64,000 bases of DNA from assembly GCA_947624975.1 (NCBI GenBank), contig CANQMP010000004.1:19956-83955 (forward strand), in the 5' to 3' direction. The stretch comes from Candidatus Gastranaerophilales bacterium (GTDB lineage Bacteria; Cyanobacteriota; Vampirovibrionia; Gastranaerophilales; Gastranaerophilaceae). Made by a program: the position numbers and the translations under genes. The notes beneath the pieces are model-generated. The model saw nothing but the letters and a program-made list of their open reading frames with translations. It had not been told where the DNA came from and searched no databases. Shown here piece by piece: positions 1 to 64,000 of the stretch. How positions within the stretch are numbered: position 1 is the stretch's first letter; the number at the start of each line of letters is the position of its first letter.

Positions 1-122
1 TTTTTGAAAAATGCGCGAATTCAATGTGCATATTTAACCCGACAAAAAATCAATACGTAATTCTCAGAAAAAAAGACCCGCAAGGCGTTGTTGACATGAT
101 TAGGGATTTAAAAAACTGGTAG
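1..122 (+). CDS. C-terminal end of an unidentified protein (partial, cut by window start)
   Basis: An open frame runs from the window edge to a TAG at 120-122 and encodes about 39 residues ending in DMIRDLKNW. It stops just before the convergent leuD-like gene (stop at 124), which fits a real gene end rather than chance. Too little is present to assign a family, and I do not recognise it. Confidence 0.4.
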   Translation, partial: FEKCANSMCIFNPTKNQYVILRKKDPQGVVDMIRDLKNW

Positions 123-123
123 T

Positions 124-618
124 TTAATTGAGCTTAAAATCGCCGTTCTTCTTGATATGTTCGACAAGTCCGCCATCTTGGAGCATTTTTATCATAACGG
201 ACGGCAAAGGCTCAATTTGTACTATTGTGCCGTTGGTGAGATTTTTCAAAATCCCGTTTTCAATATCCAAATCAAGCTCATCACCCGCATTAATTGATGA
301 TGTGTCGCATTCGATAGCCAAAAGCCCGATATTAATTGCATTTCTGTAAAAAATTCTGGCAAAAGATTTTGCAATAACAGCCCCCACACCCGCAATTTTT
401 ATAATTTGAGGTGCATGCTCGCGCGATGAACCCAACCCGAAATTTGAACCCGCTACAACAAAATCTCCCTTCTTAACCGAGGAGGCAAAATCAGGGTCGG
501 CATCTTCCAGAACATGCTTTGCAAACTCCGTTAGATTTGAACGTAAATGAAATAAACGACCCGGTGCAATATGGTCTGTAGATATGTTATCGCCGAATTT
601 GAAAGCTTTCCCTTGCAT
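124..618 (-). CDS. leuD: 3-isopropylmalate dehydratase small subunit (LeuD-like swivel domain)
   Basis: A 164-residue protein of the aconitase swivel-domain family. With the LeuC large subunit it would isomerise 2-isopropylmalate to 3-isopropylmalate in cytoplasmic leucine synthesis. Visible family motifs are GDNISTDHIAPGR near residue 9, GSNFGLGSSREHAP near residue 57, and AKSFARIFYRNAINIGL near residue 83. A good ribosome site (AGGAGAA) precedes the ATG at 618. No LeuC lies on its upstream side, where a divergent gene starts at 674. The small subunits of homoaconitase and citramalate-pathway enzymes look alike, so the exact substrate is inferred. Confidence 0.88.
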   Translation of the reverse strand: MQGKAFKFGDNISTDHIAPGRLFHLRSNLTEFAKHVLEDADPDFASSVKKGDFVVAGSNFGLGSSREHAPQIIKIAGVGAVIAKSFARIFYRNAINIGLLAIECDTSSINAGDELDLDIENGILKNLTNGTIVQIEPLPSVMIKMLQDGGLVEHIKKNGDFKLN

Positions 619-658
619 AATTTTTCTCCTTTGATTTGATTATACAACAAAATTATGT

Positions 659-674
659 TATAATAAAAATGTAA
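659..674 (+). promoter_or_regulatory. Extended -10 promoter giving a near-leaderless mRNA for the phosphatase-like gene
   Basis: TGTTATAAT (TATAAT at 659-664) ends nine bases before the ATG at 674, so transcription should start within two or three bases of the start codon. No Shine-Dalgarno sequence fits between. The same arrangement recurs elsewhere in the window. Confidence 0.5.
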
Positions 675-1297
675 TGTATTTTGATAGAAAGTGTAAAATA
701 ACTTTTATATGCAACGGCGAAACTATTTTTAGCGAGGATGGCAGATTCACGGATACCGAAAACTATCCTCCTTTGAGTGATGCAGGTCAAGAGGAAATTG
801 AAAAAATATGTAATTTCCTCAAAGTCAGAGGTGTTAAAAACGATAAAATTTATACTTCTCCGGCACTTCGTTCGGTTCAATCCGCCTCAATGATAGCAAA
901 ACTTTTTAAACAGGATTTTGAAATTATAAATGATTTACATCCGCGCAAATGCGGAGATTTTAACGGACTGACTTTTGAGCAGGTTGACGCAAAATATCCC
1001 GATGCACTTGATAAACTCATTAATAATCCTGATATTCCTACACCTGATAATGCAGAATCAGTGTCCTCCTTCATCAATCGTGTCAAATTCGTTATTAATG
1101 ATATTGTTGACGCAAACATAGGAAACAGAATTATTATTGTTACGCACCGTGATGTTATAAAAGCGTCAATCTGTTCGGCTCTTAATCTTCCGGACAGTTC
1201 AATGAACAGAATTTATATAAAATCAGGCAGTGCAACCCAGATAAGCTATTTTGAGCGTTGGGCAAGCCTTGTGTATTGTGATTATACACCTATATAG
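674..1297 (+). CDS. Histidine phosphatase (phosphoglycerate mutase-like) family protein with altered catalytic motif
   Basis: A 207-residue protein with the overall pattern of the histidine phosphatase superfamily. It has SPALRSVQSA near residue 61 (second-shell Arg) and IIIVTHRDVI near residue 154, which matches the second catalytic His. The signature normally reads R-H-G-E, with His as the phospho-acceptor, but here it reads C13-N14-G15-E16 (codons TGC AAC GGC GAA). Loss of the phospho-accepting His predicts either no phosphatase activity or a different role. Its 3' end overlaps the convergent XRE gene by 8 bases. Family membership is fairly sure; the function is unknown. Confidence 0.7.
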   Translation: MYFDRKCKITFICNGETIFSEDGRFTDTENYPPLSDAGQEEIEKICNFLKVRGVKNDKIYTSPALRSVQSASMIAKLFKQDFEIINDLHPRKCGDFNGLTFEQVDAKYPDALDKLINNPDIPTPDNAESVSSFINRVKFVINDIVDANIGNRIIIVTHRDVIKASICSALNLPDSSMNRIYIKSGSATQISYFERWASLVYCDYTPI

Positions 1298-1514
1298 CAC
1301 TGAATTCCAGTAAGTTCTCAATGTTAGTGTCAAGCGCAGTCGCAAGTTCAAGAATTTTCCCGAGCGACATGTTCTGTCTGCCGCACTCAATACAGGCAAT
1401 ATAATTTTGACTTACACCCATTACTTCGGATAACTGCTCCTGTGTTAAGTCCCGCTTAATTCTTTCCAGTTTGACATTTTTACCAAATTTTTTAAGTAAT
1501 TCTTGCTTCCTCAT
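1290..1514 (-). CDS. XRE-family helix-turn-helix regulator (small)
   Basis: A 74-residue protein that is almost entirely an HTH_3 domain: QEQLSEVMGVSQNYIACIECGRQNMSL carries the two recognition helices and the usual IExGRQ turn. It probably binds DNA as a dimer and regulates a nearby or its own promoter. The 140-base gap upstream to holA contains AT-rich inverted motifs (around 1550-1580, TTATAA repeats) that could be its operator. Two similar small XRE genes lie at 18371 and 18689. Confidence 0.8.
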   Translation of the reverse strand: MRKQELLKKFGKNVKLERIKRDLTQEQLSEVMGVSQNYIACIECGRQNMSLGKILELATALDTNIENLLEFSAI

Positions 1515-1648
1515 AAGTTATTATTATATAAACTATCAGATATAACCTGAATAAAGTTATAATTCCTATTATAAAACTTATAACTTATATTAATTTACAT
1601 AAATGCAATTTCTGGAATGTTTTAAATTTTTGTGATAAAAAATTAAAT

Positions 1649-2605
1649 ATGAGCGTTTACTTTTTTTACGGTGAAGAAGACTACGACATTGAGCTGGAAA
1701 TAGAAAAGCTTAAAAAAGGGCTTGATAAAAATTTTTTTGAAATGAGTTACAAAACTTATGACTGTCCTAAATTTGCCGAACTTATATCAATTTTGCGCTC
1801 GCAGCCCATGATGTTCGGGAAAATGCTCATTGTGATTAATTGTCTTGATTATTTTTCAAAACAGTTTGATGATAATGAGATTAAACAAATTGAAAATGCA
1901 CTCAATGACGTTAATGAAAACCTCGATATTGTCTTTTTGGCTCAAATTGACAGAAATGACAGCAAAAAAATCGACGGTAGAAAAAAACTTTTTAAAATTC
2001 TGAAAAATTACAATGCGAAAGAGTTTCCGCTAATTCCGACTTATCGTACGGCGGAAATTGAAAAAAAACTTTCAAAAATGGCGAAATCAAAAGGTATTAA
2101 GCTTGATACGAAAGCCGTTAATGCGATAATAACGCAGATAGGGAATAATTTCCGCCAAATTGACAAAGAGCTTGACAAGCTAAAACTTTACGCTTACCCG
2201 AAAGACATTATAACGGAAGACATGGTCAAAAATATCTGCATATCGAACGAGGATTTGTTTGCGTTTTCGGATTACATAATGCTTAATAACAAAGGTAAAG
2301 CGCTTCTTGAGTTCAGAAAACTACTGGACATCAGATACCCTCTGGAAATTTTGTCAATATTGCAGACTATGCTTAGAAAATGGATAATTTTAAAGGCAAA
2401 ATCTAAGGAATTATCTTCCTTTGAGCTTAGCAAATTAACCGGCATGCATGAGTATGTCATAACGTTATCACTTAAAAAATTAAAAGATACTCCGCTGACA
2501 CAGCTTGTCCGCTTAAAACAAAATCTCACGGAAGCAGAATTCAAAATCAAGTCAGGACAGTGTTTGGATATTGAAATGGAGGTTGAAAATGCAATATTCA
2601 GATAA
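1649..2605 (+). CDS. holA: DNA polymerase III delta subunit (clamp-loader wrench)
   Basis: A 318-residue HolA-like protein. It starts SVYFFYGEEDYDIELEIEKLKK, the family opening (fold replaces the Walker A site), followed by LRSQPMMFGKMLIVI and a central NFRQIDKELDKLKLYA segment typical of the three-domain delta fold. It would open the beta sliding clamp within the clamp loader. The length is close to normal. Its end overlaps the start of the delta'-like gene (ATG at 2589), so the two clamp-loader genes are translationally coupled. Confidence 0.85.
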   Translation: MSVYFFYGEEDYDIELEIEKLKKGLDKNFFEMSYKTYDCPKFAELISILRSQPMMFGKMLIVINCLDYFSKQFDDNEIKQIENALNDVNENLDIVFLAQIDRNDSKKIDGRKKLFKILKNYNAKEFPLIPTYRTAEIEKKLSKMAKSKGIKLDTKAVNAIITQIGNNFRQIDKELDKLKLYAYPKDIITEDMVKNICISNEDLFAFSDYIMLNNKGKALLEFRKLLDIRYPLEILSILQTMLRKWIILKAKSKELSSFELSKLTGMHEYVITLSLKKLKDTPLTQLVRLKQNLTEAEFKIKSGQCLDIEMEVENAIFR

Positions 2606-3452
2606 TGCATTAAATTCCTATCCGTTTCTGGAAAATTATTTCAAAACTGCAGTTTTGAAAGATAATCTTGCACACTGCATACTTTTTTACGGCTCGGATA
2701 TAAGTTCGCAGTACAATATTGCTCTTGAAATAGCAAGAATGCTAAACTGCAGAGGAACGCATAATAGCGATTGCACCTGCTTAAACTGTAATTGGATACG
2801 TGAAAACAAGCACCCCGCCGTAATGACTATATCAAGAGTCGATAATAAACCTTCAAACGATAATTCCAAAACGGTTATATCCATTGAGCAGGCAAGGATG
2901 ATTAAAAATGATTTGCTTGTAACTTCCGATTATCACAGGGTTTACATCTTTTGCGACAGAGATAAAAACGAAGAAATATGCGGGCTTAATCAACTGAACT
3001 TTCAGGACGAAGCGGCAAATGCTTTATTGAAAACATTTGAAGAACCTCCTGCAAATACGACTTTTTTCTTTTTGACAAAAGATGTTACGGATATGATTAA
3101 CACAATAGTTTCACGTGCACAGAGTTTTTATGTGCCGTCTTTAAAAGTCACACAGAGAGATATTTCTCTTGTAAAAGAATTTATGGACGGTTATTTGGAG
3201 CTTGAAAAAAACGAAGTTCTTGATTTTATCGACAAAATCAATTCAGCTTTGAAAGATGAGGATGCGGAAAATATTTTTAACCAAATGCAAAATTATATAA
3301 ACGGTTTATTAAGGACAAATTCGGACAATTCCGCTTTACAGGCTAAATTAATATCGGATTTTAAGGCGGTTGAAACGGCAAAAAAAGAAAATCGACTGAA
3401 TATTAATACTCAGTCGATAGTTGAAACTTTAAGTTTTAAAATTATACTTTAA
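2589..3452 (+). CDS. holB: DNA polymerase III delta' subunit (clamp loader)
   Basis: About 287 residues from the ATG at 2589, chosen over an upstream TTG because GGAGG sits six bases before it. It shows the DnaX/HolB AAA+ pattern: HCILFYGSD near the start (degenerate P-loop), zinc-binding cysteines in a CTCLNC segment, SIEQARMIKNDL, then EAANALLKTFEEPPANTTF and VSRAQSF. Delta' does not hydrolyse ATP in known systems, which agrees with the degenerate P-loop. Overlaps holA by 17 bases, and its end overlaps the convergent lpxA stop by 4 bases. Confidence 0.87.
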   Translation: MQYSDNALNSYPFLENYFKTAVLKDNLAHCILFYGSDISSQYNIALEIARMLNCRGTHNSDCTCLNCNWIRENKHPAVMTISRVDNKPSNDNSKTVISIEQARMIKNDLLVTSDYHRVYIFCDRDKNEEICGLNQLNFQDEAANALLKTFEEPPANTTFFFLTKDVTDMINTIVSRAQSFYVPSLKVTQRDISLVKEFMDGYLELEKNEVLDFIDKINSALKDEDAENIFNQMQNYINGLLRTNSDNSALQAKLISDFKAVETAKKENRLNINTQSIVETLSFKIIL

Positions 3453-4252
3453 TCTTCAAGTGATTCGTGACCGCTTTTGTGAGTTTTCAAAAGAACTCCG
3501 CGTTTTGAAGATTTGATGAATTCTATCATTTTTTCAATATATTCATTCATCGGGATTTCCGCTTTAATTTTTTCGATAGCCTGAGAAGTGTTCAAATCCT
3601 CGCTAATAAGAAGTTTAAATGCCTCATTTGCAGCCGTTCTGATTTCTTGCGAAACACCTCTGCGTTTCATTGCAATAACGTTCAAACCTCTCGGAACTGG
3701 TGGTCTGCCTTCGCCTTTTGAGTAAGGTAAAATATCCTGACGAGAAGCTGAAAATCCGCTTATTATCGCCATATCTCCTATTCTGATATTTTGATGGAAT
3801 ACGCTCATACCGCCGACAAACGCACCGAATCCGACATGAACATGGCCGCCTAAAGTTACGAGGTTTGCCAAAATTACTTCATCTTCAAGCACGCAGTTAT
3901 GAGCCACGTGACAACCGACCATAAGTAAACATTTTTTACCGACTCTGGTCGTAAAATCACCGCAAGCAGCGCCTCTGTGTACCGTAACATTTTCTTTTAT
4001 AATTGTTCCGTCACCTATAACGACTTTTGTCGGTTCGCCTTTGTAGCCCAAATCCTGAGGTTCCGAACCGATAGTCGTAAACGGGGAAATCGTACAGTCA
4101 TCTCCGATTTCTGCAAACTCAATGTGAGCGTTTGATATAACACGTGTTCTGTGTCCGATTATAACATTTTCTCCGATAACCGTATAAGGCCCGATTATCG
4201 CATCATCAGCTATTTTTGCGGACGGATGTATAATTGCTGTTTTATCTATCAT
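3449..4252 (-). CDS. lpxA: UDP-N-acetylglucosamine O-acyltransferase (lipid A step 1)
   Basis: A left-handed beta-helix acyltransferase of about 267 residues with many hexapeptide turns (HPSAKIADDAIIGPYTVIG, then VIIGHRTRVISNA). The GCHVAHNC segment contains the catalytic His of LpxA, and GGHVHVGFGAFVGG follows. It transfers a 3-hydroxyacyl chain from acyl-ACP to UDP-GlcNAc, so the organism makes lipid A and has an outer membrane. The ATG at 4252 is preferred to an upstream TTG because GAGAGGTAAG precedes it. The lpxC, lpxD and fabZ genes that often neighbour it are absent. Confidence 0.9.
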   Translation of the reverse strand: MIDKTAIIHPSAKIADDAIIGPYTVIGENVIIGHRTRVISNAHIEFAEIGDDCTISPFTTIGSEPQDLGYKGEPTKVVIGDGTIIKENVTVHRGAACGDFTTRVGKKCLLMVGCHVAHNCVLEDEVILANLVTLGGHVHVGFGAFVGGMSVFHQNIRIGDMAIISGFSASRQDILPYSKGEGRPPVPRGLNVIAMKRRGVSQEIRTAANEAFKLLISEDLNTSQAIEKIKAEIPMNEYIEKMIEFIKSSKRGVLLKTHKSGHESLED

Positions 4253-4398
4253 ATATCTTACCTCTCTCTTTTTCAATTATATTACAAATATTAAATTTGC
4301 TCTATATGTTTATATTATTTTAATATCAGGCATTAAACAGGGGGATTAATTAAAATAAGGGTTGATTTATTTTTGTCGGGGTGTTATTATTTCTCGGT

Positions 4399-5160
4399 AT
4401 GATAAACAAACCTGAAAAAGCAAAAGACAGAATTATTCTTGCATTGGATGTTGATGATTTAAAAGAAGCGGAAGAACTTGTAAAAGAATTAAAAGATTAC
4501 GTCGGATACTTCAAAATAGGTTTACCGCTTATAGTTAATTACGGTTATGAGGCATTCAGGCTTTTAAAAGAACATGGAGCGAAGTGTTATTTTGACTGCA
4601 AGTTTCATGACATTCCGCATTCCGTTCAAAAAGCATGCATAAATTTGGTTAAAAACGGAATTGATTTCTTTAACGTACATATTCAAGGCGGTTCAAAAAT
4701 GACTTCTGCCGTTGTAAAAGCATCTCATGCAGCGGCTAAATCATACGGGTTTGATGCTCCGACGATTTTAGGCGTAACACTGCTTTCAAGTTTCGGACAA
4801 AAGACTCTGACGACCGAACTTTGCGTTGATAAAAATATTGAAGATTTTGTGTTACAGCTTGCAAAAGTCGCAAAGGATACGGGGTTGGACGGTGTTATTG
4901 CAAGTGCCGAAGAAGCAAAAAGGATTAGAAAAGAACTGGGGAACGATTTTATAATTCTGTGTCCCGCTACACGTCCGACATGGGCTTCGGTGAACGATCA
5001 GGTAAGAGTAGACACTCCGCGTGATGCGATTTTATCGGGCGTTGATTTTATGGTTATTGGCAGACCGATTACAACCGCAGACGACAGAGTCGTTGCAGCA
5101 AAACTCGTTATTGACGAAATTGAAACCGCACTGCACGACAAAGCTAATGTATTGATTTAA
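4399..5160 (+). CDS. pyrF: Orotidine 5'-phosphate decarboxylase
   Basis: A 253-residue TIM-barrel enzyme that converts OMP to UMP in pyrimidine synthesis. ILALDVDDLKEA is the first strand, and YFDCKFHDIPHSV carries the Asp-x-Lys-x-x-Asp catalytic array. CPATRPTWA and DFMVIGRPIT form the phosphate-binding end. I chose the ATG at 4399; a GTG at 4381 would add six residues without a better ribosome site. Its last 17 bases overlap the convergent comEC gene. Confidence 0.92.
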   Translation: MINKPEKAKDRIILALDVDDLKEAEELVKELKDYVGYFKIGLPLIVNYGYEAFRLLKEHGAKCYFDCKFHDIPHSVQKACINLVKNGIDFFNVHIQGGSKMTSAVVKASHAAAKSYGFDAPTILGVTLLSSFGQKTLTTELCVDKNIEDFVLQLAKVAKDTGLDGVIASAEEAKRIRKELGNDFIILCPATRPTWASVNDQVRVDTPRDAILSGVDFMVIGRPITTADDRVVAAKLVIDEIETALHDKANVLI

Positions 5161-7537
5161 AATTCTTTGATAAAAGATATTTATGTTTGTCGGGTTTATA
5201 TAAATACACATCGTAATTTAATCCGTCAGAATTTATTCTTATTGAATTATGTCTGTCGGTTCGATAAACTTCCGTTTTCCGCAGAACATCAAGTGTTCCC
5301 TTTGTCGGATGTCCGAACGCATTCGGGCCGGTTGAAATAATCGAAACGGAATTATTCAAATGAGCAAGCATTTTTGAATTCACGACATTAGAACCGCCGT
5401 GATGACCGACTTTCAAAACTTCCACATTATGCGGAATATAAGATTTTAAATTATCAAACGCCTGAATTCCCGCATCACCCGTAAACAACATATCAAAATC
5501 CCCGTAACTCAAAAGAGTTATGATAGATTTTTCGTTGTCTTTGTCAAGATTAGTCATATAAGTTTTCAGGCTTAAATCATTTTCCGAATAAATTTCATCG
5601 TTATTCTTGGGAATTTTAGCCTCTAAATTCAATTTCCTGACTGTTTTGTATATTGATTTGGAGGTATTTGAATCGTCATCAAACGAATTAACGTAAACCG
5701 TTTTGACTTTTACGTTTTTCATAATATCGACTGCACCGCCCGAGTGGTCGTTATCAAAGTGAGTTATTATCATTCCCTCAATATTTTTAATGCCTTTGTC
5801 TTTCAGGTATTTGATTATGATAGAATTTGCCTGTGCTTTACCGCCTCTGAAAGCAGCTCTGCCTGTATCTATAATAAAATATTTATTTTGTGGCGTCTTT
5901 ATAAGAAAACAGTCTGCATTTTGCACATCAAAAGTTATAATTTCCAAATCTTTTGACGGAATACTTATCATGGATAAAAGAAGTATTGCACTAAGTGTTA
6001 TGAAATAAGTTTTAACCTGTTTTGTAAAACCCGACTTTACGCTGTATGTCAAAATCAAAATCAGCGAGTAATAAATAATAATTTGAATTACATTGGGATG
6101 AGTGCAGGTTATCAGTGAAAAAGGAAGTTCGGAAAAGAAATTCGACACGTAAACAATTACGTTTAAAACGATATTCAAAACATAATCCAAAACCATACAG
6201 ATTTTGTTTGTAAATGGTACGAAAATAGCTAAAATTGAACTCAAAAATCCGACAAAACTTACTACACTTAAAAACGGCATGCTCAATATATTTGCAAACA
6301 CCGAAAACGCACTTATCGTATTAAAATAAAACATCTGAACGGGTATGACCCAAACTTGTGCAACAACGGGAATAAGTACGGCAGTTGCAAGCCAATTAGG
6401 AACTTTCATTTCGGAAACGGTTTTACTCAGCACGTTAGCTGTCGTTAACAGACCGAAAGTTACGATGAATGAAAGCTGAAATCCTACATCATTTATAAAT
6501 GCCGGATTATAAATAAGCATAAGCATTGCAACAAGTGCAAGTAAAGAAACACTGTGTGCATCCCTGTCTATAAGTTTTCCGAAAAGAATTAAAAGAAGCA
6601 TTAATGCTGCACGGATTATTGACGGCCCTAAACCTGTCATCAAAGTGTAAAGAATAACCAAAACCATACCTGATATAACGGAAAACTTAAATGGAGCTTT
6701 TATTCTTCGCATAAAAAATACCCAAAATCCGTAAATGAAAGCAACGTTCATCCCCGAAGCCGCAAGAATATGCAGTAAACCAGAATTTTTAAAAGAATTT
6801 TTGATATAATCAGGCGGAGCAACGGCATCGTCACCAAAAACTATACCGCCGAGAATTTCCAAATTAGGAGATTTTATATACTTTGAATGCTCTTTTAATA
6901 TCTTATCCCTCAGCATATTCAAATTTTTTAAGAAACGGCGTTTTACGGTAAGTTTTTCCTGCAAGCGTTTGCAATCCTGTTTTTGGGAGTAAAATACCGT
7001 AAATGTATCAAAATTTTTTAAATATTTCCCGTAATCGAATTGTGACGGATTTCCTGCTTTAAAGGGCGTTTTTAAAGTGCCTTTCATTTCATAAGAGTCG
7101 CCTATTTGAAAATTATTAAAATCACCGTTATCATCATTTATCGTAACAAAGGTTTTTCCGTGAACACTTTTGCCGTCAAGATTTTTAACCTCAAAGAAAA
7201 ATTTTGTTTTGATATTATCGGAAGAATTCGGTATTGATACTATTTCACCGCTAAGAGTTACTTTTTTACCCGCCTCCTGCACAAGCATATCAGTCATATT
7301 AATTCTGAAATATGCGTTAAAAAATCCCAGATAAAATATTACCACCCATAACAAAATATATTTTAACGGAATAGTGTTTTTTATGATAAAAATAATGGAT
7401 AAAACAGTAAAAATAACCGCACACAAAAAAGCCGTATCATGAAAATACGCCAAAATACCGCACATAAAAAGCACAGCAGTAATGAACATAACAACATTTT
7501 TATTTTGTAGTGCTGAATTTACAATATCCCTTAACAT
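5144..7537 (-). CDS. comEC: ComEC/Rec2-family DNA uptake channel
   Basis: A 797-residue three-part ComEC protein. It has an N-terminal membrane/OB region (about 1-190), a competence-type multi-helix membrane domain (about 220-490, with LLHILAASGMNVAFIYGFW) and a C-terminal metallo-beta-lactamase domain (about 510-780, with ITHFDNDHSGG as the metal motif). It would carry single-stranded DNA across the inner membrane during natural transformation. With the type IV pilin-like genes at 19.0 and 59.2 kb it hints at competence, although no other competence gene is present. A -10 box six bases upstream of the ATG suggests leaderless expression. Confidence 0.9.
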   Translation of the reverse strand: MLRDIVNSALQNKNVVMFITAVLFMCGILAYFHDTAFLCAVIFTVLSIIFIIKNTIPLKYILLWVVIFYLGFFNAYFRINMTDMLVQEAGKKVTLSGEIVSIPNSSDNIKTKFFFEVKNLDGKSVHGKTFVTINDDNGDFNNFQIGDSYEMKGTLKTPFKAGNPSQFDYGKYLKNFDTFTVFYSQKQDCKRLQEKLTVKRRFLKNLNMLRDKILKEHSKYIKSPNLEILGGIVFGDDAVAPPDYIKNSFKNSGLLHILAASGMNVAFIYGFWVFFMRRIKAPFKFSVISGMVLVILYTLMTGLGPSIIRAALMLLLILFGKLIDRDAHSVSLLALVAMLMLIYNPAFINDVGFQLSFIVTFGLLTTANVLSKTVSEMKVPNWLATAVLIPVVAQVWVIPVQMFYFNTISAFSVFANILSMPFLSVVSFVGFLSSILAIFVPFTNKICMVLDYVLNIVLNVIVYVSNFFSELPFSLITCTHPNVIQIIIYYSLILILTYSVKSGFTKQVKTYFITLSAILLLSMISIPSKDLEIITFDVQNADCFLIKTPQNKYFIIDTGRAAFRGGKAQANSIIIKYLKDKGIKNIEGMIITHFDNDHSGGAVDIMKNVKVKTVYVNSFDDDSNTSKSIYKTVRKLNLEAKIPKNNDEIYSENDLSLKTYMTNLDKDNEKSIITLLSYGDFDMLFTGDAGIQAFDNLKSYIPHNVEVLKVGHHGGSNVVNSKMLAHLNNSVSIISTGPNAFGHPTKGTLDVLRKTEVYRTDRHNSIRINSDGLNYDVYLYKPDKHKYLLSKNFKSIH

Positions 7538-7549
7538 AAATCAATTTTA
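7538..7549 (-). promoter_or_regulatory. -10 box of a leaderless comEC transcript
   Basis: On the minus strand TAAAAT (7549-7544) is followed by six bases and then the comEC ATG at 7537. No Shine-Dalgarno sequence fits. The -10-to-ATG spacing is the same as at 10618, 12732, 36690 and 57251. Confidence 0.45.
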
Positions 7550-7632
7550 TTTCAAACAAATTTTAATTACAAAATATTTGAATTTGTAAAATTTTATATT
7601 TATGTTAACATGGAATGTGCGAGGAAGTTTTT

Positions 7633-8637
7633 ATGTATATAAACAAAGAACAACTTGTAAGCTATATAAAAAGATTAAACGAGCCGAAAATACTTGTCAT
7701 AGGGGATTTAGCACTTGATGAGATGATATACGGAGATGCCGAAAGAATTTCAAGAGAGGCACCCGTTTTAATTTTAAGACACTCGTGTACAAAGTTAATT
7801 CTCGGAGCAGCATCAAACGCAGCCCATAACGTTTCGACGCTAAACAACGGAAAAGTCAGCGTAATCGGTGTTTGCGGGGATGATTATCAAGCCGGACAAT
7901 TAAGAGAAACCTTTGAAAATGCAAACGTAAATTGCTCAAGACTTGTGGTAGATCCGACAAGAAAAACCACCACAAAAACGAGAATTTCAGGCTCTATAAC
8001 TACTTCCATAACCCAGCAAATAGTCAGAATTGACAGACAGACAAACGGGTTTTTGTCACCCGAAATTGAAGCAGAAGTTCTTAAACAAATTGAAAGAGCT
8101 ATCCCTGAAAATGATGCGGTGATTCTTTCCAATTACCATATCGGAACGCTTACGGACAACATAATTCAAAAAACAATAGAACTTGCAAACAAAAATAACA
8201 AAATAATTGTCGTTGACGCTCAAAAAGACCTTGAAATATATAAAAACGTCACATCAATGACTCCAAATCTTCCCGATACGCAAAAATCCGTCGGTTTTAC
8301 CATCGAAAGCGAAGATGATTTAAAACGTGCGGGCGATAAACTTCTTGAACAGACAAATGCCAAAGAAATTTTAATAACCTGCGGTGCTGACGGAATGTTT
8401 GTTACAAGACCGAATTCAAATTATACCAAAATCCCCGTGTTTAACAAATCTGAAGTGTTTGATGTTACAGGTGCGGGGGATACGGTCACGGCTGTTTATA
8501 CTCTGGCACTTGCGGCGGGAGCTGACGCGGTTTATGCGGCAGTTATCGGAAATATAGCGGCAAGTATTGTCGTCAGACAATTCGGCTGTGCAACAACTAC
8601 GATTAACGAGCTTTTACAGGCTGTCGAAAATTTATAG
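7633..8637 (+). CDS. rfaE1: PfkB-family sugar kinase, D-glycero-beta-D-manno-heptose-7-phosphate kinase-like (RfaE1/HldE N-domain)
   Basis: About 334 residues with the RfaE/HldE kinase pattern: ILVIGDLALDEMIYGDAERIS at the start, EAPVLIL, a glycine-rich LGAASNAAHNV segment, and DVTGAGDTVTAVYTLAL near the C-terminus with the catalytic Asp. It would phosphorylate a heptose 7-phosphate for LPS core synthesis. The cytidylyltransferase half of HldE is absent, so this is the kinase alone. The ATG at 7633 has GAGGAAG six bases upstream; an ATG at 7615 is possible. Other PfkB sugar specificities cannot be excluded. It is followed 12 bases later by the DUF4330-like gene. Confidence 0.75.
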   Translation: MYINKEQLVSYIKRLNEPKILVIGDLALDEMIYGDAERISREAPVLILRHSCTKLILGAASNAAHNVSTLNNGKVSVIGVCGDDYQAGQLRETFENANVNCSRLVVDPTRKTTTKTRISGSITTSITQQIVRIDRQTNGFLSPEIEAEVLKQIERAIPENDAVILSNYHIGTLTDNIIQKTIELANKNNKIIVVDAQKDLEIYKNVTSMTPNLPDTQKSVGFTIESEDDLKRAGDKLLEQTNAKEILITCGADGMFVTRPNSNYTKIPVFNKSEVFDVTGAGDTVTAVYTLALAAGADAVYAAVIGNIAASIVVRQFGCATTTINELLQAVENL

Positions 8638-8649
8638 GAGAAAGACTTT

Positions 8650-9207
8650 ATGTGTAAAGAATTTTTTAAAAAGATAAGAACAGTTGATTTAATCATTATT
8701 GCGGGTGTAATTATAGCCTTAATTGTCGGATTTTTCACTTACAAAAACTTCAGACAGACCGCATCAAACCAAATTGAAGCTGTTTCAAAGATTTCGTTTC
8801 AGGTTTTTATTCGCGGAGTAACGCTTACGGGCAATGAAATCCCTTTACAGGCAAATGAAAAGACTTTTATCAGCATAAGAAACGTTCCTTACAACGATTT
8901 AGACATACTTAACGTTAAAGCGGAACGTAAAAAAGTTGTATTACCGACATTAAACAACAAAAAAGTCGTTATTGTGGACGATGTTTCACAAGCCAATATG
9001 TACGATATAACGGTAACTTTAACTGATACCGCAAAAATTACCAAAGACGGTGCGGTAGTCGGCGGAAACAAAATAAAAATCGGCTTACCGATTACTTTAG
9101 AGGGTGAAGATTACAAATTTACGGGAACTGTTTCGGATTTAAAAGTCATGACAGAAACTGACCACGAAGAAATCCACAATTCACTGAACACTAATGACAA
9201 TGTTTAA
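8650..9207 (+). CDS. DUF4330-like membrane-anchored protein
   Basis: A 185-residue protein with one N-terminal membrane helix (TVDLIIIAGVIIALIVGFF, about residues 11-29) and a beta-rich domain outside. The layout resembles DUF4330 proteins known mainly from Cyanobacteria and relatives; this is recognition by pattern only. GGAGAAAG lies just upstream of the ATG. Its stop overlaps the start of the O-antigen-ligase-like gene by 14 bases, so the two are probably co-translated and may work together at the cell envelope. Confidence 0.6.
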   Translation: MCKEFFKKIRTVDLIIIAGVIIALIVGFFTYKNFRQTASNQIEAVSKISFQVFIRGVTLTGNEIPLQANEKTFISIRNVPYNDLDILNVKAERKKVVLPTLNNKKVVIVDDVSQANMYDITVTLTDTAKITKDGAVVGGNKIKIGLPITLEGEDYKFTGTVSDLKVMTETDHEEIHNSLNTNDNV

Positions 9208-10522
9208 TAATTCATTTCAAAAATATTTATACGAAAACAGTCTTTTTTTGCAAAATATTGACGGATTTATATTTGCATCAATAGTTTTGGTGTTTGTTTC
9301 ATCGACATTTATGTCATCGGATGTAATCGGTTTTTTAGCACTAATAACGTTTTTTCTAACTGTTTTAAAATACTTTTTTACTCCTGATAAAAAAATTCCG
9401 TTGAACAACTCCGATTTATCGCTTATAGCTTATTTTATGCTTGTTGTCATAAGTCTTGCGGGTTCAAGTTTGTTTTATCTCAGCCTGAAAGGATTTTTTA
9501 AAACATTTACATATCTTTCTTTTTACGTATCCGTTTTGCGATATTTCAGCACTAATAAGGGTAAAATACCTTATATATTCGGTGTAATCGGACTTTGTGC
9601 GGGATTTGAGGCAATAATCGGATTTATGCAGAATTTTGCACACGTTTCGGAAATTTCGACATGGCAAGATGTTTCAAATCTCAATGCGGAACAGGTTATG
9701 ACAAGAGTTTACGGAAGTTTAAAACCTCTTAACCCGAATTTGCTCGGCGGATATTTCGTTTCGGCAATTCCCGCATTGTACGGTTTGAGTGCGTATCTTT
9801 TTGTTGATAAAAAGTACAATTTTTCCTTAATGGCTCTGGTTTTGGCTTTAATTTCCACGGTAACACTCTTTTTAACAGGCTGTCGAGGCTCTTACATAGG
9901 TATGTTTGTAATAGTTGCGGGAATTTTTGCCGTATCCGCAAAATATTTATGGAAGAATTACAAAAAGATTTATTTATCGTTTACAGCTTTTGTTTTTGCG
10001 GTTTTTACGGCGGCATTGCTTACGGTGTCGTCACTTAGGGCAAGATTTTTGTCTATTTTTGCCATGCGGCAGGATTCGTCAAACTCATTCAGATTTAACG
10101 TTTATCATTCGTCTTTGGAGATGTTCAAAGATAACTGGCTTTTGGGAATTGGCGTCGGAAACATGAATTTCCGTGAAATATACGGTTTGTATATGAAAAC
10201 GGGGTTTGATGCATTGAGTGCATACAATATTTTCCTTGAAATTGCCGTTGAAAGCGGGATTTTTGCTTTAATTGCGTATCTGGGATATTTGATTACGTTA
10301 ATAAAAAATTCCGTTAAGTTTATAATAAAATCTGATGACGTAAAATCGGTTATAATAGTTTCAACGGCTTTGCTATCTGTTCTTGCGGTAAGTATACACG
10401 GATTTGTAGACACGGTATTTTTCAGACCGCAGATACAGTTTGTTTTTTGGACTATGGCTGCTGTTTTAAGGTGCAATTCAGATGAGAAACTCTGCAAGAG
10501 CAATAACTCACTCTCTCAATAA
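9194..10522 (+). CDS. O-antigen ligase/polymerase-like membrane protein (WaaL/IctB type)
   Basis: A 442-residue protein with about ten to twelve membrane helices and a larger periplasmic segment. RVYGSLKPLNPNLLGGYFV near residue 175 matches the Wzy_C-superfamily signature (x-NPN-x-x-x-G), and TLFLTGCRGSYIGM and NSFRFNVYHSSLEMFKDNWLLGIG follow as in this family. WaaL proteins join undecaprenyl-linked glycans to lipid A core, while cyanobacterial IctB-type relatives have uncertain roles. The neighbouring heptose-kinase-like gene supports an LPS role. It is the only ligase/polymerase-like protein in the window and lies 20 kb from the glycan island. Confidence 0.75.
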   Translation: MTMFNNSFQKYLYENSLFLQNIDGFIFASIVLVFVSSTFMSSDVIGFLALITFFLTVLKYFFTPDKKIPLNNSDLSLIAYFMLVVISLAGSSLFYLSLKGFFKTFTYLSFYVSVLRYFSTNKGKIPYIFGVIGLCAGFEAIIGFMQNFAHVSEISTWQDVSNLNAEQVMTRVYGSLKPLNPNLLGGYFVSAIPALYGLSAYLFVDKKYNFSLMALVLALISTVTLFLTGCRGSYIGMFVIVAGIFAVSAKYLWKNYKKIYLSFTAFVFAVFTAALLTVSSLRARFLSIFAMRQDSSNSFRFNVYHSSLEMFKDNWLLGIGVGNMNFREIYGLYMKTGFDALSAYNIFLEIAVESGIFALIAYLGYLITLIKNSVKFIIKSDDVKSVIIVSTALLSVLAVSIHGFVDTVFFRPQIQFVFWTMAAVLRCNSDEKLCKSNNSLSQ

Positions 10523-10594
10523 ATACCTTGTTTTAATGTTCTTGCAAAGAATAATCAGAAATTTAATAGTTATAAAGTATTGAAGAAGTATATA

Positions 10595-10623
10595 TTTACA
10601 TATAAAAAATTTACAAATATAAT
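10595..10623 (+). promoter_or_regulatory. Promoter (TTTACA-17-TATAAT), leaderless for the next gene
   Basis: TTTACA at 10595-10600, a 17-base spacer, and TATAAT at 10618-10623. The ATG of the next gene is at 10630, six bases after the -10 box, so the mRNA should start at or next to the AUG. This is the clearest leaderless promoter in the window. Confidence 0.6.
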
Positions 10624-10629
10624 CAAAGT

Positions 10630-11271
10630 ATGTTTAACCTTACAGCATTGCCCAAAATAGATTACGACATAAAAACGTACCGTAATCACAGAAAATATGG
10701 AACTCCCCAACAAAAAATAAAGGATGAAGTCACAATAGGTGCAACTGCAGGAACATTGCTGCCTCTGATTTTCTTTGCAAAAAGACAGAACAAAAACATT
10801 TTTAACATAAAATACGGACTTAAAGAAATGATTAGCGTGAGTGCAGGCGGAATTTTAGGCGGTGCGGCAGCAGGTCTTTTGTTCGACAAAAAAGAATACG
10901 GAAAACAAAAGGTTAATGAAGCCGTATTTCAGTTCATGAATGCTTCCGTGCCGTCTGTTTTTGTCGCTGGACTTTTAAAATTATCCGAAAAATTCAAATC
11001 TCTTAACAACAAAAAAGCTAAGCTGTTATTGATTATAACAGGATTATTCGGAGGAATGCAAACGGCATCATGCCTCTCAAATAAGATAAATGACCCGTTT
11101 AACAAAGTTCCTGACCGAAAAGTCACTCTAAAAGACTCTGTGGCAAACGTTGACGATGCCATAGGCGCACTTGTACTTGCAAAAATTCCCGTTGCACAAA
11201 AAATTCATGCAGAGAAATTTTTGCCTGTTATATACGGTTGGTGCGGATATAGAGCAGGGTTAAGCAACTAA
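10630..11271 (+). CDS. Unidentified membrane-associated protein, glycine-rich helices
   Basis: A 213-residue protein that I do not recognise. It has three or four weakly hydrophobic, glycine/alanine-rich stretches (EVTIGATAGTLLPLIFFA, ISVSAGGILGGAAAGLLF, LLLIITGLFGGM) separated by basic segments. This resembles small-residue packed membrane hairpins. The last four bases overlap the end of the convergent gene at 11268. It has its own near-perfect promoter. Confidence 0.6.
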   Translation: MFNLTALPKIDYDIKTYRNHRKYGTPQQKIKDEVTIGATAGTLLPLIFFAKRQNKNIFNIKYGLKEMISVSAGGILGGAAAGLLFDKKEYGKQKVNEAVFQFMNASVPSVFVAGLLKLSEKFKSLNNKKAKLLLIITGLFGGMQTASCLSNKINDPFNKVPDRKVTLKDSVANVDDAIGALVLAKIPVAQKIHAEKFLPVIYGWCGYRAGLSN

Positions 11272-11549
11272 TCATACAATTTTATTTTGATTTCGCCGTT
11301 CTCGTTGGTAAATTCAGGATTTTCAACAGGAAGTGCTTTTTCCGAATGGATATCGGGAATTGAATTTTTCTTCCAATAACGTTCTTTTTCTTCTTGAACT
11401 TCTTTGTAATCGTTAATTTCTTCAATACGAAATCTCTGTTGTTGAAGTGTTTGCATATCATGAGTCGGAATTACCGCCGCATCGGGAATAAAAGCACATG
11501 CAGGTAAAACCGTTGAAAGTAAAAATGTCGATAAAATAATCTTTTTCAT
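11268..11549 (-). CDS. Small secreted protein, unknown function
   Basis: 93 residues with an N-terminal signal peptide (MKKIILSTFLLSTVLPACAF; the Cys at about 18 could also be a lipoprotein cysteine). It is followed by a charged, Glu-rich mature part with a likely helical segment (QQQRFRIEEINDYKEVQEEK). It lies 11 bases downstream of the SIMPL-domain gene and is probably co-transcribed with it. No family recognised. Confidence 0.6.
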   Translation of the reverse strand: MKKIILSTFLLSTVLPACAFIPDAAVIPTHDMQTLQQQRFRIEEINDYKEVQEEKERYWKKNSIPDIHSEKALPVENPEFTNENGEIKIKLYD

Positions 11550-11560
11550 ATAAATTCTCC

Positions 11561-12280
11561 TTATTTTACATAAAATACCACATTTGCAACCGCAGTAACT
11601 TTCTTATCTATAGTTGTTGTATCGTTAATACCCATATCACTAACGTTAGTCGAATCAACCGGAGTAATTTGGAAAACGCCCATTTGAACCGACTGGATTT
11701 TACCCGTTCTGTTGTTTGTTGCTTTTAACATAGCAGAAGCACGGGCTTTTGCATCTTTTGTCGCATCCTGAAGTAATTGAACTTTTAAATCGGATAATTT
11801 TGAATAGTAATACTCCGTCATGTTCACGTTTATATCTATTCCCTGTTCAAGCAGGCTTTGAATATCCGAAGAAAGTTCTTTAATTTTTTCAACATCTTTG
11901 GATTTTACAACAACAGGCTGAGAAAGATTATAGTAAGCAATATCGTTTGTCATAACGCCGTTTGGACTGTATTTATAAGAGTTATATCCTCTTGTTGCCT
12001 GAACTTCAATATCAGTTAATCCTTTTTCTTCAAGGTATTTCTTTACGACGGGAAGTTGAGCTTTAACCGTGTTATATGCAGTTTGCTTATCGGGCTTTCT
12101 TGCCGTAATTTCAAATTCAATACGTCCCGAATCGGATTTTACTATACTGTAAGCCGAACCCGTGACTGTGATTTTATCCTTTGACATTGATGTCGTTCCG
12201 ATTTTTACGGCAATAAGAATTCCCAATGCCAAAATCAGTGCAAGCCAAATAAGTTGTAATTTTTCTAATTTTTCAAACAT
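11561..12280 (-). CDS. SIMPL-domain (DUF541) protein
   Basis: 239 residues with an N-terminal anchor helix (LIWLALILALGILIAVKIG) and an exported SIMPL domain. It starts with ITVTGSAYSIVKSDSGRIEFEI and contains YNLSQPVVVKSKDVEKIKEL and DATKDAKARASAML, the usual marks of this periplasmic family. The molecular role of SIMPL proteins is poorly defined and has been linked to envelope and oxidative stress. It starts 4 bases downstream of the gene ending at 12285, forming a three-gene run of exported proteins. Confidence 0.82.
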   Translation of the reverse strand: MFEKLEKLQLIWLALILALGILIAVKIGTTSMSKDKITVTGSAYSIVKSDSGRIEFEITARKPDKQTAYNTVKAQLPVVKKYLEEKGLTDIEVQATRGYNSYKYSPNGVMTNDIAYYNLSQPVVVKSKDVEKIKELSSDIQSLLEQGIDINVNMTEYYYSKLSDLKVQLLQDATKDAKARASAMLKATNNRTGKIQSVQMGVFQITPVDSTNVSDMGINDTTTIDKKVTAVANVVFYVK

Positions 12281-12284
12281 AATT

Positions 12285-12725
12285 TTACTCCGTAATTCTG
12301 AATATTTCGTTCAATACATCCGCCCGACAAGCATTTGGAGATTTTTTCATGAGTTTATATTCGTTGTGAGTACAAAATTCTTTGGTAATATTAACCAAAT
12401 AGTCATATTCGGCATTGTTAACATCGACCGAATAATCGGAAATGTATTTCGGGTATTTCTCGTTATAGCCTGCCTCGTAGGAGTTAGGATACGGATAAAG
12501 AACACCGATAGCCCTTTGTCTGTCCGCTTCAAACAGAGTACATCTAGTTCTGAGATAACTCGTAAACTGTACATTCCTGCGGAAATTCGATATTAAACGG
12601 GAATAAAGCTCGTGAATGTCCGAATTGCTCTTTGCCATAACTTTGTAAGGATTTGTTTCCTCAACGGCAGAAAAAGCGGATACGGGAATTAAAAACAATA
12701 ACAATACTAAAAATATATTCTTCAT
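12285..12725 (-). CDS. Secreted protein of unknown function
   Basis: 146 residues starting with a signal peptide (MKNIFLVLLLFLIPVSAFSA). The mature part has a few cysteines (in RTRCTLF, EFCTHNEY and NACRADV) that could form disulfides. YLVNITKEFCTHNEYKLMK is probably helical. I do not recognise the family. It heads the run 12285-11561-11268 and has a -10 box (TATAAT, 12737-12732) exactly six bases before its ATG, implying a leaderless transcript. Confidence 0.6.
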   Translation of the reverse strand: MKNIFLVLLLFLIPVSAFSAVEETNPYKVMAKSNSDIHELYSRLISNFRRNVQFTSYLRTRCTLFEADRQRAIGVLYPYPNSYEAGYNEKYPKYISDYSVDVNNAEYDYLVNITKEFCTHNEYKLMKKSPNACRADVLNEIFRITE

Positions 12726-12737
12726 AGCTTTATTATA
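12726..12737 (-). promoter_or_regulatory. -10 box of a leaderless transcript for the exported-protein operon
   Basis: On the minus strand TATAAT (12737-12732) lies six bases before the ATG at 12725. There is no ribosome-binding site in the gap. Confidence 0.5.
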
Positions 12738-12759
12738 TTACAATTTTCAAATATTTGCA

Positions 12760-13593
12760 CTATTTTTTTACATTAGTTAATAGTGGAAGCGATATGTTTA
12801 AAATATACGTTTCACCTTTGCTTTTAACCTTTATACTTCCGCCGTGAGCCTTTATTATTTGTTTTGCAAGATAAAGCGAAAGCACCGTGCCGACTTTGTC
12901 CATATTATCCTTTGAATTTATTTCAAATACTTCAGGGCAAAAAGTTGTACTGCTAAAAGCAAATTCCACGGATATATCTTTTTTTGATTCCATAATCTTG
13001 CAGGAAATTTCTGTATCCTCTTGTGCTGTAGTCACGCACTGTTCAGTTATTTTTTCAAACGCTTTTTTAATCTGAATTTTATCCGCTCCCGCAGTTAAAG
13101 AGTTGTCATCAGGAAACAAATTTATTGTTAAATTTTTGCTTGAAACTAATTGTGAACATTTTGCGAAACAACCGTCCAAAAGAGGGTAAAGACGAACACC
13201 TTCAATGTGAAGCGGCAAACGATTATCGAATTTATAAGTATCAACAATGTTTGAAAGCATCTCATAAACGAGTTTCCCCGAATCAAGCGTAAGTTCCATC
13301 AATTCTCTCTGCACTTTATTCAAATTGCCCGTATTTTCTTCCAAAAGAAATTTTATAGCCCTAATCTGAGCCAAAACAGGAATTTTTATGTCGTGATTAA
13401 TTATTGAAATATAAGTTTCACGTTGAATTTCGGAAGATTTCAAAGCTTTGCCCTTAAACAGAAAAGCGGCACACAAGAGGATGATAAACGCCAAAAGCCA
13501 TGCCGTAAATCCGCTGAAAAAATTAAAAACTGCAAATACCGCTAAACTTAAACCCAAACAACATAAAAAAATATTCAAAATTAAATCCTTCAT
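12760..13593 (-). CDS. Membrane sensor histidine kinase-like protein, degenerate ATP-binding region
   Basis: 277 residues. Two N-terminal membrane helices (about 4-45) lead to a HisKA-type helix pair with INHDIKIPVLAQIRAIKFLL, where His is the expected phospho-acceptor. A HATPase-like end follows, containing VGTVLSLYLAKQIIKAHGGSI. The N-box is not recognisable (KKAFEKITEQCVTTAQED), and the G-box lacks its usual GxGLGL pattern, so ATP binding is doubtful. No response regulator is adjacent. It may be a phosphotransfer scaffold or a pseudokinase. Confidence 0.7.
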   Translation of the reverse strand: MKDLILNIFLCCLGLSLAVFAVFNFFSGFTAWLLAFIILLCAAFLFKGKALKSSEIQRETYISIINHDIKIPVLAQIRAIKFLLEENTGNLNKVQRELMELTLDSGKLVYEMLSNIVDTYKFDNRLPLHIEGVRLYPLLDGCFAKCSQLVSSKNLTINLFPDDNSLTAGADKIQIKKAFEKITEQCVTTAQEDTEISCKIMESKKDISVEFAFSSTTFCPEVFEINSKDNMDKVGTVLSLYLAKQIIKAHGGSIKVKSKGETYILNISLPLLTNVKK

Positions 13594-13644
13594 TTTATAT
13601 TCAAAACCATTTTAATATAAAAAAACTTTTTTTTACATCAAATT

Positions 13645-14517
13645 TTATCTTTTATTGCAAACGGGACTTCCGAAAATCAACCTTAATCCGCCAAAAGGTT
13701 TTTTCATTGTACAATTCAGTCCCGCTGTCATTTCTTCAACATTACACAAAACCCGATTAACCTGCTTTATCGTACAGCCGATATTCGGTGCGGTTTCGCT
13801 GAAATCGCCCGTAATACTTTTTATATTGCCCGTAACCTCTTTGAGATTTTTTGAAGTTTCATCAAGAATTTCTTGTGATAAAGAATTATTTATATTTTTA
13901 GTTAAATCATCGGTATTGTTTGAAATTTGAACCAATTTTTCACTGCTCTGTTTTAAATCGTCTGAAACCTGAACAACATTAGGTTTAACCTCGCTGACAA
14001 CAGAATTTAAGTTTTCAAATAAATCGCCGAGAAGTTGGATAGTAATGTTCAGATTTTTAACACTTTCCGCAATATCTGCTTTTATGGCATCTAACGAGTC
14101 AGGGTCTTGATTTGCGAGATATGATTCCAATTCGACGGTAGTTTTGCCGGCAATTTTGTCACCGTCTTTGAGGTAAAACACTGAAGGCGACGAGGGATAA
14201 ATTATATCAATATAGTCAAATTTATTATCATTCCTGTCTTTTTCTTTTTTCAAATTAGCAACTACGTTCACGGGAAGCTTTATGCCGTAGGGATGAAGTT
14301 CCATCGTTACTATAGATGCCGTATAAGTTTTATTTGGTCTGACTTTTATTACTCTGCCAATTTTGTAGCCGTTTAAATATATCGGTGCTTTTGTATGAAA
14401 AGGTCTTAAATTCTTGAATTCAGCCGTTACATAGGTGTTTGAACGGTAAATCACGTACGCCGCGCCGATAATAAAAAGCATTGTTAAAATAATCAACGAT
14501 TTAAACAAGTTGTTCAT
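13645..14517 (-). CDS. MCE/MlaD-family lipid transport protein
   Basis: 290 residues. After one N-terminal membrane helix (LIILTMLFIIGAAYVIY) comes an MCE domain (about 30-120) with FKNLRPFHTKAPIYLNGYKIGRV, the MlaD signature. A long helical region of repeated Asn/Ser-rich coiled coil and a C-terminal tail with three Cys follow. MlaD-type proteins form hexamers that pass phospholipids between inner and outer membranes. The usual MlaE permease and MlaF ATPase are not adjacent. The large AsmA-like gene starts divergently 132 bases away, and together they suggest outer-membrane lipid traffic. Confidence 0.8.
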   Translation of the reverse strand: MNNLFKSLIILTMLFIIGAAYVIYRSNTYVTAEFKNLRPFHTKAPIYLNGYKIGRVIKVRPNKTYTASIVTMELHPYGIKLPVNVVANLKKEKDRNDNKFDYIDIIYPSSPSVFYLKDGDKIAGKTTVELESYLANQDPDSLDAIKADIAESVKNLNITIQLLGDLFENLNSVVSEVKPNVVQVSDDLKQSSEKLVQISNNTDDLTKNINNSLSQEILDETSKNLKEVTGNIKSITGDFSETAPNIGCTIKQVNRVLCNVEEMTAGLNCTMKKPFGGLRLIFGSPVCNKR

Positions 14518-14649
14518 ATTTGAAATTTTATTTTGTTAATGCAGAAATTACATTACCCGAAAGATTATATTAAAAAATTTAAAGATAAATGGTTATTATT
14601 TCATGTTTATCGTATATTATTAGTGTTTAGAAAATAGAAGGGATATTAT

Positions 14650-17600
14650 ATGAAAAAGTTTTTGCTATTCACGGGGTGTACAGTTGCGGGATTAATTATT
14701 TTAGTTTATTTGGCATTTCTGTTTTATCTTCCGCGTGCGATTGATTTAAACACGTATTTGCCTGAAGTTCAAAAAATTGCTAAAGAGCAGGCAAATATTG
14801 ATATTTCCGTCGAAAACCCGAAAATTGTAACGACTTTTAACCTTCAAGCAGGTTTAAAGACCGATAAAATAAGTGTTAATCTTCCTGACGGCTCAAATTT
14901 GCTTTCGGCAGAAGGAATTCTGATTAGAATATCCCTCCCGAGGCTGCTTTTGTTAACGATAAAAGTTCCTTGTGCAGAGGTTATTTCGCCTAAAGTTAAC
15001 CTTGAAATAGCAAACAATGAACAATTTAAAGTCGTTCAGCTTGTTGAAGATATTTTGAACAAACAGAAAAACGAGCCCCCGAAAATCTCTCCGGAAGAAG
15101 GTTTTACCTTCGACCCGTCAATTATAAAAATTCAAGTTCCCGGAATAAAATTAACGAATTATATCGCCGTAATCAATGATTTAAAATCAGGTCACACGCT
15201 TACTTTGCGTGGTGAAAAGCTTTTAGCCGGCTACAACAACGGCAAAACCGCTAAAGTCAAAACTTATGCAGAACTTCTAAGCGATGATAACACAAATATT
15301 ACCGCAAATATAGATATCGACACGCTTATTCCCGAACCGAAACCCGAAGATCCTGATGATGATCCCGTTGAAAAAATCGTACTTCCCTTCGTTAACCCCG
15401 TTTTAATTTACAGAGATTACGATTTAAAATCCGATATTGATACGAAAATTAAAGTAAGACTTGATAAAGAAGGCATGCCGATTTTGAAAGGTCACTTTAA
15501 TGTTGACAATACAACGATTAACCTTTCAGGTTTACAGTTGCCAAAATCGTACATAAAATCCGAATTTTTCGGTAAATCGGCAAATATTGATTCAAATCTT
15601 GTTATTAAAGACGGACAAGAAATTAATACCGTCGGAAAAATTCGTTACGACAAAAATCCAAAGCTTGATATGAATATCGTTACCGACAGAATTTATTTCA
15701 ACGATATGATAATTCTTGCAAGGGCATTTTTAGACACACTTCACATAAAAAATGACTTAAACAGCTTGAAAGCTGAAGGTTACTGGGCAGCAAACGCACA
15801 AATCAATACCGATTTCAAAAAAATCAAATCGCAAGGCTGTGCTATCGCCCGTAACGGAAAAATTTCCAACGCTTCGGCAGGACTTCTGTTTGACAGAATT
15901 CATTCCAATTTGATTTTGCAAAACAATTCGTTCGATATTTCTGATACTCACATGTACATCAACGGAAATATCCTTAAAGCAGACGGACGCATTAACTCAA
16001 ATTCGTATGCAAATATTACGGTCGAATCCGATAAATTGCCTCTGCCCGGATTATTCAGGGCTTTCGCACCATCAGATGTCAAGAAAAACCTCGTTATGAA
16101 ATCGGGCGATATAACGATTAACGCCCACATTATGCAAGAATTGACAAAACCGATGATTTTTGCAAATGTCGTTTTAGATAACCTCCAAATTGCAGACAAG
16201 GCAGAATCTTTCATTTTATCAAACGAAAAATTAATGACATCTGTCGTTACCGACATTGATTCGTTTGACGGCAGAATTAAAAACAAAAATTTAAGCATAA
16301 ACTTACCGCAAACAAAATCGGTAATCACAAATCCGAGTTTAAATGTGGTTATGGATAAAAAAGACGTAAAACTTGATCCGCTGGATATTTTATTAAACGA
16401 CACTTCAAAAATAATCGTACTCGGCAATGTGGCAAATTACACCACAGATCCGCAAATAGATATAATTTCGGCTGGAAAACTCAACGCCGAAGGCATAAGA
16501 AAATTTGCGGGACGTGATGCAGAACCCTTTATCGCCGCACAGGGAAATATTCCTTTAAGAGCAACGATTAAAGGGGATGCAAAAAAACAATCCGTCGTGC
16601 TTCAAATCAAATCAGATGCCCAAAACTATATTACACCCGTTCATATTCAATCTATGCAAGGAAATCAGTCTATCTTGCAGGCAAAATTTGACTACAAAGG
16701 CGACAGACTTCATATTAGAAATACAGGCTTATACACGGGTGTATCGGGATTTTCAAACGATATTGAAGCGAACATGGCTAACGCACGCCCCGTTGCGGAA
16801 CTTTCAGGCACAATAGTCAACCTTGATACGGCTGACCCGTTCATAAACCTTATCAAATTTAATATTCCCAATGAAATCAGCGGAAAAATTTCCGCATTCA
16901 ATAATTCATCTTTCAATGCGAACGGAAAACTTCTTGTTTTCGGCAGACTCGCTTCACCGCTTATGAGAGGGAATTTCAAAGTTCAAAACCTTTCAATACC
17001 CGAATTGATGACTAAAATGGATGAAACGGACATTAATCTTTCGGGCAAAAACATCGTTGCAGAGGTTAAAAATCTTCTGCTTAACGGTTCAGATATTAAT
17101 ATAACGGCAAGAACTGATATTAATCCGCACCCGATGTTTACCATATCGGGACTTGACGTTCGTTCAAACCTAATTGACTTGGATAAATTGATGCCCGTAA
17201 CGGAAGCATTGGCAAAATATCAAGCGCCGCCGCTCCCGAATGCGAAACCTGCAAAGGATATTCCCGTTGTTATCTCAAACGGAACGATTAATTTAAGAAG
17301 AATTAAGACTGGCAACATCGTTGCGACCAACACTACAGGCAGAATTTCAATGCACAACAATAATTTCTACCTGCAAAGACTCCGAACGACTGCATTTGAA
17401 GGTATAATCAGAGGTAACATCGTCGCAAACTTAATAACAATGGCACTTGATATTAAAACACGCGGTACAGGACTTGATTCCGAAGCTGCTTTGCTTGCTC
17501 TTGCAAATATGAAAGACACACTGACAGGGGATTTGGCATTTACAACCGACATTCAACTTCAGGGTGTGACAATGGAAGAACAGATGAAAAGTCTTAAAGG

Positions 17601-18345
17601 TACGGTTAACTTTACCATGACAGACGGTCAACTCGGGCCTTTCGGTAAACTTGAAAACATGATTTTAGCCGAAAACATCAGAGAAAATCAGTTTTTCCAG
17701 ACTGCACTGGGCGGTGTAATCAATAACCTTGCAACGGTTGATACTTCTCATTTCAGCGAAATGAAAGGCAAACTTACCTTTAAAGACGGTATTGCCCACA
17801 TAAATCCTATTTCATCAACGGGTAACGTAATGTGTTTGTACATATTCGGCGATTTTAATCTGCTTGAAAACAAAGCTGATTTGAAGGTTCGTGCAAAACT
17901 CGGTTCGGTTATCGCAAATCTTCTCGGGCCGCTTGCACAATTAAACCCGATAAACCTTGTTCAGGCTACTCCGGGACTGAATGTTGTTATGGCGAAAATG
18001 TTCTTCCTGTTCTGTGAACAGCTTACACCGGAAGAATCTGCCGTAATTCCCGATTTACCCGCAAAATTGGACGATAAAATGGCGACAAAATTCCAAATTG
18101 TGTTAAGAGGTGACGTTGCAAAGCCGTTAACACTTATCAAATCGTTCAAATGGCTTGCACTGGCATCGGAAATCGAACAGGCAGAAAGCTTTGTAAATTC
18201 ACTTCCTGATCCTTCGCTTGTGGAAGACCCAAATAACGCTACGTTAGAAGCTGTAATGGCGGCACAAGAGGCAAAGGCAAAAGAAGATGCAAAACTTATA
18301 AACAAAGTAAAACGATTTTTCAAAAAAGAAAAAGAGTCAATTTAA
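14650..18345 (+). CDS. Giant AsmA-family (AsmA/TamB/YhdP-like) envelope protein
   Basis: 1231 residues. One N-terminal membrane helix (LFTGCTVAGLIILVYLAFLF) anchors a very long repetitive beta-strand region, followed by an AsmA C-terminal domain (about 970-1110, with LKGTVNFTMTDGQLGPFG, LENMILAENI and GKLTFKDGIAHINPISSTG). AsmA-like proteins are thought to form hydrophobic grooves bridging the periplasm that move phospholipids outward. The ATG follows AGAAGGGA. A strong terminator follows immediately. It is longer than classical AsmA (about 600) and close to YhdP/TamB size. Confidence 0.82.
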   Translation: MKKFLLFTGCTVAGLIILVYLAFLFYLPRAIDLNTYLPEVQKIAKEQANIDISVENPKIVTTFNLQAGLKTDKISVNLPDGSNLLSAEGILIRISLPRLLLLTIKVPCAEVISPKVNLEIANNEQFKVVQLVEDILNKQKNEPPKISPEEGFTFDPSIIKIQVPGIKLTNYIAVINDLKSGHTLTLRGEKLLAGYNNGKTAKVKTYAELLSDDNTNITANIDIDTLIPEPKPEDPDDDPVEKIVLPFVNPVLIYRDYDLKSDIDTKIKVRLDKEGMPILKGHFNVDNTTINLSGLQLPKSYIKSEFFGKSANIDSNLVIKDGQEINTVGKIRYDKNPKLDMNIVTDRIYFNDMIILARAFLDTLHIKNDLNSLKAEGYWAANAQINTDFKKIKSQGCAIARNGKISNASAGLLFDRIHSNLILQNNSFDISDTHMYINGNILKADGRINSNSYANITVESDKLPLPGLFRAFAPSDVKKNLVMKSGDITINAHIMQELTKPMIFANVVLDNLQIADKAESFILSNEKLMTSVVTDIDSFDGRIKNKNLSINLPQTKSVITNPSLNVVMDKKDVKLDPLDILLNDTSKIIVLGNVANYTTDPQIDIISAGKLNAEGIRKFAGRDAEPFIAAQGNIPLRATIKGDAKKQSVVLQIKSDAQNYITPVHIQSMQGNQSILQAKFDYKGDRLHIRNTGLYTGVSGFSNDIEANMANARPVAELSGTIVNLDTADPFINLIKFNIPNEISGKISAFNNSSFNANGKLLVFGRLASPLMRGNFKVQNLSIPELMTKMDETDINLSGKNIVAEVKNLLLNGSDINITARTDINPHPMFTISGLDVRSNLIDLDKLMPVTEALAKYQAPPLPNAKPAKDIPVVISNGTINLRRIKTGNIVATNTTGRISMHNNNFYLQRLRTTAFEGIIRGNIVANLITMALDIKTRGTGLDSEAALLALANMKDTLTGDLAFTTDIQLQGVTMEEQMKSLKGTVNFTMTDGQLGPFGKLENMILAENIRENQFFQTALGGVINNLATVDTSHFSEMKGKLTFKDGIAHINPISSTGNVMCLYIFGDFNLLENKADLKVRAKLGSVIANLLGPLAQLNPINLVQATPGLNVVMAKMFFLFCEQLTPEESAVIPDLPAKLDDKMATKFQIVLRGDVAKPLTLIKSFKWLALASEIEQAESFVNSLPDPSLVEDPNNATLEAVMAAQEAKAKEDAKLINKVKRFFKKEKESI

Positions 18346-18368
18346 AAAACGGCGAAAGCCGTTTTTTT
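18344..18368 (+). terminator. Rho-independent terminator after the AsmA-like gene
   Basis: A perfect stem, AAAAAACGGC / GCCGTTTTTTT, with a GAAA tetraloop follows the stop codon directly. The A-rich 5' arm makes it potentially bidirectional, also ending the convergent XRE gene at 18371. Confidence 0.85.
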
Positions 18369-18370
18369 AT

Positions 18371-18583
18371 TTAAAAATTCAACAGTTCGGAAAGTGAAAT
18401 TTCAAAACCGTCGGCAATTTTTTGCAAAACTTCAAGGCTCGGATTTCTTTCGGTTCTTTCAATTCTGCCTATGTAAGTTCTGTCAATATTGCACAACAAA
18501 GCCAAATCTTCCTGAGAAAGATTTCTTTCCGTTCTCAATTTTTTTAACCTGTTTGCGAAAAGTTTTAAAATATCACTTGACAT
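18371..18583 (-). CDS. XRE-family helix-turn-helix regulator (small)
   Basis: A 70-residue single-domain HTH_3 protein: LKKLRTERNLSQEDLALLCN then IDRTYIGRIERTERNPSLEV, giving the five-helix Cro/C1 fold with the usual IGRIERxERNPS turn. It is likely a dimeric repressor. It is separated by 105 bases from a second XRE gene on the same strand. Confidence 0.82.
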   Translation of the reverse strand: MSSDILKLFANRLKKLRTERNLSQEDLALLCNIDRTYIGRIERTERNPSLEVLQKIADGFEISLSELLNF

Positions 18584-18688
18584 ATAAGTAAATTTATGAC
18601 ATTATGTGACAATAGTCGACAGCCGATTGGCACATGGAAAACAGATTACTAACGTGACGAAACTGGAAAAAACAGAACTTTAAAGGGA

Positions 18689-18904
18689 TTATTTTTCTTC
18701 AAGTAACGACGAATTTTTAATATTCAAAACGCTTGCGATTTTGTCGAGGGTTTTTAGGGTAACGTTTTGTCTGCCTGTTTCGATTTTGCATATATGTTTT
18801 TCGTGAACTCCGAGCAGCTCGGCAAGTTGAGCCTGTGTCAGCCCTCTTTTCATACGTTCAACTTTCAGGTTAAATCCAAATACTTTTAAAACATCGTCAC
18901 TCAT
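18689..18904 (-). CDS. XRE-family helix-turn-helix regulator (small), divergent from the pilin-like gene
   Basis: A 71-residue HTH_3 protein with RMKRGLTQAQLAELLGVHEK and HICKIETGRQNVTLKTLDKI. It resembles the protein at 1290-1514 more than its neighbour. Its upstream region (18905-19020) is shared with the divergent pilin-like gene and contains three spaced AGTATTA/G motifs, so it may regulate that promoter as well as its own. Confidence 0.82.
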   Translation of the reverse strand: MSDDVLKVFGFNLKVERMKRGLTQAQLAELLGVHEKHICKIETGRQNVTLKTLDKIASVLNIKNSSLLEEK

Positions 18905-18916
18905 ATTATAATGGTA

Positions 18917-18979
18917 TAGTATTACAATAATTAATAAACAGTATTATAATTATTATTAAGTAATATTATAGTATTGACA
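18917..18979. promoter_or_regulatory. Possible operator repeats between XRE gene and pilin-like gene
   Basis: Three direct AT-rich motifs with core AGTATT (near 18917, 18942 and 18971) are spaced about 25-30 bases apart. The last overlaps the -35 box of the pilin promoter. Repressor binding here would block both divergent promoters. This is inference from spacing and position only. Confidence 0.3.
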
Positions 18980-19001
18980 ATTTAAAAAAAGCGGTTATAA
19001 T
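18974..19001 (+). promoter_or_regulatory. Sigma70-type promoter of the pilin-like gene
   Basis: Consensus TTGACA (18974-18979), a 16-base spacer, and TATAAT (18996-19001). It is followed by a 20-base leader with an AGAAAGGA ribosome site before the ATG at 19023. This is the best consensus promoter seen in the window. Confidence 0.75.
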
Positions 19002-19022
19002 AAGAACAGAAAGGACGAAGAT

Positions 19023-19745
19023 ATGAAAAAAGGTTTTACTCTTGCAGAAGTTTTAATTACTCTCGGCATAATCGGAGTTGTTGCAGCAATGACAATGCCT
19101 GTATTGATAAATAAATATCAGGAAATTGTAACGGTTACAAAAGTTAAAAAGTTTTATTCTTTAATATCACAAGCGCTGCAGCTTTCATTTATTGATAATG
19201 GTTATCCGGAGAATTGGGATGGAACTTCCGGTGGTATATATGAAAAGATTAAACCTTATTTGAAAACATTAGACAGTTGTTGTGAAGCATGTACTCCGGA
19301 AATATCATGTGATAAAATTAAGATACAAGCCGATTCTATGACTTACCTCAACGGTGATAAATGGTCAGTGGAATATAATAACAAATCATATCCAAAATTA
19401 ATACTTTCCGATGGTACTGCAATGTGGTTTAGAGGCGCAGGATCTCCTTCAAGGAATAATTGTGATAATGATACATCTACGAATAATCCCGAATATGGCG
19501 CTGGTAATGTTTGTGGTTTATTTTGGATTGATACTAACGGACTTGATAAAGCTCCAAATCGGTTAGGAAAGGATATTTTTTCTTTTTACCTGAGTCGAAA
19601 TGGCTTAATGCCTCATGATAATGCCAGTGTTAAGAAGAGTGAGCCGTTTAATTGCTATTTAGATAGTATGGGATGGGACTGTTCCGCTTGGATTTTAAAA
19701 TATGGTAATATGAATTATCCGAAAACCAAGCCTGATAACCAATAA
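19023..19745 (+). CDS. Type IV pilin-like / pseudopilin protein
   Basis: 240 residues opening with MKKGFTLAEVLITLGIIG, a prepilin leader of 4 residues cleaved at Gly-Phe, then the hydrophobic N-terminal helix (to about residue 25) used for fibre assembly. The large C-terminal domain has eight or more cysteines (DSCCEACTPEISCDK) and ends with WILKYGNMNYP. A related protein, switched off by a poly-G tract, lies at 59234-60023 and shares the ending pattern W-x-x-x-x-x-N-M-x-Y. It is probably exported by the type IV pilus or type II secretion machinery, which is not in this window. Confidence 0.85.
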   Translation: MKKGFTLAEVLITLGIIGVVAAMTMPVLINKYQEIVTVTKVKKFYSLISQALQLSFIDNGYPENWDGTSGGIYEKIKPYLKTLDSCCEACTPEISCDKIKIQADSMTYLNGDKWSVEYNNKSYPKLILSDGTAMWFRGAGSPSRNNCDNDTSTNNPEYGAGNVCGLFWIDTNGLDKAPNRLGKDIFSFYLSRNGLMPHDNASVKKSEPFNCYLDSMGWDCSAWILKYGNMNYPKTKPDNQ

Positions 19746-20362
19746 AAATTTGTTGGGGTAGAAACCCCAACTTACATTTTGCCCCCTCGCATTTGCAGTT
19801 CGCTTACGCTCACACAACTGCTCCCTCTCCCGCACGAAGGTCAATTCGACGGGGAGAAGGGATTAACCCACCCTTAGCCCATCCCTTGGAGGGGAAAAAA
19901 TTTGTTCCTTCCCTTTTTAAGACTCTGCCGAGCGGAACAATCCGGTGAATTGTTCCGCGAGAGGGAAATTTCTTAATGAGCCATGCGAATTTAGAAATTT
20001 CGGTTAGGATGGGTTTTATTTGCTGAGGCATTCGCTTGCAATGACGGACAAGTTTTGAGGTTTCATGTTGAGAATTAAACCCACCCCAACCCTCCCTTGA
20101 AAAGGGAGGGAGTTGACCCCTCACCCGCATTTGCAGCTCGCTTACGCTCATACAACTGCTCCCTCTCCCGCAGGAGTAGAGGGAAATTTTTATGCAAGGG
20201 ATGAGGAAAAATCTCACGTTAATACCATATATTGCGTGCAGACTTAGTCTGCCACTTTTTAAAAAATTTGTTGGGGTAGAAACCCCCAACTTACATTTTA
20301 TCTGCACGAAGTGCCGAAATGGTCTTTTCACTTTTCACCATTTACTTATTCTTAAAATTAAA
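19746..20362. repeat. 617-base intergenic patch made of dispersed repeats
   Basis: No convincing gene. It contains two copies of a hairpin element (19749-19780 and 20267-20299; TTGGGGTAGAAACCCCAA core) and two copies of a segment with GCATTTGCAG..CGCTTACGCTCA (19788-19836 and 20126-20173). It also holds one copy of an approximately 112-base element (19905-20016) that recurs inverted at 60180-60292. The longer open frame across it (19810-20331, minus) is built from these repeats and is not credible as a gene. The first hairpin directly follows the pilin-like gene and could act as a terminator. Confidence 0.75.
19905..20016 (+). repeat. Dispersed intergenic repeat, copy 1
   Basis: About 112 bases, nearly identical (few mismatches) to the reverse complement of 60180-60292. 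It carries an internal palindrome CGGAACAATCCGG..ATTGTTCCG. A diverged relative is at the window end (63820-64000). This is a dispersed, probably mobile or recombination-prone family. Confidence 0.8.
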
Positions 20363-20995
20363 CTACCAATTAGTTCTTGTAAGGATTTGTTTTGCGTTTT
20401 TGTCGTACATTTTGTCTTTGTACCATGCTCCGCGGAATGTTTTATCCTCATTATACATATATTGCATATCGTGTGAGGTGAAATATATTGCACTGACTAA
20501 CTTTCCGTTCGCACGATATTGTTTTGACATATAAGGGAAATTCGGGTAATTATCGGATAAAATATCGACATAACGCAGTCTTCCCAATGCATCATAATAA
20601 TAAACCGTTTTCAAATCGTCTTTATATTGAATTGCGTAACTGATAAGCAGGTTTCCGCTGTAAAAACCGCACAGGTTTTCTTTATCCGTTTCGGTTACGC
20701 CGTTTCTTACAAGCATATAATGCTTTTTCGCATCCAAATCTTTTAAATAATCTTTGTACTTTGCTCGGAAATCCTTCTTTTCAAATTTATAAACCGTATC
20801 ATCGGGAAACAATTCCGTCTGATACTTTAATATAACTGCATCACGGTCAATTTGTGAGATGTTAAGCCAGTCAAATATAATGTTTCCCGTCAAAACAACA
20901 GGTGCGGGAGTTTCTTCAATAATAGGTTTAACTTCCTCTGATAATGCAGTTTTTCCTACAAGTAAAATACATAAAATTATAATTATCTTTTTCAT
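20363..20995 (-). CDS. Secreted protein of unknown function
   Basis: About 210 residues with a signal peptide (MKKIIIILCILLVGKTALS). The soluble part contains YYYDALGRLRYVDILSDNYP and QYRANGKLVSAIYFTS, a pattern like the beta-strand repeats of RHS/YD or MORN-like antitoxin modules (Tyr-rich D/N-G-K/R turns), but only two or three units are visible. I do not assign a family. The ATG at 20995 gives the better signal peptide; an ATG three codons earlier is possible. Confidence 0.6.
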   Translation of the reverse strand: MKKIIIILCILLVGKTALSEEVKPIIEETPAPVVLTGNIIFDWLNISQIDRDAVILKYQTELFPDDTVYKFEKKDFRAKYKDYLKDLDAKKHYMLVRNGVTETDKENLCGFYSGNLLISYAIQYKDDLKTVYYYDALGRLRYVDILSDNYPNFPYMSKQYRANGKLVSAIYFTSHDMQYMYNEDKTFRGAWYKDKMYDKNAKQILTRTNW

Positions 20996-21143
20996 AAATA
21001 ACATTTTAGCACAAAAAATTATTTTATATAAGAGGCTTGACAGTCTGTTTCAATGATATCAAAGCTTTTCGCCCCGTAAAATCAATACTCTAACATATTG
21101 TTACAAAAATTTAACATATTTTTTTAAGAATGGCAATTTTTTC

Positions 21144-21171
21144 TTGACGTCAAAAATTGATGTAATATGAT
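21144..21171 (+). promoter_or_regulatory. Promoter upstream of rpoB
   Basis: TTGACG (21144-21149), a 16-base spacer, and TATGAT (21166-21171). Transcription would start near 21179, leaving a leader of about 200 bases before rpoB. Confidence 0.6.
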
Positions 21172-21178
21172 AAAGGAA

Positions 21179-21377
21179 CATGGTAAATTTAAGTTAGGTG
21201 TACTATGCCTAAATTTTAGAAATACCGAAAGTTCATTTTAACTGAAACGCAGTAAAATGAAAGGTTTACAGCCTCAAGTTAGATTTTTTAAAAATTATGT
21301 TAAAACCTTGAATATTTCAGGGATTTGATTTAATAAAAATATTTTTTTTAGTACGTACACACAAATGAGGTGAATTA
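21179..21377 (+). promoter_or_regulatory. Structured 5' leader of the rpoB-rpoC1-rpoC2 operon
   Basis: This 200-base untranslated region contains a good hairpin, TTCATTTTA / TAAAATGAA (21232-21262), and a weaker inverted pair around AAATTTA..TAAATTT (21186-21220). It ends with a T-rich stretch and then GAGGTGAATTAATG. In many bacteria rpoB follows rplJ-rplL and their leader, but here rpoB has its own promoter and leader. A regulatory RNA structure is likely; the ligand or protein is unknown. Confidence 0.4.
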
Positions 21378-24300
21378 ATGTCTAACACAAAATACGCAGA
21401 AAGAGTAACTCCAATGGGTATTCCTCATACTCGTTTGGATGATTTACCCGACCTTATTGAAGTGCAGAAAAAATCCTTTGAATGGTTTTTAAAAGAAGGT
21501 TTGAAAGAAGAATTGCTTTCTTTCTCTCCGATTAAAGACTATACGGGACGTTTGGAACTGCATTTCTTACCCAACTATACTTTTGATAATGCAAAGTACA
21601 CAGTTGAAGAAGCAAGAATTCATGATGCGACTTATGCAAAACAACTTCGTGTTATGGTAAGACTTGTAAACCGTGACAGCGGTGAAATTAAAGAACAGGA
21701 AGTATATATCGGCGATATTCCGACCATGACCGACAAAGGTACATTTATCGTAAACGGTGCGGAACGTGTAATCGTTTCACAAATCGTAAGATCCCCCGGT
21801 GTATATTTCAAACGCGAAGTATCTCCCGCAGGAAAACGTTTGTACAACGCTACAATGATTCCGAACAGAGGTGCTTGGCTTAAAATAGAAACGGATTCTA
21901 ACGATTTAATCTATGTAAAAATAGATAAGAACAGAAAAATTCTGGCTACAACTCTGTTGAAAGCTATGGGTATAACCGTTTCCGAGATGGAAACTCTGTT
22001 CACTCACTTTGAATTTTTAAAGAAAACTTTAGACAAAGATACAACGGAAACTACCGATGATGCTTTAATCGAAGTTTATAAAAAATTAAGACCCGGCGAT
22101 CCCGCATCCGCTGCGGGCGGACGTTCCATTCTGGAAGCTCGTTTCTTTGATGAAAAGAAATACGACATCGGTCGTGTCGGACGTTACAAATTGAATAAAA
22201 AATTAAACTTAAATATTCCTAAAAACCAAAGAACACTTACTGTTCAAGATATCGTTGCATCAATCGAATACTTAATTAACCTGACTTACGATGAAGGTAC
22301 GGTTGATGACATCGACCACTTGGGAAACAGAAGAATTCGTTCGGTTGGCGAATTGCTGCAAAACCAGTTCAGAGTCGGACTTTCAAGAATTGAAAGAATT
22401 GTTAAAGAAAGAATGACTTTGCAGGATTCGGAAACATTGACTCCGTTGAATTTGTTGAATACCAAACCTTTGGTAGCTTCTCTGAAAGAATTTTTCGGAA
22501 GTTCACAGTTATCACAGTTCATGGACCAGATTAACCCACTTGCCGAACTTACTCACAAAAGACGTATTTCGGCTTTAGGCCCCGGCGGTTTGATGAGAGA
22601 ACGTGCAGGATTTGCGGTTCGTGACATTCACCCGTCACACTACGGACGTATCTGCCCGATAGAAACTCCTGAAGGCCCGAATGCCGGTCTTATCGGTTCT
22701 TTGGCTACTCACGCAAAAGTCAATGACTACGGATTTGTTGAAGCTCCGTTCTTTGTCGTTAAAGACGGAAAAGTTACGGATGAAGTAGTTTATATGACAG
22801 CCGACGAGGACGAAGATTTCAGATGTGCTCCGGCTGACGTACAGTTGAACCCTGATAAAACATTTAAAGACGAATACGTTCCCGTTCGTTATCGTTCGGA
22901 ATTTACGATGGATCAGTCAAAAAGAGTTGACTTTGTGGGTGTTTCACCTATCCAAATCATCTCCGTTGCGACATCTTTAATTCCGTTCATTGAACACGAC
23001 GACGCAAACCGTGCCTTGATGGGTTCTAACATGCAGCGTCAGTCAGTTCCTCTTTTGATTACTCAAAGACCGGTTGTCGGTACGGGTATGGAAAAAAGAG
23101 CCGCTAAAGATTCCGGCATGGTTCTCGTATCCGACTGCGACGGTGTTGTCGAAAGAGTCGTCGGCGAAGAAATTATTATCAGAGATAAAAATAATAATCC
23201 GCATATATATAACCTTATGAAATACGTAAGAAGCAACCAGGACACTTGTATTAACCAAAAACCGCTTGTTCATGAGGGCGACAAGGTTAAAGAAGGCGAT
23301 ATAATTGCCGACGGTGCTTCCACAAACTGCGGAGAACTTTCACTCGGTAAAAACGTAATCGTTGCGTATATGCCGTGGGAAGGCTATAACTACGAAGATG
23401 CTATCTTACTATCCGAAAGATGCGTTCACGATGACATCTTCACATCAGTTCACATTGAAAAATTAGAAATAGACGCACGTCAAACAAAACTCGGTCCCGA
23501 AGAAATTACCCGTGAAATTCCGAATGTATCGGAAGATGCTTTAAGACATTTGGATGAACGCGGTATTGTTCGTATCGGTGCAAGAGTTTACGCAGACGAT
23601 ATTTTGGTCGGTAAAGTTACACCCAAAGGTGAATCCGAACATCCGCCGGAAGAAAAACTGCTTCGTGCAATCTTTGCCGAAAAAGCAAGAGATGTTAAAG
23701 ATAACTCTTTGAGAGTTCCTCACGGAGAAGGCGGACGTGTACTCGACGTTAAAGTATTTGACAGAGAAAAAGGCGATGAATTGCCGCCGGGTGCTAACAC
23801 GGTTATAAGAGTTTATATAGCTCAAAAACGTAAAGTATCCGTGGGTGATAAATTATCAGGACGCCACGGTAACAAAGGTATCGTTTCAAGAATTTTACCG
23901 AAAGAAGATATGCCTTTCTTGCCTGACGGAACTCCTGTTGATATCGTATTAAATCCGCTCGGCGTACCTTCCCGTATGAACGTAGGTCAGACTTACGAGT
24001 TATTGTTAGGTTTGGCTGCGTATCTGACCGGAAATTACTACGAAACTCCGTCATTTGACGAAAGATACGGCGATAATCAGTCTGAAATCGCTACAAAAGC
24101 AGAATTACTGAAAGGTATAAAAGCTTCTGGATGCGATTGGGTTAACGAGGACGGTAAAGTCAGACTTATCGACGGAAGAACGGGCGAACCGTTTGATGAA
24201 CCTGTTGCTGTCGGACTTTCATATATCCTTAAACTCGTTCACCTTGTTGATGATAAAATTCACGCACGTTCTACAGGCCCATATTCACTCGTTACACAAC

Positions 24301-24698
24301 AGCCTTTGGGCGGTAAAGCTCAGTTCGGCGGACAAAGATTCGGTGAAATGGAAGTTTGGGCTTTGGAAGCTTACGGTGCAGCTTATACTCTGCAAGAAAT
24401 GTTAACCATTAAATCAGATGACGTTAACGGACGTAACAGAGCGTATGAAGCTATCGTTAAAGGTGACAACATTCCAAGACCGGGTATTCCCGAATCATTC
24501 AAGGTACTTGTAAGAGAACTTCAAAGTATCGGTTTGGATATTACGGTAGCGAAAAAAGACGGTGTAGAAGTCGATTTGATGACTGATATGGATGATTTGA
24601 GAAAATCAGCTCCAAGAAGAACATTGTCAGATATTGATTCCGAATTGTTGAATATCAACTTCTTTGAAGCACCTACAACGTCATTTGGAGATATATAA
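21378..24698 (+). CDS. rpoB: RNA polymerase beta subunit
   Basis: 1106 residues, close to the compact cyanobacterial beta subunit and shorter than the E. coli protein of about 1340. Characteristic segments include [39 protein letters not shown] (rifampicin region), [31 protein letters not shown] and [20 protein letters not shown] near the end. It is the catalytic-core half of RNA polymerase. Gene order rpoB-rpoC1-rpoC2 follows, and a hairpin fills the 52-base gap to rpoC1. Confidence 0.98.
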
Positions 24699-24729
24699 AA
24701 AGGCTCAAGGGGATTTTTCCCCTGCCTTT
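24699..24729 (+). promoter_or_regulatory. Intercistronic hairpin between rpoB and rpoC1
   Basis: A nested stem: AAAGGC (24699-24704) pairs with GCCTTT (24724-24729), and GGGG (24709-24712) pairs with CCCC (24719-24722). There is no long U-run, so it is more likely an mRNA processing or stability element or partial attenuator than a full terminator. Confidence 0.45.
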
Positions 24730-24750
24730 AAAATAAAGGAGAAAAATTAA

Positions 24751-26460
24751 ATGTCAACAAGCATAGATTATTTTGACTATATAAGAATAAGTATCGCTTC
24801 ACCGGAAAGAATACTGAAATGGTCTTACGGCGAAGTTACTAAACCTGAAACTATCAACTACCGTACATTAAAACCCGAACGTGACGGCTTGTTCTGCGAA
24901 AGGATTTTCGGACCGTCAAAAGACTGGGAATGTTTCTGCGGTAAATACAAAAGAGTAAGACACAAAGGTATTATCTGCGAACGCTGCGGCGTTGAAGTTA
25001 CGGACAGTAAAGTAAGACGCCAGAGAATGGGACATATTAAACTGGCTGCTCCGGTTTCCCATATTTGGTTCTTGAAAGGTATTCCTTCATATTTGGGCTT
25101 GCTTTTGGATATGACCTTAAAAGATTTGGAACAGGTAATTTATTTTAACAATTACGTTGTTTTAAATCCGGGCGAAAGTGAATTCAGAAAATTACAACTG
25201 CTGACCGAAGAAGAATATGAAGATTACATGACCGAACACGAAGATTCCGAACTCAAAGTAGGAATCGGTGCAGAAGCCATCAAAGAACTTTTATCGGAAG
25301 TAAACACAAAAGAACTTGCGGAAGAAATTAGAAATGAACTTGCAGGTTCGGTTAACTCCGTACAAAAGAAAAGTAAATTGATTAAACGTCTGAGATTGTT
25401 AGACAGTTTGATTTCATCGGAAACCGATCCTACATGGATGATTATGGATGTACTTCCCGTTACACCTCCGGATTTAAGACCGATGGTACAGTTAGACGGC
25501 GGACGTTTCGCAACATCTGACTTAAACGATTTGTACAGACGTGTAATCAACAGAAACAACCGTTTACAAAGACTTTTGGAAATGGGTGCACCCGAAATTA
25601 TCGTAAGAAACGAAAAACGTATGCTTCAAGAAGCTGTTGATGCTCTAATTGATAACGGCAGACGCGGAAGAACCGTTGTCGGCCCGAACAACAGAGCATT
25701 AAAATCTTTATCTAACATAATTGAAGGTAAGCAAGGTCGTTTCCGTCAAAACTTGCTCGGTAAACGTGTTGACTACTCAGGCCGTTCGGTTATCGTTGTC
25801 GGCCCGCAGCTTAAACTTAACCAGTGCGGTCTGCCAAAAGAAATGGCTATTGAATTGTTTAAACCGTTTGTTGTTAATAAATTGATAGAAAGAGGATACG
25901 TTCAAAACATTAAATCAGCTAAAAAGAAAATCGAACGTTCCGAAGCTATCGTTTGGGATATATTGGAAGAAGTAATTGAAGGACATCCGGTATTATTAAA
26001 CCGTGCCCCGACACTTCACAGATTAGGTATTCAGGCGTTTGAACCGAAACTTGTTGAAGGTCGTGCAATTCAGCTTCACCCGTTAGTATGTACGGCATTT
26101 AACGCCGACTTCGACGGGGACCAGATGGCTGTTCACGTACCTTTGTCAATAGAAGCTCAAACCGAAGCAAGAATGTTGATGTTAGCTACAAATAACATCC
26201 TTGCACCTGCAACGGGTAAACCTATCATCACTCCCACACAGGATATGGTTTTGGGTATGTATTACCTGACAATACTTAAAAATCCCGAAATGGAGCCGAA
26301 AGGTTATTTCTACAACTTCCAGGATGCAATTTCCGCTTTGGAAGTAGGTGTTATCGACCTTCACGATAAAATCGTCGTAAGGGATGAACACGGTGAAAGA
26401 CTCGAAACAACCGCAGGCAGAATTATATTTAACGAAGCTGTCAGAAATGCTTTAGTATAA
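24751..26460 (+). CDS. rpoC1: RNA polymerase gamma subunit (N-terminal part of beta')
   Basis: 569 residues, equivalent to the N-terminal part of bacterial beta'. The zinc site ([20 protein letters not shown]) is near residue 57, [18 protein letters not shown] follows, and the catalytic Mg site [13 protein letters not shown] is near residue 450. A separate stop and a new ribosome site before rpoC2 show a genuine split, the arrangement known from Cyanobacteria and plastids. Spacing to rpoC2 is 24 bases. Confidence 0.97.
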
Positions 26461-26484
26461 CAATAAAATTATAAGGAATAAATA

Positions 26485-29400
26485 ATGGAAACAACTTACA
26501 ATCACGGTAAAAAGACTCTTGATTTCATTAACAAGCAAATGGATAAAAAAGGATTAAACAATTTGCTTTCACAGATGTATCTTGAGTTTGGCGGTGCAAA
26601 GACCGCAGAATTGGCTAACAGCCTTAAAAACCTTGGCTATAAGTATGCTACAAAATCCGGAACAACAATCTCTATTGCGGATTTACAAGTTCCTGAGGTT
26701 AAAAAAGAGCTGCTTAAAGATGCCGAAAAAGAAATCGAAAAATCAACAAACAGATATTTGAAAGGTGAAATCACCGAGGTCGAAAGATATACAAAGGTCA
26801 TTGACACATGGTCAGAAACGACTGCAAAATTAACAGCATCGGTTGTTGAAAATTTTGACAGATTAAATCCTGTGTATATGATGGCATTTTCAGGTGCAAG
26901 AGGTAACTTATCTCAGGTATCACAGTTAGTCGGTATGAGAGGTTTGATGGCAGACGCACAAGGTCAAATCATTGACTTGCCGATTAAATCAAACTTTAAA
27001 GAAGGCTTATCCGTTACCGAATACATCATTTCTTCATACGGTGCAAGAAAAGGGCTTGTAGATACGGCGTTGAAAACAGCCGACTCGGGTTATTTGACAA
27101 GACGTTTGGTTGACGTTGCACAGGATGTTATTATTCGTGCGGATGATTGCCATACGACAAAATCAATTAACATGAAGTCCATAACTGACGGTGACAATGT
27201 CATTGTACCTTTAATTGACAGACTTTTAGGCAGAACTATTGCTGAAGATATCAAAGATACGGACGGAACAGTTCTTGTAAAAGCAGGAACAACAATGAAC
27301 AGAGATGATGTCAAGAAAGTCGCTCACTTGAATTTACAGGAATTGAAAGTTCGTTCCGGCTTGACTTGCGGACTTGAATACGGTATTTGCCAGAAGTGCT
27401 ACGGCTGGGCAATGACAACACAAAAGCTTGTAGATATCGGCGAAGCTATCGGTATTATTGCAGCGCAGTCTATCGGTGAACCCGGTACACAGCTTACAAT
27501 GAGAACATTCCACACGGGCGGTGCCGTCGGCGTTAAAGATACGATAAGAGAAGTTATTGCAAATATCTCGGGTGAAGTCGTTTCAACGGTTAAGACCAGA
27601 GAATTGAGAACTCGCCACGGTGATGTCGTAAATATTTCTAACTACGAAACCGATATTGAAATTAAAGGTTCTAAAAAGACCGAAAAATATCATATCCCCG
27701 CAGGTTCAACCATATTCTTTACAAACGGCATGAAAGTGGATAAAGGATTTAAACTTGCTCAATATGAACCCGCATCACAGGGTTCAGGCTCACGTTTAAC
27801 CGAAAAAGCCACCAAAGATATCACATCCGACTTGTCAGGTGAAGTCATGTACGAAGATTTTGTTGCCGATGAAAAGAAAGACAGACAGGGAAATGTTTCC
27901 AGAACAACAAATAAACAAGGTATTATTTGGGTTCTCGGCGGCGATGTTTATAACCTCCCCGGCGGTTCTAAAGTTCTTGTAAAAGACGGTCAGAAAATCA
28001 ATGAAGGCGAAAAACTTGCAGAAACTTTAACCATATCGGAACACGGCGGAGAAGTTCGTTTCGGTGAAGATTTGGCTATTGAAGATGTAAAATTTGAAGG
28101 CAAAAACATCAAAAAAATCGTTCAAGGTAAAGAATTGACGATAGTAATAGCTTCGTTAATGCCTGAAAATGCGTCTTTTGAACAAACCAAGAAAGAACAA
28201 ATCTGGACAGTCGATAAAACAGGCGAAAAATATATCGTAAAAGCTCCCGTTGACACGACGGTTGAAAACGGCATGATTATCGCCGAATTGTTGGATGATG
28301 ACTGTGCAGTTACTTCATCGGGCGAAATCAGATATATTGATGTCGAAGTTGATGATAATCAAATCATTACAAAACCCGGTTCTGTCGTATTTATTCCTGA
28401 AGAAGTTCACCAAATTAACAAAGATGTATCTTTGAAAATGGTTGAAAACGGAACTCAGGTTACGGCAGGCACGGAGGTTGTAAAAGACGTATACTGCCAC
28501 ATCGACGGTATCGTTGAATTCAAAGAATACAACGATGTAATTCACGAAATTACAATTCGTCCCGGAGAAATTCACACACTCCCGAGCGTATCGGAATTGA
28601 AAGTAGACGAAGGCGAAGTCGTTAAGAAAGGTACCGTAATTGCTGACGGTATTAAAGCAAAACAAACTTCCATCGTTACGATTATGGATTCATCTCTTGA
28701 TGATTTGGATATTGACGATTTGGATGAAGAACTTGATTCATCATTGTCACTTGATGAAGATACTATTTCAAATCAGCCTATACAAATCCTTATCAGACCC
28801 GTTCAGGTATTGAAAGTTCAACAAAAGAATGTTTCGATTAAATTCAACGCATCTGATGATTTAATTGACATCGTTCCGGTTACTCAACTTCAATACAAAG
28901 ACGGTGCAAGGGTTAGAAATCTTGACGGTTCGACAATTACGAGAACAAGTCTTGTACTTCAAATGCAGGGCTATCTTTCTCACCTCAAAGGTATGGTTGA
29001 ACTTGATGACAAGGGAAGTTTAAGAATTGTCGTTCTTGAAAACCTTATCGTTCGTCGTGAATTTGAAGGCAACTCAAAACTGATGTCATCGCTTCAAACC
29101 GAACTTCTTGTAAAAGACGGTCAGACTATTGAACCTAAAACACCCGTTGCAAAAACACAAGTTTTGGCTATCAATAACGGAACTGCAGCGATTAAAGAAG
29201 AAAAAGAGGATGCAAGAAGACTGTTATTGACAAGTGAAACCTATGAAACGGTTGTTTCCGTAAAAGGTAAAGCAAACGTTAAAAAAGGTGACTTTGTGAG
29301 ATTAGATTCAATTATAGCTGACAGCGGCGAGAAATCAACTGTTTCAGGTATGGTAACATCTGTTACGAAAGGCAAAATTACAATCCGCAATGGACGTCCT

Positions 29401-30351
29401 TACTTAATCAGTCCGGGAACAATGCTTCAGGTTGAAGAAGGTGCACTTGTTCTCCGCGGTGATATTATTGCAACACTTGTATTTGAAAGACAAAAAACAG
29501 GCGACATCGTTCAAGGTTTGCCTCGTGTTGAAGAACTTCTTGAAGGCAGAAAGCCGAAAGATTGTGCGATATTAGCAGAAGAAGACGGTGTTGCGGAAAT
29601 TGAAACCGATGATGATCTGCCAAGACTTTATCTGGTAACGGAAAACGGCAGAACTGAAATTAAATACGCAATAGATGCAAACATCGTTGTACAAAATAAA
29701 CAGCAGATTAAGAAAGGGCAGCCTTTGACAAGCGGGCCTTTAAATCCGCACGATGTCATCAGACTTTGCGGAGCTGAAGCTGCTCAACAGTACCTTGTAG
29801 ATGAAGTACAACGTGTATATCGTTCACAGGGCGTTGAAATCGCCGATAAGCACGTTGAAATTATCGTCAGACAGATGACTAAGAAAGTAAAAATCGTTGA
29901 TGCGGGCGATACGAAGCTTCTGCCAGGTGAACTTGTTGAAATGCAGACATTTGAAAAGGAAAATCATGAAGTTGAAGAAAAAGGCGGTCAACCTGCAACT
30001 TGTGAATACATGTTATTAGGTATTACAAAAGCATCGTTGAACACGGAAAGCTTCATTTCTGCAGCTTCATTCCAAGAAACAACGAGAATACTTACGGAAG
30101 CCGCAGTTGACGGAAAGAAAGACTTATTGAGAGGTTTGAAAGAAAACGTTATCATCGGTCGTTTAATTCCGGCAGGAACAGGTTTCCACCACCTTACAAA
30201 TGCTAACGAAGAAAAAGAACGTGAAGAAAGAAAACGTGCTGTAGCCCAAAGAAATCAGGCGCGTAAACCTTCCGCAATTCTTGAAGAAATCGAAGGCATG
30301 TTTGGTGCTCCTGATTTCAGAATAGGAAATACACAGGAGAGTGACGAATAG
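26485..30351 (+). CDS. rpoC2: RNA polymerase beta' subunit (C-terminal part)
   Basis: 1288 residues. The bridge/trigger helix region contains IGIIAAQSIGEPGTQLTMR (near residue 330) and the zinc segment CGLEYGICQKCYGW precedes it. A long middle insertion (about 400-1000) of beta-rich barrel-sandwich hybrid repeats follows, as in cyanobacterial RpoC2. The C-terminus has GLPRVEELLEGRKPKDCAIL and FHHLTNAN. It includes an unusual acidic segment, SLDDLDIDDLDEELDSSLSL, near residue 735. A terminator follows. Confidence 0.97.
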   Translation: METTYNHGKKTLDFINKQMDKKGLNNLLSQMYLEFGGAKTAELANSLKNLGYKYATKSGTTISIADLQVPEVKKELLKDAEKEIEKSTNRYLKGEITEVERYTKVIDTWSETTAKLTASVVENFDRLNPVYMMAFSGARGNLSQVSQLVGMRGLMADAQGQIIDLPIKSNFKEGLSVTEYIISSYGARKGLVDTALKTADSGYLTRRLVDVAQDVIIRADDCHTTKSINMKSITDGDNVIVPLIDRLLGRTIAEDIKDTDGTVLVKAGTTMNRDDVKKVAHLNLQELKVRSGLTCGLEYGICQKCYGWAMTTQKLVDIGEAIGIIAAQSIGEPGTQLTMRTFHTGGAVGVKDTIREVIANISGEVVSTVKTRELRTRHGDVVNISNYETDIEIKGSKKTEKYHIPAGSTIFFTNGMKVDKGFKLAQYEPASQGSGSRLTEKATKDITSDLSGEVMYEDFVADEKKDRQGNVSRTTNKQGIIWVLGGDVYNLPGGSKVLVKDGQKINEGEKLAETLTISEHGGEVRFGEDLAIEDVKFEGKNIKKIVQGKELTIVIASLMPENASFEQTKKEQIWTVDKTGEKYIVKAPVDTTVENGMIIAELLDDDCAVTSSGEIRYIDVEVDDNQIITKPGSVVFIPEEVHQINKDVSLKMVENGTQVTAGTEVVKDVYCHIDGIVEFKEYNDVIHEITIRPGEIHTLPSVSELKVDEGEVVKKGTVIADGIKAKQTSIVTIMDSSLDDLDIDDLDEELDSSLSLDEDTISNQPIQILIRPVQVLKVQQKNVSIKFNASDDLIDIVPVTQLQYKDGARVRNLDGSTITRTSLVLQMQGYLSHLKGMVELDDKGSLRIVVLENLIVRREFEGNSKLMSSLQTELLVKDGQTIEPKTPVAKTQVLAINNGTAAIKEEKEDARRLLLTSETYETVVSVKGKANVKKGDFVRLDSIIADSGEKSTVSGMVTSVTKGKITIRNGRPYLISPGTMLQVEEGALVLRGDIIATLVFERQKTGDIVQGLPRVEELLEGRKPKDCAILAEEDGVAEIETDDDLPRLYLVTENGRTEIKYAIDANIVVQNKQQIKKGQPLTSGPLNPHDVIRLCGAEAAQQYLVDEVQRVYRSQGVEIADKHVEIIVRQMTKKVKIVDAGDTKLLPGELVEMQTFEKENHEVEEKGGQPATCEYMLLGITKASLNTESFISAASFQETTRILTEAAVDGKKDLLRGLKENVIIGRLIPAGTGFHHLTNANEEKEREERKRAVAQRNQARKPSAILEEIEGMFGAPDFRIGNTQESDE

Positions 30352-30360
30352 TATAGTAAA

Positions 30361-30389
30361 AAGGCACTTCTTACGGAGTGCCTTTTTTA
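30361..30389 (+). terminator. Rho-independent terminator of the rpo operon
   Basis: AAGGCACT / AGTGCCTT stem (30361-30368 with 30377-30384) followed by a T-run, starting about ten bases after the rpoC2 stop. Confidence 0.9.
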
Positions 30390-30448
30390 TTATTAACTAA
30401 CATTCGTATTGACTTTTTAGCATTTCTTTTTTATTATAAAGAAACGGT

Positions 30449-30520
30449 GGCGACATGGCCAAGTGGTAAGGCAGAAGCCTGCAAAGCTTTTATCCCCCGG
30501 TTCGAATCCGGGTGTCGCCT
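30449..30520 (+). tRNA. tRNA-Cys (GCA)
   Basis: The acceptor stem GGCGACA pairs with TGTCGCC, and the discriminator base T is usual for tRNA-Cys. The anticodon loop CTGCAAA carries anticodon GCA, and the T-arm GGTTCGAATCC is intact. CCA is not encoded. A T-run follows. It forms the left border of the glycan island. Confidence 0.93.
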
Positions 30521-30670
30521 TTTTTTATTGCTTAAATAAGACTTTTTTATCCTAATCAAATTTGTGTTTACTGTCGTTAATTGAGTAATTAAATATTTCT
30601 ATATTTATTAAACATGCTCAACTTTATCTTTTAACTCTATAACTTGTATATAAATCCCCGACTTTTTATA

Positions 30671-30699
30671 TTGCATAAAAAATATATCCAAGCTATACT
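30671..30699 (+). promoter_or_regulatory. Promoter of the first sialyltransferase-like gene
   Basis: TTGCAT (30671-30676), a 17-base spacer, and TATACT (30694-30699). The ATG follows at 30727. Confidence 0.5.
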
Positions 30700-30726
30700 A
30701 ATGAAAGATAAGAGCAGTTTAGTTTT

Positions 30727-32052
30727 ATGAAAATATTTGCTTTAAAAAAAAGTAATAATTCCTTTTATACACAATATCAAATAACTATTTTTGATATCGT
30801 TATTGCTTATAAACAATTTTCAAAAAATTATAACACCTATTTTAAACAGTTAAAAAAATATAAGGAAAAGAAAAAAGACAATATTACCAGAAGATTATTC
30901 TTAACATCCGGAAATTTAAGTTTAATTAATGCTCTTGCGATTATCAATCAAAAGGGTTTAAATAAAAATAGCGAAAACAGCATTTTAATTTGGTCGCATA
31001 TATCAAATCAGGAATTTGAAGAAGTTTCTACCCAAATCAGCCATTTAACAAAAATAAAAAAACTTTTTAAATTTTGTAATTGTACACTTGATGATTTATT
31101 TAAGTATTTCATAAATAATCATTTAGCTGAATATGATGAGATATATCTTATAAATTGCAGGTATATGTTTTTAATAAAAGATTTTCTTTTTCCGAACATA
31201 AAGTACTATATTTTTGATGAAGGAGTTTGTGTACTCTTTAAACACAAAGGCATTGACTATTCTGATGTCAAAAAATGTTTTTTTATAAAATATTTAGATA
31301 AAATAGATTTTTTAGGAGCTGATAATGAATTAAATGAAAAAATTGAATTTTTAGATAAAAGAGAATTCTTAAAAGTTTCTCAAAGTGCAGCAGAACTTTA
31401 TCCTATTGGTTTGAATTTAAATCCTGAGGACAAAAACATAATTTTATGCGGAACTGGCGAAGGATGTGGCTTTTGGAGTTTTGATGAAATATTTAATTAT
31501 CAAAATAAAATAATAGATGATTTAAATTTACATGGCTATAATGTATTATTTAAACCTCATCCCAGAGATAAATTTAAGTATCAGGAAAAAGAAAATTTCA
31601 GAATTATAAATACAAAGCTACCTCTTGAGTGCTACGATTTAAAAGATAAATGTCTTGCGGTTGTTTCATTATTTTCTTCTGTTTCTGCTCAAATGTATAG
31701 TTTTCATAATATTCCCGGATTTTGTGCACATGGTTTTATAAATGATGTTAAAGATATAGGGATAAAAATTGTAAAATATTATTCACCATCTTATGAAATG
31801 CTTCTTTCAATTGATGTTAAAACAAAAACATTTAATGAAGTTCAGAATGAAATTTTGTCTTTATATACAAACTTTTTAAATAAAAAAACATTAATGTCCC
31901 AAAATAGTGCCTTAGCCAATAACTACGCGCAATTGCCCCCCCCCCCCCCATGCATCTCTGAATCTGAAATACGGGATATTATACATATCAATGAACAAAA
32001 AAATAAAAAAACATTAGTTTTAGGAAGACTAAATCTTTTTTTGGCGGACTAA
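30727..32052 (+). CDS. Sialyltransferase-like glycosyltransferase (GT-B; GT38/GT52-type motifs), paralogue 1
   Basis: 441 residues. The N-terminal half holds RRLFLTSGNLSLINALAIIN (a Rossmann start shared with the paralogues at 50214 and 51550) and Phe-Asp-Glu-Gly at 163-166. The C-terminal half holds FKPHPRDKF with His278-Pro279 and SLFSSVSAQ. D/E-D/E-G, HP and Ser-Ser motifs are the known catalytic/CMP-binding set of GT-B bacterial sialyltransferases. The CMP-sialic acid genes 22 kb downstream support this. A C14 run (31936-31949) encodes a Pro5 stretch before a 28-residue tail absent from the paralogues. One extra C gives a stop after three residues, and one fewer gives another tail of about 22 residues. 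Activity is inferred. Confidence 0.65.
   Translation: MKIFALKKSNNSFYTQYQITIFDIVIAYKQFSKNYNTYFKQLKKYKEKKKDNITRRLFLTSGNLSLINALAIINQKGLNKNSENSILIWSHISNQEFEEVSTQISHLTKIKKLFKFCNCTLDDLFKYFINNHLAEYDEIYLINCRYMFLIKDFLFPNIKYYIFDEGVCVLFKHKGIDYSDVKKCFFIKYLDKIDFLGADNELNEKIEFLDKREFLKVSQSAAELYPIGLNLNPEDKNIILCGTGEGCGFWSFDEIFNYQNKIIDDLNLHGYNVLFKPHPRDKFKYQEKENFRIINTKLPLECYDLKDKCLAVVSLFSSVSAQMYSFHNIPGFCAHGFINDVKDIGIKIVKYYSPSYEMLLSIDVKTKTFNEVQNEILSLYTNFLNKKTLMSQNSALANNYAQLPPPPPCISESEIRDIIHINEQKNKKTLVLGRLNLFLAD
31936..31949 (+). repeat. C14 homopolymer in the 3' part of sialyltransferase-like paralogue 1
   Basis: Fourteen C. In frame as written. Slippage changes only the C-terminal tail (28, about 22 or 3 residues after the Pro run). 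Confidence 0.9.
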
Positions 32053-32065
32053 AGTCCACCCTACA
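32043..32065. repeat. Island palindromic repeat, copy 1
   Basis: GGCGGACTAAAGTCCACC palindrome followed by CTACA, lying between the convergent sialyltransferase-like and GT6 genes. It may also serve as a two-way terminator hairpin. Confidence 0.7.
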
Positions 32066-32067
32066 AA

Positions 32068-32811
32068 CTAATTTCTTAAATAATCGTGCCCGCCGTATTT
32101 CTTACTTGCTTTATCCCTTAATAAAATCCTGATATCATCTTTATAACAGGGTATGTCCCAGCCTTCGGGGTAGCCGTATTTACAAGGTAAAATCCTATAT
32201 TTTCGATTTATAATATATTTGTTTATTTGACTTTCGTCATGCCAAAGCGCTATTACATTATTCTCTAAATCATCATGGATATTTTTGCTCAATTCTTCGC
32301 ATAACTTTAAATATTCTTCACTCAAACCCCCGTTAAATCCTCCCATCACATAGCTAATACCCCCCCCCATGGGAATATATGCTTTTGACTTAGGATTTCT
32401 GTCATAAGTAAATTCTAAATTTGTTTTATCATAAAACCCCGGGTGTTGAGTTACCATAATTCCGCCATGGGCGTATTTATCAGGCAAAATATCTTCTTTA
32501 ATTTCTTTTTCAAAAAGAATATTTGCATTACAAAAGAATAAATAATCATACATTTTAAGCTCATCCTTTTGAGATAAAAACATATCAAAACGCATTAGGG
32601 TATCATAAGGCCAACCGAGTTTTTTTTGATAAATTTTTTTAACTTCTTTTTTGTTGTCGTAGTCAATGTGGTCACTATCTGTAAAAACAAAATAAGATTT
32701 TTTATGCTTTTTTAGAAAATATTTTTCACAAGATTCATAAAAATCTTTCCAAAAAACAGTATATTTTCCTGTACAAATGTAAAGAATTGCTATATTTAAT
32801 TTTTTTGCCAT
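32068..32811 (-). CDS. GT6-family glycosyltransferase (ABO blood-group / alpha-1,3-Gal(NAc) transferase type), phase-variable
   Basis: About 247 residues with the GT6 family layout: NIAILYICTGKYTVFWKDFY at the start, LGWPYDTLMRFDMFL, DYLFFCNANILF (equivalent to the DxD region, here NAN as in other bacterial GT6), HPGFY, RNPKSKAYIP, GGFNGG and ALWHDESQINKYII. GT6 enzymes add alpha-Gal or alpha-GalNAc to fucosylated galactose, making A/B-type antigens. The ATG at 32811 has GGAG eight bases upstream. It overlaps the GT2-GT11 fusion by 16 bases, so the H-antigen step and the A/B step are coupled. A G9 run (32368-32360) codes for part of PMGGG and is in frame (ON). Donor sugar not determinable by eye. 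Confidence 0.82.
   Translation of the reverse strand: MAKKLNIAILYICTGKYTVFWKDFYESCEKYFLKKHKKSYFVFTDSDHIDYDNKKEVKKIYQKKLGWPYDTLMRFDMFLSQKDELKMYDYLFFCNANILFEKEIKEDILPDKYAHGGIMVTQHPGFYDKTNLEFTYDRNPKSKAYIPMGGGISYVMGGFNGGLSEEYLKLCEELSKNIHDDLENNVIALWHDESQINKYIINRKYRILPCKYGYPEGWDIPCYKDDIRILLRDKASKKYGGHDYLRN
32360..32368 (-). repeat. G9 homopolymer inside the GT6 gene
   Basis: Nine G on the coding strand in mid-gene, just before the GGFNGG donor-site loop. Gain or loss of one base would truncate the enzyme before its catalytic C-terminal half. Confidence 0.9.
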
Positions 32812-34598
32812 TTTATTTTTCTCCATTCCAAAGGTATTATTGTGCTACTGTTTTCAACAAAAGGATCAGGAGCTAAAACAACCCCTGAAGTATCTTTTCT
32901 AAGCCATGCTCCCCACCAGCTAAAAGTTGAATTTGCAATAATTGCGTGTTTGCATTGGCTCATTAAATACATATCTTTCCAATCTTCTTTGTTATTATAG
33001 TTATGATTACCAATAAATTCTACAGGCGCATCTATTTTAAATGTATTGAAAAAATCTTCGCAATCAGTTCCAAAAACAAAGAATTCAGGGTTTTTTATAT
33101 TTTTAGATATAAAATCAAGAGCCTTTTTGTAATAATCCCTATTTAATTCCCAGCCCAAATTTAAATAATCCCCCCTTCGTATATGAATAAATACAGGGTT
33201 TTCACAAGATTTTATCTTATTTAAAATATTCAAATTATATTCATCTTGAATATCAGGAAAAGTAAAATCTTTTCTGAGAATATCTTCAATTCCTTCTAAA
33301 TATTTAGAGTTTTGAAAATAACCTTCATAATATATTTTTTTTGAGAGGAATAAATTTTCATCATATTCAAAAGGATTTTTTTCTTGAATAATCTTAGTTT
33401 CATATTTTGCCACTTTGAACATTTTTCTCAAGAAACCAAAAGGCAGAGTTTTTTTCATTTTTTTAGCCTTTTGAATATATTCCAAAGAAGCAAATTTTAT
33501 ATCAGGATTAAAAATTCCGAGTTCATATTTTCTAGCGTACGTTCCGTTAGGCAAAACTCCGTTATGATTAATCTCATTAATTTCATCAAACCAATTTTTA
33601 TCATAAAGAACTTTACAGCGGCATACTTTCCTTAATTTCACTCCGAAAGCATATTGAAACATTTGATTTCCAAGACCGCCATTTAAATTAACTATCTTTT
33701 TAATATAGCAATGGAGGGGGGGCAGTTTATCACTATTTTCAACTATTTCCACCTTTCTTTTAAATTTAATCCCAAATATACATAAAACATTATGCACTTT
33801 ATTATTTGCTGAATATTGTTTTTTTAAAGAAAAGATTTTTTCGATAAATTTATATTTTAGTTTAGTAGTATTATTCGAATTAATACTTTCTCTTATTTTA
33901 TTTTTTATTTCCTCGTTGTCGGTTAAAAAATCAAGCATATTATCCTGAACAATCATACTTGCAGTATAAATTTCAGGTTTTAGAGATAAATTGTCCCCAT
34001 GCAGGCGATATTTTAAAAGAATAGTTGGAAGATTATAAAAATTTAAGTATCTTATGGCTCTTGACCAGAGTTCATAATCCTCACAGCTTAATCCTTCTTT
34101 ATATCTCAAATTATATTTCTTGAAATCCTCTTTTCTGAGCATAACTGCAGGATGTGCCATAAAGCAACCTTTTAAGAAATCAAAATATTTGGGATTTTGT
34201 GGATAACGCCAAATTGCATTTTCTGTCCCGAACACCTCAACTGCACCTCCGACTATTGAATACTCAGGATTATTCTCCAAAAACTCAACTTGGAGTCTAA
34301 ACCTATCGGGAAGAGAAATATCATCGGAATCCATCCTTGCAATATATTCACCCTGAGCAATATCAAAACCGTAATTAAGTGTTTTTACTATACCTTGATG
34401 TTTTAACCTGATATAAGTAACCCTACCCTGAACATCCTTATATTTGTTTATAATTGTTTCAATATTATTTGTAGAACCGTCATCCAATATTAGAAATTCA
34501 AAATCTTTATAAGTTTGATTTAAAATACTTTCAATAGCTTCTTTAAGATATTGTTCATCAGGATTGTAACAAGGCATTATAACTGAAATTCTAGGCAT
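32796..34598 (-). CDS. GT2-GT11 fusion: glycosyltransferase plus alpha-1,2-fucosyltransferase-type domain
   Basis: About 600 residues in two enzymes. Residues 1-280 are a GT2 fold: ISVIMPCYNPDEQYLKEAIE, DDGSTNN, ARMDSDDISLPDRF and CEDYELWSRAIRY. Residues about 300-600 are GT11: VNLNGGLGNQMFQYAFG, VFIHIRRGDYLN (the HxRRGD donor-binding motif) and ANSTFSWWGAWL. The join, after CIFGIKFKRKVEIVENSDK, lies on a C7 run on the coding strand (33722-33716). The GT2 half is closely similar to the free-standing GT2 at 58244-59098. It probably builds a galactosylated or HexNAc unit and then adds alpha-1,2-fucose (H antigen), which the overlapping GT6 could extend. The ATG at 34598 has AGAAAGG upstream; a TTG at 34622 is less likely. 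Confidence 0.85.
   Translation of the reverse strand: MPRISVIMPCYNPDEQYLKEAIESILNQTYKDFEFLILDDGSTNNIETIINKYKDVQGRVTYIRLKHQGIVKTLNYGFDIAQGEYIARMDSDDISLPDRFRLQVEFLENNPEYSIVGGAVEVFGTENAIWRYPQNPKYFDFLKGCFMAHPAVMLRKEDFKKYNLRYKEGLSCEDYELWSRAIRYLNFYNLPTILLKYRLHGDNLSLKPEIYTASMIVQDNMLDFLTDNEEIKNKIRESINSNNTTKLKYKFIEKIFSLKKQYSANNKVHNVLCIFGIKFKRKVEIVENSDKLPPLHCYIKKIVNLNGGLGNQMFQYAFGVKLRKVCRCKVLYDKNWFDEINEINHNGVLPNGTYARKYELGIFNPDIKFASLEYIQKAKKMKKTLPFGFLRKMFKVAKYETKIIQEKNPFEYDENLFLSKKIYYEGYFQNSKYLEGIEDILRKDFTFPDIQDEYNLNILNKIKSCENPVFIHIRRGDYLNLGWELNRDYYKKALDFISKNIKNPEFFVFGTDCEDFFNTFKIDAPVEFIGNHNYNNKEDWKDMYLMSQCKHAIIANSTFSWWGAWLRKDTSGVVLAPDPFVENSSTIIPLEWRKIKWQKN
33716..33722 (+). repeat. G/C homopolymer of 7 at the GT2-GT11 domain junction
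   Basis: Reads as C7 on the coding strand, encoding Leu-Pro-Pro-Leu. It lies exactly where the GT2 domain ends by comparison with the unfused paralogue at 58244-59098. A one-base slip would uncouple the fucosyltransferase domain. Confidence 0.7.
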
Positions 34599-34625
34599 AC
34601 GATAACCAAAACCTTTCTTCAAAAA

Positions 34626-35663
34626 CTAATCTGACGCAGTGCCCCCCATCGATGGTTTAAGGGGAGAAACGGGTTCTTTTTTAACGGGAATACCAAATAC
34701 TTTGTATATTCTTTCCTCATTTTTTATTTTTTCACGATATAAAGTTATATTAAAAACAGATATTTTTTTATCTGATTTTGAAAATTTCACAAAAATTAGA
34801 TAAGGTATTTTAAAAGCAAAGAAATTAGAATAAAAATCACTGTATTTAATTTTTTTGATAATATCTTGCGCCATTTTTTCGTCATATCTTTTTTCAATAT
34901 ATGAAATGGCATCGTTAAGCACGCTTTTATATTGTCTTAACCTTTCTTTTTTGTTTTCTTTTTTAGTCATATTTGAAATCAAAGAATTTTTTCTTTTTCT
35001 ATACATTACAACCGGATCTTCAATGCAAGAAATTTGAGGAAAATTAGAATATATTTTAATAAAAAAGCCTTCATCTTCATGAATTAAATTTTCATCAACA
35101 AATGTAATGTTATTAGATATAAGAAAATCTTTTTTAATCAATCTGCCCCATGCTGTATGATAATTCATATCATAGAATGAATCAAAATTCTCCGGAGTTA
35201 TTTTTAATTTTGCTGCCATATAGGGCTGTTGAAAAAATTCATTTGACTGTTTAACGGAAAGCTTAAATTCCTCATCTACCTCCTGCGTGAATGACCTTAC
35301 TTTTCCTTGAGCAATATCGGTGTTATCCTGCAAGATTTTTCTATACAATTTTTCTAATATATTTTCATCAAATAAATAGTCATCAGAATCTAAAAAGAAA
35401 ATATACTCGCCTGAAGAAGATTTAAGTCCCGTATTTCTTGTTACGGCTAAACCTTTATTTGATTTATGGCAAATTAACTTTATACGGTTGTCTTTTTGCA
35501 TAAAACTTTTTACGATGCTTATAGAATTGTCTTTTGAACAATCATCAACGCAAATTATTTCAAGATTTTTATAGCTTTGCGAAACAACACTTTCAAGGCA
35601 TTGCGCGAGATATTCTTCTACATTATATATTGGAATAATAACGGAAATTTTTGAAGTATTCAT
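34626..35663 (-). CDS. GT2-family glycosyltransferase
   Basis: 345 residues: ISVIIPIYNVEEYLAQCLESV, CVDDCSKDNSISI, GLAVTRNTGLKSSSGEYIFF and LDSDDYLFDE form the GT-A nucleotide-sugar binding fold with its DxD metal motif. The C-terminal part ends with YKVFGIPVKK, a tail motif seen in several island enzymes. GGAGG precedes the ATG. A G6 run lies nine bases from the end (34647-34642), so slippage alters only the last residues. Its ATG overlaps the stop (ATGA) of the alternative long form of the upstream GT2 at 35796. The sugar is unknown. Confidence 0.82.
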   Translation of the reverse strand: MNTSKISVIIPIYNVEEYLAQCLESVVSQSYKNLEIICVDDCSKDNSISIVKSFMQKDNRIKLICHKSNKGLAVTRNTGLKSSSGEYIFFLDSDDYLFDENILEKLYRKILQDNTDIAQGKVRSFTQEVDEEFKLSVKQSNEFFQQPYMAAKLKITPENFDSFYDMNYHTAWGRLIKKDFLISNNITFVDENLIHEDEGFFIKIYSNFPQISCIEDPVVMYRKRKNSLISNMTKKENKKERLRQYKSVLNDAISYIEKRYDEKMAQDIIKKIKYSDFYSNFFAFKIPYLIFVKFSKSDKKISVFNITLYREKIKNEERIYKVFGIPVKKEPVSPLKPSMGGTASD

Positions 35664-35795
35664 TTAGCCTCCAAAGGTGTTTGTAATTCTGCTAAACAAA
35701 TATCTTTTTTATAAAATTTTATATCCGATAAATTAAGAATAATTTCTTTCACATCGGCTGTGCATTTATTAATAACAAAGAATTTAAAGCATTTT

Positions 35796-36683
35796 TTAGG
35801 CGACATTTTGCCCCCCCCCCATCAGGGCAAAGAATACAAAGGAGAGTAAAAAGCCGACTATTAAAACAAATTCGACAATCACCGCGATAAGAAGAATATT
35901 AAAGAGTTTTTTATATTTCTTGCTTCTTCTTTTAATTTTTTTGAAATCAACAAAGCTTGAATCCAAAAAGGCATCTGTAAACTTTTTATTATTTAAATAA
36001 GTTTTAATGTGATGAGAAAGAATTAAAAATTTTATTAAATCAATATTTTTATCATGAATATGAGTTCTGCAAGCTTCATCACCCAATTTGCGATAATGAT
36101 ATAGAACTTCATTTATTTTATAAAACTTGAATCCTTTTTCAAAAAATGTAATCCATAATTCCCAGTCCTCACAACCGATATCATTAAGCCATTTTTTATA
36201 TCCACCTATTTCTTCAAAATGTTTTTTTCTAAACATTGAGGAAGATATTAAACAATTAAAATATAAGATTTTTTCTTCATCAAAATTACAATATATGTCA
36301 TAATTTTCTGCTTGAAAATATTTAACATCACAATAGACAACAGAATATTCCGGATTGTCATCAAGTGCGCGGACAAATTTTTCAATATAAGTTTCATCAA
36401 GGATATCATCGGCATCAAAAGGAAGAATGTACTCTCCTTTAGCCATGTTAATTAATTTATTTCTTGCTGCACAAACTCCGATATTCTCTTTTTCATTAAT
36501 ATAAATAATTTCGGGATGGTCTTTTATTATTTCTTGAATAATATCCGCACTTTTATCTTCAGATGCATCGTTTAATACTAAAATCTCAATATCTTTATAT
36601 GTTTGTTTAAAAACAGACTCAAGTGCTTCTTTAACATACTTCTCTTTATTATAGACAGGTATGACAACTGATACTTTAACCAT
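35796..36683 (-). CDS. GT2-family glycosyltransferase with C-terminal membrane helix and phase-variable tail
   Basis: 295 residues as written: VSVVIPVYNKEKYVKEALES, VLNDASEDKS, NIGVCAARNKLI and FDADDILDETY form the GT2 core. The C-terminal helix IVEFVLIVGFLLSFVFFALM probably anchors it to the membrane. A G10 run (35820-35811) right after this helix gives a short ending (GGGQNVA). With 9 or 12 G the frame stays open for 49 more codons and stops at 35660, overlapping the next GT2's ATG as ATGA. A close paralogue with its own poly-G end is at 57263-58129. A -10 box six bases before the ATG suggests leaderless expression. Confidence 0.85.
   Translation of the reverse strand: MVKVSVVIPVYNKEKYVKEALESVFKQTYKDIEILVLNDASEDKSADIIQEIIKDHPEIIYINEKENIGVCAARNKLINMAKGEYILPFDADDILDETYIEKFVRALDDNPEYSVVYCDVKYFQAENYDIYCNFDEEKILYFNCLISSSMFRKKHFEEIGGYKKWLNDIGCEDWELWITFFEKGFKFYKINEVLYHYRKLGDEACRTHIHDKNIDLIKFLILSHHIKTYLNNKKFTDAFLDSSFVDFKKIKRRSKKYKKLFNILLIAVIVEFVLIVGFLLSFVFFALMGGGQNVA
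35811..35820 (-). repeat. G10 homopolymer controlling the C-terminal tail of a GT2
   Basis: G10 on the coding strand gives the short tail. 9 or 12 G give a 49-residue extension to 35660 that is translationally coupled to the next glycosyltransferase. 11 G give an intermediate tail. Confidence 0.9.
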
Positions 36684-36700
36684 AGAATTATTTTACCACA
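36684..36700 (-). promoter_or_regulatory. Extended -10 promoter, leaderless GT2 transcript
   Basis: On the minus strand TGTGGTAAAAT ends six bases before the ATG at 36683. The upstream region of the paralogue at 57263 carries the same TGTGGTAAAAT-six-bases-ATG arrangement. Confidence 0.55.
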
Positions 36701-36813
36701 AAAAAATTTATAAATGTTTTTATATATTTTAAATTGTAAATTTTTGCGGGCAGCGGGGGAGATTTTGGTCCGGATTTTTGTTTTCTCGGCGGATTTGGCG
36801 GGCTGTTTTATCC

Positions 36814-36835
36814 GTAGGGTAGACTTTAGTCTACC
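36814..36835. repeat. Island palindromic repeat, copy 2
   Basis: GTAG followed by the perfect palindrome GGTAGACTTTAGTCTACC, in the 218-base gap between fcl and the GT2 at 35796. A second copy follows 33 bases later, separated by a GGCGGATTTGGCGGA-type repeat. Confidence 0.75.
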
Positions 36836-36867
36836 GTTTAAACATTCTTGGCGGATTTGGCGGACTC

Positions 36868-36890
36868 GGTGGACTGAAGTCCACCCTACA
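36868..36890. repeat. Island palindromic repeat, copy 3
   Basis: GGTGGACTGAAGTCCACC followed by CTACA, just beyond the stop of fcl. Same family as copies at 32043, 36814, 39024, 40062, 41652, 50130 and 57175. Confidence 0.75.
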
Positions 36891-36901
36891 GCTTAGGAAT
36901 G

Positions 36902-37843
36902 TTAATGTGTTAAATTGTTGCAAAAATCTTCATAAACCTTTTTTATACCCTCTTTAAGAGAAGTTTTTGCCTTAAAACCTAAAGAATTTATTTTTGAAAT
37001 ATCCATAACTTTTCTCATAGTGCCATCCGGCTTTGTTTTATCAAAAACTATCTTACCTTTGTAACCGACTACTTCTTTTATTAAATCAGCGAGTTCTGAT
37101 ATTGAAATTTCTTCCCCTGTACCGATGTTAATTATTTCCCCTATATCTTTTGCTGTTTTATTTTCCATAAGATATACAACTGCACGCGCTAAATCACCTG
37201 CGAACATAAATTCCCTTAAAGGTTTTCCGCTTCCCCAAACCGTAACGGATTCCGCGTTTGAAACTTTTGCATCATGAAATCTTTTCAAAAGCATTGGAAG
37301 AACGTGGGCGTTTTGTTCATGATAATTATCATTAAAACCATACAAATTGCAAGGCATCACAGATATAAAATCAGTGCCATATTCTCTATTATAAGCATCA
37401 CACAGCTTTAATCCGCCAATTTTAGCCAATGCGTACATTTCATTTGTTTTTTCAAGTTTTGAAGAAAGTAAATATTCTTCCTTTAAAGGTTGCGGAGCGT
37501 TTTTGGGATATATACAACTGGAACCCAAAAATAACAGCTTTTTAACATTATATTTATAGGAATTTTCAATAACATTAAGCTGAATTTTCATATTTTCTGT
37601 AAAAAATTCAACAGGATATGTATTATTAGCATATATTCCCCCTACTTTAGCCGCAGCAAGAATAACATAATCGGGTTTATTTATTGAAAAAAATTCACTA
37701 ACGGCAAAAGAGTCGGATAAATCAAGTTCTTTATGACCTTTAAGAATTAAATTGTTATAACCTTTTTCTTTTAATTCTTTTGTTATCGCAGAACCGACAA
37801 GCCCCTTATATCCCGCAACAAATATTTTATCATGTTTTTTCAT
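36902..37843 (-). CDS. fcl: GDP-L-fucose synthase
   Basis: 313 residues, an extended short-chain dehydrogenase. IFVAGYKGLVGSAI is the NADPH-binding glycine motif, GSSCIYP and YALAKIGG supply the Ser-Tyr-Lys catalytic triad, and PCNLYGFNDNYHEQNAHVLP is the GDP-sugar site of the family. It carries out the epimerase-reductase step from GDP-4-keto-6-deoxymannose to GDP-L-fucose. Its ATG overlaps the stop of gmd (TAATG), with GGAG upstream. It provides donor for the GT10 and GT11 fucosyltransferases on either side. Confidence 0.95.
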   Translation of the reverse strand: MKKHDKIFVAGYKGLVGSAITKELKEKGYNNLILKGHKELDLSDSFAVSEFFSINKPDYVILAAAKVGGIYANNTYPVEFFTENMKIQLNVIENSYKYNVKKLLFLGSSCIYPKNAPQPLKEEYLLSSKLEKTNEMYALAKIGGLKLCDAYNREYGTDFISVMPCNLYGFNDNYHEQNAHVLPMLLKRFHDAKVSNAESVTVWGSGKPLREFMFAGDLARAVVYLMENKTAKDIGEIINIGTGEEISISELADLIKEVVGYKGKIVFDKTKPDGTMRKVMDISKINSLGFKAKTSLKEGIKKVYEDFCNNLTH

Positions 37844-38928
37844 TATATCTCCAAAGAATTATATACTTTGTAACCGTTTTCTTTTAACATTCTTTCTTTT
37901 TCAGCCAATTCAAAGTCATTTTCAACCATTTCATCAATTAACATATCAAGATTATACTTTGGTTTCCAATTAAGTTCGTTTCTTGCTTTAGAACTGTCCC
38001 CTAAAAGTAAATCAACTTCTGCGGGTCTAAAATAGCGTGGGTCAACCTCAATAACAATTTTGCCCGTTTTTTTATCTATTCCTTTTTCATCAAGCCCTGA
38101 GCCTATAAATTCCAAATCCATATCCAGACGAGCAAAAACTTTTTTACAAAAATCTCTTATTGATGTTGTAATACCCGTTGCTAAAACGTAATTATCCGGT
38201 TTTTCGGCTTGCAATATTAAATACATTCCTTCAACATAATCTTTAGCATGCCCCCAATCTCGTTTTGCATTAAGGTTGCCTAAATATAACTTATCCTGTA
38301 GTCCCATTTTTATTTTTGAAGCTGCCATTGTTATTTTTCGTGTAACAAAAGTTTCACCTCGTCTTGGTGATTCGTGGTTGAATAATATTCCGTTTGAAGC
38401 AAATATATTAAAACTTTCACGGTAATTAACACAAATCCAATAAGCGTATAATTTTGCAGCAGCATAAGGAGAACGCGGATAAAAAGGTGTTGTTTCTTTT
38501 TGTATCGGTTCTTGTATAAGTCCATACAACTCTGATGTTGAAGCCTGATAAAACTTTGTTTTATTTTCAAGCTTGTTAAGCCTTATTGCCTCAAGCAGCC
38601 TTAATGTGCCTAAAGCATCAATATCTGCAGTATATTCAGCACAATCCCAAGAAACTTTTACGTGTGATTGAGCTGCCAAATTGTAGATTTCATCGGGTTC
38701 AATATCGTGTATTAATTTTATCAGATTTGATGAATCGGATAAATCTCCGTAATGAAGAATAAAATTTGAGCTGTCGTGTATATCTTGATAAATATGGTCA
38801 ATTCTTTGAGTATTAAAAGAACTCGCACGTCTTTTTATACCATGCACTTCGTAACCTTTTGAAATTAATAATTCGGAAAGATAGCTTCCGTCTTGTCCTG
38901 TTACTCCCGTTATTAAAGCTTTTTTCAT
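37843..38928 (-). CDS. gmd: GDP-mannose 4,6-dehydratase
   Basis: About 361 residues. [19 protein letters not shown] is the NADP motif, [20 protein letters not shown] (Thr/Ser-Glu) and [15 protein letters not shown] (Tyr-x-x-x-Lys) form the active site, and [17 protein letters not shown] matches the GMD tetramer/NADP contact. It converts GDP-mannose to GDP-4-keto-6-deoxymannose, the first step to GDP-fucose. It is translationally coupled to fcl. The ATG at 38928 is preferred to a GTG nine bases earlier. Confidence 0.96.
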
Positions 38929-39023
38929 ATCATTCACAACCTATTTTGTATTTTATCTTCATTTAAATAATAACACAAACATTTAAAATGCACATTGTGT
39001 TAAAAACTGTTTTTGGGTAGACT

Positions 39024-39045
39024 GTAGGATAGACTTTAGTCTACC
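39024..39045. repeat. Island palindromic repeat, copy 4
   Basis: GTAGGATAGACTTTAGTCTACC between the divergent gmd and GT10 genes, with an additional half copy (GGGTAGACTGTAGGA) just before it. Confidence 0.7.
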
Positions 39046-39085
39046 TCTTTAATTTTTCAAACCTTGTTTTCAAATCGAGATTATG

Positions 39086-39099
39086 TTAATATTTTTTCA
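39086..39099 (+). promoter_or_regulatory. Extended -10 promoter, leaderless GT10 transcript
   Basis: TGTTAATAT (TAATAT at 39086-39091) ends seven bases before the ATG at 39099, with no ribosome-binding site between. Confidence 0.45.
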
Positions 39100-40055
39100 T
39101 GAAAATCCGAGATAAAATAACAATTAAAATAGCTTATTGCGATTTTTGGGCAAACTGTAAATTTGACGAATTACATTTTACAAAAATTTTAAATGAAAAA
39201 TATAATTTAGTGTACAGCGATGAACCTGATTACCTTTTTTGTTCATGTTTTGGAAGAGAACATTTTAAATATAAAGACTGTATTAAAATATTTTATACTG
39301 GAGAAAATTGTGTATGTGATTTTAATCTTTACGATTACGGATTGTCATCTTGTTATATGACATTTACAGACAGGCATTTAAGATTTCCTCAATGGATACC
39401 TTATGATTTAAATCTAATAAGTTTAATGGAATATGGCAGAGAAAAAAATCCTGACTTAGATAAAAAGAAATTTTGTAATTTCATATATTCAAATGCGCAT
39501 TGTGCGGAACAATTCCGAGAAGTGTTTTTTGAGAAATTATCAAAATATAAAAAAGTTGATTCAGGCGGGAGTGTTCTAAATAATTTAGGATATAAAGTTC
39601 AAAATAAATTAGATTTTATTAAAGACTATAAATTTACCATTGCTATTGAGAATTCTTTTGTTCAAGGTTACATAACAGAAAAACTAAGCGACCCTTTAAT
39701 TGCAGGTTCTATGCCTTTATATTACGGCGACCCAATGGTTGGCGAAGAATTTAATACAAATTCTTTTGTGAATTTAAGAGATTTTAAGTCAATTAACGAA
39801 GCTATTGAATATATTGTTGAGCTTGATAAAAACGATAAATTATATTTAGAAAAATTACAAAGTCCTTGTTTTATTCATGCTAATGTTGAGAATTATTACA
39901 GAAATAAAACTATTGATTTTTTCAGTAATATTTTTGACCGCGAAAAGGAAGAAGCGAAAAGAGTAACCCGATTTGGCTGGACTAAATATTATGTAGATGC
40001 CATCGCCCCCCCCCCCCCATCGCCTTGGTTTAAAAAAATATTAAAAAAATATTAA
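39099..40055 (+). CDS. GT10-family alpha-1,3/1,4-fucosyltransferase, variable C-terminus
   Basis: 318 residues. FYTGENCVCDFNLYDYGLS, KKFCNFIYSNAHC, LSKYKKVDSGGSVLNNLG, YKFTIAIENSFVQGYITEKL and AGSMPLYYGDP follow the GT10 order and include the GDP-fucose-binding alpha-1,3-FucT motif (IAIENS..GYITEKL). Such enzymes make Lewis-type fucosylated GlcNAc. A C13 run at 40006-40018 encodes Pro4 before the ending SPWFKKILKKY; 12 or 14 C would give shorter, different tails. Helicobacter pylori GT10 enzymes have poly-C phase switches too, although there they lie early in the gene. The gmd-fcl pair is divergent from it. Confidence 0.88.
   Translation: MKIRDKITIKIAYCDFWANCKFDELHFTKILNEKYNLVYSDEPDYLFCSCFGREHFKYKDCIKIFYTGENCVCDFNLYDYGLSSCYMTFTDRHLRFPQWIPYDLNLISLMEYGREKNPDLDKKKFCNFIYSNAHCAEQFREVFFEKLSKYKKVDSGGSVLNNLGYKVQNKLDFIKDYKFTIAIENSFVQGYITEKLSDPLIAGSMPLYYGDPMVGEEFNTNSFVNLRDFKSINEAIEYIVELDKNDKLYLEKLQSPCFIHANVENYYRNKTIDFFSNIFDREKEEAKRVTRFGWTKYYVDAIAPPPPSPWFKKILKKY
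40006..40018 (+). repeat. C13 homopolymer near the 3' end of the GT10 gene
   Basis: C13 gives the ending PSPWFKKILKKY. C14 would end IALV and C12 would end HRLGLKKY. The basic, amphipathic tail present in the written form may help membrane contact. Confidence 0.9.
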
Positions 40056-40061
40056 AAAAAT

Positions 40062-40084
40062 GGTAGACTAAAGTCTACCCTACA
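40062..40084. repeat. Island palindromic repeat, copy 5
   Basis: GGTAGACTAAAGTCTACC followed by CTACA in the gap between the convergent GT10 and GNAT-like genes. Probably also a transcription-end hairpin. Confidence 0.75.
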
Positions 40085-40115
40085 GTCTATCTTAAAGCTA
40101 AACTCTAACAAAAAT

Positions 40116-41072
40116 TTAATTCGGTCTATCCATATCCCCATCCCCTTTAAAAAGTATTATTCCTTTCTTTGAGCTTGAATAACATATATCTATATTCCTT
40201 TGTTCAAAAGGAGAAAAATATTCCGGTATTATATTTTCGCTGTTTTGAATTTCAATAAAACCTGCATCTTCAAACAGTTTATTTGAAATGCCTGAATTAT
40301 AGCAATCAATATATTCAATATTATTTTTTTTCATATATTCATCAAAATATGCTGTTATAACGGGAATTTTATTATAATTCCCTAAAATATCAACTATTCT
40401 TAAACATTTACTCGAATTACATTCTTGAAGCCTTGTTATAACAATTAAATCATCATCAAATAAATTAACGTTATATTTAAAAACAGGGTGGTTAAAATAT
40501 CTTCTTTCTATATAATCAATACTTTTTGGTATTGCGTTTGTATCATATTTAAAACCCTTTGGTATTTCATCAACCGATTTTAATTCTTTAACAGTTACAG
40601 AGCTCCTTTTAATTTCAGGAATTAATTTATCAATAACTTTTGCAATTTTATACTCTGCAAGTTCGTTTAATCTGAAATAATGGTTCATTTTCCCTAATTC
40701 ATAATCAAAGAAAAGATAAATTTCTCCGGAAGTTTCAATATTAACTCCGACTGTTGCAATAAGCTGTGTTTTCAATTCATTCATTAAAAATTCAAATAAT
40801 TCCATGCCAATAAATGAGTCTTGAGCATTTAATGCTTTCCATAACGCCAGTGAAATAATGCTATGGGACTTATCATAAGGGATATAACCAATTACTCCGT
40901 TTATTTTGTCTTCCTTATCTTTTGATATCGCAAAATTAACTCTGTCTTTGTCTGTTATATAAAGATATTCGAAAAATTTGCGGTTTGCTGCAAGGATATG
41001 TCCATGCTTCCAATAGTTTTCTATAAAATCCATAATATCAGCTATATCATTTTTTGTTGCAAATTTAATCAT
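40116..41072 (-). CDS. GNAT-like acyltransferase of a glycan locus
   Basis: 318 residues. The N-terminal 150 residues follow a GNAT pattern (IKFATKNDIADIMDFIENYW opening, then ISKDKEDKINGVIGYIPY as the central strand pair). The C-terminal half looks like a second, diverged GNAT repeat (VRIVDILGN-type strand with TAYFDEYM). Similar two-domain proteins occur in O-antigen loci. It overlaps the phosphopantetheinyl transferase gene by 8 bases and may use an acyl-ACP donor to acylate an amino sugar; that is inference. No catalytic residue can be assigned by eye. Confidence 0.6.
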   Translation of the reverse strand: MIKFATKNDIADIMDFIENYWKHGHILAANRKFFEYLYITDKDRVNFAISKDKEDKINGVIGYIPYDKSHSIISLALWKALNAQDSFIGMELFEFLMNELKTQLIATVGVNIETSGEIYLFFDYELGKMNHYFRLNELAEYKIAKVIDKLIPEIKRSSVTVKELKSVDEIPKGFKYDTNAIPKSIDYIERRYFNHPVFKYNVNLFDDDLIVITRLQECNSSKCLRIVDILGNYNKIPVITAYFDEYMKKNNIEYIDCYNSGISNKLFEDAGFIEIQNSENIIPEYFSPFEQRNIDICYSSSKKGIILFKGDGDMDRPN

Positions 41073-41610
41073 AATGTTTTAATATCTCACTTTCAGTGTA
41101 TCTGGTTATATTCATTTCAGTTTTTATATTCGCATAAATTGAGCAAATATAATCTTCTTCAATCCATTGTATAACATTCATATCAAAATTAAAAGCTGTT
41201 GTATCAATTTTAAAAAAATCTTCACTTAATCCTAAAGATGTATATTTTGAATAGGCTTCTTTTAAAGTCCAGATTTTATAGAATTGTTCTTGTGTCATAT
41301 TTTTGTAATATTCAAGTTCGTTTTTATGAAATACCATGTCAAAAATATCTTTTGGAACTTCTTTTATTTCCTCAATATCAACTCCAAGGTTGTTATTTTT
41401 ATCAACGCAGCATAATATCATATTATTTGAATGAGATATATTAAAATTTATATCTCCATCTATATAGGGTTTATCATTTACCCCTTTTTGGATTTTGATA
41501 GTTTTCCAATTTTTAACTCCCTCATTTTTTAACATTACTCTTAGTAATAATTTAGAAAAAAAAGAAGTTCTATAAGGTTTTGAGATTAATTTTAAAAGTC
41601 CTGTTTGCAT
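41065..41610 (-). CDS. 4'-phosphopantetheinyl transferase (Sfp type)
   Basis: 181 residues. NISHSNNMILCCVD, NLGVDIEEIKEV and FYKIWTLKEAYSKYTSLGL are the three Sfp-family motifs, with the Mg-binding Asp-x-Glu and the WxxKEAxxK helix. It moves phosphopantetheine from CoA to the serine of a carrier protein. The likely client is the small ACP at 46507-46743, since no PKS or NRPS is present. At 181 residues it is slightly short but has all motifs. It overlaps the GNAT-like gene. Confidence 0.87.
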   Translation of the reverse strand: MQTGLLKLISKPYRTSFFSKLLLRVMLKNEGVKNWKTIKIQKGVNDKPYIDGDINFNISHSNNMILCCVDKNNNLGVDIEEIKEVPKDIFDMVFHKNELEYYKNMTQEQFYKIWTLKEAYSKYTSLGLSEDFFKIDTTAFNFDMNVIQWIEEDYICSIYANIKTEMNITRYTESEILKHYD

Positions 41611-41617
41611 ATTTTAA

Positions 41618-42757
41618 TTATACATCATAGTTTTTATTAAAGTCTTTTTGGGGTGGAGTGAAGTCCACCCTACTCCTACCGTTATATATGTTCAAATAAT
41701 ACCTTATTATTCTATTATCATTTATAAAAGAAATATAATACATTAATCTTAAATGAGAAAAACTCCTATAATTAGTTTTTTTCTCTAATTCAAAAAAGTT
41801 AGTATTAAAAAACTCATCTATTTTAATACTTTTACTCTTATATTTGTCTTTCATTTTTTCATAAACAAGTTTTTTCATATCTTTTAAGTGTATCCAGAAA
41901 AAACCTATAGGAAAGATTTTTTGCATTAATTTATTATCATTTTGAAATCTTTCAATTATTCTGTTATTTTCGTTATCATAAAAAGGAATATAATAAGTAT
42001 CAGATGACACGGGAAAACAAACAGTATCAAAAGTCCCGTTAAATGGCGACAATAGATCAGGTGTTTCAAAACTACCCAAAGGTATTTTACCTTCAAATAA
42101 ATTTATTCCGGAAAAAGAAGTTATTATTTTATCATTTTGGATTTTTTTCTTTATGTAAGAAATCAAATTCTTAATAAAAAATTTTGGGATTAAAAAATGA
42201 CAACTAAAAGAATTTAGATAATTTGAATGTTTTAATATTTTTTTATATAACTTTTGATAATATTTGAACGCAAGCTTCTCTTTTAATAAAATTTTAACCT
42301 TATCTTCTCTTTTATATAAATCCAATATTTCTTTAAATTTATCACTGAAATAAATCTGATCATCATCAATTTTTATTGCATATTTATATTTTGCTTTAGA
42401 TAGCGCAAAATTATAATAGTTACTTAATAGATGAATTGAATTTTTAGGAAGATTTAAAGCATAATCATATTCTTCTTCAGATAAATTATGAGAATATACT
42501 TTTGGCTCATAAAAATAAACTCTAATTTTATCAGGATACTGTTTTTGTTTTTCAATAATTATTTTTTCGGTATCATCAAAACTTTCCTGATAAACAATAA
42601 TTAATTCATCAAGAGCATTTATACAGGAATCAATACAATCCGAAATAAAATCTGCACCGTTTTTTGCTCTTAATAACCCGCTTATACCAATAGGACGTTC
42701 TTTTGTAAAGTCTGAAATATTCACGGCAAAAGAGCTGCCCCCCCCCCCCCCCTGCAT
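41618..42757 (-). CDS. Glycosyltransferase (GT2-like, resembling CgtA-type beta-1,4-GalNAc transferases), start region phase-variable
   Basis: 379 residues from the ATG at 42757. ISGLLRAKNGADFISDCIDS, ELIIVYQESFDDTEKIIIEKQ, YYNFALSKAKYKYAIKIDDD (metal-binding DDD) and the long basic C-terminus recall Campylobacter LOS GalNAc transferases; this is recollection of pattern, not an alignment. A G15 run (42752-42738) begins three bases after the ATG codon. An ATG 15 bases upstream of 42757 (ATGAACAAATCAAATGCA then the Gs) is out of frame at G15 and in frame at G14 or G17. The enzyme therefore seems switchable by start-codon choice. Confidence 0.6.
   Translation of the reverse strand: MQGGGGGSSFAVNISDFTKERPIGISGLLRAKNGADFISDCIDSCINALDELIIVYQESFDDTEKIIIEKQKQYPDKIRVYFYEPKVYSHNLSEEEYDYALNLPKNSIHLLSNYYNFALSKAKYKYAIKIDDDQIYFSDKFKEILDLYKREDKVKILLKEKLAFKYYQKLYKKILKHSNYLNSFSCHFLIPKFFIKNLISYIKKKIQNDKIITSFSGINLFEGKIPLGSFETPDLLSPFNGTFDTVCFPVSSDTYYIPFYDNENNRIIERFQNDNKLMQKIFPIGFFWIHLKDMKKLVYEKMKDKYKSKSIKIDEFFNTNFFELEKKTNYRSFSHLRLMYYISFINDNRIIRYYLNIYNGRSRVDFTPPQKDFNKNYDV
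41652..41674. repeat. Island palindromic repeat, copy 6
   Basis: GGTGGAGTGAAGTCCACC followed by CTACT. It lies inside the C-terminal codons of the CgtA-like gene, unlike the other, intergenic copies, and encodes GRSRVDFTPP. It may have extended the reading frame. Confidence 0.65.
42738..42752 (-). repeat. G15 homopolymer at the start of a glycosyltransferase gene
   Basis: Two overlapping ATGs precede the run in different frames. The one at 42757 reads in frame with G15; the one at 42772 needs G14 or G17. Each slip selects which start codon yields full-length protein. Confidence 0.85.
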
Positions 42758-42868
42758 TTGATTTGTTCATATTTATTATAGTATTTTTATTTGAATTTTG
42801 CATCATTTTCTTTTTTTATTATATTTATCCTTTTTTATTATACAATAAAATTTTTATTAAGTTTATGG

Positions 42869-42884
42869 TAAAATTTTCTTATAA
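42869..42884 (+). promoter_or_regulatory. Extended -10 promoter, near-leaderless acetyltransferase transcript
   Basis: ATGGTAAAAT (TAAAAT at 42869-42874) ends nine bases before the ATG at 42884. The same TGGTAAAAT core precedes the GT2 genes at 36683 and 57263. Confidence 0.45.
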
Positions 42885-43678
42885 TGAAATTGGATATGAA
42901 AAAAATTTTTAGCATAGAAAAAGTTAAAAGCAGGGAATATAAGCACATTTATATAACCTTATTTTTTATAAAATTTTCTTTTAAATATAAAAATAGAGAT
43001 AAATATATTGAAAAGTATTTAATAGAAGATGAATCTAACAAAATCTATATTAAAGAAAACGGAATTTTAAGAGAAACTCAAGAAAAAATCCCGGGACTTG
43101 ACATTGACTTAAAGGGGGCTAATAACACAATTATTATTGAATATCCTACGCATTTTATAGATTCTCGCATCGATTGTAAGGGTAATAATGGCAAAATTAT
43201 TATAGAACAAACCAAAAATAAATTAATTAATTTGAAAATATATATGTCCTCTAACGACAATGAAAAACTTCTGGAAAACAGATATGTTCATATAAAACGT
43301 AATGCATCCTCGGGAGGAGGTGGAGGCTTGAGTATTTTCTCATGGTCAGAAAACTCTAAGGTAATTATAGGCGAAGATTGCATGTTTTCATGTGGTATAA
43401 AGGTATTCTGCGGGGATGGGCACTTATTTAAAGATAAAAAAACAGGTAAATATATAAATAATTATGACGGATGTTTTGTTGAAATAGGCAACCACTGCTG
43501 GATTGGAATGAATGTCGTTGTGTGTAAAAATACAAGAATCCCCGATGGTTGTATAATAGGGGTAAATTCTGTCGTAACAAAAAGCATTAATGAAGAAAAT
43601 GTTGTACTTGCGGGCAATCCTGCAAAAATTGTAAGAAAAGATATTGAATGGGAAAGAAAAGTTAAATATTTAAATTGA
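42884..43678 (+). CDS. Hexapeptide-repeat O-acetyltransferase with unusual Gly5 linker
   Basis: 264 residues. The N-terminal 60 residues contain FFIKFSFKYK, a motif also at the start of sialyltransferase-like paralogue 2. The rest is a left-handed beta-helix: DLKGANNTIIIE, KVIIGEDCMFSCGIKVFCGDGH, VEIGNHCWIGMNVVVCKNTR and GVNSVVTKSINEENVVLAGN, with the active-site His in GNHCWIG and the usual AGNPAKIVRK ending. It probably acetylates a sugar hydroxyl. Five glycines are encoded by mixed codons (43315-43329), at the place where other island genes have a pure poly-G run. Its 3' end overlaps the convergent lplA by 17 bases. Confidence 0.82.
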   Translation: MKLDMKKIFSIEKVKSREYKHIYITLFFIKFSFKYKNRDKYIEKYLIEDESNKIYIKENGILRETQEKIPGLDIDLKGANNTIIIEYPTHFIDSRIDCKGNNGKIIIEQTKNKLINLKIYMSSNDNEKLLENRYVHIKRNASSGGGGGLSIFSWSENSKVIIGEDCMFSCGIKVFCGDGHLFKDKKTGKYINNYDGCFVEIGNHCWIGMNVVVCKNTRIPDGCIIGVNSVVTKSINEENVVLAGNPAKIVRKDIEWERKVKYLN

Positions 43679-44633
43679 AAACTTCAAATAAACTCAAAAT
43701 TTCTTCAGATGTTATTTCTTTTATATAATTTTCAAACTTGAATTTATGCAAATTTTTAATATTTTCTCCGATTAAACTTCTTTCAAGTTCTTCTAAATCA
43801 CCAAGAGCAAAAAAATCACCGCTAAATTCGATATTTTTTATTATACAGTTTTCTATTAAACAATTAATTTCAACCGTACCAAAATCAAATCTTTTTTTGT
43901 TTGAAAAATTAAATTCAGGCATTTTGTTATAATTCCATTCTGATGTTTTATATTTACTATCCATAAGTTTTTTTATTTCGCTGCATTCATTAAAAGATAC
44001 ATTATATTCTTTATCAATCGGGAATTTTTTGATAATCTTACTTTTTATATCATTAATTGTATATTTTTTATTTTGTATCTCATTTAAATTGCAAACTCTG
44101 CTTCTAATTGAAGTGGTTGAAGATGAATCGTTAAATTTTACTTTTGGTATGAGAACTTTTGATAATATGCTTAAATCACTTTGAATTAACAGTGTTCCAT
44201 GATGAAGTAATTTATTATCTTTTATATATTGAGCATTCCCCGAAATTTTAAAATTTTTATAAAAAATATCATTTCTGCCTTTAAAACAAACATCAAATCC
44301 TAATTCTTTTAAGGCTTCTATTATTGGAAAAGACAGTCTTTTTATATCATTATTTTTGTTAGAATTAGTAATTATAGAATAATTTAGGTTGCCTAAATCA
44401 TGATAAACAGCCCCGCCTCCGGAGTTACGTCGTACAATGTGTATATTATTTGCCATTGCATAATTCAAATTTACTTCCTCATAAATATTTTGATATCTGC
44501 CGATTATAATGCTTTTATCATTTTGCCACAACATTATATAAACATCATCTTTTGCCTTGCGCTCAAAAAAATATTCTTCAAACGCCAGATTATAGTATGG
44601 ACTATTAGAGTTTGTGCCAAGATAATAAATCAT
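43662..44633 (-). CDS. lplA: Lipoate-protein ligase
   Basis: 323 residues: MLWQNDKSIIIGRYQNIYEEVN, VRRNSGGGAVYHDLGNLNYS and ISGNAQYIKDNKLLHHGTLL are the classical LplA active-site segments, and the C-terminal accessory domain is present (FDFGTVEINCLIENC). It attaches lipoate to a lysine, most likely Lys42 of the E2 in the same operon (46740-47861). The overlap with E1beta by four bases shows co-translation. GcvH (61923) is another possible client. Finding a dedicated ligase in a sugar locus is unusual. Confidence 0.92.
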   Translation of the reverse strand: MIYYLGTNSNSPYYNLAFEEYFFERKAKDDVYIMLWQNDKSIIIGRYQNIYEEVNLNYAMANNIHIVRRNSGGGAVYHDLGNLNYSIITNSNKNNDIKRLSFPIIEALKELGFDVCFKGRNDIFYKNFKISGNAQYIKDNKLLHHGTLLIQSDLSILSKVLIPKVKFNDSSSTTSIRSRVCNLNEIQNKKYTINDIKSKIIKKFPIDKEYNVSFNECSEIKKLMDSKYKTSEWNYNKMPEFNFSNKKRFDFGTVEINCLIENCIIKNIEFSGDFFALGDLEELERSLIGENIKNLHKFKFENYIKEITSEEILSLFEVFNLNI

Positions 44634-45634
44634 AAGTTTGCAATTAAATCAACAATTTTTTCCTTATTTATTAATACTTGTTTTTCAAATTTTGTATTAG
44701 CCGGTATTGCTTGAGCCTCTGAAGATAAAAGATTAATTTTTTCGATTAAATTTCTGCCTTGTTGTAATTTTTGAAGCTCTGATAAAACAGCACTTCCCCA
44801 GTTTGCACCATAAGTACCTTCTTCAATTATTACAACATTAGATGTTTTTATTAATTTGTCAAGGATTTGTGAAATTTCTACAGGATACAATTGAGAAGGA
44901 ATAAATATTTCAGCCTCAATTTCATAATCTGTTAACAATTCTAAAGCACTTTCTAATGCAATATTAGATAACCCGCCCGTTGAAATTATTGAAACATCAG
45001 CTCTGTTTAATCTTGTGGAAATATAAGCCCAATTATCATTATCGCCGATATAATCAAGTTGAAAGATTTCATCTTTATCTAATTTGAACATTTTCTGAGT
45101 ATATAAAGTTTTTTCTTCAAAAAACATACAGAGCTTGTTTCTATTAAACATTCGCTCAAATACTTTTTTATTATCGTGGTATGGTGACATTTCATAAATA
45201 AACACATTAGGTATACCCATAAAATATTTTTGCATACTCTGGCTGTGGGTTGCCCCGTAGCCCCTATATCCGCCATTTGCACTTCTTATTATCATAGGAA
45301 GTTTTAGTTTTCTGCCGTACATATCAGGGTACTTTGAACAAAAATTTAATACCATATCAAAACCAAGAGTCATAAAATCAGAAAACATAAAATCAACAAT
45401 AGGTTTATATCCACACATAGCAAGCCCTGCAGCAAGCCCCGTAAAACTTTCTTCACTTATAGGAGTTGAAATTACTCTATTAGGGCATAATTCACTTAAT
45501 CCTTTTTCAACTTTATATGCTCCGTTATATGGTGCTTTTATATCTTCACCTATAAATATAACTTTTTCATCATTGCGTGCCAAATCAACTATGGCGGTAT
45601 TCAAATTTTCAAGACAGGTTTGATTATTTAACAA
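44630..45634 (-). CDS. 2-oxoacid dehydrogenase E1 beta subunit
   Basis: 334 residues. LARNDEKVIFIGEDIKAPYN, RVISTPISEESFTGLAAGLA, MFSDFMTLGFDMVLN and RSANGGYRGYGATHSQSMQ follow the E1-beta/transketolase pyrimidine-binding pattern. VVIIEEGTYGANWGSAVL is the C-terminal transketolase domain. With E1alpha it decarboxylates a 2-oxoacid using thiamine diphosphate and passes the acyl group to lipoyl-E2. Similarity to acetoin or pyruvate dehydrogenase types cannot be separated by eye. Overlaps E1alpha by 11 bases. Confidence 0.87.
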   Translation of the reverse strand: MLNNQTCLENLNTAIVDLARNDEKVIFIGEDIKAPYNGAYKVEKGLSELCPNRVISTPISEESFTGLAAGLAMCGYKPIVDFMFSDFMTLGFDMVLNFCSKYPDMYGRKLKLPMIIRSANGGYRGYGATHSQSMQKYFMGIPNVFIYEMSPYHDNKKVFERMFNRNKLCMFFEEKTLYTQKMFKLDKDEIFQLDYIGDNDNWAYISTRLNRADVSIISTGGLSNIALESALELLTDYEIEAEIFIPSQLYPVEISQILDKLIKTSNVVIIEEGTYGANWGSAVLSELQKLQQGRNLIEKINLLSSEAQAIPANTKFEKQVLINKEKIVDLIANL

Positions 45635-46514
45635 ATTCTGCCTCCTTTTTTGCTAAAACTTTTTCTAATATTAATTCAATTTCATTTTTTGCAAGGTTAT
45701 CAAGTTCTATAAATCTGCTAGAAGACTCTTTTTTCAATTTGTTATACCAATAGTTATTATTTATCAATTCAATTTCTTCTTTTTCTCTTGTATCATCACC
45801 TTTTGAATGAGATGAAACTCTTTGAGTAATAAATTCAATAGCTAAAGGGGTAGATTTATCTTTTGCATTTAGTATGGGATATTTTAAATGTCTTTCTATT
45901 TCGTCAGGATTATCAGAGGTTATTTTTATATAATCTATTCCAAAAGATTTTATTCTGTTTTCAATACTGCCTGCCATATTTTCTGATAACTTTGTAGTCA
46001 TTGCAATTGAATTATTTTCAATAATCAAAATATAAGGCAGTTTATATAATGAAGCCATATTTAAACTTTCATAAACACTGCCTCTTCCGAATGTTCCGTC
46101 ACCAATAAACACAAAACAGGCATTTCGTGTTTTTTCAAGTTTGAATTTAAAAGCGTGTCCTAAAGCAATTGAGACTCCCTCGCCTTGAACTCCTGTTGTC
46201 ATAATGTTTTTGTATAAAAGATGCTGACTACCGCCTATACTATTGCAGATTCCGCCTTCTTTACCCGTTATCTCCGACAACAGACCTTCAATTTCTCCCG
46301 TTAATGTAATAAAATGCCCATGACCTCTATGATTGCTTATTATAAAATCTTTTTCATTTATAAAAGGTTCTAAAGAAACAGGAATATACTCCTGCCCCAG
46401 ACTTGTGTGTGTTGTGCCTTTTATTAATCCTTTTGAGAATAAATCCAATAATGTAAGCTCGAAATATCTTATTTTTAGCATTAATAAAAGATCATTATCG
46501 GTATATTTATTCAT
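45624..46514 (-). CDS. 2-oxoacid dehydrogenase E1 alpha subunit
   Basis: 296 residues, on the short side for the family (about 320). GTTHTSLGQEYIPVSLEPFI, NHRGHGHFITL, CNSIGGSQHL, VFIGDGTFGRGSVYESLNMA (thiamine diphosphate/Mg GDG..N motif) and a phosphorylation-loop-like RVSSHSKGDD are all present. It forms the catalytic heterotetramer with E1beta. It lies directly after a free acyl carrier protein gene (8-base overlap), which is not the usual neighbourhood of a central-metabolism complex. Confidence 0.87.
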   Translation of the reverse strand: MNKYTDNDLLLMLKIRYFELTLLDLFSKGLIKGTTHTSLGQEYIPVSLEPFINEKDFIISNHRGHGHFITLTGEIEGLLSEITGKEGGICNSIGGSQHLLYKNIMTTGVQGEGVSIALGHAFKFKLEKTRNACFVFIGDGTFGRGSVYESLNMASLYKLPYILIIENNSIAMTTKLSENMAGSIENRIKSFGIDYIKITSDNPDEIERHLKYPILNAKDKSTPLAIEFITQRVSSHSKGDDTREKEEIELINNNYWYNKLKKESSSRFIELDNLAKNEIELILEKVLAKKEAEFVK

Positions 46515-46743
46515 TATAAACGCCCTTACTCTTAAGCAGATTTTTTATATCCGATACATTTTTTATTGTTTTAATTTCTGCAAAAGATAATTTGACATTA
46601 TAGTTTTTATTTATTTCTTTTATTAAAATCAAATGATTTAAACTTGTCCAATTCTCACAATTTTTTGGCGAAGTTTCATCGGTTATGGTATTTTTATCAA
46701 TTTTTAATACATTTGCCATTATTTCATTTAATTCCATAATCAC
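46507..46743 (-). CDS. Free-standing acyl carrier protein
   Basis: 78 residues of four-helix ACP type: LNEIMANVLKIDKNTITDET, then ENWTSLNHLILIKEINKNYN. The Ser in W-T-S-L-x-H-L is the expected phosphopantetheine site (usual form W-D-S-L-x-H-L in ACPs of glycan loci). It sits between E2 (overlap of 4 bases) and E1alpha, and the island has its own phosphopantetheinyl transferase. The pairing of an ACP with an E1-E2 complex suggests that the acyl product goes to ACP, not only to CoA; this is inference. Confidence 0.8.
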   Translation of the reverse strand: MIMELNEIMANVLKIDKNTITDETSPKNCENWTSLNHLILIKEINKNYNVKLSFAEIKTIKNVSDIKNLLKSKGVYNE

Positions 46744-47861
46744 TCCTCATTTATAGCGAAATCAACATTTTCAATTTTTTCTGATATTTTAGTTAAAAAT
46801 TCCATTGCATTAGAACCGTTAATAACTCTATGGTCAAAAGCAAGTCCTAAATATAAAAAGCTTTTTTCTATAATATTTTTATCAGCATCAAAAGATAATT
46901 CTTTTATCGGAGAACAAACACTTACCATAGCACATTGGTTAGGAAAAACAATAGGTACTACACTTATTATATTTTTTTTAGGATTATAACTTATTGAAAT
47001 ATTACCCGGTGCTAAATCTTCAGCTTCAAATGAGTTGTCCGTGGATTTCATTTTAAAATCGAACATAATTTCGGATACTTTTTCTAAAGTCATTTTATTT
47101 TTGCATTTCACAGTAGGCATAAATAGCCCAAAACCTGTATCTGTTGTTGTTCCGATTATAGGATAAGGAGCATATTCAATTTTATTTTCTTTTACGTATC
47201 GGCTGAAAAATTGCGGAAAATCTTTAAATAATTCCGATAAAATAACCGTTATAACTTCGCTAAAACCCGTTATTATTCCTGTTTGTTCACTATATTCTTT
47301 TAAAAATTTCTCGCACTTTGTACAATCTGTTTTAATCAAATGAAATGCTTGCGGAATTTCTTTATGTGACTGAATTACCGCACTTGCACTTTGAATTTGA
47401 TTAAAAGAAAGTTTTTTGGTTGAAGTATTTTCTTCATTTACAGTGTTTTCTATTAAAGTTTGCAAATCCTCCGTTTTAATAATTTTTTTATTTAGAGATA
47501 AAATTTGCTCTTGAGATATATTATTTTCTTTTGCAAATTTTTGAGCAGGTTTTGTCAGGCTATAACCTATATTTTGTTCTTGGTTTGTTTGTTTTTTTGA
47601 ATCTGATAAATATTTATCATATTCTTCTTTTGTATCAAAACAATATGCAAGAATATCTCCTATATCGATTTCATCAGATGAATTTTTAAGAAAATGAATA
47701 AATCCTTCAAACTCGCATTCTAATTCATTAATAGCTTTAGATGAACCGATGGAAGCTATAATATCTTGTTCATGTACAAACTCACCATTTTGAAAATAAA
47801 TTTCATTAATAATATAAGTTGCATCATTGGCATTTATTTGAGGGACTTTTATTTCACGCAT
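46740..47861 (-). CDS. 2-oxoacid dehydrogenase E2 acyltransferase with lipoyl domain, altered active-site motif
   Basis: 373 residues in three parts. The lipoyl domain (1-80) has IGSSKAINELECE, with Lys42 as the lipoylation site. The peripheral subunit-binding domain (about 98-135) has SLTKPAQKFAKENNI, and the catalytic domain (about 155-373) follows. The active site usually reads H-R-x-x-D-G; here it is H344-R-V-I-N348-G, an Asp-to-Asn change (codon AAC). It would take the acyl group from E1 and hand it to CoA or, as I suspect, to the neighbouring ACP. It overlaps the deacetylase gene by 13 bases. No E3 is in the window. Confidence 0.85.
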   Translation of the reverse strand: MREIKVPQINANDATYIINEIYFQNGEFVHEQDIIASIGSSKAINELECEFEGFIHFLKNSSDEIDIGDILAYCFDTKEEYDKYLSDSKKQTNQEQNIGYSLTKPAQKFAKENNISQEQILSLNKKIIKTEDLQTLIENTVNEENTSTKKLSFNQIQSASAVIQSHKEIPQAFHLIKTDCTKCEKFLKEYSEQTGIITGFSEVITVILSELFKDFPQFFSRYVKENKIEYAPYPIIGTTTDTGFGLFMPTVKCKNKMTLEKVSEIMFDFKMKSTDNSFEAEDLAPGNISISYNPKKNIISVVPIVFPNQCAMVSVCSPIKELSFDADKNIIEKSFLYLGLAFDHRVINGSNAMEFLTKISEKIENVDFAINEE

Positions 47862-48828
47862 AATTCTCTCTTTACTTTATCTGTTTTGTAGTTTTCGCTT
47901 TTTGGCGGAAAATCATTGCAATCGAGCCTTGGCAGAAGATATTTATTATCAATATCCAAATCGGCAATCATAGGTTCTGTAGTAACAGCGAAACAAGCAC
48001 CTTTTTTTGAAATATAATCAACAACATTTTGATTAGCATGCCCGAAAGGATAATTCATAACCCAGCAGTTTGGATTAATAAATTCATTGCAGATATCAAG
48101 TGCTTTATCAATGTCTTCTTTTATTTCACTATTTGTCATATTACCTAACCTATCATGCCTGTAGCCGTGAAGTCCTATATACATTCCGTCATTTTGCATT
48201 TGTTTAATTTGTTCTCCGGTCAAGTAAAACTCTTTTGCAATTTCAGCTTCATCACAATTTACAAATTTTTTAAATAAATCATCAACCAAATTTTCCCTTA
48301 ATTCAAGCGGGTCGAGATTTTGAAGTATTGTTTTTGTGAATACTGTTTTAGGGTCATCATATCTGTTCATTGTAAAATATTTTTTCATAAGTTCTTGAGG
48401 ATCAAATCCGACCTTATGAAGGATAGAATTTAATTCATTATAAATATCTTCAATATCATTATTTGCAATAAGAAGATGAATTTTATTAGTACTTAATAGC
48501 ACATCTTTTTTATCAAGAACTTTAGCAGGAATAAAAAAAGAACCCTGCATATTATGCTTTTTTAAAATCGGATATGCAGCGCTATAGTGACAGTAATAAC
48601 CGTCATCAAAAGTTAAAAGCATTGAATTAGGCGAAAATTCGCCCCCCCCCCCGATAGAACGTTGATCGTATCTTCCATTGACAACACATTAAAATTTTCA
48701 GAAAAAAATTCAAGCTGCTTATCAAATAAAACTGCATCCAAGCCTTTTAAATTTTTAAATAGGGGATTCGCAAAATCTTTAATATAGTGATACATTACAA
48801 TATATAGCTTATTTGATTTTTTATTCAT
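47849..48828 (-). pseudogene. Polysaccharide deacetylase, phase-variable and OFF (frameshift at G11)
   Basis: One gene split into two frames. The N-terminal part (from the ATG at 48828, RBS AGGAAAG) encodes KLYIVMYHYIKDFANPLFKN and runs into the poly-G tract, then stops at 48613. The C-terminal part continues EFSPNSMLLTFDDGYYCHYS (TFDDG metal motif), GLHGYRHDRLG (H-x-x-x-H motif) and MNYPFGHANQ, to 47849. With 9 or 12 G the two join into a full NodB-type deacetylase of about 325 residues; at 11 it is OFF. It would remove N-acetyl (or similar) groups from an amino sugar. It heads the E2-ACP-E1 operon, so switching might also affect expression downstream. A sequencing error in the homopolymer is the alternative explanation. 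Confidence 0.85.
48642..48652 (-). repeat. G11 homopolymer, deacetylase switch (OFF)
   Basis: Frame analysis: TC-G11-CGAATTTTC. A total of 9 or 12 G restores the TFDDG frame; 11 does not. Confidence 0.92.
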
Positions 48829-48895
48829 GTAACTTTCCTGCTGATATATTATATCAATAAACAATAAATTATTGCAAGAAAATTCAAAAAGTAAA

Positions 48896-50011
48896 TTATT
48901 TTATTCTCTTTAAAAAAGATACCACAGGACGTTCAACAAGATGAAACATCAAAGCTCCGGCAATAAAACTCAAAATAAGAATAGTTACAATTTGCAATAT
49001 TGGGTAATTATATACAAATTGAGCATGGGTTTTATAAAAAAAGTTACATAAAAAGTTTATTACTATTCCGTGCACAAGAAAAACCGAATATGTATATTTA
49101 CCAAGTTCTTTTGAAAATTTGCAGTCTAAAATTTTTGAAATTATGCCTCTTTTAATTAAAAATAAAAAGATTAAAACGCTAAAACCGAGTATGAATATCA
49201 TATTGTTATTAAAGTTGATTTTATGAAATGTCATATTATTAATTAAAAAGATTAAAAGATAAAGTTCAAAAGAGCTAAATAAAAAGATTTGGAACTTTGT
49301 ATCTTTTTTATCTTTGTATTTAGCTTTATAATCGCAATAGAGGTTATAAATTATTATACCAAGCCCGATACCCGCTAAAGCCTGAACAATACCTTCATTG
49401 ATAAAATAATAATGAGTTGCAAGAGGATTTGTACAAATTTTTCCGTTATTTACATGAATCAAAAAAGCATAAGAAAAAACTGTTACAAGACATGTTATAA
49501 AATCGCATATATATTTTTGAAAATGTTTATAAATATAAAAATAAAAACTTGAAGCAAAAACAAGAGCCGATACAAACCAGCTTCCTCCTATATTTGATCC
49601 TTGAAGCATTAGCCCCGAATTATTTAAAAAAAGCAGAACAAAAAGATTATCATATTTCTTGAATGTTATAAGACCGATTTTTGACATTATAAAATATATA
49701 ATATATACTCCCAAAAGTACGGGTAAAAGCCTTATCGCTCGTTGTTTAATATAGCTTACAAAGCTTAAACTTTTGTTAAAATTATATTGCAGAAGAAAGC
49801 CGGAAACAATAAAAAAGAAATCGTTTGCCATACAACCATAAGTTCCAACACATTTCTGCAAATAAGCATAAACTTTATTCAACTCATAGAGGGGGGTAGA
49901 GGCTTGCATGAACAATGAATTTCCAAAAAAAAGATGAAACATAATGATTTCTAAAATCATCAAAAATCTTAAAAATTCAATATTGTTAAAATATTTTTTT
50001 TCTTCTTTCAT
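48896..50011 (-). CDS. Acyltransferase 3 family membrane protein (OafA-like)
   Basis: 371 residues with about ten membrane helices. NIEFLRFLMILEIIMFHLFF carries the conserved Arg and His of acyltransferase 3 proteins, and SFVSYIKQRAIRLLPVLLGV has the R-R-x-x-R-x-x-P-like second signature. The C-terminus ends HLVERPVVSFLKRIK (the usual ERP). Such proteins O-acylate (often O-acetylate) glycans from an inner-membrane acyl-CoA pool. A C6 run on the coding strand (49896-49891) lies in STPLYEL and is in frame. Sugar acceptor unknown. Confidence 0.87.
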   Translation of the reverse strand: MKEEKKYFNNIEFLRFLMILEIIMFHLFFGNSLFMQASTPLYELNKVYAYLQKCVGTYGCMANDFFFIVSGFLLQYNFNKSLSFVSYIKQRAIRLLPVLLGVYIIYFIMSKIGLITFKKYDNLFVLLFLNNSGLMLQGSNIGGSWFVSALVFASSFYFYIYKHFQKYICDFITCLVTVFSYAFLIHVNNGKICTNPLATHYYFINEGIVQALAGIGLGIIIYNLYCDYKAKYKDKKDTKFQIFLFSSFELYLLIFLINNMTFHKINFNNNMIFILGFSVLIFLFLIKRGIISKILDCKFSKELGKYTYSVFLVHGIVINFLCNFFYKTHAQFVYNYPILQIVTILILSFIAGALMFHLVERPVVSFLKRIK

Positions 50012-50213
50012 AATACTCTTATTCTCTTAATCATTAATTTAATAATCTATTACAATTGTACAAAATAAAAAAATTATTACAAGAAATTAGATAGTTTGGC
50101 ATGTACAAAATCTTATCAATTTTGATTTTGGTGGACTAAAGTTTACACTATTACCAATATTTTTTTATATTATAATAATTTATAATAATTTATTTTTGGA
50201 GGTTAAAATTTAA
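50012..50213. repeat. Intergenic gap with a degenerate palindromic repeat (copy 7)
   Basis: A 202-base AT-rich gap between divergent genes. It holds GGTGGACTAAAGTTTACACT (50130-50149), a decayed member of the island palindrome family, then TATAATAATTTATAATAAT and GGAGG before the next gene. Confidence 0.6.
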
Positions 50214-51459
50214 ATGAAACTATTCAAAAGCGAGAAAATACAGGATCTTTTCCAAATAAAAATCAAAATGACATTTTTATTTATAAAATTTTCTTTTAAA
50301 ATTTATAAATTAGAGAAATTTAAGCTTATACTTTTTAATTATAAATACAAAAAATATATAAAAAATAAAAAAGATAATACAACAAGAAGGCTCTTTTTAA
50401 CAAACGGAAACTTAAATTTAATTAATACTCTTTCTTTAATTAACCAGCTTGAATTAAACAAAAATTCCAAAAACACTCTTTTAGTTTGGACATCTGCTGA
50501 TGAGGAATATGAAAATGTCTTAAAAAATATAAGCAATATTACACCTTTAGAAAAATATCTTTCTTTTTGTAACAAAAGCCATGATTATGTAGTTAAATAT
50601 TTTATCGATAATTTTCTAACCGATTATGATGAAGTCTATTTTACCAACGGTCATGTATTATTTTATAGAATTGCAAAACTTTATCCAAATATTATTCAAA
50701 ATATAACAGATGAAGGCATAAACCCTTTATATCCGGCAAACTTTATCGACTATTCAAAAATAAAAAACATATATTTTTCAAATTATCTTAATAAAATCAA
50801 TAGAGTAGGACCTTTAAATAACAATGATGGGGGGGGGGGGCAATTACCTCGACAAATACGGGTTTTTGAAAATATCATCTCAACTGGAAAAACTTTATCC
50901 TATTAATATTGAATTTAATACAAATGATAAAAACATAATTTTTCTTGCGACTTTTTGTTCAAGAAAAACTTCTCAATTTTTCACTTTTGAAGAATTAACC
51001 AGTTATCAAAAAACTATTATCAAAAAATTAATCGAAAAAGGTTATAAGGTATATTTTAAACCTCATCCGAGAGATTTAAAAGAATATAAAGATGGTGAGA
51101 ATTTCAAAGTTATAAAAACAAAACTCCCTCTTGAATGCTATAACTTGAAGGATAAATGTTTAGCGGTTGTTTCTCTTTTTTCTTCCGCTCTTTGTCAAAT
51201 GTATCATTATCAAAATATTGCAGGGTTCTGCGCAACTGATTTAATCAAAAAAGCCGATAATGATATAGGAATTAATATTATTAAAGAATATAGTCCAAAC
51301 GTCAATGTTCTTCTTAAAATTGACACAAAATCAAAAACTTTTGAACAATTAAGAGAGGAAATTAACAAAGAATACTTAAATTTTATAAAAGATAAGCCAT
51401 TGTTGTCTGAAAACGAAACAATTAAAAAAATTTACGAAAAATCTCGTAACACTGTGTAA
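50214..51459 (+). pseudogene. Sialyltransferase-like glycosyltransferase, paralogue 2, phase-variable and OFF (frameshift at G12)
   Basis: The N-terminal frame (50214 to a stop at 50906) has FLFIKFSFKIYK, RRLFLTNGNLNLINTLSLIN and ITDEGINPLYP (D-E-G motif), then enters the G run. The C-terminal frame resumes NYLDKYGFLKISSQLEKLYP, VYFKPHPRDLKEYK (HP motif) and AVVSLFSSALCQMYHYQNIAG to 51459. The tract sits in the linker between the two Rossmann domains. 11 or 14 G give one protein of about 415 residues; 12 is OFF. It is aligned in order with paralogues at 30727 and 51550. A sialic-acid donor is inferred from motifs and the neu genes. Confidence 0.8.
50829..50840 (+). repeat. G12 homopolymer, sialyltransferase-like switch (OFF)
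   Basis: GAT-G12-CAATTAC. The downstream frame requires GGC-AAT-TAC, hence 11 or 14 G. Confidence 0.92.
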
Positions 51460-51549
51460 CAAAAAAAGGACTTTATTAAATTCTATTTTTTTGTTTATAT
51501 TATTATAATCATGAGATAGTTTATATTTAAAAACTTGGAGATATTTATA

Positions 51550-52818
51550 TTGAAACTGATTTATTTAGAAAAATTTAAAAATGAAAAGAATAATAATCTT
51601 ATTTATAGAATTCATTTTATGGGGATAAAATTTTCCTTGAGTATTTACGAGCAACTGAGTATTTTTGATGCTTTATTTACTCCGGTAAAATACCCACTTT
51701 TCAGATATAAATACAATAAGTATATAAATAAGAAAGATAAAAAAATAATAAAACGTTTAATTGTAACTAACGGAAATTTAAACTTAATAAACACTCTTTC
51801 CATAATAAATCAGCACAATTTGAATAAAAACGCAAAAAATGACTTTGCTAACTGGTCGGGTATATCAAACCCCGAATTTGAAACTACTACAGAAGAAATA
51901 ATTAAGCAGGCTGGCGGAAACAGGCAATTCCGTTTTTATCTGTGCGGAAGGTTAAAAGACGTAGTTAATTATTTTGTAAAAAATTTGTTATGTGAATATG
52001 ATGAAATATTTTGTCCAAATTTTCCTGAACTTATAGAAATATATCAAAAATTATTTCCCAAATCGAAATTTTTTGTAACAGAGGAGGGTGTGTGCAACTT
52101 AGCGTTATTCGATATAATAAAAAATGTTGAAAAATGTATATTTTCAAATTATCTGAATAAGCTGGATTTTTCATGTACAAATAAGGCAATACTCTCAATG
52201 GGGGGGGGGGCACCTGATGCATTTAATAAAGAGGAATTTTTAAAGATTGCTGAAAAACTTGAAAAAAAATATCCTTTTGATATAGAACTTAAGCAGGAAG
52301 ATAAAAACGTAATATTTTGCGGAACTTATTCAGGGTTAAAATTCTGGACACTTGAAGAAATAATAAATTACCAAAATAATATAATTGAAAATTTGCTTGA
52401 AAAAGGTTATACGGTAATATTTAAACCACACCCGCGCGACGGATATAAATATAAAGAGAATGAAAAGTTTAAAATACTAAAAACAAAAATCCCGCTTGAA
52501 TGTTATTCATTAAAAGATAAATGTTTGGCTGTTGTATCTTTATTTTCATCAGCCTCTTGCCAGATATATCATTATCAGGGAATTGCAGGATTTTGTTCTC
52601 ATAATTTAATAAGAAATACGGACGATTTTGGACTTAATGTAATTGAACAATATACTCCTCCGGTTGAATCGCTTTTGGAAATAAATGCAAACGGCAGAAC
52701 TTTTAAAGAATTACAAATTCAAATTACGAACAAATATCTTGATTACATCAAGGAAAAGCCCTTTTTGCACGAGAACAAGTTACTTAATGAATTTTACGAA
52801 AGAAAAACATTCAGTTAG
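51550..52818 (+). CDS. Sialyltransferase-like glycosyltransferase, paralogue 3, phase-variable (ON)
   Basis: About 422 residues. IHFMGIKFSLSIYEQ near the start, KRLIVTNGNLNLINTLSIIN, VTEEGVCNLA with Glu-Glu-Gly near residues 178-180, VIFKPHPRDGYK with His-Pro near 297-298, and AVVSLFSSASCQIYHYQGIAG. These match GT-B sialyltransferase motifs. A G11 run (52200-52210) encodes Met-Gly-Gly-Gly in the interdomain linker, at the same place as in paralogue 2, and is in frame. The TTG at 51550 is my start because GGAG lies upstream; another TTG at 51535 is possible. It is followed closely by the neu operon, supporting a sialic-acid role. Confidence 0.7.
   Translation: MKLIYLEKFKNEKNNNLIYRIHFMGIKFSLSIYEQLSIFDALFTPVKYPLFRYKYNKYINKKDKKIIKRLIVTNGNLNLINTLSIINQHNLNKNAKNDFANWSGISNPEFETTTEEIIKQAGGNRQFRFYLCGRLKDVVNYFVKNLLCEYDEIFCPNFPELIEIYQKLFPKSKFFVTEEGVCNLALFDIIKNVEKCIFSNYLNKLDFSCTNKAILSMGGGAPDAFNKEEFLKIAEKLEKKYPFDIELKQEDKNVIFCGTYSGLKFWTLEEIINYQNNIIENLLEKGYTVIFKPHPRDGYKYKENEKFKILKTKIPLECYSLKDKCLAVVSLFSSASCQIYHYQGIAGFCSHNLIRNTDDFGLNVIEQYTPPVESLLEINANGRTFKELQIQITNKYLDYIKEKPFLHENKLLNEFYERKTFS
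52200..52210 (+). repeat. G11 homopolymer in sialyltransferase-like paralogue 3 (ON)
   Basis: AT-G11-CACCTGATG. Eleven G keep the downstream frame with the HP motif open. Confidence 0.92.
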
Positions 52819-52879
52819 ATTAATTTGAAGCAAATGTAAAATTTTCTTGCAAGCAAAGCCAGGTTGTCGTAGAATAATA

Positions 52880-53560
52880 ATGCAGATACATAAAGAGGCA
52901 GAATTGAAACAGCTCATAATAATAGGTGCCGGCGGATATTCAAAATCCGTTCTGGATTCCGTAGACAAAAATAAAATACAAATGACCGGTTTTATTGATG
53001 AATTTTCCGATAAAAAGGAACATCTAGGCTATCCTGTATTGGCTAATAAATTCAGTGATTTGAAAAATCCTGAAAGTTATGTTTATTTTATAGCCGTTGG
53101 AAATAACATCAATAGAAAAAGATGGTATGATTTATTAAAATCACACAACTTAGAAATAATCAACGTAATTGATAACTCTGCAATAGTATCCCCCAATGCG
53201 GAATTATCAAAAAAAGGAAGTATTTTTGTCGGTAAGCGCGCAATAATAAACAGCGGTGCTAAAATCGGATATAATTGCATTATAAACACAGGCGCTCTGG
53301 TTGAACACGGATGTTTTGTGGGAAATCATGTCAATGTTTCCACTTATTCAATTCTTAACGGAGATGTTAAGGTTCAAGACGGAAGCTTTATAGGAAGTTC
53401 TTCAGTTTCAATTGGTCAAATTGAAATCGGGAAATGGGCAACTGTTGGAGCGGGTGCAGTTGTAATTCGAAATGTTAATTCAAACACAACAGTTGCAGGA
53501 GTTCCTGCCAAGATTATTAAATCTGCCGAACAGGAGGGAATCGGATATTTTCATGTCTGA
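52880..53560 (+). CDS. neuD: NeuD-like sialic acid / sugar O-acetyltransferase
   Basis: About 226 residues. LIIIGAGGYSKSVLDSV is the N-terminal nucleotide-fold start of the NeuD/PglD family. VIDNSAIVSPNAELSKKGS, VGKRAIINSGAKIGYNC, INTGALVEHGCFVGNHVNVS (catalytic His) and AGVPAKIIKS form the hexapeptide helix. It likely O-acetylates sialic acid or an intermediate. The start could be the ATG at 52880 or a TTG at 52904 after AAGAGG. Overlaps neuB by 8 bases, heading the order neuD-neuB-SGNH-neuA-neuC. Confidence 0.85.
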   Translation: MQIHKEAELKQLIIIGAGGYSKSVLDSVDKNKIQMTGFIDEFSDKKEHLGYPVLANKFSDLKNPESYVYFIAVGNNINRKRWYDLLKSHNLEIINVIDNSAIVSPNAELSKKGSIFVGKRAIINSGAKIGYNCIINTGALVEHGCFVGNHVNVSTYSILNGDVKVQDGSFIGSSSVSIGQIEIGKWATVGAGAVVIRNVNSNTTVAGVPAKIIKSAEQEGIGYFHV

Positions 53561-54578
53561 AATATTTATTGTAGCGGAAATAGGCTGTAATCATAACGGG
53601 GATTATGAACTTGCCCGTAAAATGGTTTTAAAAGCCAAGGAATGCGGAGTCGATGGGGTTAAATTTCAAACTTTTAATGCTGAGTCTTTGATATCCCGCT
53701 ATGCCCCCAAAGCGCCTTATCAAAAAATTACAACAGGAACAAATGATTCTCAACTGGAAATGACTAAAAAACTGGAACTAAAAGGTGACGAGTATTTAAA
53801 ACTTAAAGAATATGCTCTAAGCCTTGGACTTGTTGTTTTTTCAACTCCTTTTGATTTAAAATCAGTTGATTTTTTGTATCAAAACGGACAAAGTATTTGG
53901 AAAATTCCATCAGGTGAAATAACCAATCTGCCGTATTTAGAAAAAATCGGCTCGCTTGAATGTAAAAATAAACAAATTATTTTATCAACGGGTATGGCAA
54001 ATATTGAAGAAATAAAAACTGCAGTTGACATATTAATTAAAAACGGCACAAAAGAAGATGAAATCACGCTTCTTCATTGCACTACACAGTATCCTGCAGA
54101 AGATTATGAAATAAATCTCGGGGCAATAAATGATTTAAAAAGTAATTTTCCAGCCTTTAAAATCGGCTTTTCTGATCATTCAAAAGGATATATTGCCGCA
54201 ATAGGTGCAGCTGCAATAGGTGTTTGTATGATAGAAAAACATTTTACACTTGATAAAAATATGCAGGGCCCTGATCATAAAGCTTCTGCAAATCCTCAAG
54301 AATTAATGCTTCTTTGCGAAAATGTAAGACGAATTGAAAAAATGCGAGGCTCAGGGAAAAAAGTTGTTACATCTTCCGAGGAAAAGAATAAAATTGCTGC
54401 AAGAAAGTCTATTGTGGCAAAATGCGATATAAAAAAAGGTGAAATACTTACAGCGGAAAATATTACTGTAAAACGCCCCGGTAACGGTATTAGTCCTATG
54501 AACTGGTATAAAATATTAGGTAAAATTGCCCAACGTGATTTTAAAGAAGATGAACTTATCACAATGGAGTGCTTTTAA
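53553..54578 (+). CDS. neuB: N-acetylneuraminate (sialic acid) synthase
   Basis: 341 residues. IFIVAEIGCNHNGDYELARK, GVDGVKFQTFNAESLIS, FSTPFDLKSVDFL, IPSGEITNLPYLEKIG, LLHCTTQYPAEDYEINLGAI and GFSDHSKGYIAAIGAAAIG trace the NeuB TIM barrel. The SAF/antifreeze-like C-terminal domain (IVAKCDIKKGEILTAENI, KRPGNGISP) is complete. It condenses ManNAc with phosphoenolpyruvate. Legionaminic- or pseudaminic-acid synthases are similar, but the neighbouring NeuC without other nonulosonate genes favours Neu5Ac. The ATG at 53553 overlaps neuD. Confidence 0.93.
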   Translation: MSEIFIVAEIGCNHNGDYELARKMVLKAKECGVDGVKFQTFNAESLISRYAPKAPYQKITTGTNDSQLEMTKKLELKGDEYLKLKEYALSLGLVVFSTPFDLKSVDFLYQNGQSIWKIPSGEITNLPYLEKIGSLECKNKQIILSTGMANIEEIKTAVDILIKNGTKEDEITLLHCTTQYPAEDYEINLGAINDLKSNFPAFKIGFSDHSKGYIAAIGAAAIGVCMIEKHFTLDKNMQGPDHKASANPQELMLLCENVRRIEKMRGSGKKVVTSSEEKNKIAARKSIVAKCDIKKGEILTAENITVKRPGNGISPMNWYKILGKIAQRDFKEDELITMECF

Positions 54579-55297
54579 TGCTTATTAAGTATTATTGTTA
54601 TACAATTTGGAATCTGTTTATACAAAATTTATCACGTCTGATTTTCGTATCGGGGGGGGGTAAAATGAAAGATTCTTTTATTCAAAAAATGAGTATAAAA
54701 AAAAGTTTTGTTATTAAAGAAACGGTCAAAAAAATAATAAAAGATAAAATGCCAATACTGAAAAATACTGAAAATGATACTAATACCGTTTGCCTTATAG
54801 GGCATTCACAATTCCATAAATGGGATATAAAGGAACTATTTGGGTTAAAAGTTAGAAATTGCGGAGTAAACGGCATTTCCATGGTTGAGTATAGAGAGCA
54901 GATTTTAGAAAAAAATCTCTTAAAATGTAATTCCAAAATATATATAATTTTTGGCGGAACAAACGATATAGTATATGACAGAACCCCGCAGCAAATATTG
55001 GAAGAGTTAAAAATACTGGTTAAATACATAAAATCTAATGATAATAACTCTAATATATACTATATTGAAACACTAAATATCAATGGAAGATATGACAGAG
55101 ATAATAAAACCATAAATGAGCTTAATTCATATATTAAGGAAAATTTTCCGCAAGGTATAAAATATATTCCCGCAAATGAAATGAATGATGAAAACGGTAA
55201 TTTAAAAGAAAGTTATACTGTTGACGGACTTCATTTAAGTAAGTTAGGTTATGAAAAATTAAAAGAAATATTGGAAAAAAATATATGCAAAAATTAA
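54578..55297 (+). CDS. SGNH/GDSL hydrolase within the neu operon, probable sialate O-acetylesterase, phase-variable
   Basis: About 239 residues. VCLIGHSQFHKW (block I with nucleophile Ser in G-H-S), NCGVNGIS (block II Gly), IIFGGTNDI (block III Asn) and TVDGLHLSKLGYEKL (block V Asp and His) define an SGNH hydrolase. In Escherichia coli NeuA an SGNH esterase domain is fused to the CMP-sialate synthetase; here it stands alone just before neuA. A G9 run (54652-54660) follows an N-terminal hydrophobic segment and is in frame from the ATG at 54578. An ATG at 54664 just after the run could give a shorter form. It overlaps neuB (TAATG) and neuA (13 bases). Confidence 0.82.
   Translation: MLIKYYCYTIWNLFIQNLSRLIFVSGGGKMKDSFIQKMSIKKSFVIKETVKKIIKDKMPILKNTENDTNTVCLIGHSQFHKWDIKELFGLKVRNCGVNGISMVEYREQILEKNLLKCNSKIYIIFGGTNDIVYDRTPQQILEELKILVKYIKSNDNNSNIYYIETLNINGRYDRDNKTINELNSYIKENFPQGIKYIPANEMNDENGNLKESYTVDGLHLSKLGYEKLKEILEKNICKN
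54652..54660 (+). repeat. G9 homopolymer in the SGNH hydrolase gene (ON)
   Basis: ATC-G9-TAAAATG. In frame from 54578. The run sits three bases (TAAA less the start A) before an internal ATG, so it could also act as a purine-rich ribosome site for the short form. Confidence 0.85.
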
Positions 55298-55980
55298 AAA
55301 AGACAGCAATAATCCCGGCACGTTCCGGGTCAAAGGGGTTAAAAGATAAGAATATAACAGACCTATGCTCAAAACCGTTAATCGCATATTCAATAGAAGC
55401 GGCACTTAAAAGCGGTGAATTTGAGAAAGTTATTGTTTCAACGGATTCTGAAAAATATTCTGATATTTCAAAAAAATACGGAGCCGATGTCTTAATTCGT
55501 CCTAATGAACTTGCACAAGATAGTACTCCGACTTTTGATGTTGCAAAAGATTTTATAGAAAAAACAAAAGAAATAAATGCCGATTATTTTGTACTGCTCC
55601 AGCCAACATCTCCTTTAAGAAACGCAAATCATATAAAAGAAGCAATTGAACTTTTTGAACAAAATTATGATAAGTTTGATTTTCTTTCTTCCGTGACAAA
55701 AGCACATCATCCTGCTGTCCTTGTTCATCCTTTAGGTGAAAATAATTCAATGAAATATTTTGATATTGATTATTCAAAATACAGAAGACAGAATTATAAA
55801 GACTATACTCCTAATGGTGCTATTTATATTGCTAAAATAAAAGAATACTTAATCCAAAAGCATTTTTACGGGGCAAAAAGTATTGCATATATTATGGATG
55901 AGATATCTTCAGTTGATATTGATAATATAATTGATTTGGAACTTGTAAAAATAATAAAGGAAAAATATATTAATGACTAA
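55285..55980 (+). CDS. neuA: CMP-sialic acid synthetase
   Basis: 231 residues. TAIIPARSGSKGLKDKN is the CTP-binding signature of this family, and KPLIAYSIEAAL, VIVSTDSEKYSDI, LLQPTSPLRNANHI, the YRRQNYKDYTPNGAIYIAKI segment and a closing DIDNIIDLELVK agree throughout. It makes CMP-Neu5Ac, the donor for sialyltransferases. The length equals the synthetase domain alone; the esterase domain found in some NeuA proteins is replaced by the separate upstream gene. Overlaps neuC by 8 bases. Confidence 0.94.
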   Translation: MQKLKKTAIIPARSGSKGLKDKNITDLCSKPLIAYSIEAALKSGEFEKVIVSTDSEKYSDISKKYGADVLIRPNELAQDSTPTFDVAKDFIEKTKEINADYFVLLQPTSPLRNANHIKEAIELFEQNYDKFDFLSSVTKAHHPAVLVHPLGENNSMKYFDIDYSKYRRQNYKDYTPNGAIYIAKIKEYLIQKHFYGAKSIAYIMDEISSVDIDNIIDLELVKIIKEKYIND

Positions 55981-57121
55981 GAAAATAATATATATAACAG
56001 GTTCACGTGCAGATTACGGAATAGTCAGAAGATATTTAAAACTCTTAAATGACGATAGAACAATTGATTTAAGCATAATTGCAACAGGTGCTTTGTTATC
56101 AAACGAATACGGACATCAGGTTGATTTAATAAAAAAAGACGGATTTAAAATTGATACTGAAATTGAAATTCCTCTTAATTCAAAAAAAGTATCGGATACT
56201 ATAAAAACAATGTCGGTTGCACTTGATAGAGCAGGTGAATGGTTTGAAAATAACAAATATGACCTTGTAATACTATTGGGCGACAGATTTGAAATAATGT
56301 CTTTTGCAATAGCAGCAGCGATGCAAAAACTTCCGATACTCCACCTGCACGGAGGCGAAGCAACTTATGCAAATTATGATGAATTTATCCGCCACGCCAT
56401 TACAAAAATGAGCCTTTATCATTTTGCTTCTTGTGAAGAATATGCAAAAAGAATAATTCAGCTTGGAGAAAATCCGAATAATGTATTTAATTTGGGGGCA
56501 TTAGGTGCTGAAAACTGTATGTTTATTGAAGAAAATAATGTGCCAAGTAATATAAAAGGGCTAGAAAATTATTTTACGGTGCTTTTTCATCCTGAAACCC
56601 TTACTAATGTAAATCAATTAGAGCAGGTAAATAATCTTTTAAGTGCCATAGATGAATTTAAAAAATATAACTTTATCTTTTTAGGAACAAACGCTGATAC
56701 CTATTCAGATGTTATAAGAAACAGAATAAAAGATTATGTAAAGAATAACTCTAATACAAAATATATAGAAAATCTGCCTACGGCGGGATATCATTATTTA
56801 TTAAAAAATTCAATATGTTTAATAGGAAATTCATCATCCGGAATTATAGAAGCTCCTTCTTTAGGTGTTTATACTGTAAATATAGGCGACAGACAAAAAG
56901 GAAGAATAAAAGGAAACAGTGTAATTGACACAAAATGTAACCGTGAAGACATAATTCAAGCAATTTTAACGGTAATTAAAAATGCAAAGAATATTAAACC
57001 GATAAACCCATACTTCAAACCAAATACTGCTGACGGGTATTACAAAAAGACTATCGAACTCTTGGAAAGACTAAGTGAAGATATCAAAGAACCAAAAATA
57101 TTTTACGATTTATTGTTTTAA
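55973..57121 (+). CDS. neuC: UDP-N-acetylglucosamine 2-epimerase (hydrolysing), NeuC type
   Basis: 382 residues. IIYITGSRADYGIVRRYLKL, LVILLGDRFEIMSFAIAAA, ILHLHGGEATYANYDEFIRH, LFHPETLTN and LIGNSSSGIIEAPSLGVYTV are the GT-B-like epimerase motifs. The protein releases ManNAc from UDP-GlcNAc, feeding NeuB. Relatives that act on diacetyl-bacillosamine (legionaminic pathway) are close, so substrate is inferred from context. It ends the operon and is followed by decayed palindromic repeats. Confidence 0.92.
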   Translation: MTKKIIYITGSRADYGIVRRYLKLLNDDRTIDLSIIATGALLSNEYGHQVDLIKKDGFKIDTEIEIPLNSKKVSDTIKTMSVALDRAGEWFENNKYDLVILLGDRFEIMSFAIAAAMQKLPILHLHGGEATYANYDEFIRHAITKMSLYHFASCEEYAKRIIQLGENPNNVFNLGALGAENCMFIEENNVPSNIKGLENYFTVLFHPETLTNVNQLEQVNNLLSAIDEFKKYNFIFLGTNADTYSDVIRNRIKDYVKNNSNTKYIENLPTAGYHYLLKNSICLIGNSSSGIIEAPSLGVYTVNIGDRQKGRIKGNSVIDTKCNREDIIQAILTVIKNAKNIKPINPYFKPNTADGYYKKTIELLERLSEDIKEPKIFYDLLF

Positions 57122-57262
57122 GTATGATGGTAGACTGTACCCTACGGTTCCACGGTTATAGCTTAATAATAAAAGTAGGGTGGACTTCAGTCAATCCTGA
57201 AACAATAATTTAAAAAAATTCATAAAAAACATATAAAAAAATTTTTGTGGTAAAATAGTTTT
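57122..57262. repeat. Intergenic gap with two decayed palindromic repeats (copies 8 and 9)
   Basis: GGTAGACTGTACCCTACGG (57129-57147) and GTAGGGTGGACTTCAGTCAATCC (57175-57197) match the island palindrome family imperfectly. They are followed by an A-rich stretch and the extended -10 box of the next gene. Confidence 0.6.
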
Positions 57263-57263
57263 A
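57246..57263 (+). promoter_or_regulatory. Extended -10 promoter, leaderless GT2 transcript
   Basis: TGTGGTAAAAT (TAAAAT at 57251-57256) ends six bases before the ATG at 57263. The spacing is the same as upstream of its paralogue at 36683. Confidence 0.55.
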
Positions 57264-58129
57264 TGGCAAAAGTTTCTGTAGTTATTCCCGTTTATAATAA
57301 AGAGAAATATGTAAAAGAAGCAATTCAGTCTGTTTTAAATCAGACATATAAAAATATTGAAATACTTGTTTTAAATGACGCTTCGACGGATAAAAGCAAA
57401 GAAATTATTTTAGAAATTATAGAAAAACATCCTGAAATAATCTTTATTGATGAAAAAGAGAATATCGGTGTTTGTGCAGCAAGAAATAAATTAATTGACA
57501 TGGCTAAAGGTGAGTACATTTTGCCATTTGATGCAGACGACATAATTGACAAAACTTATGTTGAAAAATTTGCGAAAGCTTTGGATGAAAATCCGGAATA
57601 TTCTGTTGTATATTGTGATGTTAAACGTTTTCAAGCGGAAAACAAATATAAATACTATAATATGAATTATGAAGATATTATTTACACTAATTTTGTAATT
57701 TCAAGTTCAATGTTTAGAAAAACTGATTTTTATCAAGCAGGATGTTATAAAGAGTGGCTCAATGATATTGGCTGTGAGGACTGGGAATTATGGATTTCAT
57801 TTACAAAAAAGGGTTTCAAGTTTTACAAGATCAACGAAGTTCTTTATTTTTATCGCGTGCTGGGCTCAGAACCATGCATGACGCAGATTTTCAAAAAAAA
57901 TATCAGATTAATAAGATATTTGATATTTAAACATCATACTTCATTATACTTGCAAAGCCGAAAATTTATTGACATCATCTCGGATGAAGATTTCTTTCGT
58001 TTCTCAAAATTTAAGCAAAATTATAAAAAGTATAAAAGATTATTTAATATATTTTTATCAATTTCAGTTGTAGAATTTATCGTATGTATAACTATGCTTG
58101 TTTCTCGCATCGGGGGGGGGGGGGGGTAA
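57263..58129 (+). CDS. GT2-family glycosyltransferase with C-terminal helix and poly-G end
   Basis: 288 residues, a close paralogue of the GT2 at 35796-36683: VSVVIPVYNKEKYVKEAIQS, LNDASTDKS, NIGVCAARNKLI, FDADDIIDKTY and DIGCEDWELWISFTKKGFKF. The C-terminal helix IFLSISVVEFIVCITMLV leads into SRI and then a G15 run (58112-58126) that codes Gly5 and stops. With 14 G the tail gains about 15 residues, and with 13 or 16 G about 18 others. The catalytic domain is unaffected in every phase, so the tract tunes only the tail, unless it affects expression of the GT2 downstream. Confidence 0.83.
   Translation: MAKVSVVIPVYNKEKYVKEAIQSVLNQTYKNIEILVLNDASTDKSKEIILEIIEKHPEIIFIDEKENIGVCAARNKLIDMAKGEYILPFDADDIIDKTYVEKFAKALDENPEYSVVYCDVKRFQAENKYKYYNMNYEDIIYTNFVISSSMFRKTDFYQAGCYKEWLNDIGCEDWELWISFTKKGFKFYKINEVLYFYRVLGSEPCMTQIFKKNIRLIRYLIFKHHTSLYLQSRKFIDIISDEDFFRFSKFKQNYKKYKRLFNIFLSISVVEFIVCITMLVSRIGGGGG
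58112..58126 (+). repeat. G15 homopolymer at the 3' end of a GT2 gene
   Basis: ATC-G15-TAAATG. In the written phase the tract is followed at once by a TAA stop. It shares the ATCG..TAAA flanks with the tract at 54652. Confidence 0.9.
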
Positions 58130-58243
58130 ATGCCCTCCACACTTGGTCGGGCAGGAAATTACAATTACGTAATACTTTTTGATTCTGAATAGAAGTTTCA
58201 AAATAAGAATTTTGTCAAATTTTTCTAATAATGGAGATTTTAA

Positions 58244-59098
58244 ATGCCAAAAATTTCAGTAGTAATACCTGTATATAATCCGAATAAAGAATGGTTCAAG
58301 CAAGCTGTGGAGAGTATTCTTAAACAAACATACAGTGACTTTGAGTTAATAATAGCTGATGACGGTTCAAATAAAGATATTGAGGCACTAATCAGGAGTT
58401 TTAATGATTCAAGAATAAAACACTTAAAGTTACCACACAGAGGTATTGCATCAACCCTTAATTCCGGTTTTGATGCTGCAAAAGGCACATATATCGCAAG
58501 AATGGATGCTGATGATATTGCTTTGCCTGATAGATTTAAAATTCAGGTTAAATTTTTAGATGAAAATCCTGAATATTCTATTGTTGGAAGTAATATAAAA
58601 GTATTTGGAAATTACTCTGATGTATGTAAATATCCTCAAAACCCGAAATATTTTGATTTTTTGCGCGGATGTTGTATGGCACATCCGTCAGTTATGTTGC
58701 GTCGGGAAGATTTTGATAAGTATAACCTGAGATACCGGACAGATATTCTCTGTGAAGATTATGAGTTATGGTCAAGAGCTATAAGAGTATTGAAATTTCA
58801 TAATATACCAAAAGTTTTATTAAAATACCGTATCCATGGGAAAAATTTATCTTTAAATAACTCTATGAAGAAATCAGATTATATTGTGCGTTCAAACATG
58901 ATTAATTATCTTACTAATGATGAGAAAGAAAAACAATTTATAGATGATTTAATTAAACTCAGAAAATACAATTTATGGCAAACAATCTTTTCATTAAGAA
59001 ATGAAAAGACTTCTACAAAAAGTCATAAAATAATTTGTATATTTGGTATTAAATTTAAAATAAAGGTACGGAATACTGCCACTGAAACAATTGAGTAA
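58244..59098 (+). CDS. GT2-family glycosyltransferase
   Basis: 284 residues: ISVVIPVYNPNKEWFKQAVE, LIIADDGSNKD, ARMDADDIALPDRFKIQVKF, YPQNPKYFDFLRGCCMAHPS and CEDYELWSRAIRVLKF. It is highly similar to the GT2 half of the GT2-GT11 fusion at 32796-34598, including the tail motif IICIFGIKFKIK. It probably transfers the same or a related sugar and represents the unfused ancestor or a duplicate. GGAG lies ten bases before the ATG. A 114-base gap after the poly-G GT2 shows no other gene. Confidence 0.85.
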   Translation: MPKISVVIPVYNPNKEWFKQAVESILKQTYSDFELIIADDGSNKDIEALIRSFNDSRIKHLKLPHRGIASTLNSGFDAAKGTYIARMDADDIALPDRFKIQVKFLDENPEYSIVGSNIKVFGNYSDVCKYPQNPKYFDFLRGCCMAHPSVMLRREDFDKYNLRYRTDILCEDYELWSRAIRVLKFHNIPKVLLKYRIHGKNLSLNNSMKKSDYIVRSNMINYLTNDEKEKQFIDDLIKLRKYNLWQTIFSLRNEKTSTKSHKIICIFGIKFKIKVRNTATETIE

Positions 59099-59233
59099 AA
59101 ATTATATTTTTTTAGAAGAATTTTAATGTTTCTAGCTGGGATATTACCGCTTCTCATTTGTAATTTGCTCTGCTTATTACAAATATCTTCCACTTCCGCA
59201 AAGGAAACGGAAATTTTTCCTTCGAAAACATAA

Positions 59234-60023
59234 TTAATCACATTTGTGTTTGCCGTTCCAGGTAAGCTCATCTGCACAACGGAGGTAATCCATGTTTTCA
59301 AAATAAATTACCCATGCCGCACAGTTCCAGCCTTCCTGTTTAGGATTGCAAGCTGCATAAAATGATGATGATGTATCACTCGGGTCAACACCTATGCCAT
59401 CTGCTCCAAATTTGTTATTATTATAGACGGCGAAGTTAAAGATATCTTTTCCAATAGTATTAGGACCTTGTTGACCGTTTATGTCCGTCAATATACAAAT
59501 AATTCGGTCTTTAATATTTTCTCTGAATGATAATTCCGTTCCGTCAGCAAGTTTCAACTTATAATCATTGGAGTAATATTTAGAGTCATAAAGTTTACCA
59601 TTCAAAGTATAAAAATGCCCGCCTCTGATACTGTAATTTTCACAGTCATTTACCCCGCAGTCGTCAGCTAATTTGAGAAACTGTTTTATTTTAGGTGCTG
59701 CATTAACAGCCGGTTTTCCATGCTCGGCAAGCTCCCAGCTTTCGGGTGAGCCGTATTCGGTTGTGGCTTGCAAAACTGCTTGTGAAAGCACTGAATAAAC
59801 TTTTTTCAACTTTGTAACGGTAGCTTTTTCCTGATACTTTTGGATAAGTGTCGGTATTGTTAAAGCTGCAACTACACCGATGACAGCGAGGGTTATTAAG
59901 ACCTCCGCCAAAGTGAAGGCAAAATTTTTGGTTTTTAAGGTTAGATTGTCCTTAAAATCCTTGCTAGGAGCAAAATCCCCCCCCCCCCGATGGGTTTAAC
60001 GCACTAATAGTAATCTTCTTCAT
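59234..60023 (-). pseudogene. Type IV pilin-like protein, phase-variable and OFF (frameshift at G12 in the leader)
   Basis: The body NFAFTLAEVLITLAVIGVVA is a classic pilin N-terminal helix, but no good start exists in that frame downstream of the tract. The proper start is the ATG at 60023 (AGAAAGGA upstream, as at 19023): MKKITISALNPS, then the poly-G run (59988-59977), then DFAPSKDFKDNLTLKTKNFA before FTLAEV. With 11 or 14 G these join into a protein of about 262 residues with an unusually long leader; with 12 G translation hits TAA soon after. The body resembles the pilin at 19023 (same N-terminal helix, Cys-rich, ending in a similar W-x-x-x-x-x-N-M-x-Y). It lies at the right edge of the island. 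Confidence 0.85.
59977..59988 (-). repeat. G12 homopolymer, pilin-like switch (OFF)
   Basis: ATC-G12-ATTTTGCTCC on the coding strand. The pilin frame needs GAT-TTT-GCT after the run, hence 11 or 14 G. Confidence 0.92.
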
Positions 60024-60179
60024 GTCATTTGTCCTTTCTATTTTTTACACATTCTCATTATAACCGATTTTTCAAAAAATGCAAGGGGGGAAGTTAAAAT
60101 TTTTTAAAAAATTTTAAAAATTCTTAATGAAAATATAGTGAAAAGTGAGAGGTTCTTTTAGGCACTGCGTGCAAATTAT

Positions 60180-60292
60180 TTAACCCATCCTAACCGAAAT
60201 TTCTAAATTCGCATGGCTCATTAAGAAATTTCCCTCTCACGGAACAATTCACCGGATTGTTCCGCTCGGCAGAGTCTTGAAAAGGGAAGGAA
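60180..60292 (-). repeat. Dispersed intergenic repeat, copy 2
   Basis: Nearly identical in reverse orientation to 19905-20016, including the palindrome around GGAACAATTCACCGGATTGTTCC. The two inverted copies lie about 40 kb apart and could support inversion by homologous recombination. Confidence 0.8.
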
Positions 60293-60395
60293 CTAAAGTG
60301 TAAGTTGGAGGAGGGAGTCAATAAGCTGGATTGCTTCGCATTCGCTCGCAATGACAGACAATTTTCCCTGCTCAAAGAATCTTATCGAGCTAAAG

Positions 60396-60557
60396 CCAAA
60401 ATCATGCACAAAAAAAAAGCCTTCGAAAAGACTCTCTTATTTGTCCGATACGTGACTCGCTTGAGCCGTGCACGAGCAGTGGCTCAGGATGCCCTTTAGG
60501 ATACGTTTGTTTGCGACAACGAGAGCAAACAAACAGGGTGAGAGGAACTATCGCCCA
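60396..60557 (-). pseudogene. Decayed tRNA-Val copy interrupted by hairpin-forming sequence
   Basis: 60396-60459 matches 60555-60618 at about 60 of 64 positions. It covers the tRNA-Val 3' end plus its terminator, but its acceptor strand is mutated (TCCGAT for GGCGAT). At 60557-60550 (minus) there is a GGGCGATAG, like the tRNA 5' end. The middle of the tRNA is replaced by about 85 bases with two hairpins. It looks like a tandem tRNA duplicate broken by an insertion or by recombination at an attachment site. Confidence 0.5.
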
Positions 60558-60568
60558 AAATCATGCAC

Positions 60569-60590
60569 AAAAAAAGAGCCTTCAAAAAGA
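60569..60590 (-). terminator. Terminator after tRNA-Val
   Basis: On the minus strand, GAGTC..GGCTC stem followed by seven T, about ten bases beyond the tRNA 3' end. Confidence 0.6.
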
Positions 60591-60600
60591 CTCTCTTATT

Positions 60601-60673
60601 TGGGCGATACGTGACTCGAACACGTGACCTCCACAACGTCAATGTGATGCGCTACCAACTGTGCTAATCGCCC
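60601..60673 (-). tRNA. tRNA-Val (GAC)
   Basis: On the minus strand the acceptor stem GGGCGAT pairs with ATCGCCC and the discriminator base is A. The anticodon loop TTGACGT gives anticodon GAC, with CACA/TGTG in the stem. The T-arm CACGTGTTCGAGTCACGT is intact. CCA is not encoded. It forms the right border of the glycan island, next to gcvPA. Confidence 0.92.
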
Positions 60674-60684
60674 GTCACTACATA

Positions 60685-61923
60685 TTACAACGAACACAAA
60701 TAACAGTCAATATCTTCTTCTGTATTCATCTCGGTTGCCGCAACAAGTATATGAGTTTCATCAAGCTTTATGCCACCTAATATATTTATAGCCTTTAACT
60801 TAGCTAAAAATTCATCAGAATTTGAAACTTCTATTACAAACTCGTTATAAAAATTCTTTGTTAAGGTTTTAATCCCTTTTTTCGCAAGCTTTTCAGACAA
60901 AGTGTTAGCCATCTTCGCAGACAGATAGCCTGTTTGTTTAAACCCTTCTTCACCCGTAACAGTCAGATATAACGTAGCACAAAGCCCCATTAATGCTTGA
61001 TTTGAACAAATATTACTTGTCGCTTTTTCTCTTTTTATGTGCTGTTCGCGAGTTTGGATAGTCAAACAGTAAGCCGTATTGCCATCAGTATCGACTGTTT
61101 TTCCTGCAAGACGTCCGGGGATTTGGCGAAGATATTTTTCTTTGCAAGCGATAAATCCCGCATGCGGTCCGCCGAAATTCATCGGAATACCGAGCGGTTG
61201 AATATCGCCGACCACGATATCGGCATTTGAGGGCGGTTCTAAGACCGACAAACTTGAAATATCAACACAGGCGATAAACAAAATGTCTTTTATATCAAAC
61301 TTCTTAATTTCGCCGTAATAATCGGGAATTTGCACAAGAACACAGGCAAAATCCGCTGTATCTGCGGGAAGATTTTCAAAAAATTCAAGTTCAATATTAT
61401 TTGCCCATGCGTAAGTCTTTATAACATCGACATATTCGGGGTTTAAATTCTTTGAAATAAGAGCTTTGTTTTTCTTAGAAATTCTGACAGCCATCAATAT
61501 TGCTTCCGCACAGGCAGTTGCAGCGTCGTACATTGTAGCATTTGAAATATCCATGCCTGTCAGGCGGCAAATCATGGTTTGAAATTCGTACATAATCTGC
61601 AAAGTTCCCTGAGAGATTTCGGGCTGATAAGGCGTGTAAGCGGTCAGGAACTCAAATCTGTTTGCGACTTGCGAAATACAAGCGGGAATAAATTTATTAT
61701 ACGTTCCGCCGCCCATAAATGAAATATAGTCAGTTTTATTTTTTTTAGCAAGAGATTTGACCGCCTTTTGGGTTTGCAGCTCGCTCAACGGATTTGAAAG
61801 TGCAAGTTCGCCCATTCTTGCCTTTTGCGGAATTTGCACAAACAAATCTTCAATGCAGTCAACTCCGATTTCTGAAAGCATTTCTTTTTTTATTTCATCG
61901 GTATGTACCAAAAAGTTTTTCAT
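60685..61923 (-). CDS. gcvPA: Glycine cleavage P-protein subunit 1
   Basis: 412 residues, somewhat short of the usual 440. SFMGGGTYNKFIPACISQVA, FLTAYTPYQPEISQGTLQIM, DISNATMYDAATACAEAILM and DIQPLGIPMNFGGPHAGFIA are the P-protein N-half signatures. It pairs with GcvPB to decarboxylate glycine onto the lipoyl arm of GcvH. It overlaps the stop of gcvH by one base (TAATG). gcvPB is not found after it; tRNA-Val follows directly. Confidence 0.95.
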   Translation of the reverse strand: MKNFLVHTDEIKKEMLSEIGVDCIEDLFVQIPQKARMGELALSNPLSELQTQKAVKSLAKKNKTDYISFMGGGTYNKFIPACISQVANRFEFLTAYTPYQPEISQGTLQIMYEFQTMICRLTGMDISNATMYDAATACAEAILMAVRISKKNKALISKNLNPEYVDVIKTYAWANNIELEFFENLPADTADFACVLVQIPDYYGEIKKFDIKDILFIACVDISSLSVLEPPSNADIVVGDIQPLGIPMNFGGPHAGFIACKEKYLRQIPGRLAGKTVDTDGNTAYCLTIQTREQHIKREKATSNICSNQALMGLCATLYLTVTGEEGFKQTGYLSAKMANTLSEKLAKKGIKTLTKNFYNEFVIEVSNSDEFLAKLKAINILGGIKLDETHILVAATEMNTEEDIDCYLCSL

Positions 61924-62306
61924 TATTCAATTTCTTCCTTGTAATCTTCATAGTCAAGCAAATCAGCCTGTTCAGCCTCATTGCCCGTCAGCTCGATTTT
62001 AACCAGCCAGCCTTTTTCAAAACAGTCTTCGTTAAGGATTTCGGGTGAATCCGCAGCCGAAGTGTTTACGGCGATAACTTTTCCGCTTACGGGCATGTAA
62101 ATTTCCGATGCGGCCTTAACGGATTCGACAGTAGCAAACGTATCGCCTTTTTTGTATTCCGTGCCTTCCTCGGGCAATTCCAAAAACACAATATCACCGA
62201 GCTGTTCAACCGCATAATCGGTTAACCCGACAGTGTACGTATTATCACCGTTATCAAGTAAAAATTCGTGAGATTTTGAACATAAAATCTTTTCCGTAAT
62301 ACTCAT
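61923..62306 (-). CDS. gcvH: Glycine cleavage H-protein
   Basis: 127 residues. YTVGLTDYAVEQLGDIVFLE, then TVESVKAASEIYMPVSG with the lipoylated Lys in ESVKA, and WLVKIELTGNEAEQADLL. It carries the aminomethyl group between P, T and L proteins. GGAG lies before the ATG. The lipoate ligase in the glycan island could also serve it if no other ligase exists. Confidence 0.96.
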   Translation of the reverse strand: MSITEKILCSKSHEFLLDNGDNTYTVGLTDYAVEQLGDIVFLELPEEGTEYKKGDTFATVESVKAASEIYMPVSGKVIAVNTSAADSPEILNEDCFEKGWLVKIELTGNEAEQADLLDYEDYKEEIE

Positions 62307-62318
62307 AATTTATTCTCC

Positions 62319-63422
62319 TTATAATCTGACTTTATTTCTTTTTTCAATAAACGGACGTTTAACGACTTCCGCATCATGCAACTTCTCTCTTATCATAACC
62401 TGAACAATAGAGCCTGTGCAAATTTCTTTATTATTTTTAACATAAGCAAGTGCGATATTTGCCCCGAGCATGGGTGAAGGTGCTCCGCTTGTAACAGTTC
62501 CGACCTTTTCTCCCTTAAAATAAACCTCGTATTCGTGACGGGCTATTGATTTATCAAGCATCTTTAATCCGATAAGTTTCTTTTCAACCCCGTTTGCTAT
62601 CTGCCCCATAATCACATCCTTGCCAACGTAATCCGCATGCTTATCCTTAGGAATTGACCACGAAAGCCCTGCCTCAACGGGTGTCGTATTTTCATCCAAA
62701 TCATTTCCGTAAAGATGTAAACCTGCCTCCAAACGCAGTGTATCACGAGCACCAAGCCCTATTGGCATAATATTAAACTCTTTACCTTGTTTTAAAATTT
62801 CATCCCAAAGATATTCGGCATGCTCATTCTTAACCAAAAGTTCGTAACCGTCCTCACCAGTGTAACCCGAACGGGAAGCCAAAAGTTTAACTCCGCCGAT
62901 AACGGCAGGACAAATGGTAAACGAATTCTGATGAGTTGTTAATCCCATTTTCCGCATTAATTCATCTGCCTTAGGGCCTTGAACGGCAAACAGAGAGAAT
63001 TCATGCGACCGATCATAAATCTTCACGTCAAACCCCCTACTGTGGTTTACTAACCGATTCAAATCCTCATCAACCCTTGATGCGTTACAAATAATCATAT
63101 ATTCAAGAATTCCGAGCCTGTAAATTATTAAATCATCAATTAACCCGCCGTTCTCTTTGGGGAGCTGACAATAAACCGCTTTTGAATAATCAAGTTCCAG
63201 AATATTTTGCGGAACAAGCGAGTTTAGAAAAGCCGCAGCGTCAAACCCCGAAACAAATACTTCGCCCATGTGAGAAACATCGAAAATTCCGACATTTTCT
63301 CGCACATTTTTGTGTTCCTCAATAATTGATGAATACTGCACAGGCATGTGCCAGCCCGCAAAATCCACCATCTTCGCACCCAGTGCAACATGTTTGTCAT
63401 GAATAAAAGTTTCTTTAACCAT
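62319..63422 (-). CDS. gcvT: Aminomethyltransferase (glycine cleavage T-protein)
   Basis: 367 residues. KHVALGAKMVDFAGWHMPVQ, NVGIFDVSHMGEV, ANGVEKKLIGLKMLDKSIAR and APSPMLGANIALAYV are the folate-dependent GcvT pattern. GLHLYGNDLDENTTPVEAGL is the tetrahydrofolate-binding region. It releases ammonia and forms methylene-THF. It leads the gcvT-gcvH-gcvPA operon. AAGGGGAAA precedes the ATG. I see no glycine-riboswitch structure in the 66-base upstream gap. Confidence 0.96.
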   Translation of the reverse strand: MVKETFIHDKHVALGAKMVDFAGWHMPVQYSSIIEEHKNVRENVGIFDVSHMGEVFVSGFDAAAFLNSLVPQNILELDYSKAVYCQLPKENGGLIDDLIIYRLGILEYMIICNASRVDEDLNRLVNHSRGFDVKIYDRSHEFSLFAVQGPKADELMRKMGLTTHQNSFTICPAVIGGVKLLASRSGYTGEDGYELLVKNEHAEYLWDEILKQGKEFNIMPIGLGARDTLRLEAGLHLYGNDLDENTTPVEAGLSWSIPKDKHADYVGKDVIMGQIANGVEKKLIGLKMLDKSIARHEYEVYFKGEKVGTVTSGAPSPMLGANIALAYVKNNKEICTGSIVQVMIREKLHDAEVVKRPFIEKRNKVRL

Positions 63423-63488
63423 AAAAATTTCCCCTTACATATAAATTTTCTATGTAAAAGCCTATCATGTCAAATATGTAAAATTATT

Positions 63489-63740
63489 TTATTCCAGAGT
63501 TAATTTTGATGAAACTTCGGCAAGAATACGCTGAACATCCGCACCGCCAACTGCAATTTCAAAAATCAAAGGACTGTAAATTAAAAGCGTTTCGGAATAT
63601 TCCATAGTATCGACATTTATAACATCGAATTCAATGAAATCATCGCCGACGGAAACGAGTTTACCATACTCACTTCCGCACGCCCATTTAATAAACATAT
63701 ATTGATTTGTATACTCTCTTAACTTCTCAATTAATCTCAT
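63489..63740 (-). CDS. Small protein of unknown function (Sm-like strand pattern)
   Basis: 83 residues. EYGKLVSVGDDFIEFDVINV and LLIYSPLIFEI alternate like the strands of a small Sm/Hfq-type barrel, but no family is recognised. It lies 67 bases upstream of gcvT on the same strand and might be in the same transcript. Confidence 0.6.
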   Translation of the reverse strand: MRLIEKLREYTNQYMFIKWACGSEYGKLVSVGDDFIEFDVINVDTMEYSETLLIYSPLIFEIAVGGADVQRILAEVSSKLTLE

Positions 63741-64000
63741 ATCCTACCTACAATATATATTTTAGTAATTTATTTTTATAAGTCAAGTGTTAAATGAGTG
63801 AAAAATGAAAGGTGAAAGGTTCATATCGACACTTCGTGCGAAAATAGTTCCCTCCCCAGATGGACTCTACTGAGCAAATTAACTTCCTTCCCTGATGGGG
63901 AGGGTTAGGGTGGGGTACGGTCAAGTTCCCTCTCCCCCTGCGGGAGAGGGAAGAATTTCTTAGTGAACGCAGTGAACTTAGAAATTCGGGTGAGGGGTCA
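63741..64000. repeat. Repeat-rich end of the window
   Basis: 260 bases without a gene. 63796-64000 has the same building blocks as the repeats near 20 kb and 60.2 kb (GTGAAA..AGGTTC..CTTCGTGCG; CCCTCTCCCxxTGCGGGAGAGGGA; GAATTTCTTAGTGAACGCAGTGAACTTAGAAATT), including an inverted-repeat hairpin at 63934-63951. Confidence 0.65.

Follow-up and report, generated by a model that had tools for sequence, protein, structure and literature searches.

The stretch analyzed here (the window) comprises 64,000 nucleotides from a Candidatus Gastranaerophilales bacterium (GCA_947624975.1, contig CANQMP010000004.1, positions 19,956 to 83,955 of the forward strand). The ends of the region singled out in the original prediction are two tRNA genes identified by ARAGORN, tRNA-Cys on the left (30449–30520, forward strand) and tRNA-Val on the right (60601–60673, reverse strand), and the island between them has a GC content of 29%, compared with 37 to 39% in its flanks. 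A GcvPA scan of contigs yielded 80 loci, of which the 46 closest (L100–L145) served as relatives and the remaining 34, at no more than 43% identity, were left out. The nearest relatives were mostly Candidatus Gastranaerophilales, in agreement with the Melainabacteria-like lineage that had been proposed. Both tRNAs lie near gcvPA in 13 of the 46 loci, and the gap between them there is 10 to 1983 bp. This neighborhood and the shift in base composition fit a tRNA-bounded island; two further marks of such islands were missing, with no integrase family among the 30 island ORFs scanned with Pfam and no duplicated tRNA end of at least 15 bases in the 64-kb window. On the rpoC side of the island, synteny was absent in the 18 relatives' loci compared. 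A simple insertion between rpoC and gcvPA was ruled out, as the compared relatives have no rpoC just past the tRNA-Val/tRNA-Cys pair; because the two tRNAs stand together there without an adjoining rpoC, an insertion plus a rearrangement is required.

One set of island genes concerns fucose and blood-group-type structures and, except for GT10, lies on the reverse strand. An ABO-type GT6 of the metal-independent NAN type (32068–32826, Pfam), with C9 at 32360–32368 in frame, is 51% identical to GT6a of Bacteroides ovatus (BoGT6a) over 237 aligned residues. It has the NXN motif of bacterial GT6 enzymes in its NAN form and keeps 11 of the 11 residues checked, the substrate residues of BoGT6a being those given in the accessible text of PMC3961637. 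As BoGT6a products are A-antigen-like according to the same text, the identity and the kept residues support the predicted A-antigen-type chemistry; the island GT6 differs from BoGT6a in its 9-base G/C run, located in the loop ahead of the YVMGGF motif. No phase-variable GT6 is reported in the titles and abstract openings of the first 12 of 41 matching papers. The adjacent gene encodes a GT2-GT11 fusion (32796–34622, Pfam) with a 7-base run (33716–33722) between its domains, GT11 being the α-1,2-fucosyltransferase family. Two GT2 genes (34626–35663; and 35796–36683, with C10 at 35811–35820, codons 288–291 of 295) and fcl, encoding a GDP-fucose synthase-like epimerase (36902–37843), were assigned by Pfam, and gmd, encoding GDP-mannose 4,6-dehydratase (37843–38937), by an NCBIfam equivalog at 575 bits against a cut-off of 415. 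The GT10 α-1,3/4-fucosyltransferase-like gene (39099–40055, forward strand) carries C13 at 40006–40018 (codons 303–307 of 318), and its nearest solved relative is 2nzw, an α-1,3-fucosyltransferase, presumably from Helicobacter pylori. Pfam, with NCBIfam for those proteins run against it, recovered what had been predicted for Gmd, Fcl, NeuD/B/A/C, GT6, GT11, GT10, and three PF07388 genes, but the count of four GT2 or GT2-like enzymes proved wrong, as six GT2 domains are present.

The sialic acid genes and sialyltransferases are all on the forward strand. The three expected sialyltransferase-like proteins each match PF07388, although one of the genes is not intact: gene 1 (30727–32052) has C14 at 31936–31949 (codons 404–408 of 441), gene 2 (50214–51459) is in two pieces with its frame broken at G12 (50829–50840), and gene 3 (51535–52818) has G11 at 52200–52210 in frame. 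Both the Pfam cut-off and the fold are consistent with a bacterial sialyltransferase of the GT-B type. For sialyltransferase 3, no solved relative was found by sequence, and no relative was found when it was used as a query against the genome contigs. The top match of its structure model in VIA-align was a bacterial polysialyltransferase, and Foldseek placed sialyltransferases below epimerases and other GT-B proteins. Downstream lie genes for a NeuD-type acetyltransferase (52847–53560, Pfam/NCBIfam searches), the N-acetylneuraminate synthase NeuB (53472–54578), a GDSL/SGNH hydrolase (54569–55297) with G9 at 54652–54660 four bases ahead of an in-frame ATG, a NeuA-type cytidylyltransferase (55285–55980, Pfam), the hydrolysing UDP-GlcNAc 2-epimerase NeuC (55973–57121), and two GT2 enzymes (57263–58129, with G15 at 58112–58126 forming its last codons, and 58244–59098; both Pfam).

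NeuB (458.4 against 399.65) and NeuC (402.1 against 235.9) pass the NCBIfam equivalog cut-offs of the Neu5Ac pathway. Together with Gmd, they bear out the predicted donor sugars, except that NeuA passes no NCBIfam cut-off, its top model being PseF at 168, under 206. Since, in addition, the nearest solved structure of NeuC is a GDP/UDP-N,N'-diacetylbacillosamine 2-epimerase, the product may be another nonulosonic acid, of the legionaminic or pseudaminic type instead of Neu5Ac. We consider this unlikely, though it keeps a real share of the probability, given that NeuB exceeds the Neu5Ac synthase cut-off and stays under that of PseI (274 against 340), that NeuC exceeds its own cut-off, and that the nearest solved chain of NeuA is a CMP-Neu5Ac synthetase (6ifd). 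Moreover, Gmd reaches 111 against a LegB cut-off of 475, and Pfam detected no aminotransferase family among the 30 ORFs of the island, to which that search was confined.

Besides the GDSL hydrolase, the original prediction had not listed a module of PPTase, LplA, E1-α, E1-β, E2, and ACP, nor an acyltransferase, a hexapeptide transferase, and a deacetylase. Pfam placed on the reverse strand a 4'-phosphopantetheinyl transferase (41065–41610), a GT2-like gene (41618–42757) with C15 at 42738–42752 directly after its start codon, lipoate-protein ligase A (43662–44633), the E1-β-like (44630–45634) and E1-α-like (45624–46514, also by tree) subunits, an acyl carrier protein-like gene (46507–46743; 20.4 bits, just below the cut-off of 20.8), an E2-like lipoyl/acyltransferase in which HRVING replaces HRVIDG (46740–47861), and an acyltransferase (PF01757, 48896–50011). 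The hexapeptide acyltransferase-like gene (42884–43678, Pfam) is on the forward strand. A further reverse-strand gene (40116–41072) encodes a protein without a match in the family searches, Pfam and NCBIfam included, with a structure model at pLDDT 34; it is 87% identical in the sister module described below.

A canonical pyruvate dehydrogenase was rejected, as the NCBIfam cut-offs were missed (E1-α, 176.9 under 393.85; E1-β, 158.9 under 321; E2, 100.8 under 722) and ACP takes the place of E3. No E3 gene (lpdA), as expected of a pyruvate or acetoin dehydrogenase complex, adjoins E1/E2 among the 30 ORFs scanned, whereas the canonical controls have one. The E1-α protein is split 100/100 from three canonical E1-α rows, in a tree that joins long branches and does not unite the four NRPS/PKS rows in one clade. 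This separation, together with the joint presence of ACP, E1-α, E1-β, E2, and PPTase, matches an ACP-linked, QncNLM-like module. QncN/QncL/QncM and SclQ1-4/SclP, the glycolic-acyl-ACP modules of NRPS clusters described in PMC6335953, have by that description PPTase, E2, E1-β, E1-α, and ACP at similar sizes. NRPS/PKS-type clusters of Paenibacillus and Streptomyces share the order and overlaps of ACP, E1-α, and E1-β, and an E2 with HRVxNG. Unlike the Qnc/Scl modules, that of the island stands in a glycan setting, without an NRPS/PKS gene among those scanned, and has its own LplA. The module resembles NRPS/PKS starter-unit enzymes and not pyruvate dehydrogenase, and an unusual group, perhaps glycolyl, may be attached to the island glycan.

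All eleven G/C runs of 9 to 15 bases that had been noted are present between tRNA-Cys and tRNA-Val, within 31936–59988, and none occurs elsewhere in the window. Overlapping G9 words number 43 in the window, compared with 0.00 in 100 dinucleotide-preserving shuffles, so that runs of at least nine bases in or just before genes exceed chance. The claim that they lie in or beside glycan genes holds for ten of the eleven, the exception (59977–59988) being located in a prepilin-like gene. Switching may change little at four of the ten glycan-gene tracts, which are at or close to gene ends. The tracts as a peculiarity of the island were rejected, because the majority of the at least 79 tracts in the genome lie outside it. 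The runs measure 9 to 15 bases in the window, and one run elsewhere in the genome has 26. Across 32 other genomes of the genus, pattern matches range from 0 to 176 per genome, a spread that would suit passive accumulation of G runs under weak slippage control in the lineage, with the broken genes decaying; in the same direction, at 8 of the 28 non-prepilin tract sites beyond the window no ORF of at least 100 residues adjoins the tract. We nevertheless hold passive tracts to be very improbable, as the shuffles predict none, the tracts concentrate in two gene classes, their positions are matched in genes of another genus, a GT6 of another genus bears its own run, and an intact copy of the broken gene exists that matches it otherwise.

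A search of related genomes for the cassette recovered part of it, the sialyl/acyl half, in a genome of another genus (G257). Its proteins are 75 to 91% identical to those of the island, against 55% for a core gene, and because of this contrast the half apparently moved between genera. The G257 module has tracts at matching positions with other lengths. The length or frame of the run differs between copies of three genes (deacetylase, GDSL hydrolase, and GT10), as in contingency loci. The position of the run is kept in homologues of the deacetylase, GDSL hydrolase, sialyltransferase, and GT10, though not in all: it is lacking in P0244 and P0246, both homologues of the deacetylase, and the Pro run is missing in four of the eight aligned GT10 homologues. 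The run is also absent from the GT2-like gene of G257. The polysaccharide deacetylase (47849–48864, reverse strand) is in two pieces (47849–48622 and 48613–48864), broken at C11 (48642–48652). It is intact in G257 and in the database protein P0241, which matches both window pieces. P0241 is listed without a source and marked as window-encoded, but no single window ORF yields it, and its longest contig has 4,564 bases; certain gene callers read across frameshifts.

Length differences of this kind could stem from sequencing or assembly error at homopolymers, and 11 of the 76 fetched tracts are located no more than 100 bp from the end of a contig, compared with 0.47 expected, as if assemblers fail there. 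However, ten of these are prepilin-type (the remaining one, L038, has no leader), and repeated leaders break assemblies too; for that reason, the enrichment was not accepted as proof of switching either. Moreover, the deacetylase frame is open or broken according to tract length in two genomes, and among database proteins the residues encoded by tracts vary as well. We therefore regard error as quite improbable. The other lengths at matching places in a relative, and a gene broken here and intact elsewhere, support the slippage switching originally proposed, and since run length or frame differs between copies of three genes, parts of the cell's sugar coat are likely subject to random switching.

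The prepilin-like gene (59234–60023, reverse strand) shows a start codon, a leader, C12 at 59977–59988 (out of frame), and an N-methylation motif. Phages commonly use pili and surface glycans as receptors, and the identical tract type in at least 36 prepilin-like leaders of the genome would be explained if the switches were retained mainly against glycan- and pilus-binding phages and perhaps bacterial competitors, the likeness to host glycans being incidental. The accessible texts of PMC8355987 and PMC6625227 connect phase variation in Campylobacter with survival of phage attack, and that of PMC5877343 mentions flagella and type IV pili for the lineage. Against this, the vertebrate-type epitope set (GT6 with GT11, GT10, and NeuC/B) would exceed the needs of phage escape, and we give phage evasion as the main cause somewhat under an even chance.

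The best reading of the locus is a mobile, poly-G phase-variable glycan-decoration island, and we think it likely that the low-GC segment between the two tRNA genes serves, through its bank of slippage-prone tracts, to switch fucosylated, blood-group-A-like, and sialylated surface glycans at random. Replication slippage, to which the tracts point, would shift the frame where the run is early or mid-gene (deacetylase, sialyltransferases 2 and 3, GT2-like gene, and GT6) and would swap the tail where it comes at the 3' end (GT10, sialyltransferase 1, and two GT2s). GDP-fucose would come from Gmd/Fcl and a CMP-sialic acid from NeuC/B/A; GT11 followed by GT6 is predicted to build an H-then-A-type epitope, GT10 to add α-1,3/4-fucose, the sialyltransferases to add sialic acid caps, and the E1/E2/ACP module to furnish the acyltransferases with an acyl group. 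Because no polymerase or flippase was found among the 30 island ORFs scanned, the products would go onto a core made elsewhere; the genome encodes LpxC and one O-antigen-ligase-like gene. Host mimicry by these putative ABH/Lewis/sialyl-type glycans is plausible. A bolder and doubtful extension is that a QncNLM-like starter-unit module from natural-product synthesis has been recruited into the island and loads glycolyl via ACP onto sialic acid or the glycan, which would give a de novo Neu5Gc-like or glycolylated host-type sialoglycan, switched on and off beside the switchable pilin-like proteins.

The best-documented poly-G contingency loci are those of pathogens such as Campylobacter, Helicobacter, and Neisseria. 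The phase-variable fucosyltransferases behind the Lewis antigen of H. pylori resemble the GT10 with its C run inside the gene, although the run is near the gene start in H. pylori and near the C-terminus here. In Neisseria, according to the accessible literature, slippage affects glycan and pilus-related genes, whereas here each of the separate prepilin-like genes has a run in its own leader. The poly-G loci of the Campylobacter jejuni LOS and capsule likewise have G/C homopolymers in glycan genes; the accessible text of PMC8355987 gives four phase-variable genes linked to ganglioside mimicry, 18 to 39 phase-variable genes per C. jejuni strain, and more than 50 in two Campylobacter species. 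By comparison, the present genome belongs to another phylum, combines an ABO-type GT6 with a fucosyl and sialyl set in one island, and has more tracts, with runs longer than the mainly G9–G10 of C. jejuni. Such a locus is unreported for this lineage in the literature searched, which comprised titles and abstract openings, most subscription papers and bioRxiv being outside its reach. The same contingency logic is now found, at a larger scale, in a gut lineage that stands next to the cyanobacteria, and the cassette apparently travels between genera together with its tracts. If this is true, commensals too, besides pathogens, would show the gut randomly varied blood-group-, Lewis-, and sialyl-type glycans, which would matter for antibodies against glycans, for lectin targeting, and for phage choice. 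A sharp, testable chemical prediction comes from the ACP-linked module, namely that a bacterial glycan bears an unusual acyl group.

The interval singled out by the original prediction, 30449..60673, was confirmed as an island bounded by a tRNA-Cys gene and a tRNA-Val gene, with a GC content of 29.0% between the tRNAs, 37.1% in the left flank, and 39.4% in the right flank. Using the core protein GcvPA to locate relatives, we found 80 loci and compared the 46 closest. Thirteen of them, each titled Candidatus Gastranaerophilales, have a tRNA-Val/tRNA-Cys gap of 10–1983 bp beside gcvPA; in the window it measures 30,080 bp. The rpoC side of the window was shared with none of the 18 loci compared. 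In three relatives (L105, L106, and L145), tRNA-Val lies ~8.5–10 kb from gcvPA with other genes intervening, so this place may be frequently rearranged. The cassette itself is rare and patchy, since GT6 was found in four of 194 genomes of the class, E1-alpha (E up to 1e-50) in two of 117 genomes of the family, and a relative of sialyltransferase 3 (51535..52818) in eight of 60 genomes, the own genome being counted each time. The genome encodes LpxC and a single O-antigen-ligase-like gene, sited in the window at 9194-10522, and no polymerase or flippase was present among the 30 ORFs scanned; the island therefore appears to decorate a core built elsewhere.

The eleven G/C runs of 9–15 bases noted originally are all present (9, 9, 10, 11, 11, 12, 12, 13, 14, 15, and 15 bases) and lie within 31936-59988, while the remainder of the window holds zero further G or C runs of at least 9 bases. 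Overlapping G9 words numbered 43 in the window, compared to 0.00 in 100 dinucleotide-preserving shuffles, none of which contained such runs. As assembled, seven of the eleven tract-bearing genes are open in a single frame. Three have frames broken at the tract, namely the deacetylase (47849..48864, in two pieces), sialyltransferase 2 (50214..51459), and a prepilin-like gene (59234..60023, minus strand); in the GDSL gene, the tract sits immediately ahead of an in-frame ATG. At four of the ten glycan tracts the position is at or near the gene end, where slippage would exchange the protein tail. The GT10 tract encodes a proline run whose position is matched in homologues that share 83, 71, and 65% identity but have differing tails; a partial protein with 93% identity has a shorter run, and the four more distant GT10 homologues aligned have none. 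Separately, a 7-base run at 33716-33722 divides the GT2 and GT11 parts of a fusion gene, which a change in length would split.

A search of related genomes for the cassette, proposed in the original prediction as a check, led to G257, a genome of the same family and another genus, which holds the sialyl/acyl block with tracts at matching places, some differing in length. The block is collinear with that of the window, running neuC-neuA-GDSL-neuB-neuD, three sialyltransferases, an acyltransferase, the deacetylase, E2-ACP-E1a-E1b, lplA, a hexapeptide protein, a GT2-like protein, the PPTase, and a protein of unknown family. Over the main segments aligned, 15 block proteins share 75–91% identity with those of the window, the acyltransferase 50%, and the sialyltransferases 42–50%. 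The figure for GcvPA, the one core protein compared, is 55%, which suggests that the block was transferred between genera. The GDSL tract, common to both in position, has 9 bases in the window and 11 in G257. The deacetylase tract of G257 occupies the same place at a different length, with the frame open through 323 residues, and one G257 sialyltransferase carries a tract at the site used in window sialyltransferases 2 and 3. Moreover, the database deacetylase homologue P0241, a protein of 326 residues whose longest contig has 4,564 bases, agrees with the downstream deacetylase piece of the window in 257 of 257 residues and continues through the upstream piece as far as the tract in a single chain, and so looks like the same gene in its open state. 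Its source is marked '-', as for window-encoded proteins, yet no single window ORF yields it; some gene callers bridge frameshifts, a caveat on the single chain. Against strict conservation, the tract is missing from the GT2-like gene of G257 and from the deacetylase homologues P0244 and P0246. In G202, from another genus, GT6 carries an in-frame 13-base run ~12 residues past the tract site of the window, which suggests an independent origin.

The slippage switching originally proposed thus stands in part, through runs of at least 9 bases, kept sites, and lengths or frames that differ between gene copies. On sequence criteria, the island is one of the homopolymer contingency loci, sharing its mechanism with those of Campylobacter, Helicobacter, and Neisseria, and is predicted to switch reversibly.

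The named glycan enzymes of the original prediction were likewise supported, but its list lacked an island gene set comprising E2, ACP, E1-alpha, E1-beta, LplA, and PPTase. An assignment of E1a, E1b, and E2 as pyruvate dehydrogenase was rejected, as all three miss the pyruvate dehydrogenase cut-offs. E1-alpha shares 53 and 43% identity with proteins from NRPS/PKS-type clusters of Paenibacillus and Streptomyces, respectively, and 45% with RenH (renieramycin plasmid), compared to 32–34% for the canonical-type enzymes examined. In the E1-alpha tree, three canonical rows separate at 100/100, although long branches meet and the four NRPS/PKS rows do not form one clade. The overlaps and order of ACP, E1-alpha, and E1-beta are as in the Paenibacillus and Streptomyces clusters, and the E2 motif HRVING of the window corresponds to their HRVxNG, whereas two canonical enzymes have HRVIDG; the HRVxNG pattern was not found in RenI. 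Published work on scleric acid describes a module of the same five components and refers to QncN/L/M, from an NRPS cluster, as the enzymes that assemble a C2 glycolic-acyl unit and attach it (PMC6335953). From this likeness and precedent, the module is predicted to make an acyl-ACP, glycolyl or acetyl, that would feed the island acyltransferases. The G257 module also contains an MBOAT acyltransferase and an AlgX-like protein (L182:14123-17260), both missing at that place in the window; their presence is consistent with an exported glycan being O-acylated.

Across the own genome, 74 runs were counted with the preceding non-G base and 79 with the following one, giving at least 79 tracts, of which 76 were fetched and examined. 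The longest, a 26-base G run, lies within a GT-D glycosyltransferase gene (L058:2404-2429). At least 36 of the 76 (30 complete, six cut by contig ends) are of a prepilin-leader type, in which the run begins 35 bases from a start codon and is followed by an FTLAEVLITL-type motif; among the complete ones, six read in frame and 24 do not. A prepilin peptidase was found in the genome. These prepilin-like genes, the one at 59234-60023 and those in loci L033-L083, may together exceed the glycan island as a switchable repertoire. Among 28 further tract sites outside the window, 20 had a scannable ORF and eight had no adjoining ORF of at least 100 residues. Fourteen of the 20 ORFs match glycosyltransferase, nucleotide-sugar, FkbM, TupA, or pyruvyl-transferase families; the other six comprise a methyltransferase, a DUF4422 protein, a HAD protein, a KAS III protein, an adjacent DAHP synthase, and one without a match.

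In the 46 loci of relatives, the prepilin motif follows 10 of 17 tracts, compared to six among as many as 3,000 randomly chosen places. These tracts, near gcvPA in named Gastranaerophilales (L101-L136), carry differing leader sequences, and tract-bearing prepilin leaders look to extend beyond this species. At least one pattern match occurs in 159 of 191 genomes of the family. In 32 other genomes of the genus, 27 have 11–176 matches and five have 0–9; 22 genomes from other families of the order have 0–6 each. The range of 0 to 176 within one genus might stem from differing mismatch-repair genes in the species at either end.

As far as our literature searches show, the locus is new in its lineage, its scale, its enzyme set, the apparent movement of tracts together with the cassette, and its acyl module of natural-product type. 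The enzyme set makes host mimicry a reasonable prediction, but phage evasion would explain about equally well why glycan and pilin genes both carry tracts.
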